Below are positions 1 to 64,000 of a DNA stretch of 64,000 nucleotides, one piece after another. The stretch spans positions 23,202,455-23,266,454 of the forward strand of contig CAIIXF020000002.1 of the NCBI GenBank assembly GCA_903813345.2, in the 5' to 3' direction. Every line of letters starts with the position of its first letter. The stretch's first letter is position 1. The stretch is from Owenia fusiformis (Eukaryota; Annelida; Polychaeta; Sabellida; Oweniidae). The notes under the pieces were generated by a model. That model made no database searches. It was not told the origin of the DNA and worked only from the letters and a program-made list of their open reading frames with translations. Both the position numbers and the translations under genes were made by a program.

Positions 1-1626
1 TGGCCACACAAATTAAAACTGCTATTCGGATTGAGTCATATCCACAGTGATTTTATTCATATCCATAATGCCTATTTAACCTATCATCGCCATTTCCCAA
101 GTTCGCCTGGTTTCCGAGAAATTGCTGATTTTGACGTCAAAAAGTCAAATTTTCTGTAAATACTAGACACTTTGTTGAAGTAGAACTTTCAAATATCTTG
201 TAGTAGTTGCTGTATATGCAACTTATGTCCTCTGAAGATTTCAAAGCTCTTGGAATCACAGTATTTGGTGTTTACTCTATAAAAGGACGGTTCTCGGTTT
301 GGAGAAAGAAATTCATCAATATAAATGAGCATTATCCCTGCTTCGGACAAATTTGATTTTTTTTACATAATATAGATTTGAATGTCTTCTTTTGAATAGT
401 CATAATTTAATTTGGGTAATATTTCTAGATTTTTCGCAAAAAAATATAAGCGCAGTACACTGATGAACTTTTTTCCCCAAATCGAGACTTGTATTTTATT
501 GAATCGGTCTAATTGAGCGTTATCCCTGCTTCAGACCAATTTGTTATTTTTACATCTTGTAGATTTAAATGTCCTCTTTTGAATATTCATAGTTTAATTT
601 GGGTAATATTTCTATATTTTTCATGAAAAAAATTATTAGCCCAGGAGACTGTTCTCCAAACCGAGAATCATCCTTTGACAAAAAGTAGGACTTAGTCATT
701 TTCAGGAAACTTTCTTATGTATAAAGTCAATGGCAGGTTTTGTGATTGACAAGTTTCTCAAAGTTTGCCTTATACTTGATCATTTCTTGCAATGAATTAC
801 ATCATAACTAGATTTAAGCATTCCCTACACATTGCTCAATATATGTCAGCATCAAATTTTTACCGTTTTTGAGATATTTAACGTCAAAAAACAGTAAAAA
901 TAAGTTATTTTTCAACTTGCTTCAACTTGACCAAATTTTTTTTTGAAAATCATCTACAAGTTACCAGGAGTTCGAATCTGACATTAGTTTTAGGATTTGA
1001 CCTTCACTTGACCTTCAGTGACCTTTGAAAGGTCAAAAAAGTTGATTTTTCAAATTGATTTTTGGATGTAAATTTTGGTCAGCTTAATCACAAAAGACCT
1101 TACTGATCTCTAAATAAGTAAAATTTTCAAGGTCAAAGGTCATCAAACTAGGTCACACAACTGTGCTGTCTAAGTTTCTCAAAGCTCGAGACTACAAATC
1201 CAAATCAATATTTTTGTTCGAAAGTCAGGATATACATTCCTCTGAAGGTTCCAAACTGTGTGAGCAAAGGACCGTGGGTCCTATTTTTTTGCTTATATTA
1301 GCAAAATGTTTGCTTCATTTGTGCATTCTATATTTGAGATAAGAGTCTTAGGCATATGTAAACGAAAACATTTTTGAAGGAGCATTGTACTTGTTTTGAA
1401 AAAACACCACTTATTTATTAAGCCCAGCACTATGTATCAGTGCACAACAGAGTATTTCCAATATTATCCCAACTATAAAGTACTTAACAACTTTCTGACA
1501 ACATGCTCGAATCTTTTTTCTAGGTGTCACATCTGTTTTGGACAAGAACGGAATAAGAGCACCACCTCTCAGCATTAATCAGCAATGGATTCAAATTCTG
1601 TCTAGTCCTAGGATCATGCAAGTAAA
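1..1626. other. Upstream region of PRMT9, non-coding, repeat-derived
   Basis: No convincing coding exon is seen. The stretch holds a diverged tandem duplication (about 320-660) and a tract rich in the words GACCTT and AAGGTCA (about 890-1145), which recurs inverted at about 53130-53290. A possible 3' splice site (TTTTTTCTAG at about 1514-1523) would begin a 5' UTR exon running into the PRMT9 start. No promoter element can be assigned. Confidence 0.5.
320..660. repeat. Diverged direct duplication, about 170-180 bp unit
   Basis: Two successive copies share GAGC(A/G)TTATCCCTGCTTC, then a run ending in TTTAATTTGGGTAATATTTCT. Copies are at about 325-500 and 512-660. They are non-coding. Confidence 0.65.
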
Positions 1627-4600
1627 ATGGCCACATCTGAATCTAAAACACCATCGCAAAATGAACGACATTGGAAAGTCGGGAAGCGATCTTTAGAAAG
1701 TGCAAAGAAATGTATAGAGGAGAAAAACTTTGGTCGGGCGTTTGCACATTTTCTTCTTGCACAACAACTTTTACCAAAATTGAAAACTGATGCTGAGATA
1801 AAGAATGATTTTGTGTATGTTTTGAGTCAATGGACAGCTGAACTGAAAGAGAAAGGTCGCATTGAGGATGTGCTGCAATGTTACGAGCAGGCATGTGAAA
1901 TCTGCCCTGAGAATGAAGTTGTCCATAACAATATGGGATCACAACTTTTTCAGTAAGTCAAATAAGAAGAAAACATATAGGCACATGATATTGTGTTCTT
2001 TAAAAGATAAATGATTTGAGAATTGAGAATGTATTCTTATTGATAGATTTCAGGTTAGATAAACACAAAGTTGATGTTTTAAAAATGATAATGAATAGTA
2101 TATACAATGTACTGTATGTGTATATTCAATCTATTGCAATATATTCAATATTTTATCCCAACAAATCTTTAATGCACTGCCCACATTTGTTTCAATAGAC
2201 TCGGATACATTGATGAGGCTGCAAGTTGCTTTAGACGTGCTGTTCGTCTTTACCCAGAATACCTCAGTGCACGCACAAACCTTGAAAACCTATGCAGCCA
2301 CTTAGTTGAGAGATGGCACTTTAAAATGCTAAATGATCGAAAAAGGAATGAATATTATCAACGTGCGATAAGTAGAGCAATTCAACAGGGCCATAGTGAT
2401 ATCCTTGATATAGGCTCAGGGACATGTATTTTAAGGTAAGAAAAAATGCAGCATTGGAATTGTCATCCTCCGATCACAGGGCTTCAAAATCCAGAATATA
2501 TTCTTTCTTTTTACCCCCTGCGATAAGCAGTTACCATTTCCCCGATTAAGAACTCACAATCTGATTGGCTGTCGCAACACTGCATCAGAAATCATGTATA
2601 AATCAGAGCGCATAATAACATCACATGATTCAGTTAAATCGGGCGTTTCCAAATTGATTATAGCAGGGGGAAGGAGGTATGGATTCTGGACAACTGCTTA
2701 GGAGGATGTGGAATTGTGTAAATGTGCAATTCATAACTCAACTTGTCATTTGGGTAATGGGCTAAAAAGGGCTAAATTCATTTAAAGAAATACATACATA
2801 ACAAATTATTAATTTAAAATACATGGTTAAGTAAAACTTAATTAAGTGAAAAATAAATATGTACTTAGACACACTGCTGAGTGCAAAACTTTTTTCTGAA
2901 TATCTTTTATTTTATTGTATAATGTATTTATATATTTTTAGCATGATTGCCGCAGAGGAACATGCAGCTTCTGTTACAGCATGTGAGATGTCTAAGCCCA
3001 TATATGAGATGTCATGTGACATTTTGGAAGCCAATCATATGTCTTCTAGGATTAACCTCCTAAATAAGAAGTCTACAGAGTTAGAGATTGGAATTGATAT
3101 TCCGAAAAAGTCAGCTGTTACACATATCATTAAACATACAGAGAGTCATGTAGTTTTATTCTTTTTTTAAATATTAGGAAGATAATACAGAAACTTTAAC
3201 TATATGATACAGGTGGATGATTAGATTGGGCTGGGCTACGACTTAAAGTTTTGGTAGGAATATAATAATGATTTGGGGATCAATTGTCAAAAACACTATA
3301 TATTTTTGAGGCTTGACTGGAGAAAATATTTTAGTCTTTGGTATAATAATATCCGCATAATTCAATGGAATGAGACTACATAACTGACGATGTATTTCAG
3401 TAGCCAGTAATTAATGAGCATTTTGTGTTTATTTCTCCACCTCTCACTTAACTGGCTTGTTGCAATTTTTCAGAGTTTCTTTGGTTGTGACTGAGACATT
3501 CGATGCAGGACTTCTCGGGGAGCATATCTTATCTACACTCCACCATGCTTGGGATAAGCTCCTGCTACCATGGAAACCAGGACAAAATGGTGGCAAAGTG
3601 ATCCCCTCTGGTGCTAAAGTATTTGCCTGTGCCATTGAGTGTAAGGCTATAAGATATCAAAACAGGTTTGTAGAAAAAGATTATTTATAGGTATAGATTA
3701 GAATAGTTTCTTAAGGTAGATTCGCACGATGAGAATTTGAATTTTATTTTCGAAATTATAATAACTAAGATGATTGAAATATAGAATATTGCATCATGAG
3801 TAAATCATTTCTCCTTCTTCCAGATTGCTCTATCCAGTACTCAGGGCCCAACCTGTGTATATTTTTTCCTCCTTATAGATTGCTCTACCCAGTACTTTGG
3901 GCCAACCCTGTATATATTTTCTCGTACTTTCAGATTGCTCTACCCTGTAATCAGGGTCCACCCTGTATATATTTTCTCCTTATAGATTGCTCTATCCTTT
4001 ACTCAGGCCCCACCCTGTATATATTTTCTCCTACTTTCAGATTGCTTTACCCAGTACTCAGGACTCACCCTGTATATATTTTCTCCTCCTTATAGATTGC
4101 TCTATCCTTAACTCAGGCCCCACCCTGTATATATTTTCTCCTACTTTCAGATTGCTTTACCCAGTACTCAGGGCCCACCCTGTATATACTTTCTCCTACT
4201 TTCAGATTGCTCTACCCAGTGCTCAGGGCCCACACTGTATATATTTTCTCCTTATAGATTGCTCTATCCTTTACTCAGGCCCCACCCTGTATATATTTTC
4301 TCCTACTTTCAGATTGCTTTACCCAGTACTCAGGGCCCACCCTGTATATACTTTCTCCTACTTTCAGATTGCTCTACCCAGTGCTCAGGGTCCACCCTGT
4401 ATATATTTTCTCCTTATAGATTGCTCTATCCTTTACTCAGGCCCCACCCTGTATATATTTTCTCCTACTTTCAGATTGCTTTACTCAGTACTCAGGACTC
4501 ACCCTGTATATATTTTCTCATACTTTCAGATTGCTTTACCCAGTGCTCAGGGCCCACCCTGTATATATTTTCTCATACTTCCAGATTGCTTTACCCAGTG

Positions 4601-7600
4601 CTCAGGGCCCACCCTGTATATATTTTCTCATACTTCCAGATTGCTCTACCCAGTACTCAGGGACCTTGACTTAACAGGGGTCCATGTTCTATGCGAGACT
4701 AACAGTCAACAGGCAGATCAGGAGAGTTGTGAACCATACACTACAGAGAATCTTGCGCTGGTCCCTGGTGGATACACGAAACTAACAGATGTCAAAGAGT
4801 TCTGCACATTTGACTTTAATAGCCCTCAGGTAAGCATTACCAAGGAATACATTTAACCAACTAATGAGCCAGCATTGAACCCAAATGGTTATATTATAGA
4901 TAAAAGGTACAGGATTTATCACTCTACTATACCTTGCATTTGGTGTTCATGAGCAACCCATTTGGCTGATTAGTAATGATTATGTTATTTGTTTTTATTT
5001 GTCTGTTCCTTATAAATGGTTTATTGAATGACTGTTAGATGTTAATAAGGTACATGTACTTTCAAAAATATACTTAACAATACAATTGGACAAACAGAGT
5101 ATCTTATGCATTTCTATGGGTTAGGTATAGTGGAGTGTTGTATATATTATCAAATGCAAACATTGCATGTAAAAATCTGGAAAACCCCAGATATTTTCAA
5201 CAAAACCCTTCTAGGTTGAATCACCACATGGACCAACTATCTTCTGCATGCACTCAGTTGAAATTACATTACACTTAGTTGAGATTGCATTGCACTTAAT
5301 TGAGATTACATATTGCTCAGCTGAAATTAGATTACATAGCACTCATTTTAGATTACATTGTACTCAGCCTTGATTATAATTGGACTCAAATGAAATAACA
5401 TTGCACCCAGTTGAAAATCCAGTTGCACCTCGCAATAGATATTTTAACTATTTAGAACATAGCTTTAGTCAAAAATCAAAGTTGAATTTAACATTACAGT
5501 TGAGAAAAAGTTCTAAATACCGTAAAACCTGGGAACCTGAAAATAGTGTTCATTGGTAGGTGTTTGGTAGGTCCACTTACAGAGCTTCAAAGGTACACAG
5601 GCAAATTACATCGGACCCCGTACACGCCCGTACGGAGCTCGTTGTGTCAACGGACCCTGTACAACCTCGTACGGGCCTCGTTACGAGTCTCGTAATTGCT
5701 TGTTATTTTCGAGCCTCGTTAGAGCTTGTGATTACAAGGCCTGTAATAGCTCGTAATTCTCGACCCCCGTACTTTACCGTACGGTGCCCGTAACGAGCAC
5801 CGTAATAAATCGTAATTTTCGATCCCCATACTTGCTGGTACGGTGCCTGTTACAAGGCCCGTAATAGCTCATAATTTTCGAGCCGTGTACTTGCCTGTGC
5901 AATGCCCGTAACAAGACCCGTTATGGCTCGTAATTTTCAAGCACTGTACTTGCCCGTACGGGGCTCGTAACGAGGCTCGTAATTGCTCGTTTATTTTGAT
6001 GAATTCTTTTTGATCAATGAAATAAAATACAGCATATATGAGAAATGCTCGAAATTGCGAGCCTCGTACATGCTTGGATGGGCCTCGGAAACAACAATTA
6101 CGAGCATCGTACGAGCTCGCACGGCCCTCGAAAATGAGCTTCGTACGAGCCCGTACGAGGATGGTGCTCCTTTTTGCCCGTAATGACTAGTAATTCTCGA
6201 GGCTCGTACGAGCTCGTATGGGGCCCGATGTAATTTGCCTGTGTAACAGACCTTTGAATTGTTCCACTTATGAAGGTATTATAACATTATTAATATTATT
6301 TACAGGTTTTATTGTACTTTATATTCCAGGACATATCTAATCACATGATGCAGGGAATGAAGACAATGATCATCCCAGCTACACATGGTGGACGTTTGGA
6401 TGCAATTGCAATGTGGTTTGACCTTGACCTTGGGAATGGAGTCACCTTGACAACTGCTCCTACTGGAGAACAGTGCTGTTGGGAGCAGGCAATTTATCCT
6501 GTACTGCCATGTCACTTTTCTAAGAAAGGTAAGTTATTGTTAAGACTTTCTAAATGTTGATCATTAATGAAGATATGAATAATACTAGTACTAATACTAG
6601 TATTTATTTATTTATTTATTTTTTGCCACCATCTTTCTATTTTCTTTGTTTATTTGCACTAGTTTATTATATCATAAAATTGTACAATCCAAACTTCTCA
6701 AACTTCCATAAAATGTTCATGTATTTCCTTATATTTCAGGCCCAATTGAACATTTCATTTTGAAAGAACACGATTCAATAGCTGTAGAATATGGTTGCCA
6801 TAGTGATTGCCTCCAGTTCCAATGTACAGAGATCATCCGCCCTGCTATGACATCACACAAGACCTCACCAGACGTCACATCATTAAACCTCGGGCCAACT
6901 TCCGAAAACTTCAGAACATTTTACCTCGATAGACCCGAGATTGGACGTTTAAACGATATATCCTTAAACACCGCATACTGCACTGCTGTGCAAAAAATCT
7001 TAAAAACCAATCATTCAAACAATACATATAAACTAATCGATATAAGTCAGGGATTTTCCACTATACCGTTACAAGCATTGAACATGGGGTATCAATCTGT
7101 GTGTGTTCTGAACAGTGAAGCCATGAAGTATGCACCTCTTATAAAGCATCTGACTCAGTTACATGAGATAGGGTATAACAGGGTGAAAATATCAGAGGAA
7201 GATATTGCCCATTGTAAACCAGAGTATGATGTTATCGTCGCAGATGTCATAGAACCATGCGGAACCCTGAGACAGCAGATACTAGAGGATTTAGCATTAG
7301 CAAGGTAATAATGTATTAGATCTGCAAAATACATGTAGATTAGGAAAGACAATGAAATCTGTGTAAGTGGCACCTCATTGGCACCTTAAAACAGTGGAGT
7401 AACTTAACTTTGAAAGGTGTTCCACTTATTAAGATGTTCTACTTCCAATTTTTACCGTAGTGGAATACATGTTCATTGTTCTTGAATAGTTGCTATATAA
7501 ATAATGCCCAATGTTTTCTACTGCAAGACTTTTATATTATTTAAAGCAATTTGTAAAATTATTGAGTATAAGCAATTCAAAATGATGGAGCATTAGCAAT

Positions 7601-8647
7601 TGTATAATTATAGGTTAACGCCTGTTAAAGTCAACCGTTTTAATTATTCAAGTTAATATACTAACCTATAGTACCCAACCAATCATTTACTTTGAACTAC
7701 AGGGTGACGTGCCTAAAGGAAGGTGGGAAAGTCCTCCCCTACAATATAGATGTCTATGCTATGTGTATTGAGTCTGCCTGTCTACTGGAGGATAGTTGTG
7801 TCGTTGACAATATTAGAACACTCAGCTTTGACATTGCATCCTTTATGAATGACTTCAAGGTATGTATCATGTGTCAGCAATAAGAATTATGATTTTAAGA
7901 TTGACAAATGTTTTGCATTCTGTGGGTGGCATTTTGTGTTGCTTATGTGACGATTGTTACACAACTGCAATCAAGTAGTGACATTTTTGATGTTTATGCC
8001 TTGCGTGACCCCTTTCTTTACAGTTCTCTTAAATATTTCTGATTTTTAAGCAATTCAGGTGATATTTAGTCTAGTACATCTTATATTTATTTTTTTATAT
8101 ACAATTTTTGATAGTATTTTTGTGTAAAATCTGCTATAGGTTTAACAATCAATGAACTAACCAAGATATCAAAAAGACTCAATATTTATGACTACATATT
8201 ACAGAAGAGGCAATGATATGAGAAATGATATGATCAACCCTATGTCAGACTGACTACCCTTTAAACCCCAAAAATGATCTTTTTCAGATGAGTACACATC
8301 TTGACATCAACCTGTCAACTCTTCCATACAAAAGACTAACAGACGCTGTCAGGATACTATCCTTCAACTTCAACGAACCGTTGCCTAGCAACAAAGACCT
8401 CCCAGGGTTCCTGACGCAAGTGACAAAATCTTCAACAGTTTGCATGGAACCAGGGACAATTCATGCAATTCTGTTTTGGTTTGAGATTAATTTGACGGAG
8501 AATTTAAAGCTCTGTACATTAGACACTGATCTCCATTGGAAACAAGCCGCAATAATCTGTCCGGAAAGTGTCGAAGTTGAAACTGGTGCTGAGATTAAGC
8601 TGAAGACGACATGTAAGAACAGTTGCATTGATATAAAACTTATATGA
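1627..8647 (+). CDS. PRMT9: Protein arginine methyltransferase 9, 9 coding exons
   Basis: Exons: 1627-1952, 2199-2435, 2942-3109, 3474-3665, 4640-4829, 6330-6528, 6740-7304, 7703-7859, 8288-8647. Every intron is GT/AG (the exon 3 donor, GTCAGC, is weak). Phases close to 798 codons, 797 aa; human PRMT9 is about 845 aa. N-terminal TPR-like helices span about residues 15-140. SAM-binding motif I is LDIGSGT at 178-184, followed by ACEMSK at 201-206. The double-E region reads TETFDAGLLGE at 250-260, the PRMT9-type variant. A second, degenerate methyltransferase-like half follows, with DVIEPCG, as in the family. PRMT9 makes mono- and symmetric dimethylarginine on the splicing factor SF3B2 (family knowledge). 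The start is the ATG at 1627. A 6-codon upstream reading frame (1585-1605) and an out-of-frame ATG at 1614 precede it. The exon 5 acceptor is multiplied in a tandem array. The gene is convergent with TMEM184C. Confidence 0.95.
2464..2709. mobile_element. Short inverted-repeat element (MITE) with 9-bp target duplication
   Basis: The element begins CATCCTCC and ends GGAGGATG. The arms are degenerate inverted repeats sharing CCAGAAT and CCCCCTGC. It is flanked by the direct repeat TGGAATTGT (2455-2463 and 2710-2718). A 9-bp duplication fits a Mutator-like (MULE) family, which is an inference. It lies in PRMT9 intron 2. Confidence 0.75.
3811..4663 (+). repeat. Minisatellite spanning the PRMT9 exon 5 splice acceptor, 16 copies
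   Basis: Each unit carries a pyrimidine tract, an AG and the first ~20 exon bases (ATTGCTCTACCCAGTACTCA). Exon-start positions are 3824, 3879, 3934, 3986, 4041, 4096, 4151, 4206, 4258, 4313, 4368, 4420, 4475, 4530, 4585 and 4640; the last is the real exon. Spacing is 55 bp, with three units of 52 bp. Two acceptor types occur: CTTTCAG/CTTCCAG and CTTATAG. All spacings equal 1 modulo 3. An open frame runs from 3987 through the array into exon 5, which means all three frames of the unit lack stops. Confidence 0.95.
4925..5140 (+). repeat. Dispersed repeat, copy 1 (second copy at 50493)
   Basis: About 210 bp begin TTGCATTTGGTGTTCATGAG and continue through AGAGTATCTTATGCATTTCT. The same sequence, in the same orientation, recurs in a KIF4 intron at 50493-50698. 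It is probably an interspersed transposable element; the class is not recognised. It lies in PRMT9 intron 5. Confidence 0.8.
5584..6262. mobile_element. Foldback element packed with GTACG/CTCGTA words
   Basis: The ends are inverted repeats: ACACAGGCAAATTACATCGG on the left and its complement, CCGATGTAATTTGCCTGTGT, on the right, with outer CAAAGGT/ACCTTTG matches. The interior is a dense set of short, partly self-complementary words (CGTACG, GAGCTCGTAC, CTCGTAAT), recurring in diverged units of roughly 60-80 bp in both orientations. Base composition is far richer in GC and CpG than its surroundings. It lies in PRMT9 intron 5. No protein is supported. Confidence 0.75.
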
Positions 8648-9491
8648 GTGGGTCACCATAAGAAGGGCAGCTCCTACATGTATGAACGGTTGCTTAATGT
8701 AGCTGTTTGTACAGTAAAATCTGTGTAATCTGAATGCCATTGGAACCAGTCAGATGTTCAGATTTTCACACGTCAAGTTTTTTTAAATGGAATTCTATGG
8801 CAGATTAAAAGAATTGGATCGGAGAAGTGTTCAGATCAAGAGGTGTTCAGATTAGACATGTTTTATTACGTGACAGGCCTCACACTTTGTGAAAAAATAT
8901 TAAATTTCTCAACTATATTTGGGGTCTATATCTAGGTATGTGATATAAGTTAAGACCTTTCAATATGCTGTTGAGTACACTGACACATTTCACTTGTGTC
9001 TATTGAGAATTAGTATGCTTTGTACGTATTATTGAAAAATACAAGTGCAGAGTTCAGGGAAATAGTCCAGACTGCTAGGAGTTAATATAAGAGGAGAAAT
9101 ATCCCACAATTCATAGATGGACCATATATATACATGTAAAGATGAAACTATTCAGGTTTCTTTTAAACAATGAAAGAGAAAGGTTCAACTGTAAATTCTG
9201 AAATATTAACATCTTACATTTTCTTCTGAGTTTGATTTGGGAAAGAATTTTAAGGGCTGATCAGTGTCCTTGTGTAAAACAAAAAATGGCAGCTAGCTTT
9301 TTTCACCCACATCTAAGTATGATGTTCTATATTAAATATGGCCATGATGTATTGGTCAACGCCATTCTGTAAATGCAGGGCTTTAAAAGTCATACCTCCT
9401 TCAGAGGAAATATATTCTGAATCTGAGCTGTTCCTTGTATGGTCATCACAATATACTCTGTTTTCTTGTTAATTGAACTGCAAAGATACAA

Positions 9492-9525
9492 GGGGTGATC
9501 AATAAGTAATGGACACGTTTTTACA
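9492..9525. mobile_element. Solo end fragment of the mariner family at 58766
   Basis: GGGGTGATCAATAAGTAATG followed by GACAC and a T-rich tract matches the terminal repeat of the mariner-like element at 58766-59851. No partner end was found nearby, so it is a fragment. Confidence 0.55.
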
Positions 9526-10037
9526 AAGAAGCTTATTATCAGTGAAGAATGAAGATACTCAAATAATTTACAAATGGCAGCTAGAAAACATTTTGATTCC
9601 TTATATTTGGGTGTAGGAGAGAAGATGTACATGTATTATCTCCAAAACTGAATGACAGGATTTTTGTACACTTAATAGTATTACTTGTATATTAATTAAT
9701 TTAAAGTTAATATTCAATATAATAGCCCAATTCGTTGTATGTTTTTATCATTACTAGGTGTTATAATTCATCCAAATTATGAATTTAAATAAACTTAAAA
9801 AACTGTGCATATAAAGCATATAGCCACCTTTTGCCAGAGTATGACTTCATGCATGGTTTTTAAATGGAGTATAAGTCAATAAAAGTAATAAAATAACACA
9901 TTCATTAAAGCTGCAAGCAAGCTGAAGTGTGACCACTTACAAGCAACTTTTGACCAACCAAGCATTACTTAAATTTTAATTCATTGTCCAATTCAATTTC
10001 TCGTATTAGAAAATATTATAGTTTAGGCTAGCCTACT

Positions 10038-12250
10038 ACATGTCGTCGCATGAGAATAACTTTGTACTATCTCACATTTTTACGGAACTGAGAAATCAAG
10101 GTTTGAAAGTTTAGAGGTCTGTATCTTACTTAGTATTGCTATGTGAAACTTGATTTTTTGTATGTCACCTGGTCTCACCCTAGAGATATCTTATATGAAA
10201 TATCATTCCTTGAAACAATTTACAAGATCCTTTTTTAAAACTATGGAAATGGAGTTGATACAATTTCCCACCGGAATAACAGCTTATTTCTAATTTCAAA
10301 TTGTCATATCTGATATCAACTGTTTCAACCAATCAACTCTCTAAGAATTGGTCATGTGACTTGCAAAACTTGGAGTTATAACAATCTTATATTAAAACAA
10401 AGTATGCCAATATGCATGTTATTGTATCTAGAATGAAAAATAATGTTTTGCTTTGTAAAAAAGTCTTCAAAAACCAAAGAATATTATTTAATAAAATAAA
10501 GAAAATTCAATTTATAGAACTTTAAAATCAATTTCTCAAATAAGTACAATTATTTCTTTGGAATCTCAGGACACCCTTCAAAAAGAATTTATTGCCTTTG
10601 AAACTAAGGCAGAAGTACAATGTATTGAAACCAATGATGCCAATACGGTCCCCCACATATTTCCCTCGGTATAAACCCTGTAGCCTAAACCTCCCAGCAC
10701 ATTACAATGTAGCCCCTAAGGGCCGGTCCGCTGGTCATTATTAGGTTATTTTTGATACAGACCAGTTGATTTTTTCAATGGGTATAGGAGAATAACATTG
10801 CAACTGGTCCGTAATTCCATTTTGACCAGCAGGTTTCAGATCCTTAGGGCCTAAGACATAACCAATTTTTATTACATGCACATGGAAGAAATTTGAAAAT
10901 AGAAAAATAAATTCTAATTCATTTTAGATTAATGAAAGTGATGTAACCTCGATTTAGGTAATCACATTTTGTTCATTGGGATGCAGCTATCATTATCCAT
11001 TCATTTTCTGTTGTTTGCTACTCTGTGGAGTACAATTTGGAATTGAAGCAATAGTAGAAGTGGAGACTAAGAGTGGCTCTTTGTAAAGAAATTGAACCAA
11101 TTTGTTACTTTTCCAAAATAAAATGTAGATGATCTAAAAACAATGATCCCAAAAATGCAAAAGAAAGGACAAATCTGAAAAACATACTAGTAATAAAATA
11201 ACTAAAAAGATCCCAGATGTTCAGTGAAAAGCGCAAAGTAAATCATAGATGAAGAGAAAATAAAATAAGTGTTTTAAGGGACTATACTAACATAAAGATA
11301 ACTCCTTATTGATATAGTGTATGGGCAGTAAAAGTTAAAGCTAGTTTAAATAGATTAGCTTTTTTCCACAAACTATAAAACATCATTTTGAAAGAGATTT
11401 CAATAGTATACAGACAGTGATTGCCTTTGAGCAATGTAGTGCAAAATATGACAGTTACTATTTGTTTTGATTACTATATATAACCTATTATTATGTACTC
11501 TATTTGAAGAAACAAATAAGTAGTCTTTCATTTTCAACATTTAATGATGACAGCTTCGTATATGCATTTCTATTGCATTTGGCCATTCAAACCCCTATAA
11601 GACCTGGTAGCAGGGAAGATAAAGGGTACTTTTGACTGCTCACATGATCTAATTAACTGGTCATTTGTACTTTTCACCTTCCCTGGTAGCGAGGATTTAG
11701 GTTTTCGAGGAAATTAGTAATTCTATTTCATATCATGTGGCCATGAATAATCCAATGAGCATCCATAATACAAAGAGTAATTGAGGGCATATAATTTGAA
11801 TATGCATGGGATTACACATACTGTATCATTTTATTTTTTTGATCTACTTGTAATAGTTCTAAAACTAAAACATGAAAGGCCAGGCATGCAAACTGGCATG
11901 GTTTTGTGTTACAAAACATTATTTCATTCTAGATACAATAACATGCATATTGGCATACTTTGTTTTAATATAAGATTGTTATAACTCCAAGTTTTGCAAG
12001 TCACATGACTAATTCTTAGACAGTTGATTGGTTGAAACAGTTGATATCAGATATGACAATTTGAAATTAGAAATAAGCTGTTTGTCTGGAGATGGTACAA
12101 TTTCACACTGAATTCTAGCTTAATGAGAGGGAATTGAGATGGGGCATGTATCTGAGATGAAAGCCTGTGTTTCAAATAGTAAAATTCCATGTCTATCTCA
12201 ATTTTTTTGAAAATGGCAGTTAGTACAAAGTTATTCTCACGCGACGATGT
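10038..12250. mobile_element. Large inverted-repeat transposon, about 2.2 kb
   Basis: The left arm (about 10038-10440) and right arm (about 11895-12250) are inverted copies. The tips share GAGAATAACTTTGTACTA. Inner arm sequence such as CAAAACTTGGAGTTATAACA and ACATGCATATTGGCAT matches in inverted orientation. The arms are about 350-400 bp. The interior has no recognisable transposase, so the element is probably non-autonomous. Confidence 0.75.
10714..10849. mobile_element. Small hairpin element nested in the 2.2 kb element
   Basis: The ends are CCCTAAGG and CCTTAGGG, with inner CTGGTCA/TGACCAG and GACCAGTTG/CAACTGGTC pairs. The element is 136 bp and lies inside 10038-12250. Confidence 0.55.
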
Positions 12251-13173
12251 ATTATTCATTAAAAATTATGAAATGCTTGCAAGGGTATGATCTTTCATGG
12301 GCGTAGCACCTGGTACGCTGGGTACGCACAGGCATACCAGATAATTTCAAACTCGCTCCAGAGAACCCCACAGACCCCCTGAACGCTTTTTTTTGCTTCT
12401 CTCAACTCTTGCTCCCATTTGGGCTCCCGTGGTGGCGTACTACCTAGAAAAATAGTGCTACACCCATGTCTATGAATGTAATCTTTAAATTGTAACTTGT
12501 ATTGTCATTAATTTTGAAAGATGCAATTACTCCTAGTTCCTCAAGATAAAATGTAGACTGGTGGGTGAGTCTATCATTCAGCATTATCTCAATTGATTTC
12601 TTTCATAATGTGCCATGTATGAATTCATTATTTTATACACTAATATGAATATATCAATTATTATTACCAATATCGAGTTGTGATTGAATACTACCATTTT
12701 ATGCAGGCAAGTCCAATTTTAAAGGGATATATCATGGAAATACTAAGTGATAAATTGAGGTCATATATTTATATATATTATCTTGAATGTCATGATTTTG
12801 GAGATTTCCTAATAGAATATAGATGAAATATACGGGTATCACTATATTTATGCTTCATCTGTGGCTGACCGTATGCACTGTAAATATATGGTCTGATTGG
12901 TTGAGAGTATTTAGTCATGGTTCAATAACCTAAATAATGAGATAAATAGACTATTGTAATATTTACAAATCATTATTTTTGAATATATAAATTCATGAAT
13001 ATTTGTTCAATAATAGATTTAGTCTAATTATGTATTTTAAATTTTGTTCAATCATAGCAAAGACGTCACACCTAGTTGCAATTTGTGATCAAAGTTGTTC
13101 CATTTGATTCCAGTGTTTAAGGTTGTTGTGCATAATAAGAATTTTTATGTTGATTTCACAATTCCAATCATTA

Positions 13174-13428
13174 CACACTGGAATAGCCTGACAACGGTAA
13201 AGTCAGATACCGCTGTCACCGTTGGTTAAATTTAAGACTTTATTTCAATCATAGAACATGATTAACTGTACAATGAGTATAAAGACACTTTGATTGATTG
13301 TTGTTCAAAAGGATGTCTAGGTGCTCTATTAAATATACAGTTCATGAAAATCTAATTGAAGCGACGGTTATGTCCGCCATTTGTGACAACGGTATCTGAC
13401 TTTACTGTTGTCAGGCTATTCCGGTGTG
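13174..13428. mobile_element. Short inverted-repeat element, full copy
   Basis: Ends CACACTGGAATAGCCTGACA and TGTCAGGCTATTCCGGTGTG are inverted repeats, extending through CGGTAAAGTCAGATACCG. Possible ATTA target duplication flanks it. A truncated copy of the same family is at 35219-35397. Confidence 0.75.
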
Positions 13429-13986
13429 ATTAATGAAATGGGTAATATTTTTCACTTTTCTGTCCCTATTTACTTGTTATGTACATATATTCATGTTATG
13501 AGAGAACAGATAGTTTGAATAAATGTACATGTATTTTGATTAAATGCTGAAATGCTGATTTTTGTTTTCAACTTTTTGAAAGTGAGTAACTACGGTTAAG
13601 TGAAGTGTACAAAGTATGTAGAAGCATTAGTGTTTGTATAATATAAAACACAAAATCTTTGTATTTTTTATTAATTTTATACATAAATAAAATGTATATT
13701 TTGTAACAACAGTGTTGTATAATTTATTAATTCTTAGTTAATTCATTCAATACTAAAATGCTTTACGCAGATAAGCGTGAATATGCTAATTAACCTGTAC
13801 TTTGGAAAAGGCTTCTACAAATATTTCAGTTTATTTTTCATCAACACCTTTTCAACAAGCATCAACTTTACTTGAATCAGTTAAGTATAATGCACCCTGA
13901 TGACAGTATTCGATTGAGCCATTTTTTAATCTATTCTGCAATTTAAGAAACTGTTATAGATTTTGTTCCAAAAAGAAATTCAAGTT

Positions 13987-14130
13987 ATGCCTGGGTCACA
14001 TTTGCTTTGATTCATCGGCTGGCGCATGGGGCCTATTGAGTATTTTGTTCAAAACTGCATACAATTCTGAACAAAATACTTAATTGGCCAGGCACCAGCC
14101 AATGAATTAGTGCAAATGTCACTTAGGCAT
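13987..14130. mobile_element. Hairpin-forming short element
   Basis: ATGCCTGGGTCACATTTGC on the left pairs with GCAAATGTCACTTAGGCAT on the right. Inner arms pair through GAGTATTTTGTTC and GAACAAAATACTT. Confidence 0.6.
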
Positions 14131-14251
14131 TACGAAACCAAAACTTGATGGTATATCCAATGAATCTCTTGTGAAGCATGTGGGTAGAGCGAGTATTCGA
14201 GCTAATGTATCTTGCTTTTTTATGCATTGTGATGTTTACAAACATGTACCA

Positions 14252-14455
14252 GTGATCTCCCCAGGATTTTTTCTCAGGTCGGTGCAAAACTATTATTTTC
14301 ACAATTCAGTCTAAAATTTGTCAAAATATGCCAATTTTTCATGATTTTTCTCATTTTCAAGTGGGTGCAAATGGATTCTCTGGTGGGTTCAAGCCTATTT
14401 TAAAAATCCCAGGTAGGTGCTGTGCACACTTATAATGCTGGGGTGATCTCTGTGC
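14252..14455. mobile_element. Dispersed GTGATCTCCCCAG element, copy 1
   Basis: It starts GTGATCTCCCCAGGATTTTT and ends in an inverted GCTGGGGTGATCTC. It contains the words TTTTCAAGTGGGTGCAAATG. Related copies are a fragment at 45719-45800 and one split by a mariner insertion at 58636-59935. Confidence 0.65.
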
Positions 14456-14934
14456 ATTACCGCCATTACATGCAGCTTTTCCAAATGTGTCCAACTGATA
14501 CCTACATTGAGAAAAGCATTAGAGTAACCTTTTAACATACAATTTGGAATGTTGATATTAATACATATGTGTTGGCCTACACACATGCACATAATGGTGC
14601 ATGGTCCATATTAATACTGTGAATGATAACACTTTTGAAAAAAGAACAGGTTTAAAATTAAATATTTATTCCCTTAAGGATGGTATCCAATTGTCAAAAG
14701 TTGCAAAATACAAAGTTAATATCATTAGAATGTGGGGTAAATGATGATTCCATTGGTAAAAACTAAAGAATGTTGAGTTTTTGAAAAAAAGATTTTTAAA
14801 TTTTGTCATATGGGGAAAGTAAGGGCTTGTTGCACCATAAAGAAATTGATTTTGTCATTCCACAACTGTTGACCATTGGATACAATCTCTTCTCTGAAAT
14901 AAAATAATTCAATTTTCTAAGTCATTACAGTACT

Positions 14935-27668
<12,734 letters not shown>

Positions 27669-28339
27669 GATGACCTTATACCATAAATAGCTGCAGAAAT
27701 ATACTCTAGTACGATATCACGATGCAGTATTCCATTAAACGTGAGAAAATGAACTTTGTTTATTTATTTTTGATTTTTATTTTCATTGACTTCCATCTTG
27801 GGAGCATTTATTTCTTGCTTTTCAAAAATGTTTTTCCCAAATCCGATCTCAGCTGCAGCGTGGTCCGATATGCACATGGAAATATATTTCAAAACATTTT
27901 TCTGGTTAAATTATATGAATAAATAGAAGGTTAAACCTCCTATTAGTCAATTGAAAATACCATTGAAAATCAAATACAAGACTACCTGATGTAATTTTTC
28001 TGCTTCCGGTTATGAATCAAAGTCTCAAGATTTGATAAACTTTCAGGTATTACACTAAAATAGCACAAGATACTGACGTATCATTCGTAAGAACTGATAG
28101 ATGATAGCATTATCTACTACCAGACACTATTATAAGCAGGTGTGAGCACTTAAACCCAGGTAAGGTCAAGAACATAAATAAATATTTTCAGAAATTAGAT
28201 TTCACATGTCTGTCAGATCTTACTAGGGCGAAGGGGTGTAACGTCGACACCATTTTGGGGTAACTTCTACATGTGGGGTAACTTCGACACCTTGTTGTTT
28301 ATTTGCTCTAATTTCCGATCTAGGGGGAAACCATGTTTT

Positions 28340-28412
28340 TTTCGAGGTCTCCTCTGCCGAAGGCAGCGCAAAGTAGGAGCGTAGCAACTACTTTGCGGGA
28401 GACCTCGAACCA
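28340..28412. repeat. 73-bp imperfect palindrome
   Basis: TTCGAGGTCTCC at the left pairs with GGGAGACCTCGAA at the right, with GCAAAGTAG/CTACTTTGC pairing inside. It could form a stem. Function unknown; it does not fit a tRNA. Confidence 0.6.
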
Positions 28413-29084
28413 TTGATCACGTTTGCTCCTGTAATTATTCACTTTTTCACCTCTTTAAAATGTGATTTCAATCAGTTGATCTAAATTTCGGACTTTGACC
28501 TCAAATTCAAATATTATATTTAAAAAAAAAAATACTGACTCCTTACATGGGCTTTTAACTAGAAGGGTAGGAAACTTCCCATATTTCATACATAAGCATT
28601 GCCTTTTGGGTTTTCAGAATTGGAGAATGTACACATTCCAAGAAAATCTTATTTTTTACTTTTTAGGGATGATTTAAAGAAATAACTCAAATATAAAAAC
28701 ATGATTATCTACATACATGTTCATGTTGATAATTTAATAAAAAATGAAATTCATCATAATAATGACAATACAGAAAGTGAACATTCTCCCACAAATTTTG
28801 TTTTTATTGGAATGTGTTCTTGAATTATTACCCACAATGCAATACTCGAAGAGAACATCTTGATAGTTTATTGGTCTTTTTGTTTACTTTTCCATGAGAC
28901 TGAACATATTTTATGCTTTAATCATATTGAAAATTGATTTTTATTCAAAATAATACTAAAACATGTACATTTATCTAGTACTTTTTCAAATATTACCACA
29001 AAAAGGGAAGCATGGCATCGCTCATTTGAAGGTCTCATGTTTATAACACAGAGTTGCATACCCTTCTAATTGAAAGCCCATGCT

Positions 29085-29247
29085 TGTTATGTTCTCTTAT
29101 TTTAATAAATAAGATGGACAAAATATGTAGTACTGGTTTAGTTTTATTTCACTTCTCATAGATGGCGTTCTATACTGAACGAAAAGACATATACAGTAAA
29201 TAAACCCGGGAGCTACAGAATGAGCACTTATTACACATATCATGACA
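29085..29247 (-). repeat. 3' LTR of the gypsy element
   Basis: 163 bp, apparently identical by eye to 34098-34260. It contains AATAAA on the element strand (within GAAATAAAAC), a candidate polyadenylation signal. Confidence 0.93.
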
Positions 29248-29260
29248 TCTCCCTTTTAAG
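29248..29260 (-). other. Polypurine tract of the LTR element
   Basis: On the element strand the bases next to the 3' LTR read AAAAGGGAGA, the expected plus-strand primer position. Confidence 0.75.
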
Positions 29261-29418
29261 ATTTTTACTTTAAACAATCTTTTACAATACACAAAGTAAA
29301 TTTAGCAAGTTATCATGATTAACTTCTTATTTTAATACTGAAAATGACATATCACTCATAAACAGTTTAGAATGTCTAATCTCTCACAAGATATTTTAAA
29401 TGTTTTATACCTCATATT

Positions 29419-32400
29419 TTAAGAGTTTTTATATCTTGCTGGTTTAGATACTGTGATACCACTTCTGGATCTAGTTTGAATTGGTGACCTGAAAGTAGGG
29501 GTAATACTTTCCTTTACAGGAGAACTGACTTGATCACTACCTTCAGATGACAATTCATTCTGAATAGAACTTGGAGAAATAGGAGTCACTTGATGATTGT
29601 TATTTTGAACATTACTACTGCTAGTATCTGGATACTCAAAATCATCTTTGATATGCACTTGGACATTAGGCTTATGTTCAGTTTTCATCAAATGTCTCTG
29701 ATTCCTTCTATACACACCACCTTGATGTTCAACAATGAAAGATCTTGGAGCTTTGTCTGTACTTAGGATTTTACCTGGTGAGCTCCAAAGTTTCTCAGTG
29801 TCCAACTTCATTCTAACATGATCTCCAGTTTTCAGTGTAGGAACATGATTTAAAGCAGTTTTGTTATACTGTTTTGCTACTTGAGCTTTGTACTCAGCAT
29901 CATGTTGCTTCACTGCGGAATGATCAACTACACTTGAGTTAAGTTTATGAGGAACTATAGGCAAAGTAGTCTGAATTTCTCTACCATACAATAACTTTGC
30001 AGGACTGACCCCAGTGGCTACAGATGGAGTTGCACGATGAGCTAGTAGAGATAATGACGGATCTTCCGAACGAAGAATTTCCTTAGCCGCTTTAACCGCG
30101 CGTTCTGCCATACCATTTGATTGATGAAAATGGGGACTACTTGTCACATGATTAAACCCATATTCCTTAACAAACTCTTGAAATTCAGAACTTGTGAACT
30201 GTGGTCCATTATCAGTAAACAATGTTTCACAAATTCCAAATCTGGCAAACATAGACTTTAGTCTCTCAATGATTTTTCTTGCTGTGACACTACTTGGTAC
30301 ATGCACAATTTCTAAAAATCTTGAATAGTAATCTATCACAACAAGATACTGTTTCCTCATATACTCGCACATATCTGCTGCAATTTTCTCCCATGGCCTA
30401 TCAGGTAATGGAGTACTAATTAATGTTTGCTTTTGCTTAGTAGGCTTGTACTTTTGACAATGATCACAACTACTAACTTTCTGTTTTATCATGTTGCTCA
30501 TACCTGGCCACCAGACACATGAATTTGCTCTCTCTCTACACTTACGAAGACCAAAATGACCTTGATCATGTATCTTATTTAGAATCTCACTGCGATAACT
30601 CTTTGGAATGACTATTTGATCACCATAAAGTAGGATACCATTGGCTATGCTGAAATTGCCTCTATACTCATAATATGGTAATACATTCTCAGGTATATCA
30701 TTTCTTGGCCAACCCTGTACAGTGAATTCAATAACTTTCTGGATATCTTCATCCTTCTCAGACAACAATCTCAAATGCTCAAGACGAACACTAGAAATAG
30801 GCAAATTGAGGACTGAAGATGACACATTTTGCTCAATCTCATGAATCTCAATTTCCTCTTTTGAATCTAGTTGACATGGCAATGGTTTCCTTGACAACAA
30901 ATCAGCAACTACCAACTCTTTACCAGGTCTATGAATTGCAATGAAATTAAATCTCATCATTCTAATCAATAACCTTTGAATACGTAGAGGAACCCTATCT
31001 AGGTCTTTCTCATTAAACAGAGGTATCATTGGTTTGTGATCTGTATGTAGGATAAATCTATCGAGACCAACTAAAAATCTGTCTAACTTCTCACATGTCC
31101 ATACACTTGCCAAACACTCTTTTTCAATTTGAGCATATCTTCTTTCACAATCAGACAATGTACGTGACACAAAAGCTACAGGTTTCCACTGATCATTAGT
31201 TTTCTGCATGAGACAACCTCCAATGCCATAAGAACTTGCATCTGAACTAACCATTGTTGGCTTTGTAACATCATACATTTGTAAAGTTGGAGCATTTGAA
31301 ATCTGGCTTTTTATCTCATTAAAAGCTTTCTCTTGGGCTTGATCCCACACCCATATGACATCTTTGCACAATAACTCATGTAGTGGATGAAGGATTGTGG
31401 AAAGATTTTTCACAAATTTCCCAAGATAGTTAACTGCCCCCAGAAAACCTCGTAATTCTGTTGTATTGGTGGGAACACTCATTTCTAAAATTGCTTGGAC
31501 ATTTTTAGGATTAGGTTTTAGACCGTCTTTCCCGACACGCTGTCCAACAAAGTCAACCTCCGGTGCTCTAAATACACATTTTTCAGAGTTCAATTTGAGA
31601 CCGGCCTTGTGAATTTCACGAAGAACTTTACCTAAATTCTTGTCATGATCAGTAATATCAACTCCGCCTACAATTATATCGTCCATGAAGACATCACATT
31701 TTTCAATGTTTTCTAGTAGGCTGGACATTTCGCGCTGACATATTTCTGGAGCCAGTGAAACCCCGAACGGCATGCGTAAATGACAATACCGACCAAACGG
31801 TGTCATAAAAGTTGTAAGTACTTGACTTTCTTTGGTAAGTTTGAATTGATGGAAGCACCCACTGACATCCAAAGTGGAAAACATAGTACAGTCAGCAAGT
31901 TTAGTCAATACGGAATCTGTTGTGGGCATCATGTATCTCTCGCGTTTTATATTCTTGTTGAGCTTCCGGAAATCCCCACATATTCTAACCCGTTTTCCCG
32001 ATTTGCGCGGTACAACAACAATAGGCGCACACCACGGTGTCGGTTCTTTTATTTTTCGTATTTTATTTTCAGATTCTAGTAAATCCAACTCTTCCTTTAC
32101 CGATTTCATAAGCGGATACGGTATACGTCGTGGATTAGCAACTGAGTAGGGTTCTGCACCCTCTATAAGTTTTATGTCAACCTCACTCCCATTGTACGTA
32201 CCATTGTTACCGAATAACTCTGACTCTATTCTTTCATCTACAGGTAACTTTGTAAAATTCTTACAACAGGGAATAGAATCAGTTTTACTCTTACACTCAG
32301 TGGTACTGTTACACTCAGTTGTGTTTTTACACTCAGTTGTATTTTTACACTCAGTTGTACTCTTGGTACACTCAACTGTATTGTTGTTACACTCTGTTTC

Positions 32401-33684
32401 ACAGGCAGTATCAATTGTCTTAGTACTGACTGATATCTCAGGATTACTACCCCTTTTCACCAAGTTGAGCTTGTAAGCTGCATTTCTAGACAATAAATTG
32501 TCTACAATATTATTGACTACTATAACACGTAGATACTGATTACAGGAAGAATCAATTCTTGCAATAAACACACCCCTGGGATCCAAATTTCCCCCTGGAC
32601 TTCGTAACTGACCATCAAATGGTTTCAATACAGGCTTGTTTGGCATATCAGAGTAATTCTTATAAGACATAACACAAGCATCAGCCCCTGTATCTATTTT
32701 GAAATTTACCCTACAACCATTGATAGGCAAGCTACAACGCCATGGTGGTTCAACTGTATTACATGCATCAACATTACACATAGTATTACATGCATCTACA
32801 TTACACATAGTATTACATGCATCTACATCATTTATAGCATCAAACATATCTACATTGTCTACCACTTGTGGTTGAACATAAACAACTTCACGAATAATTT
32901 TCTCAGCTTGCTCAGATTTCTTTGGATTTTTGTCACTTTTTCCTTTCTTGGAACGGCACATAGAACTGAAATGATTCATGTTTTTACAATTGTAGCACTT
33001 TTTGCCATATGCTGGGCACTTTTGTACTTCATGATTCCTACCACACTTCCCACATGGTTTGTGAGATTTAGATTTATTTTTATCAAATTTCACATGATCA
33101 ACACACTGATCTTCTTGAATATTATCAGCATTCAATTTCGCCTGGCTATACACCATTTCATGATTACGTATACGTTGGATGCATTTCTCTAGAGGTAAAT
33201 CTTTTGTTTGCAACTCCAGAGCTAATCTTGTGTCACGAAGTCCATTTATGAGTCTGGTACGCAAACGACGATCTCTATCTGTAAAGTTGCATTTGTCGCT
33301 AAGATGATATAGATCACGAATAAATGACTCACAGCTTTCGCCTTCACGTTGACAGCGTTTGTCAAACACCAGCTCCTCATTAAACAAATTCAGCTTCGGA
33401 ACAAAATAGTTATCAAACTGTTGTAACACCCGATCAAAACTACGTGGATCTAATTCTATTACCTCACCCTCCAACAGCGGTCCCACTACAGGTGGAAAAT
33501 GTAACGTACGGTAAATCTTTTCCGCTTCATGACCCATCGCATAAATTAGGGCAGAAACTTGGACATCATTGTCCTCAAGGTGAAGCTTAGTGGCGAGACG
33601 AAATCTCTGAAATCTATCTTTCCAATCTGGCCAGTCATTAGGCTCCTCAAATCGGAAATTCTCTGGTGGGTAGAATTTTGCCAT
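29419..33684 (-). CDS. Gag-pol polyprotein of the LTR retrotransposon, 1421 aa
   Basis: The frame is uninterrupted from ATG to stop. Gag-like N-terminus (about 1-200) is followed by two zinc knuckles (about 211-243, the second of CX2CX4HX4C form). The aspartic protease motif DTGADA is at 331-336. Reverse transcriptase follows, with FMDD at about 666-669, then RNase H (about 770-890). The integrase has an HHCC zinc finger (about 1040-1090) and a DDE core with TDNGPQF. No chromodomain and no envelope gene are seen. Two low-complexity coding repeats occur: DACNTMCNV near 288-310 and TECKNT near 443-465. Gag and pol are fused in one frame, so no frameshift signal is needed. Confidence 0.95.
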   Translation of the reverse strand: MAKFYPPENFRFEEPNDWPDWKDRFQRFRLATKLHLEDNDVQVSALIYAMGHEAEKIYRTLHFPPVVGPLLEGEVIELDPRSFDRVLQQFDNYFVPKLNLFNEELVFDKRCQREGESCESFIRDLYHLSDKCNFTDRDRRLRTRLINGLRDTRLALELQTKDLPLEKCIQRIRNHEMVYSQAKLNADNIQEDQCVDHVKFDKNKSKSHKPCGKCGRNHEVQKCPAYGKKCYNCKNMNHFSSMCRSKKGKSDKNPKKSEQAEKIIREVVYVQPQVVDNVDMFDAINDVDACNTMCNVDACNTMCNVDACNTVEPPWRCSLPINGCRVNFKIDTGADACVMSYKNYSDMPNKPVLKPFDGQLRSPGGNLDPRGVFIARIDSSCNQYLRVIVVNNIVDNLLSRNAAYKLNLVKRGSNPEISVSTKTIDTACETECNNNTVECTKSTTECKNTTECKNTTECNSTTECKSKTDSIPCCKNFTKLPVDERIESELFGNNGTYNGSEVDIKLIEGAEPYSVANPRRIPYPLMKSVKEELDLLESENKIRKIKEPTPWCAPIVVVPRKSGKRVRICGDFRKLNKNIKRERYMMPTTDSVLTKLADCTMFSTLDVSGCFHQFKLTKESQVLTTFMTPFGRYCHLRMPFGVSLAPEICQREMSSLLENIEKCDVFMDDIIVGGVDITDHDKNLGKVLREIHKAGLKLNSEKCVFRAPEVDFVGQRVGKDGLKPNPKNVQAILEMSVPTNTTELRGFLGAVNYLGKFVKNLSTILHPLHELLCKDVIWVWDQAQEKAFNEIKSQISNAPTLQMYDVTKPTMVSSDASSYGIGGCLMQKTNDQWKPVAFVSRTLSDCERRYAQIEKECLASVWTCEKLDRFLVGLDRFILHTDHKPMIPLFNEKDLDRVPLRIQRLLIRMMRFNFIAIHRPGKELVVADLLSRKPLPCQLDSKEEIEIHEIEQNVSSSVLNLPISSVRLEHLRLLSEKDEDIQKVIEFTVQGWPRNDIPENVLPYYEYRGNFSIANGILLYGDQIVIPKSYRSEILNKIHDQGHFGLRKCRERANSCVWWPGMSNMIKQKVSSCDHCQKYKPTKQKQTLISTPLPDRPWEKIAADMCEYMRKQYLVVIDYYSRFLEIVHVPSSVTARKIIERLKSMFARFGICETLFTDNGPQFTSSEFQEFVKEYGFNHVTSSPHFHQSNGMAERAVKAAKEILRSEDPSLSLLAHRATPSVATGVSPAKLLYGREIQTTLPIVPHKLNSSVVDHSAVKQHDAEYKAQVAKQYNKTALNHVPTLKTGDHVRMKLDTEKLWSSPGKILSTDKAPRSFIVEHQGGVYRRNQRHLMKTEHKPNVQVHIKDDFEYPDTSSSNVQNNNHQVTPISPSSIQNELSSEGSDQVSSPVKESITPTFRSPIQTRSRSGITVSKPARYKNS

Positions 33685-33685
33685 T

Positions 33686-33850
33686 TTATCACACAGATAA
33701 CAGCATCAATATCACACAGATATCAGCGTCAATAATATCACACAGATAACAGCTTCAATATCACACAGATATCAGCGTCAATAATATCACACAGATAACA
33801 GCTTCAATATCACACAGATATCAGCGTCAATAATATCACACAGATATAAT
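33686..33850 (-). repeat. Minisatellite in the 5' leader of the LTR element
   Basis: Alternating words ATCACACAGATAACAGC and ATCACACAGATATCAGCGTC make a roughly 56-bp unit repeated about three times just upstream of the gag start. Confidence 0.8.
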
Positions 33851-34079
33851 ATATAAGTAGCTCGTAGCTATATAGTCACACGAAGTAGTATATTATCTCA
33901 CGAAGAATTTGGGCGAAATCTTTGGTTTCAAAATGTCGACCCCTCAAATGTACCTTCAGCACTTCCGGTTGACACGAGGCAAGCCTTTTCACACAGAATA
34001 CTCACGACTCCTACATTCAGGAAAAGTCACACCTAGCTGAAAATGATCTATGGATGTTCCGATTGAACGTTGTAATCGC

Positions 34080-34097
34080 TTTTATTAACTGCCACCA
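34080..34097 (-). other. Primer-binding site of the LTR element
   Basis: Immediately after the 5' LTR the element strand reads TGGTGGCAGTTAATAAA. TGG at zero spacing is the complement of a tRNA CCA end. The tRNA cannot be named with confidence. Confidence 0.7.
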
Positions 34098-34260
34098 TGT
34101 TATGTTCTCTTATTTTAATAAATAAGATGGACAAAATATGTAGTACTGGTTTAGTTTTATTTCACTTCTCATAGATGGCGTTCTATACTGAACGAAAAGA
34201 CATATACAGTAAATAAACCCGGGAGCTACAGAATGAGCACTTATTACACATATCATGACA
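34098..34260 (-). repeat. 5' LTR of the gypsy element
   Basis: 163 bp, apparently identical by eye to 29085-29247. The right edge is followed by target duplication ATGCT. Confidence 0.93.
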
Positions 34261-34696
34261 ATGCTCCTTATTATATTTTTAAAAGTCTTTCAATTAAAGT
34301 GAAATGAAGCCAAAATCAGCTAAAATTATGCAATGTCGTAAAATGGCGTGACTGGAATATGATGCAATCAACTGTGACGTCAGACACGTATTGCCACATC
34401 AACAACTAAACAAACAATTAATATAGACTTCACTGATTGGTTTAAAGATTCTGCGCATCATTTGTGATGTCATAAACATGTTACCCAACCAACAACTAAA
34501 CAAATAACAAATAGGAATATAGGTTCGTTCAGTGCCACGCTCTTGAATCAATTATAAACAGGGATAATCAACAGATATATGAGAGGGTCAGCCATTTTTT
34601 GACTTGGAAACCTCAACTCGAGGAGTTTGCTTCATTTTCTTGTTTTCTCGCATGGATCGAGATCTCGCGAGATTTTAATTTTTCCAGATATCAAAC

Positions 34697-34728
34697 ATGG
34701 CGGAAAATGGAAATTCTACTTCTAATAC
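34697..34728 (+). other. Exon-like ATG segment inside the inverted-repeat element
   Basis: An ATG in good context (AACATGG) opens MAENGNSTSNT and runs straight into a consensus donor, GTAAGTG. It lies just inside the right end of element 28226-34798. It could be a remnant or captured first coding exon, or chance. Confidence 0.25.
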
Positions 34729-35218
34729 GTAAGTGTCGAAGTTACCCCGTCTATTATGTCAACATTACCCCACACGTCAACATTACACCCCTTTGCCCTA
34801 TATTTGCACATAGCCATCTTTTAGATATCTCTCAGGAGATAGCTTTGTGCAAACTAAGTAAGTCAGATCATAATCATCATGTTGACTACATCATACATCA
34901 CCCTTAGGAAAAATGTTATGGGTATTACCCATAGTGTTATCCATAATAATGGTAATTCATTAGGTCATTTATGGTTTATATTTACTTCAATTATCCTTAA
35001 GTTATGGGTACCTGGGGGCTATGGGTAACAATATGGGTAGTTATGTGAAACAACAACTACTAAATTCCACTTGTTATTTCACAGGAGGTAAAAATGCACA
35101 CTGCCTAGATTCTTTGTAAGGGTTGTCAGACATCGGATTGGCCGCCATATTTGAAATGAGAATATCACTAAAAAGAGCTTTGTGCATGTCGTAACATATC
35201 GACAGTTTATTTTGATGG

Positions 35219-35397
35219 TAGAACATAATTAACTGTACAATGAGTATTACGACACTTTGATTGATTGTTGTTCCAAAGGAATTTAGTCTAGGTGCTCTAT
35301 TAAACATACAGTTCATGAAAATCTAATTGAAGTGACGGTTACGTCCGCCATTTATGACAACGGTATCTGACTACTGTTGTCAGGCTATTACGGTGTG
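35219..35397. mobile_element. Truncated copy of the 13174 element
   Basis: TTAACTGTACAATGAGTAT through TGTCAGGCTATTACGGTGTG matches 13250-13428. The left terminal repeat is missing. Confidence 0.8.
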
Positions 35398-35898
35398 AAA
35401 AGACTTATAGCAGTGATTAACTATAACTATAACTATGTAATTGAGATGATAATGTAACTCTCAATAATCAAGCAAGCATCAATCACTTTTTACAATATTT
35501 CCTGTTGATGAAGCAATATCACTTATCGATCTGGTCATGCTGCCCATTTACATTTTAAAATTGTTTGTTGCAAAAGTAAGAAAATTTGATTATTTTTTTG
35601 TTGTAAATATAACACGCTTGATAAGAATGAAAAGTTGTAATTATTGTAATGTTTATAAACAGTACACGAAACAAGTTGTTGTAATTATAATATTGTGTCC
35701 CAACCCTTTAAACTAAATGTAGAAGAAAAACTAAACACTATAAAAGATTTGAAAAGATACATTTAAAATATAGTATTCACTTTTGAAACACCTTGTAGGT
35801 ACAGAATTCATCTCAATATAGTTATACAAAGATATATAAAGACCGTTCTTTCATTTTTTCAGGAGTGATGTTGTAAATGTACTTCAATTCGCAATAAG

Positions 35899-38800
35899 AT
35901 GGCTGAAGCGCAACGTTCACGGCCAAGCCGGCCTGCCCAGCCAAGCACACAGCAACATCCTGGCAACACATCAAATGGAGTAACAAGATCTTTAGACTGT
36001 TTACAGCAGATTAAACAATACCACGATGAGGCTTACCTGTATATTGAACAAGGACTCACAATGGATGAGCAAGGAAATAAAGAGCAAACTATTGTTTCAT
36101 ACACAAAGGGTCTTAGCCTTATAAAAAAAGCTCTAGACATTGACGTTAACCATAACACACTAACTGGCGACCAATTAGATAAAGCTAGTAGATTACAAAC
36201 CAAAATGACCAAAACTCGTATTCAGATTCAGTCGAGAGTTGACGATCTTCAGTGTGCTAGTAGAAGTAATGTTGAGACTCCAATGGAAATACAGAGCCCG
36301 GCATATGAATTTCCTCCAAGTTATGAAGACTCTGTTTATGACAGTATCATGAATGATGAGACAAGTAGTAATAGTAGTGTCGACTCATTTGTGGCAGATG
36401 CAGAACAGGTACCTTTAACAGTAATTTGCTTTTGGCTAGTTTCAACAATTTTAGCTCAGATTCTGTACGGCTATGAATAATGTAATATTAAAGTCAGGGT
36501 AATTTTTAGTAAGGTCAAGTTTTGCTGAAGTAACAGAAGCGTTGACTCATCTGTGGCAGGGGTTGATTTTACTGATAGCTAGTAGCAAGTTTGCTACCTT
36601 ATATCAATTTTTGCTACCTGAACATAAGCAATTTTCTTTTCCTACTGATAAAACATTAAGCTCAGGGTCAAAGGTCAGGGTCATTTTAAGTAAGGTCAAG
36701 TTTTGATAAAGTTCATCTGAAGTAAGTTTTAATCGTCATGTATCATTAGAATCTAGAACAAAGATTTAGCTAAAGCACTTGCAAAAGAATAACAGTTCGT
36801 GACTTCTCTGAATATAAGGTGACGGGTTCAGGGTTCTTTGTTCATATCTTTTAGTATACTTCTCCATCCCTTAGATTTATAATTGAATTAAATACAGTTG
36901 TCTCAATTTCTATTTTCAGCTATTTTCAATTGAAAATGAGGTCCAAATCTATTATATATCAGCTGAAGGATATGTTAGTGCACCATCATATCCTTCCTCA
37001 TTGAAAATATGCAAATTCAGAGGTCAAAATGAGGCGTCCAGAGAAGACGGAAGACCCCCGGGATTCCTAAATGTTGGTGAATGGGTGTATCCATTGATTC
37101 CTGGGACATCCCCTGTGTTACAGGCAGAGTATGGAGCTTATATTTTCCCAGATGTGCAGTCGGATCAACCAGGTAAGTAAAGTATAGAGGCATTTATACA
37201 GGCAATTTACAGCCATTCAAATAAATCTTGCAGAAACTTTTCAAGGGGAGTTGAAAGCCCCCAAATTGTTATTTTCAATATTTGAGAATCAGGATCTATC
37301 AGGAGTCTTTTAACTTGTTACAACTTTTTTTGTAGGAAACTTACCAAATTTTATACCTTACAAAAAAGAAGCTCTGTTAGCAATTTATCTTATGTTGATG
37401 AAGGCTTTTATAACTTTTCTTGATAGACCTCGCTATAGTCTTTATTTGTTTGTACAAATAAATATTCATTGTCATGAAAATGTCATGCAAAAATCGAGTA
37501 AAGTCACTGTCAGTCACAATAATGTATATTCCTACTGTATAAATATCAGCTCGATAAAACTAGCCCAAAAAAATAACAGAATCAGTTGAACTTATTTATT
37601 TTTACACATATTTACCAGGAGCTGCTGTTGGTCTTATGCTTCCACCAACCCTCTCACAATCAGAGAGATCAAGGTTTGAACAGATCCTTGGTTCTTTAAC
37701 TGATATGAGAACGACACCATCAGCCCCTGTAGAAGGTGTCGCTCCCTCTGCCCCTGTAGAAGGTGTCACTCCCTCTGCGCCTGCCCAAGAGAGACCAGCG
37801 TCAAGGCAACCAGAGCCCAGATCCCGAGTGGCACCAGAACGACCAGCCAGACCACCAACAATCGCTTCTGCAGATGCTAGTAGATTACCACAGAGAAAAA
37901 CTAGTACCAAGATTGCGCAGGGGATTGTCACAGGTAGGATTTTACCCAAGATGGAACAACAGTGATGTATTACAAAGAATTAAATACTTTATTTTGTACT
38001 AGGAATTACATGTACTAGGAATTACATAATTAGGTTAGTTTTAAGTACAATAGCACTCACATTTCAGATGATTCACATCTCTGCCAATTGATGGAAGCAT
38101 TATTTCATACCAGTGATTTGCCATATCCATTAAAATTTAAGTTGTATATCCTATATGTACTATGTGCTATAAGGAGTAAATTGGGCAAATAAACACAACT
38201 GAAAAGTCCCTCGTTTACATCTTAAAGTAGTTGATACATAGATTCACTATCCAAATCTCATCTTTAATATTTACTTTTAAGCTTCTGAATGGATTTCATG
38301 GGGTGTTGAGAAAACTGCAGAAAAAGGGGGTGAAATCCTAAAGTTTGGCTCAGCTAAATTGAAACAGCATATCAAGCCTGATGAGTTGAAGAAAGATGTT
38401 GACCCTAATGTTATCAAAGGTGTTGAGGTTGCCAGACAGGCCACTGGGGTTGCTGTTAAAGTGAGCGGCTTCCTTGGTTAGTGAGGTTTTATTTCATCGT
38501 ACTAGAGTTGTTCATTTAAAGGGGTATTCCTTGCAAGACCATCTCTCTCCTAATATGGTAGCTATAACCATATACATACTTTGCAAGTTTATCAAAAAAC
38601 AGAAAAATGTTTTGAAATGGTCAATATTGATCACTTAAAAATGTAGTGCTCAATTCCAGTAGGCTGCCATCTTTTAAAATTTCACTCAGGAAGTGATGTC
38701 ATCGACTCTCAACTTTGCATATAACATTAGGTAAGGAGCTATTAGAATTACTAAACCAGCTGAATATTTTTTTCTATTTGGTCTATATTAAAATCCTCTT

Positions 38801-41058
38801 GATGATCTCTTCTTTAGTTCTAAGTTGACAACTCATGAAAATATTTTTACACAGAAGATAAGGGCTTCTTGTTTAGAAGTGATTTTGTACTTCTTTCCTA
38901 TACTGTAATAGACAAGGTTATAACAGGTGAGAGTCGATGACATCACTTCCTGAAAGAAATCTGAAAAGATGGCAGCTTACTGGGAATGAGTACTACATTT
39001 TTAAATGATCAATATTGACCATAAGAAAACATTTTCCTGTGTTTTGCTAAATATGTAAAGTATATATATGATTGTAGCTACCATATCAGGGAGAGAAATA
39101 ATCTTGCAAGGAATGTTCCTTTAAGTGATCAGTGTTTGCTTAAAACAGATTTCAACATTTTTGGAAAAAAGATGATTTTTGACAAAAGTTGTTAATTTTC
39201 AAATATTTGAATTTCGTGCCATTGGAAAATAATCTTAAAATAAGGTTTTCTCTGTTCTCTGTGTTCAAGATCTTATTTCACTCTTATTTGCTCATTTTTC
39301 AACCATTCCTCTTAATTCTTTCAATGGGAAATAGATCACTGGATGTAAGCAATGCAATATTTTGAGCAAAAAGTATTTAAAAAATAATTTGTTGAAAGTG
39401 ATTTAAACTTTTCTTGGGACCTTACTAAAAAATTTCCATCAGAAAGCATCTGCTTTAAGAAAATAAATTGCTAGATTGGAACTTTTATATGTTGATTAAT
39501 TTTCCTTTGAACTTTTCAAGGTGCTTTCAATGAAACATGTCATAAATTATAAATTTTTCTATTGCAGTCAAGAAGGTATCGCAAGCAGCAGGATATCTTG
39601 CCCGTCAGGCTGTTCCAGTTATCAGACGGAAAGGTAGTGAGATGGGCCTAATATCTGACAGCAAAATGGACAATATACTAGAGGTGGCTTCTGGAGGCCT
39701 AAAAGGTACATGTATACATAATACGAGGGGTGCTCATAAAGTTTCCATAATATTTTTTTTTCAAAATGATGTGTATTCTAATGATTTTTTTTAATCCAGC
39801 AGAATATTCTTATAACAGAAATTGATAATGGTTGCCATAGTAACCATAACCCAAGGGACCCTGGGAAACAACTCAAGTGTCCTTTGATTGGTTCAATTCA
39901 AAATTTTCTTTGATTATCAATCTGAACTAAAAATATTATTGCTGAGAAAGAAAAACAATGATGACTTTTAATTACATATCAGCATCTATAAAGATATAAT
40001 GAATGTATATTGTGCTACTTTTGCCAGGTTGATTTGGCTAAAGAAAAATAATCATCAGTATTTTGACTCCATCTTATAATGTACATGTTAAATCCTTGAA
40101 TGTGTTGACTTTTGTGTTGTTCTAGGTTGGGGCACAGTGTACCTGAGTTTGGAGACAGCGGGAAAGTCATTGCTACACAACATCACAAATGAAACAGTAG
40201 ATGTAGTACAACACAAGTAAGTTGATGTCTGTTGAGAATACGCTTTAAATAAAATAGAGTTTGTTTTGTTAGTCAGTGAAGCTATACAGTTTTAAGAGAA
40301 CCAGTTGAGAGGGCGACTGTTATTCCTGGGGGTCATAATAAATCCCACAAAGGAATTGCCTTCAAACACAGGAATTTCATATAATGTATAAAAGCTTCGA
40401 AACCAAAAGTAAGAAAGTACAGTAAAACTTGTCTTTGTCTCTAGTGGACACCCTGCCTCTGTACATACTCTACTGAATTTTGTATAAATTAGCCTCTCTG
40501 TAATGAACACCTACAAACATTGAATGTTTTTTCTTAGCAAAAATAATGTTCAATATATGCAGGTGTTACTGTACTTTACTTGAAAGGTGACTTTAAAGGT
40601 GTATAAAGTGAGTCATAACTACCATTTTTTGTATAATCAAGGAAAGGTGAATATATAAACATCAGTAAGTAGGTGAACCAGGAAGTCGCATGTTTTTACC
40701 TATCATTTTATACATTTTTCCGTAAAAAGCTTCAATATTTCTATGTAAGATATTTGATCCAGAATTTGAGTTCAATCTTTTAATTTGGATTTCGTGATCA
40801 GTTTCAGCATTGCTCAAGATGGCTATCATATTCTAGACTATTGTATTTCCACTTTCCAGGTATGGGTCTGATGTTGGTAAAGCCACAGAACATGCCATGC
40901 ATGCTACAGGAAACCTACTTGTAGCGGGACACAATATTAGCAGCCTTGGGCCTAAAGGAATTGCTAAGCGTGCAGTAAAAGAAACAGGAAAAGCTGTGAT
41001 AAACAGTGGAGAGATGGAAAAAGAGGAGACTGAGAATAAAAAACCAAAGCAAAACTAG
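35899..41058 (+). CDS. SPART: Spartin, 7 coding exons
   Basis: Exons: 35899-36408, 36920-37172, 37619-37933, 38282-38476, 39568-39705, 40126-40216, 40860-41058. GT/AG junctions and phases close to 567 codons, 566 aa (human 666 aa). An N-terminal MIT domain (about 34-118) binds ESCRT-III proteins in the family. A PPxY motif, PPSY at 139-142, corresponds to the human PPAY that recruits Nedd4-type ubiquitin ligases. The C-terminal senescence/plant-related domain spans exons 4-7 (from SEWISWGVEKT). Spartin acts at lipid droplets, endosomes and the midbody; loss in humans causes Troyer syndrome. A likely 5' UTR acceptor lies just upstream (TTTTTTCAG near 35855). A Lys-rich C-terminus ends the protein. 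The gene is divergent from TMEM184C and convergent with KIF4. Confidence 0.93.
37724..37785 (+). repeat. 30-bp coding tandem repeat in spartin exon 3
   Basis: The unit GCCCCTGTAGAAGGTGTC(G/A)CTCCCTCT is repeated twice plus a partial copy, encoding SAPVEGVAPSAPVEGVTPSA. The 30-bp length keeps frame. Confidence 0.85.
38516..39124. mobile_element. Foldback element in spartin intron 4, about 610 bp
   Basis: Arms start TTTAAAGGGGTATTCCTTGC and end GCAAGGAATGTTCCTTTAA. Inner pairs include GGAAGTGATGTCATCGACTC and its complement. TTAA lies at both tips. The arms are about 200 bp each. No coding sequence. Confidence 0.82.
39722..39760. mobile_element. Solo mariner-like end
   Basis: ACGAGGGGTGCTCATAAAGT after a TA resembles mariner terminal repeats. 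No partner end was found in the intron. Confidence 0.35.
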
Positions 41059-43856
41059 GAGATTAGAAAAACATAGAAGCAAACAGGGAGGCTTGTAACA
41101 CCATTTGAGGAGACACAATTGAGAGAATGTGTGCTGAATTCAATGCAAATGTGCCATCACACTTGAAACTACCTAATCCAAAATCTGATGCAATACTCTA
41201 AGGTATAAATCTCCATTATGTAAAAGTGAGTTATACCTGAGGTCAGCATTGACAGAAGTTGGAAACAAAAACTGTGCAACTATGTTTTGAGGAATCAACA
41301 GAATGAAATTAATAACGTTCAATGCATATTGTCACCAATAACTATAATAATTTGGAGCCCATTAACAGAACCATCTTAAAGTTAAGAATTCATGAAGTCC
41401 ATTGTTTTCTAACTGTGACATCATCGTAACTATGGTTACAACAATTGATTTACGATTTCGTAACTTTACGAAGTTTCTGTTTTCTTGGTTAACAACTGGC
41501 AGCTGAAAATTTTTGTGGCAGTACAATTATAATGAAACAAATTGAAAAGTTACTGACAAATAATGCATGTACTTTGACCTTTCAAAGGATTTTAATATGT
41601 CCAATTAGTGTAAATATATTTATTGTTATACTTGTATAAAATGAATTGTAGAATAATTCAGTACTGTCAGAGAGCTCCACTTCAGATACCGGTTAAATGT
41701 ATTGTACAAATATTTCTACTCTATGCACTTGAAATAAGTGAAAATAATGTACTTTTTCAATGCATTTGTTAAATGTTCGTCCAGTGATTTGGGTAAAAGG
41801 TACAAATATATACTTATTTTAGTAACTATTATTGGCTCCAAACTTCACTTAGGAATACAGATATTCAAGACTACATGGTCTCAGAACATGCTCCAGAGTT
41901 TCCATGTCATATCAGCCTTGTTTAGTTCAAATATCAAAGCATTATGTCAACTATAAAGAAGTTTAATTCGATGAAACTAAAAGTATCGAAATCAACACCT
42001 ATGTCTGCCATCTTAAATGCGAAGGTAATGGCCATTTCATTAAGAATGTTTAAAAAGAGTTTTTTTGTGGTTTTGAGCAAGTAGTGCACTTTGAAACAAT
42101 AAGATGTATTCTAACAGCTCTATAGATTATTATAATATCCTTCATTTTGCATGTGCCACCATTCCACTAGTTTGACCATGATTGTATAAAATATACAATA
42201 AAACAGACAAATTTATTTTTATTTCATGTTTTATTCTATGCACTATACCTTATATAAAATGCTGGTTTGTGTTGTAATATATACACAGTATAAGAACTCA
42301 ATATTTACAGACTTTACGTATATGTACGCAATTTTGTACATATTTTAGATTTCTCAGTCAGCTTAAATATTTTGTTTGTTAAAATATGCTTATCCATTAA
42401 TAATTAAAATAAAGCTCAAAAATATCATAAAATAATAAAAATATAATATTCTTTTTGTACACAATTGTTTGAAAAGCTGATCAATCAAATAGTCATAGTT
42501 CATGATATTCTCAAATACATTTGAACTGTAACAAATGTGTTGTGATGTTAACAGTAGATACAGTACTCAATTTTTGACAAAGTAACAGATATTGAATTAT
42601 TCATTGAAACACAAGTTTATCTCAAAATTTCCTGGTTCTGTAGAATTCATTGTTTTATTTTAATTTAACACTGATCAAAATATGTTGGCATTTGTGGGAA
42701 GACAAGGTCATCTCATTATGGTTTTAACAACAGTGAAACCTCTAATGTGGAACACCTCTAGAAGTGGAACACTTCAGAGTCCGAAGACCAGATGACTTAA
42801 TTATAAATTAACCTCAATAAGTGGAACACCTCCCAAGTGGAGAGTCTTGTCATAAGTGGAACACACCACAGGTGTTCCACTTACACAGGTTTTATATACT
42901 GAATATTTAAAAATGTTGACTTGCATTTCACCTGAATTTTTCACAAAATCAACAAATTCTCATCCCTCTAACAAAACTAATTTTGTTCTTCAAAAACTGT
43001 TGAGATTTGAAACATCATTCCTTAAAATTAAGCAAGACACAAACATTTAGTGAACAAACTCCACATCATAGGACTTATGCTAATCTGACTGGAGTAAAAC
43101 CTAGAATGTTACTCTACTGTATAATACCTCCACCATCTGATTCCGGTATGATACATTTAATGACTGCAATATATTCATTAACTAACAACTACATGGAACT
43201 CCAAAGTGGACATCTCTCTTCAGTAGATGAACACATTATTGGATTGGAATATAAGTATATTTTTCTCAATAGATGATAATTTATAAGTGAATTGCCACTT
43301 ATATGTTCAATACACCAATCCAGCATATTATGCTACCTATCGGTTTTGATGTCATTCTTACAGTTTCAGGGCATAAAGTATGACATCATAAATTAAGCCA
43401 CCTCAATTTTAATGTCATTCTTATGGCATTAAGTTTGACATCAAAATCTAGCCAACATACAAGTTTTCTTGCTTCATCAAAAAGGGTCAGGATTTACTGG
43501 AAAGGTCTGTATATTCAAACGTTGTTTCTGTACAGTATTGGAGGATAACTATGAACTAACAGTTGCTAGTCAAATACAAGTACAGCATTGTGTGTCACTG
43601 TCATGTATGTCTGCCATCATACTATACCTAGTACTATGTACCACATAATTATGTGGATTTGTTTCACATTTAACGTTCAGCAATCATTCATCTTTCATCT
43701 TTAGCACTGCCATATCATACAATCATTCACACACTGGTTTGTGAAATATAATCTTGCTAGAAACTACAAGACTTGCTTCTGTCTCATTGAGAAAATCTTA
43801 TTTACAATTTCATGTTCGTACTACATTATTAATAATTAGCGAGTTGTTCTCATTCC
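41059..43856. other. Spartin 3' UTR and spacer to the KIF4 stop codon
   Basis: No coding exon is seen. ACAATAAAAC near 42195 is a candidate spartin polyadenylation signal, about 1.1 kb past the stop. A GTGGAAC-type repeat lies at 42730-42892. Two diverged direct copies around GATGTCATTCTTA lie at about 43345-43470. Confidence 0.5.
42730..42892. repeat. GTGGAAC-type dispersed repeat, longest copy
   Basis: It starts GTGAAACCTCTAATGTGGAA and ends GGTGTTCCACTTACACAGGT, giving inverted-repeat ends. It has internal AAGTGGAACACCTCCCAAGT words. It is probably a short non-autonomous element seen as fragments elsewhere in the window. Confidence 0.65.
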
Positions 43857-46800
43857 TTATGCTAAAGGACTGAAAAAGCTTGATCCACTATTCAAGTTCA
43901 ATAATTTTTTCTTTTTCTTCAATCCGCCATCCAATATTGTGGATTCAAGAGTGTCCGATACATTCTGTGTGTCAGAAGCATCACTAATTTTGTCAGATTT
44001 ACGCTTTCCTGATCTGCGTTTAGATTGTTCCGATCGATTTTCTATGTCCATTAATGGTTGAACGCTTTCACTGCTGGGGATGGTTGATTCCGCAGAATCT
44101 GCAGATGCTGGTCGTCCGATGTCAAAGGTTGTGTTCAATGTGCTGGCACTCTGTAATAATAGAAAAGCAGCAAAATCAATATACTGCATCTTAAGGTGGG
44201 TCAAGTAGAACCTGTTTATGAATGTTACTAGTGAAAGATCCAAGTTAATCAGTCAAATTATTTATCCCACTTATCCTGCCTTAATACAGGGTTACTCAAA
44301 AATGCAACCATCTGACTGGAATAACTTTCAATTATGAAAGAATATTTCTGCTGTCCTCAGCACTTTTTCTATGGTAAAGTTATTAAGACATTAAGGGATT
44401 ACATTTGAATTTGAAAGGTGTTCAAGTGAGAATTCAAGTTTGCAGTGTATGCACGATCATTTGGAAGACGAGAGATAAAGATTTCCATCTTTACATTGAA
44501 TTCAAGAAAATGTATCTAAGAGATCAAAAGCTTATACATTGATGCAAAGAAAAGCTAGGGTGATGATGTAGAAAAATTGATATTTTCTGAAGATGACATT
44601 AGATGTTTAACATGTTTACCTGCTTTAAATGGGCTTATTAACATTCACATGTTAATCTGTTTTAAATGGGCTTTTGCAGATTACTGACAGAGACAACACT
44701 TACATCTGAGCCGGAAGGTGATTGAGTCCTGGAAGATGAATTCTTGCATAGCTCTGAATCGCATTTACATTGGACACCACACTCCAGCCCTTTCCTCACA
44801 CATCCGCAGTGGTTTGTTCCACAAAGATTTTTCCCCTTCTTACAACTACATTTTGTATCACCGCCTGATTTGTTGTGGCCCTAGAAAAGCATGTTAAAGG
44901 TTAAAAAATCAATTCATCGCCTGATTTGTTGTGGCCCTAGAAAAGCGTGTTAAAGGTTAAAAAATCAATTCATTGCCTGATTTGTTGTGGCCCTAGAAAA
45001 GCATGTTAAAGGTTAAAAAATCAATTCATTGCCTGATTTGTTGTGGCCCTAGAAACACGTGTTAAAGGTTAAAAAATCAATTCATTGCCTGATTTGTTGT
45101 GGCCCTAGAAACACATTGTTACATGTTGAAAAATTAATTCATTAATGAGCATATTTCCGTTTGCTATGATCTGTATAACTTAAAAGGTAAATGGCATATC
45201 AAAACTGCACAATATCTGAAAATGCTGACCAAGCTTTAATTCAGAGTTCATCACAAATATCTTAAATTACTAGTACTGTTAAACCTGAGAAGTGGAAAAC
45301 CTCCATTAAATGGAACACATTTCCTACACATTAACTCAATGTAAAATGAACCTCTGTAAGTGCAACATTAATTTGAGGTACCAACGATTTTTCACATGCA
45401 CAGGTTGTTCAAATACTCTTGTGTTTAAAAGAATAGATTTGTTAATTGAGAGATATAAAAACGACTTATGAATTTGCTATTGATCAATTAATTTACTCTG
45501 GAATTTACCTGATCACTTCCGTGACCATCTTCATCATTCCATGTTAAGTTAGAATCCCCTTTCTTCTGGCGCTGAAAACACAAAATATACATTTCAGATT
45601 AAATACATTATATCTAAATCTAAGTATCTCCCCATTATTATACAAATATTTCATTCTATTAATTGGATTTCCACGAAGCTTCTTAGGAGTTGTTAACTAC
45701 ATACATGCACAGCATTGTAAGTGATCTCCCCAGGATTTTTTCTCAGGTGGATGCAAAATTCTCATTTCCACAATTCAGACCAAAATTGATAAGGAGACCA
45801 CTGGTTGTACACTCATGGTTTGATCATAAAATAGTGTCTAAATGGAGACTGAACTGAGTACTCTGTACCTAAACTATTAGTAAATACTGGTACATGTACA
45901 TGACTATTCTCACTAGTATTTTATTTTATGAGGCTGACAGTTAAAATTATGGATTTAGTGCTTTGAATGGTTCGAATCGATATTCAGAAGTGTTTAAAAC
46001 ATATTTGCCAATTTCCACCAAAGCAAAGTTGTCCCTATTCACCATTGAACCATGTCACCATAATAAAGGCTTTTTAACTTTTAATGGAGTGCAGTGTTCA
46101 AAGTAGGCACTTATTAGTACATGTATCTATTTTCTACACAAAAGCAAAAAATACTCCAGATATTCATGAATTACTGAGCTACTACCTTCAAAGTTCAAAT
46201 TCTTCGAAAGTGGAAAATATTGAGTCTTTTTGTGAAAGGATGCAAGAGAGTGGAGAGGTTGAATAGTGACTAAGTGTTGCTAAGGGGGGGGGGGTAATCT
46301 AACCCTACTATCACACCAAAGTAATTCTCACTACGTTCTCAAAAACGGGCTTAAACTGTGCACGAACCGTTTGGGATCTGTTTACAAACTTCATGAAACT
46401 ACTAGAACGAGTAGGTCCTCCAGAACTTAGAGCATGCTCAAAACTTTCTGGTGATCGTCAAAACGTTGCCGAATCGGTTTTAAACTGTGTGCGAACTGAA
46501 TGAACGTAGCTACAACGTTCTACAGTCTGTTTATGAGCTTCATGGACTTTCCCAGACGGGGAATGTGATTTAGAATTTTGAATCGATTCAAAATTTGATG
46601 GCGACCATACCGTTCTGTAATCAGGTCATGATGACCTTCTAGACTAAGGGACGCGTTATACGACGTTGCACACCAACGTGGTGCGACCTGAACGCACTGC
46701 AAATGAGATGGACGTATTGAAGACTGTTTATGAACGAAGTAGCTAATTATTTTAGACATATTTCCCGACCACAGCCAGATTGAGCCCATTTTACGACATT

Positions 46801-49800
46801 TACGTAGGACTGGCAAGAATGGGTAAGAACTAGTTTGGTGTGATAGGGGGTAAGGGTAGATTGGAAAACTGTCATGTAAGTGCTATTTATACATCAGATG
46901 TACCTCTGTAGGTGTATTGCCCTGATTGGCATCTCCCTCAGATTCTGTTGGTCTAGGTCCACTACGCTTCTTTTCCTTAGTCTCCTAAAGAGCAATCAGT
47001 CCAACACACTTAATAGTTAATCAGTGCAACACACTCAACAGTAAGTCAGTGCAACACAACACTCTATCTAGATAGAACCCTATACTAAACAACAGGGGCC
47101 CATTTCTAATAATTATTGCCAATGAATATTCATCAAATTCATTTGTCCTAATATGTAGTTACCAGACAATTGAAGTACATGAATCATGACATGATTTTTA
47201 AAAAACGGGTCCCAGAGGTTTCAACAAATTAAATGTAACACAACACACTACAGTTATATTGTCTAACATGCTTTTTTCAAAATAAACAATTAACAATAAA
47301 GCAATACTAAAATCAGGGATAAGAATAGAGTAAAACAAAGGTGTATGAGGATGATATCCAAATGTCAACAACTGTGAATAAATAAATACTGAAAAAAAAT
47401 TGTGAAAATATGTAAATTTCATAAATATGTAAATTTCATCAGGCTTTAGTCCCTTCCCTGCCCCTATATAACGACACTTAAAAATGTTGAATTTTTCAAA
47501 AAATCAATATTCTTCATCAATGCAATCAGTATTGACCACCATCCCTAAAAGTAATAATCAACTTTGCCATTCAACAACTGGATAACATCCTTAAAACATT
47601 TGATTATACATTTTATGCACAAGTAACCTACTTTGCTATTGATAATTTTTCTCTGTAAGTCCTTATGTCTTTGTTGGAAGCCAGGTGTTAGCCCAGGCTG
47701 CCAATCTGCATCATTATCAGAATCGGAGACATCCTCATCTGAGTTATCCTCAATCTCATCCTCGTCTGACATGTACTCATATTGTTTCTTCTGCGCTTTA
47801 TGTTTCCTCTTCTGTAAAACAATATAATATAAAAACTTCAAATTGCCTATGATACAGGTTTTCAGTGGAGAAATTAACCTAATTTTGTTTTTTTGTGTAT
47901 GTAAATAATACATTGTAGTGATTTAGCAATGATACAACCGAAAACCTTCATGTAATCAATTATGTCATACCCTCCATGTAAGGCAAGACATTGTGAAATA
48001 TTTTTGTTCAGAATGATGTTACAACTGTTAAGCCGATGCAGTGAAACCAGTATGTAATATATCGGAACATATGGCTAACTTGTCAGCTTATAATATCAAA
48101 ATGTTTGGTGCATTTCAAAGAATTTGGTTTGCGAAACTATAAAAGTGCCGAAAACCTAAAAGAATGTCGCTACTTTCTATTAATGTTTTCTTACTTCAGT
48201 CATTCTCTCAAAATGGCAAGACCAAAAGTGATGATCAGGAAAAGTACCTTGAGCAGGGGTTTCATTAGCAGCAGGCAACAGGCGATTTTCTCCAGTTTTA
48301 ACAAAATCGCCTGTTGTTTTTAGGGACTTTTCAACTTTTCCATGTTAAATTTATGATTTCCATTAATTTTGCCTGTTTCTTCATTTATTTAGCCTGTTGT
48401 GAGAAATTCAAGTGAAACCCCTGCTTGAGTGTTAAAGATCACTTACCTTGACTGCCTGTCCGACAGGTGTAAAGAATGATGTCCCTACAGGGGAAGCAGG
48501 TAGGCTGTCTCCAAGGCCTGGCATCAGTTTAGTGGCGTATGTATTCTTTGTAATGTGCTGAAATATACAACCCCAGTACATATATATAATATTATCCTAT
48601 ATGAGGTTCAGGATATTGGGATTATATCCTGAGGCTTGTATAATATACCTGCCCAAGAGCCGTAGAATTGAATATGTATTGTGATGAAATATACAACATT
48701 CTTCTTGGTTTATTATCGTTATGTTAGAACGACTAATTCTCATTTTTCTATCTGCTTATATGATAGGTTGTTACTTAGAGTTGAATATCCTTGTTTAATA
48801 CTTATATGTTTAATTCATTTATCTTTTTAAAACATATAGTACTAGTTCTGGATTTCTTTCACAACATAGTGTTTCTAACCCTGATCTAAAAATAAACATC
48901 GAATTATTATTGTGTCAAAATGTCCAGAAAAAAGAGCCTGTATTTCAGTGGTAGCACACTTACTAAGATAGAAGGGGGGGGGTCATGATCTTTTCAATCT
49001 CAAATAAAGTTGATTGCTTTTTCACAATTAAGCCGTCAATGCAGGATTTCGTCCTGTGATTTTATTGAATCTTCATAATATACAACCTACCATTTTAAGT
49101 GTCTTATTCTCTGCCTGACTGTCTACTAGCTGTTCTTGTAGAGCCTCGACCTTCTCAAGCAACTCTTCCTAAGTAACAGAAATAAAAAAGTTAATCGCAC
49201 CAAACATCTGGGTTTGAAAGAGTTAATGTAAGGAAAATTGCCATAGTTTTGTTATTTCTACTACAGTAAAACCTGTGTAAGTGGAACATCCCTTGAAACA
49301 AAAAATGTTCCACTTGGTAGGTGTTCCACTTACAGAGATTCATTGAACATGAAGTTATTGGGGCATGGAATTAAAAAACTATTGCTCTTGTGATTTGCTC
49401 CATTCAACAGTTCAATTTTCAATTTATTTATTCATTGATTACTACAAAATAATGGTTGTATAAAAGGTTTTTCAGATACATTTACAACCCCTTACCTTGG
49501 CTAGTAAGTCTTGCCTTAGCACCTCATCTTGTGTTGTGTTCGCTTGTTTGGATATAACAGCTTTCCATACACGTGCCATCTTAAATGATCAACCCAATGG
49601 TCAGAAAATGAAATATACCCCAAGGCCAGTAATAATATAATATTGAATATCTCCATGAAATGTAATATTTCAAAGATATTTTATGTTTTGGATATATATT
49701 TCTGTTCAAAATTCTAATAACATTTATTTCAATTATTCTGTAAATGGAAATAAAGTCCCCAGAGCCAATGAGACTTGAAAGAGTTAAAAATGAGGACCTT

Positions 49801-52800
49801 ATTTAACCAAAAATTAATGTATATTTACATCAGCCGAATATTCATTACTCAAACTGTTCTCATCCACTTTAATATACAATTCACACATAGCCAGGCAAGG
49901 TGTGTCTGATTCCAGCCAATCCGAAAACAGTATTTCACATATAGAACAGTGTGTGAAATAATCAATAACATACTCAAGGTCACTAGTTAAACAGTTGTCA
50001 TGGTGATGAATGGACTTTTCACATTGAATTTAATGACTTGCCAAATTGACCCTTGCAAAAAATATCATTGAAAAATGTGTTCTTTTAGTGATTTCGTTCC
50101 TTTAAGATGATTTTGTAAAAAATATTTTGCAATGTGTGAAAAGAATTTAAGCCCAAGACTCAATACATTGTGGCTGGTTCATTCCACTCAGATGTTGTTT
50201 CCTCAACTCTGCATTCCCGCTGCGTGGTCATGCAAAGATTTGGAAACAACATCTTCATGGAATGGTTCAGCACACAATGCACTGAGTCCAAGGCTTAAAT
50301 CCTTAAATATATTTCCGTACAAAATTTTACCTTTTGTTCATGTTCCATCTGAAGTTGAGCCATCTCATTCTCATGTTGCAGTTTCATGTTTTTCACTGTT
50401 TTCTCAGCCTCATCCATCATTGCAGAAGCCTCCTTGTGTACAGCCTTGCTGGATTCACACTCAGCTACAGAGAGAAATAAATAGTATTTAGTTTATCTTG
50501 CATTTGGTGTTCATGAGCAACCCATTTTGCTTATAAGTATTGATTATGTATTTGTTTTTATTTGTCCGTTCCTTATTAATGGTTTACCGGTTGAATGTTA
50601 GATGTTACTAAGGCACTTTCAAAAATGTACTAAACAATACAATTAGACAAATAGAGTATCTTATGCATTTCTAGGTGTTATGTGCAGTAGAGTGTTATAT
50701 TTTCAACAAAAACAAACATGAACTTAAATGTTTGTGTTGTGTGAATGATAAACTCTTCTTGAAAGATTTTGAAAATGAGGACAAGACACACAGTGATAAA
50801 TATATAAATATCAGACTTTTTATCAAACAATTCACCCAGCATTCCCTAAACCTAACCAGATCTATACAGAAAGACAATATTACTCGAATTTGTCTGCTGA
50901 AACTTAGCAAGAAAAACTGGAAAAAGAAACATGTCAATAACAAACAAAATGTCACTCCCTGCCATTTGTTACAGATGCCCACTGCCCAACTCTGACCACT
51001 GAACACAAAAATCCACAAAAGTGTTGTTGACCTTGAAGACAATACCTTTGAATTTCTCTGCATAATTTGTATTTTGCAATTGCTTTATCATGTTTTTTTC
51101 TTCTCTGAAATATAAAATTAAAAAAAAAATGTTGGAGATCAAAACAAAAAATGACATTGAGGACAATACCTTTGAATTTCTCTGCATGTACTTTGGCTGT
51201 TACCATGCCATTGTGGAGGTACTTAAGAGCTACCTTGGCTTCAACTATAGTGTGGATACGTTCCCATTTGTTATTAGTAGCTTTGGGGTCATTCTGGTCG
51301 GCTAATCTACCCTGGATCTCTTCAATCTGAATATTCCTGAATAAAAAACATTACAACTTTTTAATTTGGTGATAATAAACAGGGGTAATAACATACATGA
51401 ACAAAAATAATTTTTCTGAGAATATTGTTCAAGGCAATCCTTTCTCGTAAATACTAAGTATTGTCGTAAATGTCTTAAAATACCTGAGTTCTAGATCCTG
51501 ATCTAAGGCAACTAGTTCTTTACTCAATACAGCTTTGCGATCATCCTACAAAACACAAACATAATTTAGTTTTTGATAAGTTTAAATAACTCGAAGGAGC
51601 AGATTATGTCCATTCCTATTTTTTTCTAATATATAAATGTAACATATTATATTAATAGGTTATAGTGGCTATTTGAAGCAGAAAATCAATGGAATATGTA
51701 TTTTAAAGGTTTCTAGTGTTCAAGATTTTCATCAAAGTTTGAATCATGATTTATTGGAAATGAAAGTAACCTAATTAGCACCCAATTGTTTTTTTCATTT
51801 AATTTTGAATCATTCTTGGCTCAACAGTGAGCCACAAAAAAGTACTGGCAGTAAAACCTCTCGATTCATTAAAAAAATTGAAAAAATCAAACCTCAGGCG
51901 GTAACTTGTTCAGTTTTTGCTTTAAGTTAGTCCTGTGAGCTGTCAGTTCCTTCCTGTCTTTTATAAGTTCATCCAGCGTACTTTGAGCTCTTTTTACAGC
52001 TACTTCCATGTTTAAGTCTTGCTGAAGCCATGACTGAAATACATACATCATTAGCAATTAATCGATCACCACACAAGATTTACCATTGAAATTAAATCAT
52101 CATGGTAAAATGGCCTTTAAACTCTCAGTAGCAAGAAATAAAACACAAAAGCAAGTAGTCAACATTCTTAATTGTACAGAAATGGAATAAAATGAGTTAC
52201 GTTATTCAAATTTTAAAGAGATATATTGTGAAATGCTCGAATTGAGCAGATGTTTAACCACATAATGTCTCACCCTGATTCTATTGCCCACACCAGACAT
52301 CTCTTGCTTCTCTTCCTTGGCAGCTCTCTGGTTTACAGCCAGTCTGTGCTTCTCTGTAGCCTCCTGTTAATAAAATAAATAGGATATGACATAAAATATT
52401 CCATTTTTTATTTATTTGCAGTGTTTTTTCCAAGGTTTATTTTCTCAAGTGAGAGGAAAATTATTGACAAATCAATGTTAACTAAAACATTTTTTGCTGA
52501 TTTTTCGTAACAAAATTATTTCATACATCTACTCTTTACATTGACATGTATTTTTACAATGTAGGATACTTGAAATTATTTGTAAAGCTAGGAAATAGGT
52601 CAAAAGTGAATTTCGCGAGACAAAAATGGTGGCCATTTTGAGAATAGGCGAGCTTTTGAACCAGGAGTCATAGGGGAGTTTTCTGTATTGATGTTGAACA
52701 GAAATAACTTAAAACAGGAATCCTCTCGACAGAGGTTTTAAAACGTGCCACTGTTGTTGACGGAAAAGTGGATTTCGCGAGTCAGATGGACAAATCAATG

Positions 52801-55800
52801 TTAACTAAAATGGCTGAAAATAAAAAATGGATATAATTTTTCGCTGATTTTTTGTAACAAAATTATTTCATATATCTTCTCTTTACATTGAAATGGATTT
52901 TTACAATGTAGGACACCTGAAACTATTTGTAAAGCTAGAAAATGGGTCAAAAGTGAATTTTGAGAGACAAAAATGGCGGCCATTTTGAAAATAGGCGAGC
53001 TTTTGAACCAGGAGTCATAGGGGAGTTTTCTGTATTGATGTTGAACAGAAATAACTTAAAACAGGAATCCTATCGACAGAGGTTTTAAAACGTGCCACTA
53101 TTGTTGACGGACAGACAGACAGACAGACACGGACAAGTCTAAAGTCAGAATTGAATTTCTCAGATCTTGTAGATGATTTTGAAAAAAATTTGGCAATTTG
53201 AAGCAATTTGAAAAAAAATTGTTGAACTTTTTTGACCTTGAGAAGGTCATTGAAGGTCAAATCTCAAATCTATTTTGACATTTTATTTTTCTTGATAAAC
53301 CTAATTATCCATTTTTAGGAATCCATATAATATCAAGAGACTAGCCTTCCCTTAAAGGTTTAAAGGTTTACATTTGTTCAACATATGATTCTAGTAAACA
53401 AACAGTTAAAAAAATCCAACCAAGGAAATAATTTATTATATTTTGTGTAGTATAAAACAAGTAAACTGTTACAAGTGCTCATACTTCACATGATATGAGT
53501 TTATTCCGGTATTTTAAAATGTCTTCAATAAAAAGATGTCACTGCTTTTAACAACATCAATTGAAACCTCATTCACATAGTAACTGCTGAAGTACAAGAA
53601 AATCAATATTAACTAGAAATACAAAAAACACATAAAAATCAATATTAAACCAAATAAAAGGGGCACATTAATTCAAAACAACTTTTTTTGAGTTTTAAGT
53701 GTGAATGTTAACATGAAAATCCTATTGAGATTAGGAGGTCATTCTAACCTATTGGTATGACTCGTCGATACTGAACTACTTCTGAGAACTGCTTAACATA
53801 AAAATCAACTGAGAAAGTAGCATTTCTTTTCAACTGACTCGAATCACTTGTTTATTCAAAGTGAGAAATGGCTTCAAATGTAGACGATCATTGTAAGGCT
53901 GCTTTAAAGTGTGCACTATGTCAGGACATTCTATCTGACCCAAGGACATTGCCGTGTTTACATTCTTATTGTCTAAAGTGTCTACACAGCCTCATTGAGA
54001 AAAGTGACCTACAAGGAGGAAGCTTCAACTGCCCTGAATGCCGACATGAATGTATTGTTCCACAGCAGGGTGTGGCAGAATTCAAGGTGAGCCCTACAAT
54101 CGCCTTCTTAATAGATGTCTATAAGGACAGTAATGACCAGACACAAGACCCAGAATGCTCAATATGTTTCGACACCTACGAGAAGCACACCCCGGCTAAT
54201 ATCCGCTGCCTGGAATGTAATAAGAGCTTCTGTACTACATGCCAGAAAACTCACGACTCGCTCTTAAAAGGACATAAAATACTTGACCTCACAGGGGATC
54301 GTGCAAATGATTTGGAAACAGCCTTTCAGATGGTGAAAGAACGCACTGTGTACTGCAAGATACACCCCAATAAGCCTATAGAATATTTCTGTAAAGCTGA
54401 TAAGACTGTTCTCTGCCAGTCTTGCTTTACCATCAACCACTCGGGTCACCCTTGTGAAGACATCAATGAGACTGCTGCTAAGAACACAAAACAAATCGGT
54501 GCACTAATATCAAAGGGAAATCAACTTGTGGACTTGTATGAGAAGGCAATCGATAACACCCAGGTCTGTAAATCTGAACTTGAACAAAATACAGAAAATG
54601 TGATTGCTGAAATAATCAACGATATGAACACATTATTAGAAACAGTCCGGTCAACGTACGAATCCTTCATAGAGCAGGTGACACGTGAGAAGCAAACAAA
54701 CGTAAAGCAAGTCGTGTCCCACATTGGCCACCTTGAACTTGATAAATCCATAATTAAGAGTCAAGTCAACAAGTACTGCGCTATGGTAGAGCATGGCCAT
54801 CCGGTGGAAATAGCAGGCCTTGCTGAGCAGGTCAACCAAAAGTCTGAAGAGTGGAATGAGCAGCCCAAGATGGAATTTGATGCAAAAATTAATGTTCAAT
54901 TTAAAGTTGGCACATGCTATGATGATAAGGTAGAATATGGACAAGTTACTACTATACAGAAAGTAAAACTCCATGAGAACATTATATCTGGTCTCCTTGG
55001 CACACCAGAGGGTCAATATGTAGTTACAGGAGCTACAACTTCTAGAGCAGCTATATATGATAAGAGCCACAACTTAGTAAAGGATTTAGGAAGGAACTTT
55101 TATGACATTACATACACAAATGAAGGGAACCTAGCAGCTACTTCAAGTGACACAGACACAATAAGCATCCTACAGCCAGATGGTACCCATCAACATGATC
55201 TTGAATGTAAAGGGTTAAAGAACCTTGAGGGCATAACTTTGAACTCAGCAGGGGAGTTTATAGTCTGTGATTGGGAATTAGAAGCAGTATACAAAGTGGA
55301 TACCTCAACAGGTGAAACTAAACAGCAATTCAAGCCAGGCATGTTTGAGAGCCCAAGATATGTGGCATGCAACAGCAAAGATGTGGCTATAATCAGTAAC
55401 TGGGACGGGCACATTGTGAAAGGAATCAACAGAGATGGTACTGAGGTATTCTCATATGGAGAACATGGTGATGGAGAAGGACAGTTGAGCTGCCCATGTG
55501 GAGTATGTACTGATGCTGGAGACTACATCTTTGTAGCAGACCAGGAAAACCATCGAGTACACATGCTGGACCCAAACGGAAGATTTGTAAGATATATGTT
55601 GACAGAGAAGGATGGATTGGAGGAGCCAACTGCAGTCACAATCGATCATGATGGCAATCTTCTTGTGGGAGATGATGATGGCAATCTTTACATAGTGAAA
55701 TACATGTACAGAGAATAAGGTACAAACTGTAACTACATACATACATTTGAAACTGTACACCGAATCTATTAGCAATGGTGTCAAGTTACCAACAGTTGTG

Positions 55801-58800
55801 TACAGATAATTATGGGTTTTATAAGCCATTTACATTCACAATTGATCATGATGGCAATCTTATTGTTGGCCTGTGGGGGATCTCAATGGCAACCTTTTTG
55901 CTGTGAAATACAGAGAATAAGATGCAGTTCAAATGAAACAGATAGATTTGTAAACCTAAAACCAGAAGTGTGGTTTTGACTCAAATGGTGAACCTGAAAT
56001 CACTATTTTGTCACATACTGATCCTACTCTGTTAAGAATGGCGAATAATTGCCGACAGTTATGGAAAAAGTTAATTTCATGAAGGCAGAGGGATAAATGA
56101 AAATGTTTATGATAAAAAATGGGGTACCAAAAATGGTCAACATACTGATTCTATTCTATTAGGAATGGCTGTGGAAGAACAAAGTTGATTTCAATATCAT
56201 GGAGAGGGGTATAATGAAGATTTTGGCAAATTTAAATGAATGAAAATCTGGCATTATCAAACTTAATATGGCGGATGACATGTTAAATCATAATGAAACA
56301 AACTTTATTTTTCCACAATTGTCAACATTCGGACATGCAAATTCATTACACTTACCTTAAGTCTTTTGTTAATGGCAGCAGATTCCTCCAGTTTACGCTT
56401 ATACACAGCAGCTTGTTTACTGTGTTGCTTTTCCATACGGACAATCTCAATTTGACGTTTACGATCCTGAAATGAAAATAGCGTTCAAGATGTTTATTTA
56501 GTAGATGTTACAAAAAACAAGTCAAAGATGCATTCATCCAGTATCATCTTAAAAATGTTATGGAAAATACCAATGTTATGGAAAATACCAATATGACTGA
56601 AATAAGAATGAAGTTTTTTTTGTAACAACAATTTGAAAATATATCTTACTCATTACAAAATAATATTGTTTCACATACACTAACATCATTTATAAATTAA
56701 AAGATTGATTTTTTCTTAACATCAAGATCATACAACATTTCAGTGTAAGGGGTATCATTAATAGACAAATACACTATAACTAGAACACTGCATCACATTG
56801 TAATTATTTGTATATGTGAAACTATTGAATAGAACAATAAACTAAATTAGAACACAAGAAATCTTGTCCTATATAAAACTATGGTACTCTACATGGCCCT
56901 TTTAATTTAAACAAGGCATTAACCTCTTCAATGTCAAAACCTGGCAATAATTCTCTAGTTTCAAACCGATTTTAGAGCCTGGGATTCGAGCAAATGTGAC
57001 CACCTGCCATTTGATACAGACGCTGAATGCCCAACCATCAAACACCAAATGCCAAACCCCAAGACTGTCCACTAAAAAGACTATAATTACATGTCACCAC
57101 TTCTTGTGGTGACAAAATAAAAGAATACATGTCTCAATGGCCATTATATTTACCTGGGCCTTTAATTGAGTGAGTTCTTTCTCTTTGTCTTTCTTCCACT
57201 GTGTGTAGTCCTTGTTCTCTTGCTTAATCTGGTTTATTAGCTTCACTCTATGTTGTTTCATCATCTGAAAGTTCATTGAAAAAAAAACTGCTAAGACAAG
57301 GGTCATGGTACTGTAATACTATCCCAAGGTAGCAGCAGCATTTTCTCTGATTCTCTGATTTTCTCTCATTCAAGTATGAAATCTTTGTGTCAGTACTAAT
57401 ATTTATTCTGATGTCACTGTTCAAATCTTACCTTGATGTCAGTGTTTAGTTTGGAGATTTGTATATCTGATCTTTCTTTATCCTTCAATAGTTTGGATTG
57501 TTCATTTAACTTCTTACGGAAACCTGCAATCTTCATCTCCAGTTCTTTTACTTTTTGTCGCCTCTGTTCACTTAATCTAAACACAGCATGAATTAAACAG
57601 AATTAAGTAATAGTTAAAGCGTAGCTCTGTTAAATCGGAATGTGCATTTAACAAGACAGTTTTCTTTTGTTCTTTGTTATAAGGTGTAAAAGAACATAAA
57701 ATGTATTGTTAGTACCTCAGTTGAAATACTCGATTTTGATTGGTCAACGAGCGGTGAATAATTTTAACTGTACACCGCGCAATGCATTGCCGGTGAATAA
57801 TATTCCCAGCATTCCACTAAAATGACGTCATTATCAGACGATAAAATGGCCGCCGCTAGCACTAGCCGTTTCAAAAATATTGAAGATGAGGATATTATTA
57901 GTCTCTTAGAGAGTAAAGACAGTCAAAATACGAAGAAAAATCTAAAACTTTGTACAAAGCTTTTAGTGGACTTCGCCCAGGAGAGTAATTTGACTCCATT
58001 GAGTGAACTTACTGCCGTGGCAGATGTAGATCTCGAGGGTCTGGATTCAACTTCAAGTCAACTTCAAGGGTCAGAAAAATCTAAGATATTCTTCGGACTA
58101 ACAAAACAATTATAGACCTCTCCATTCGGTTTACTGTCAAAATTATATCCCTCGACTGTAAACCTCGACCTACGGTCTCAGTTTACAGTCTCGGGATATA
58201 ATTTTGACAGTAAACCTCTGGAGAGGTCAATAATTGTATATTGTAAAAATTCTGGCACATTAGCTCTAGCTAGTGAGTGAGTCGATATATTACAAGGCAA
58301 ATTACTTCAACAATTTACATAAATAGTAATAATTTGCATTGTACTGAGAATGAACCCAGTTTATATCCATACTCACTTATTGGATGGGATGTGCATGATG
58401 GTCTTTTCCAATTTGTTTTCCATTTCATCCTTCTCTTTTGTGAGTTTGTCTATTTCTTCCTGGTAGTTCTTTACTGCAGTCTGCATGAAATACAAGTATT
58501 TCCAGATATTTTTTGTGTGGATCATGTTATGAATGCACATATGTACATGCAGTTTGCAGTATTACATGTTCTTAAAAGTCAATAACTGTTTACATGTTTC
58601 CAGAAAGTTTATTCAATTTGCTGAAAATAAAATACAGTGATCTCTCCAGCATTAAAGCAAGTGGGTGCAGCATCTACCTGAGATTTTGAAAATAGGCTTG
58701 CAGCACCCACCTGAAAATCCATTTGCACCCACTTGAAAATGAGGTAAATCATGAAAATAGGCATATGATGGTTGATCAATAAGTAATGGACGCTTTTTTA

Positions 58801-61800
58801 CACAGATGCTTTTTATAGACCAATCCCTTCGATTTTCTTACCAGTGATACATCATTCAATTATCTATCAACTCTGAAGATTTGAAAACAAAACATGTAAT
58901 ATATTTTGATATATCTTTATTTCCGTGAAGGATGTGTAGGTACCCCGGGACCGACATGACGTCAAACATTCTGAAGCTATTTTAGCTTGTTTAACATGCA
59001 ATGCAGTTGAATGCAGGCTGAACAAAACAAACCATTATGGTCATGAATTACCCCATTTTGTTGCCATAGTTGATTTTGAATATTTTATCATCACTATGTG
59101 GTATTCATGCCACATTCATTCCACAGGGTCCTCTACATAGGTTTTCCATCAAGTGCTACGTGTACACAATTCCTCATCCTCTTAACTGACAAGATTGTGA
59201 GACAAGGCTGAATTGATTCTCTGACATGGTAGCAAGATGCAGTTGCACGACGGGTTGTTTTATTTCATCAATGGCAATAAACCTGCATCCTTTCTCTATA
59301 GAAATAAGTAGTATAGGAATAAATAAGTCACATGTGAGCAGATCTGGACAATATGGTGCATTATTGGCCATGGGCTCAATTTTGAGGTCCAGGGATATTG
59401 TTTTCTGAACATTTTGAGATCTGTGGGCAGGTGCATTGTCCATATGGAGTAGGGTGTTCCCTTCTCTCACCACCCCTTTCTTCCACTGAATGCTTTCTCA
59501 AATTGACCTGCAAACCCCTTCCATACAACACTCTGACATCACAATACTTTCTGTTTATGTGTTACCAGTCAGCAAGAAATTTCAAACAACACAACACTTG
59601 TTGCATATAAAAAGTTCAAATCTAACTGAAATTTGCCAAACTGGCTAAAAACTGAATATGTGATGTAAATGTTGGTCCCAGGTACCTGTACCTCCTTCAC
59701 GGAAATAAGGATATACCAACATGTATTTGTCTTCAAATCTTCAGAATTGATAGATTATAGAATGACATATCACTGGTATGAAAATCAAAGGGATTGGTCT
59801 ATAAAAAGTATCTGCGTAAAAAAGCGTCCATTACTTATTGATCACCCCTCGTATTTTGACCAATTTTGGTCTGATTTGTGAAAATGAGAATTTTGCACCC
59901 ACTTGAGAGAAAATCCCCTGGAGTTCACTGAAATATGTGCTTCATTTAAACAAACAGACTAGAAAGACTGATGAAGCAAAATTGTTAATGTTAGGATATT
60001 CAAAGATAAAACATCTCCCCTCATAGTCTACTCTAATTTGTTCAAAGGTAAAGCAATTAAAAACATCTCACCTCATAGTCCACTCTAATTTGATTAATGT
60101 TCAAAGGTAAAACATCTCACCTCATAGTCTACTCTTATCTGGTCAATGTTCAAAGGTAAAACATCTCACCTCATAGTCTACTCTAATCTGATCAATGTTC
60201 AAAGGTAAAACATCTCCCCTCATAGTCCACTCTAATTTGATTAATGTTCAAAGGTAAAACATCTCACCTCATAGTCTACTCTAATTTGATCAATGTTCAA
60301 AGGTAAAACAATTAAAAACATCTCACCTCATAGTCTACTCTAATTTGATTAATGTTTATAGGTAAAACAATTAAAAACACCCCTCATAGTCTATTCTAAT
60401 TTGATTAAGTTTAAATGTAAAACATCTCCCCTCATAGTCTACTCTAATTTGATTAAGTTCAAAGGTAAAACATCTCACCTCATAGTCTACTCTAATTTGA
60501 TCAATGTTCAAAGGTAAAACAATTAAAAACATCTCACCTCATAGTCTACTCTAATTTGATTAATGTTTAAAGGCAAAACAATTAAAAACACCCCTCATAG
60601 TCTATTCTAATTTGATTAAGTTTAAACGTAAAACATCTCACCTCATAGTCTACTCTAATTTGATTAAGTTCAAAGGTAAAACATCTCACCTCATAGTCTA
60701 CTCTAATCTGATCAATGTTCTCCTCATTGTCTTGTTTGTTTTTTAGTAGCTGTTCCTTGTCTGCAAGCTGTTTGGATAACACCTATAAGACACAAAAAAG
60801 AACATAAGAAAAGGATTAGAGATGAAAACACACAAATTATGTAAATAGTACTAATGCGGTAATCTTAGTTGATCAATGTAGGAGCTTGATTCTAAATAAT
60901 TGTGATTGGATCATATGAATTTATTGACCAAACATTCTATCATAATCTCATAAAAGCACTAGATTTTTTTTATCGTAAAACAGGCTTTTTATTTAAGAAG
61001 CCTTAAGGTGGGACCTGGTCGACTTAAAGGTCACTGAATAAGATTCCACCTTAAGGTAGGATCATGCCCATGTTTACCTGTAGTTCATTGAAGGCCAATT
61101 TCTTCCTCTGTGCAAAGTTGTCACTGATCTCTTTGTCCTCCTCCGACATTGACATCTGTGTTGGGGTATCAACCATCTCTCTGTTACACTACAACACACA
61201 ATGTAATATACTTCAACACACATCTGCACAAGGATCAGTCCATCTCTCACTTACACAACAAAACAATATTATGAGAAACAAGCTATTAATAAAAGAGCTC
61301 TATGGTTTATAACTGGATGTGAGCCACTTTTCAAAAGGTTCTGAGCGCTTTTGTTAAATGTAGGGAGACAATGCCTGATGTTACACTAGAATGGATTATT
61401 CTGAATCATTGTATAACTGTATTCTAACTAACCTTGGGAGAACAATGTTTGATGTAACACTAGAATGGATTATTCTGAATCATTTTATAACTGTATTCTT
61501 ACTAACCTCTTGTGCTTCAGTATCAACTAACGCAATTGATTTATTAAATGTTTTATGGAGCTCTTCACAATGTTCTGTCACTCCTTTGAGCTGTTCTTTG
61601 AGGTTGGCCAGCATGGAATTCTGGGTAGCAGCATCCCCTGTATCAGTCTGGGTTAGAGCATCTATTGAGCTGTGGAAAAGGACGAAGGATGTGTTTTATT
61701 TATTTTTTCATTCATTAAACAGTAATTTATTCATTTGTTAACATATTTACAAAATAAATAAGGCTCGACACCCAAGTGGGCCAATATAGCCATTTTTAGA

Positions 61801-64000
61801 GTAAACTTTTATCTGACAATTCTCAGATGGCTAAAATGGATTTAATACTTTGATATTTCAACCTGACATTTGGACTCAGATCTCCCAGACCCACAGCCAT
61901 TTCCAGTGTTATACAGGTACTTACCCAGCAGATGCCATAAGCTCCTGTATCTGTTCTCCTAACTTCTCTTTCATGGATTCAGCCTCTATCAATTTGCTGC
62001 ACAGCTGTGTTGATTGGTCTATAGCTGTTTGAAGTTCTTTATTTAATGAACGGTTCTCATGCTGCAACAAAAATGTGAGACTAGTTAACTCATAGCAGTA
62101 GCAGTATACTATTTTAGTGAAGGGTTCTCACTAGGCTTTTTCCGGAGTCTAATTTTACATTTTTTTCACATTATTTGCAGTAAAACTGTTTAGAAAATAC
62201 ATAAAACTGGATACAAACAAGGAATAGGAAGTCAGAAACCTTTTAGAAATAAATATTGGGATTAAAATAGCGAGATAATCTTAAGAAGTATGTTGAAAAG
62301 TATATTAATAGGATATCTCTGATCTCACATGGGGGAGAAGTAGTCGCGATACCACGGAAAAAGTAGCCACAATACCGCTAAAAATCCGGGGTCTAAAAAT
62401 TTCCTGGTGAGAACCCTGTAGTGGATCTAAACATATGGTCCACTCTTTTTCAAACAAGGCATTCAAAATGTAAAATGTCACCACCTATTTGATACAGACA
62501 CCAAAAACAAGAGTTGGAGACTATAACAATATGTCACCACTTTTTGTGGTGACATAAAAACCAAATATGTATTTTGGATGAGTTTACTCACACCAGGGTG
62601 AGGCCAATTTAGTTTGTGAACTCAAGGTTCAACGGATGTGTTGTATTTTAGTGTATTTTTATTAGGTAATCCAATAAAAGATAGAGATCAACGATTATTG
62701 ATCTTTCTTGTGTCAATTCATTGGATTTACCATAGCTTGTCAGTGCCAGTAATTATTCATACAATAAGAAAATGGCTCTATTTCCATAAAAAAATTAACA
62801 GCATTAATGCAACAAAATCCCAAGTCTGATATAGAAAATGTACATATACGAGATGATGTGATCTTTCTCAAGGAGCTCTTACATCCACTCTCCCTTTGCT
62901 ATTTTTGTACATACCTCTAATTGGTTATTTCTGTCTCTGAGGGCTCTTACATCCACCCCCTCCAGTGAACCATTCAGCACCCCAACACCAGCACCACCTA
63001 TTGTTTGTAGTTGTAAATTCTGCACCTAAAAATAATAACAAATATCCTCTGTAGATTATTCTTAAAGGACACTTAAACTCATGAATCAGACCATTAGTAA
63101 ATGTTTAAATGAATTTTACAGGTTAGTGAAATTAACTAAGTCTAAACTCGTATTACACCCTATGCAGACAGAGCCTGTGGGAAATATTGGGTGCGGCGCA
63201 AATGAGCGGAGGGTGCGGAGCTAACGGTCATTTTTTAATTTAAAATTGGGATATTTCTGAAACTAAGCCGTTTTGGGACTTCAAATATATCAAGATATGT
63301 GTATTTGACACCAAATATCAATAAAATTGTGAAAATAGTAGTGCAATTCATTTTATAGCGACGCAGTATGCCTTAAACATTTCCCAGACCTATATATTTT
63401 GAGACTATCCTTTTAATACTGCGTCCCCAGCATTCATAATAAAAAATGGTGTTCAAGATACACTACCCATGCAAATTATTTTTGCATCTTGGAAGCCAGG
63501 CAGTATCTGTGTGATTTCATAAAAATTCGGAAATGTTCTTCAGATATGAGCCCCTCTAAATATTGGGTGCGGAGGTACGTTTATGGAGCTCCTCCGCACC
63601 CAATATTTAGAGGGGGCTCATATCTGAAAAACATTTCCGAATTTTTATAAAGTCACACAGATACTGCCTGGCTTCCAAGATGCAAAAATAATTTGTACAG
63701 ATAGTGTACCTTGAACACCATTTTTTATTCAGAGAATATTTCCAACCTTTGATATATTTTTCGGAAACAAAGTTCATTGACAGCAAATTTTGTGGTACAA
63801 GTTGAACATTTTGTGATGTAATTTCATATAATTCAACCCACCAATTGTTTCAGTCTTAAAATCTCAGCAGCCTGGGGATCTCTGTTGACCACTGGTTTAT
63901 TTTTAATTTTCCTTGCTCTGTCAGCATAACGCAGTGTATTTATGGACTCTTCCATGTTGCTATCTGCTGGGCTGACACAGGCAATCATTACAGTGTGGCT
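43857..64000 (-). CDS. KIF4: Chromokinesin KIF4, C-terminal 968 aa (5' end outside window)
   Basis: Exons, 5' to 3': 64000-63842 (partial), 63025-62915, 62061-61925, 61669-61507, 61188-61078, 60782-60690, 58480-58377, 57576-57432, 57264-57154, 56466-56356, 52363-52274, 52033-51893, 51545-51484, 51336-51170, 50464-50331, 49579-49496, 49168-49091, 48557-48447, 47811-47632, 46984-46904, 45571-45509, 44880-44704, 44150-43857. Phases close exactly. The first exon holds the end of the kinesin motor ([20 protein letters not shown]). A long coiled-coil stalk follows ([29 protein letters not shown]). Then come an acidic stretch ending WQPG, a Cys-rich segment (44880-44704, nine Cys; the human equivalent binds an iron-sulfur cluster), basic nuclear-import-like runs and a C-terminal SSFFS. 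KIF4 moves on microtubules, binds chromatin and PRC1, and shapes chromosomes and the spindle midzone. Two introns/exons carry junction arrays, and one intron hosts a TRIM gene. Confidence 0.93.
44862..45130 (-). repeat. Tandem array spanning the KIF4 Cys-rich exon acceptor, 5 copies
   Basis: The unit is intron end plus CTAG plus the first 18 exon bases (GGCCACAACAAATCAGGC). Acceptor boundaries follow at 44880 (real exon), then 56, 112, 168 and 224 bp upstream; the CTAG words sit at 44881, 44937, 44993, 45049 and 45105. The period is exactly 56 bp. Copies differ at single bases. Confidence 0.95.
45719..45800. mobile_element. Fragment of the GTGATCTCCCCAG element
   Basis: AGTGATCTCCCCAGGATTTT followed by CTCAGGTGG and CCACAATTCAGAC matches the first 80 bp of 14252-14455. 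The rest is absent. Confidence 0.7.
46291..46862. mobile_element. Inverted-repeat element in a KIF4 intron, about 570 bp
   Basis: The left tip AATCTAACCCTACTATCACA and the complement of the right tip, CCAATCTACCCTTACCCCCT plus ATCACACCAAA, are inverted relatives. A poly-G run (about 46285-46294) adjoins the left end. No transposase is seen. Confidence 0.72.
48253..48424. mobile_element. 172-bp element with GCAGGGGTTTCA inverted ends
   Basis: The left end GCAGGGGTTTCATT and the right end GTGAAACCCCTGC pair. Interior words GCCTGTT and AACAGGC recur in both orientations. It lies 23 bp from the donor of KIF4 exon 48557-48447. Confidence 0.72.
50493..50698 (+). repeat. Dispersed repeat, copy 2
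   Basis: It matches 4925-5140 along about 205 bp in the same orientation, with scattered substitutions and small indels. It lies in the KIF4 intron upstream of exon 50464-50331. Confidence 0.8.
51040..51192 (-). repeat. Duplicated exon end plus donor in KIF4
   Basis: The end of exon 51336-51170 and its donor (ATGCAGAGAAATTC, then AAAG/GTATTGTC) recur about 120 bp into the intron, near 51040-51066, as a 26-base exact match. Using the intronic copy as an exon would need the TTTCAG acceptor near 51105 and would hit a stop in the required phase. The model therefore skips it and joins 51170 to 50464. Confidence 0.75.
52470..53135. repeat. Direct duplication of about 300 bp, ending in a GACA microsatellite
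   Basis: Both copies (about 52470-52763 and 52788-53111) start GACAAATCAATGTTAACTAA. They share CATTTTTGTCTC-type sequence, GGCGAGCTTTTGAACCAGGA, and end CGTGCCACT.TTGTTGACGG. The second copy continues into (GACA)n at 53108-53132. Non-coding; within the KIF4 intron that hosts the TRIM gene. Confidence 0.8.
53868..55718 (+). CDS. Intronless TRIM-NHL type E3 ubiquitin ligase, 616 aa
   Basis: A single uninterrupted frame. A C3HC4 RING finger lies at about 15-62 ([22 protein letters not shown]), then B-box 1 at about 97-140 ([17 protein letters not shown]) and B-box 2 at about 160-203 ([14 protein letters not shown]). A coiled coil lies at about 205-310. The C-terminal half (about 370-616) looks like NHL beta-propeller blades ([46 protein letters not shown]). 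No filamin domain is evident. The RING predicts ubiquitin ligase activity; the target is unknown. Such intronless TRIM genes are expanded in molluscs and other invertebrates. It lies antisense in the KIF4 intron 52364-56355. The order matches TRIM56/TRIM2/3-like proteins; no ortholog is assigned. Confidence 0.92.
   Translation: MASNVDDHCKAALKCALCQDILSDPRTLPCLHSYCLKCLHSLIEKSDLQGGSFNCPECRHECIVPQQGVAEFKVSPTIAFLIDVYKDSNDQTQDPECSICFDTYEKHTPANIRCLECNKSFCTTCQKTHDSLLKGHKILDLTGDRANDLETAFQMVKERTVYCKIHPNKPIEYFCKADKTVLCQSCFTINHSGHPCEDINETAAKNTKQIGALISKGNQLVDLYEKAIDNTQVCKSELEQNTENVIAEIINDMNTLLETVRSTYESFIEQVTREKQTNVKQVVSHIGHLELDKSIIKSQVNKYCAMVEHGHPVEIAGLAEQVNQKSEEWNEQPKMEFDAKINVQFKVGTCYDDKVEYGQVTTIQKVKLHENIISGLLGTPEGQYVVTGATTSRAAIYDKSHNLVKDLGRNFYDITYTNEGNLAATSSDTDTISILQPDGTHQHDLECKGLKNLEGITLNSAGEFIVCDWELEAVYKVDTSTGETKQQFKPGMFESPRYVACNSKDVAIISNWDGHIVKGINRDGTEVFSYGEHGDGEGQLSCPCGVCTDAGDYIFVADQENHRVHMLDPNGRFVRYMLTEKDGLEEPTAVTIDHDGNLLVGDDDGNLYIVKYMYRE
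55832..55922 (+). pseudogene. Partial duplicate of the TRIM 3' end
   Basis: CACAATTGATCATGATGGCA, then AATCTTATTGTTGG and GTGAAATACAGAGAATAAG, repeat the last ~90 bases of the TRIM coding region, including its stop. Three diverged copies of the following tract (words ATTCTATTAG.AATGG at about 55765, 56027 and 56155) suggest further duplication of the 3' flank. Confidence 0.75.
56990..57112. repeat. Dispersed element ending in a GTCACCAC hairpin
   Basis: It starts GACCACCTGCCATTTGATAC and ends in the hairpin TGTCACCACTTCTTGTGGTG. A related copy is at 62470-62562, and a fragment (CCTGCCATTTGTTACAGATG) lies near 50965. Confidence 0.65.
57822..58115 (+). pseudogene. 97-aa frame resembling the N-terminus of Crypton-type proteins
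   Basis: After [17 protein letters not shown] the frame reads [20 protein letters not shown] and TKKNLK. This recalls the N-terminal segment of tyrosine-recombinase (Crypton/DUF3504-like) proteins, recognised from memory. The following recombinase domain is absent: the frame runs into a palindromic element at 58115. It is probably a decayed transposon fragment within a KIF4 intron, on the opposite strand. Confidence 0.35.
58115..58228. mobile_element. 114-bp palindromic element
   Basis: GACCTCTCC at the left pairs with GGAGAGGTC at the right. Inner TTTACTGTCAAAATTATATC pairs with GATATAATTTTGACAGTAAA. A long hairpin with a small loop is possible. Confidence 0.8.
58636..59935. mobile_element. 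GTGATCTC element interrupted by a mariner
   Basis: The left part (58636-58765: GTGATCTCTCCAGC, CCCACTTGAAAATGAG) and right part (59852-59935: TGCACCCACTTGAGAGAAAA) together make one copy of the family at 14252-14455. They are separated by the mariner at 58766-59851. Confidence 0.65.
58766..59851 (-). mobile_element. Mariner-like element with decayed transposase
   Basis: The terminal repeats carry TGATCAATAAGTAATGGACG at both ends (inverted), continuing through GACCAATCCCTT.GATTTTC. TA flanks both sides. On the minus strand, 59473-59174 reads [14 protein letters not shown] and later [11 protein letters not shown], the second and third catalytic blocks of a mariner transposase. Only the last third of the frame is open, so the copy is inactive. 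Length 1086 bp; mariners are usually about 1.3 kb. Confidence 0.85.
60010..60715 (-). repeat. Minisatellite spanning a KIF4 exon donor, 14 copies
   Basis: The unit on the coding strand is ATTAGAGTAGACTATGAG (exon end) plus GTGAGATGTTTTACC and onward. The real donor is at 60690/60689. Other boundaries include 60642, 60594, 60538, 60479, 60431 and 60383. The basic period is 48 bp (16 codons), and some units are 8-11 bp longer through an AATTAAAAAC insert. Nine of 14 copies keep GTGAG; five read GAGGGG and have lost the donor. The frame stays open for two further units past the exon ([15 protein letters not shown]). Confidence 0.93.
61363..61508 (-). repeat. 73-bp tandem duplication abutting a KIF4 donor
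   Basis: Two copies (61363-61435 and 61436-61508) share TAGAATGGATTATTCTGAAT and CTAACC. The second copy ends at the exon/intron boundary 61507/61506 and carries donor GTTAGT; the first carries an intronic copy, AAG/GTTAGT. Confidence 0.8.
62121..62417. mobile_element. 297-bp element with AGGGTTCTCAC inverted ends
   Basis: The left end AGGGTTCTCACTAGG pairs with the right end CCTGGTGAGAACCCT. An internal near-repeat reads GTAGTCGCGATACCAC / GTAGCCACAATACCGC. It lies in a KIF4 intron. Confidence 0.72.
63438..63729. mobile_element. Near-perfect 292-bp palindrome
   Basis: The left arm starts AATAAAAAATGGTGTTCAAG and the right arm ends CTTGAACACCATTTTTTATT. The arms are about 140 bp, with a centre near 63583. 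Inner pairs include CCTCTAAATATTGGGTGCGG. It lies in the KIF4 intron right after the motor-domain exon. A related GGGTGCGG tract lies at about 63190. Confidence 0.85.

Follow-up and report, generated by a model that had tools for sequence, protein, structure and literature searches.

Tandem arrays that hold splice junctions in genes of the annelid Owenia fusiformis, probably akin to the mirages of amphioxus

A 64-kb stretch of the genome of the polychaete Owenia fusiformis (hereafter the window, analysed over all of its 64,000 nucleotides) raises the question of why splice junctions in unrelated genes lie within tandem repeats, and which of the repeated junctions is used. Gene models for the window comprised 48 exons, 44 introns and 88 junctions, all of them GT-AG with open frames. 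Five tandem arrays found with TRF (A to E) each hold a junction of PRMT9, TMEM184C or KIF4, inside the array or at its edge. The original prediction had counted six multiplied junctions; five stand as tandem arrays, and the sixth, block F at the KIF4 donor 51169/51170, proved to be two copies of a block 124 bp apart, not in tandem. That such arrays recur was borne out in the adjoining 60 kb, where four further junction arrays (G, H, I and K) lie in KIF4 and ARMC3, giving nine in the 124 kb of window and neighbour. The features of the window are as follows, with per-copy tables made for arrays A to E.

3808..4662, plus strand: array A, PRMT9 exon 5 acceptor (TRF 55 bp x 15.7)
4640..4829, plus strand: PRMT9 exon 5, starting with the last copy of array A, the functional acceptor
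16939..17113, minus strand: TMEM184C exon 8 (gene model; the B copy at the exon start is taken as functional)
17077..17756, minus strand: array B, TMEM184C exon 8 acceptor (TRF 97 x 7.0)
44704..44880, minus strand: KIF4 cysteine-rich tail exon, functional C copy at its start; matches database protein P0122
44863..45143, minus strand: array C, KIF4 acceptor (TRF 56 x 5.0)
51031..51184, minus strand: block F, exon end and donor of KIF4 exon 51170-51336, repeated 124 bp downstream (28/30 match)
59999..60720, minus strand: array D, KIF4 donor (TRF 49 x 14.1)
60690..60782, minus strand: KIF4 exon with the functional D donor; P0122 reads RVDYE/TAVKN
61363..61508, minus strand: array E, KIF4 donor (TRF 74 x 2.0)
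61507..61669, minus strand: KIF4 exon with the functional E donor; agrees with P0122
63891..64000, minus strand: start of array G, KIF4 motor-domain exon; extends 2.7 kb beyond the window end

The boundary is an acceptor in A, B, C, G, H, I and K and a donor in D and E, and KIF4 alone hosts C, D, E and G. Units measure 33-159 bp and span the exon-intron boundary in A, B, C, D, G, H and I, but only barely in E and K, which contain hardly any exon bases. Array A consists of 16 copies of 52-55 bp, each made up of the intron end, the AG and the first ~23 nt of PRMT9 exon 5. Array B has seven copies of 97 bp (59 intron and 38 exon bases), array C five copies of 56 bp (38 intron and 18 exon bases) and array D 14 copies of 48-59 bp (about 28 exon-end and 21 intron-start bases). 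The two 74-bp copies of array E start at the KIF4 donor GTTAGT and are essentially without exon bases, and the 18 copies of array G (159 bp) join an intron end to ~126 nt of the motor-domain exon. The acceptor AG is kept in 16/16 copies of A, 7/7 of B, 5/5 of C and throughout H, and AG/ATTC is found in 18/18 copies of G; the donor copies of D carry GT in nine of 14 cases and GG in the other five.

By inspection, units of different arrays differ from one another, and unit A, the one searched in the 498-Mb assembly, gave seven matches, every one within array A. These results uphold the proposal that the units are unrelated and do not belong to one transposon family. TRF matches among copies of A-E and G-I were 81-97%, so the copies are diverged; this divergence and the intact gene models argue against an assembly artefact, as does the construction of the published Owenia assembly from PacBio long reads (PMC9977687), if it is the assembly used here. 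Tandem arrays are difficult to assemble, and one lancelet globin mirage was aberrantly assembled in a genome draft (PMC3087553), but an artefact is very improbable here.

In the database proteins for PRMT9 and KIF4, arrays A, C, D, E and G are each represented by the exon-proximal copy alone. The 797-aa PRMT9 model is 100% identical to the O. fusiformis database protein P0002, and the alignment to the PRMT9 structure 8rbk (PDB) crosses the array A junction with no array-sized insert. The TMEM184C model matches PF03619; among the 120 best of 831 hits there was no Owenia TMEM184C protein against which to check exon 8. Judged from the gene models and database proteins, the normal product would be made from the exon-proximal copy. 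With a splice-site weight matrix trained on the window's own 44 introns, and hence on these same sites, acceptors scored 2.4-3.9 in A (functional site 3.0), 2.5-4.7 in B (4.7) and 1.2-3.0 in C (3.0), and every GT copy of D scored 3.6. Since the decoys score about as well as the functional site, site strength hardly decides the choice, and it was rejected as the chooser on these near-equal scores from a matrix with that training set. Exons built from the proximal copy are 93-190 nt long, and 38 of 40 internal exons here are no longer than 300 nt. The most distal copy would yield exons of 401-2879 nt in A, B, C, D, G and H; the nearest decoy would yield about 141-272 nt in A-E, H and I, which is within the usual range, so that a preference for the nearest site must be assumed.

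The decoys could themselves be functional alternative exons or acceptors, with a peptide that matters and a frame kept by selection. Such a role would agree with the AG kept in every copy of A, B, C, G and H, with the excess of synonymous variants in decoy copies described below, and with the open frames of one GT decoy of D and of 4/15 A decoys, which would add 55-218 aa. Most decoys of A-F, however, would give an early stop (11/15 in A, 6/6 in B, 4/4 in C and 7/8 of the GT-bearing decoys in D), the intron parts of G, H and I carry in-frame stops as judged by eye, and the database proteins hold a single copy. Outside A most other columns are invariant as well; in A itself this holds for roughly half of the exonic and 39% of the intronic columns, so that AG in 16/16 copies is no strong sign. 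Functional decoys are accordingly improbable, and selection keeping decoy sites, one of the causes first suggested for the arrays, was rejected because of the premature stops and the GT lost in 5/14 copies of D. The arrays are a possible source of alternative splice sites.

Enrichment at junctions was assessed against a null model in which founder units fall at random within genes. Overlapping TRF rows in the window were merged by hand into 13 clusters, and three were dropped (two in a retroelement region and one inside a SPART exon). For units of at least 20 bp, 5/10 arrays lie at junctions (expected 1.2, P 0.003; 0.021 without E), and for units of at least 40 bp 5/7 do (expected 1.0, P 0.0009; 0.010 without E); the window had been chosen for its striking look, so its test is post hoc. 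The statement that most clear minisatellites hit junctions therefore holds for the longer units and fails at the lower threshold. A footprint test, with a near-copy defined as a match of 24/30 or better within 450 bp, showed no excess (5/88 junctions with a near-copy against 8.7% of noncoding positions). The founder-unit null took its place, since each array has a single functional junction however long it is; compared with the footprint test, this null favours the finding.

In the neighbouring 60 kb alone, 4/19 arrays are at junctions (expected 1.8, P 0.09); this list was merged by hand, with an array at the ARMC3 stop codon left out, the arrays at 55806 and 48869-49348 entered with their shortest units (33 and 59), and the KIF4 exon start at array G placed at 3984, not 4017. 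Window and neighbour together give 9/29 against 3.0 expected, about 3-fold (P 0.0012), and 8/14 against 2.35 for units of at least 40 bp (P 0.0006), the window part of both being post hoc. A 200-kb block elsewhere (C1), with genes predicted ab initio without a homology check and only scored exons counted, had no convincing junction array in 34 clusters against a crude expectation of 1.1. Three junction contacts in C1 were judged false: 25967-27680 has the sequence of what looks like a mobile repeat, and the TRF units indicate a glycine-rich coding repeat at 53795 and low complexity at 177196. With C1 added the count is 9/63 against about 4.1, about 2-fold (P 0.024). Overall, the enrichment at junctions is modest.

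Duplications might simply fall uniformly along genes, the junction excess then being due to chance and to the choice of a striking window. The neighbour count, the C1 block and the footprint test speak for this reading; the two counts for the 124 kb, partly post hoc as they are, go against it, and its chances are only a little short of even. A mutational process that targets exon edges, through breaks linked to transcription or splicing or through slippage at pyrimidine-rich acceptors, would account for a modest excess and for the 7/9 share of acceptors (donors 2/9). The case for a process that strongly favours exon edges, of the sort that the original prediction had also put forward, is weak, the excess being about 3-fold in 124 kb and about 2-fold with C1; no common motif was seen among the units, the units and genes are unrelated, and the excess outside the window is not significant by itself. 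We consider it rather unlikely.

Variation within the arrays points to how they evolve. Across the exonic parts of A, B, C, D, G, H and I, 26/38 variants are synonymous against 10.9 expected (P <5e-5), and 19/31 against 8.8 when changes private to the functional copy are removed (P 5e-5); the wrong reading frames give 5/36 and 2/36. In this test one of seven H copies was omitted for a 1-bp deletion, C had no variable site and the two copies that make up I give no direction. The excess is clear in G (P 0.0002), H (0.03) and I (0.01) and not clear in A (P 0.23), B (0.06) and D (0.07); once changes found in the functional copy alone are set aside, nothing is left from I, and the value for G is P 0.007. 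Variable exonic columns fall at codon positions 1, 2 and 3 in 9, 2 and 26 cases (26/37 third), whereas intronic parts of A, B, C, D, G and H give 6, 9 and 3 at the same positions, with no codon structure (Fisher P 0.0004). This control used 12-57 columns per array and set aside the copies at the distal edge in B, C, G and H, together with another H copy and 2/14 D copies, so that its copy sets differ from those of the exon test. Because variation is codon-structured in the exonic parts only, the decoys seem either to be derived from working exon edges or to exchange sequence with them. Divergence from the functional copy showed no gradient with distance from the exon; strict outward growth from the exon is disfavoured on this ground, and exchange across the array fits better. 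The distal edge copy is the most diverged in C, G and H and not in A, B and D, and exon parts are more diverged than intron parts in A and H and less so in B, C and G.

These are probably annelid instances of the amphioxus-type mirage array. Each would have begun as a local duplication in tandem, between a few dozen and about 160 bp long, that straddled an existing splice junction and later expanded. Splicing would pair the remaining exon with the nearest copy, plausibly through exon definition, and the remaining copies would stay intronic; because the nearest copy is picked, duplications at junctions would be tolerated like intronic ones. Turnover probably proceeds by unequal exchange, or by gene conversion, in which the functional copy takes part, and by which working exon edges would become decoys and decoys could become the working edge. 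More tentatively, the functional junction may be one member of an array that is turning over, its edge swapped with decoys that archive past working alleles, with exon edges replenished from the array and the intron growing at its own edges; introns may grow in this way among invertebrates generally, well beyond lancelets.

Finding nine junction arrays within 124 kb of annelid DNA suggests that lancelets are not the only animals with duplicated exon-intron boundaries. The codon signature in the decoys can be used to ask how these arrays evolve and whether new introns come from them. The arrays also amount to a natural experiment in how the spliceosome chooses between near-identical sites, and at the affected exons they may lead gene predictors and repeat filters astray.

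Mirages are known from lancelet (amphioxus) Adh3, the globins BflGb6 and BflGb9 and TnC, and similar repeats occur in PGBD5 (PMC3087553, PMC3902484). Like those of Owenia, their units extend across the junction at 5' as well as 3' boundaries and differ from gene to gene, and their decoys carry AG or GT signals. The lancelet arrays are further marked by a normal gene product with undisturbed mRNA splicing, by homogenisation within clusters that leaves out the edge copies, and by copy numbers that are unstable between haplotypes or somatic cells; for Owenia, where one assembly was analysed, the database proteins are consistent with a normal product. Owenia differs in being an annelid, not a cephalochordate, and in having several arrays in one gene, KIF4. 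Among the papers found, mirages are reported in lancelets only, with no report from annelids. Introners are copies of a single element across many genes; they share with the Owenia arrays a repeated sequence at introns, but array A, whose unit was searched, is at one locus only. Intron gain by tandem duplication, as in the Rogers model and as reported for human introns of tandem-array origin (Zhuo et al. 2007), likewise places tandem copies carrying splice signals within one gene; the Owenia unit differs in that it already holds part of an existing intron and its boundary. The basic phenomenon is already known from amphioxus, and the addition made here is the codon-structured variation of the decoys, a signature that is new.

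The window lies at C2:23202455-23266454 on its contig, in an assembly of 498,259,871 bp. The protein from nine PRMT9 exons was 100% identical to P0002 from the annelid Owenia fusiformis (797 amino acids), and the KIF4 exons encoded the last 968 amino acids of P0122 (1,273 amino acids), with every residue matching. The genes and open reading frames (ORFs) of the window are listed here; the names TMEM184C, SPART and TRIM were assigned from domains and are presumptive.

Genes and ORFs in the window.
Plus strand, PRMT9
14935-27668, minus strand, TMEM184C (PF03619)
29422-33705, minus strand, long retroelement ORF between TMEM184C and SPART, with a zinc-knuckle motif recognized by eye
Plus strand, SPART, with a Senescence domain (PF06911)
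Minus strand, KIF4
53868-55718, plus strand, TRIM-like ORF lacking introns, with RING, B-box and NHL domains, nested in an intron of KIF4, which runs on the opposite strand

A 49-bp tandem array (33687-33846) lies at the 5' end of the retroelement ORF. Repeat copies of a cysteine-rich ORF, possibly a mobile element, were seen in both orientations in a TMEM184C intron (18342-19074 and 20831-21173). At 5570-6240, within PRMT9 intron 5 and away from any junction, lie degenerate repeats of 59 bp and related kinds, in which CGTAC/GTACG palindromes are frequent.

The original prediction held that tandem arrays unrelated to any single transposon family had multiplied six junctions. Five of these (A-E) were recovered with TRF as arrays holding a splice junction, but the sixth (F) proved to be a two-copy block. 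For array A the exclusion of a transposon family was borne out, as a 161-base piece searched against the assembly gave seven matches, every one within array A. SPART, left unnamed in that prediction, is without a junction array. The 60 kb directly downstream of the window (the neighbour) served as a replication sample, and contained junction arrays G, H, I and K.

Junction arrays in the window (A-E, with the two-copy block F) and beginning at its end or downstream (G, H, I, K).
A, PRMT9 exon 5 acceptor, 16 copies
B, TMEM184C exon 8 acceptor, 7 copies
C, KIF4 acceptor, 5 copies
D, KIF4 donor, 14 copies
E, KIF4 donor, 2 copies, exon bases almost absent
F, another KIF4 donor, two-copy block
G, KIF4 motor-domain exon, 18 copies of 159 bp, beginning at window position 63891
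H, ARMC3 acceptor, 7 copies of 108 bp
I, ARMC3 acceptor, 2 copies of 99 bp
K, ARMC3 acceptor, 2.4 copies of 33 bp, about six exon bases

By gene finder only, ARMC3 was predicted with 20 exons in open frame, separated by 19 GT-AG introns, and PF14381 was found in its last part. A 22/44-bp array (neighbour 58584-58970; L034 4584-4970) starts in the final codons of ARMC3, including its stop, and extends into the 3' flank, spanning the coding/untranslated border, not a splice junction.

A 200-kb block from C1 was picked by coordinate prior to viewing. No convincing junction array was present among its 34 clusters; three clusters touching predicted junctions were judged false. Dispersed repeats with internal tandem structure of 135 to 340 bp were observed at 26082-27680 (L011), 35566-36268 (L012), 54726-55051 (L014) and 135291-135656 (L022), the last three of which look like a single family. 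The survey covered 324 kb of one assembly, with C1 and ARMC3 junctions being predictions of a gene finder trained on the window.

That arrays favour junctions, as had been proposed, was compared with a null in which founder units were placed at random within genes. Junctions held 5 of 10 window arrays (1.2 expected, P 0.003), 4 of 19 in the neighbour (1.8 expected, P 0.087) and 9 of 29 in both combined (3.0 expected, P 0.0012). Leaving E and K out of the combined set gave 7 of 27 (2.8 expected, P 0.013), and adding the C1 block gave 9 of 63 (about 4.1 expected, P 0.024). A footprint test, comparing the shares of junctions and noncoding positions with a near-copy, showed no junction excess. We take junction arrays to be a real phenomenon whose preference for junctions is modest and unproven.

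Copies other than the one continuing into the rest of the exon (decoys) carry a codon signature. Of 38 exonic-part variants across A, B, C, D, G, H and I, 26 were synonymous, against 10.9 expected when identical base changes were placed at random; leaving out changes private to the functional copy, the count was 19 of 31 (8.8 expected). Exonic variable columns fell at codon positions 1, 2 and 3 in the numbers 9, 2 and 26, and the wrong reading frames gave 5/36 and 2/36 synonymous. In the intron-derived portions (A, B, C, D, G and H) the corresponding numbers were 6, 9 and 3 (Fisher P 0.0004). Individually, the excess was clear in G, H and I and not in A, B or D. The codon patterns argue that coding constraint acted on the exonic parts of the decoys at some stage. 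Because most of the decoys could not be translated to useful effect, they likely once were, or exchange with, the working exon edge. Across array copies, divergence from the functional copy showed no trend with exon distance.

At A, C, D, E and G, the database PRMT9 and KIF4 proteins contain a single copy, the exon-continuing one. According to the Owenia paper, the published gene set was built with RNA-seq junctions and Augustus (PMC9977687), so these proteins support the used copy, short of proof. The same paper classes 5,779 repeat-overlapping models as spurious predictions (PMC9977687). An Owenia TMEM184C protein was absent from the best 120 of 831 matches to the 595-residue model, in a search confined to proteins 0.55-1.75 times as long as that model; it may be missing from the database gene set or truncated there, perhaps as one of those spurious predictions.

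Decoy splice scores approximated that of the used site, except at C, where three of four were lower. Premature stops would follow from decoys in A (11/15), B (6/6), C (4/4), E (1/1) and F (1/1), and from 7 of the 8 D decoys with GT. With the used copy, exons measure 93-190 nt, and exon definition would be the simplest reason for its use. At every one of A-E, H and I, however, the nearest decoy would still give an exon of ordinary size, which requires us to infer a nearest-site preference besides exon definition. Because exon length fails to rule out the nearest decoys, the overall reading, mirage-type arrays turning over by exchange with the used copy included, is rated no higher than probable.

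Literature on minisatellites, tandem arrays and mirages (lancelet arrays across junctions), from lancelets to annelids, contained no annelid arrays across junctions among the matches listed; the Owenia papers were PMC9977687 and PMC12153100. The known kin are lancelet mirages, among them those of Adh3 and of the globins BflGb6 and BflGb9 (PMC3087553). To these, the PGBD5 paper adds TnC and similar repeats (PMC3902484), and a paper on earthworm metallothionein describes tandem exon duplications that are missing from the transcript (PMC12783039).
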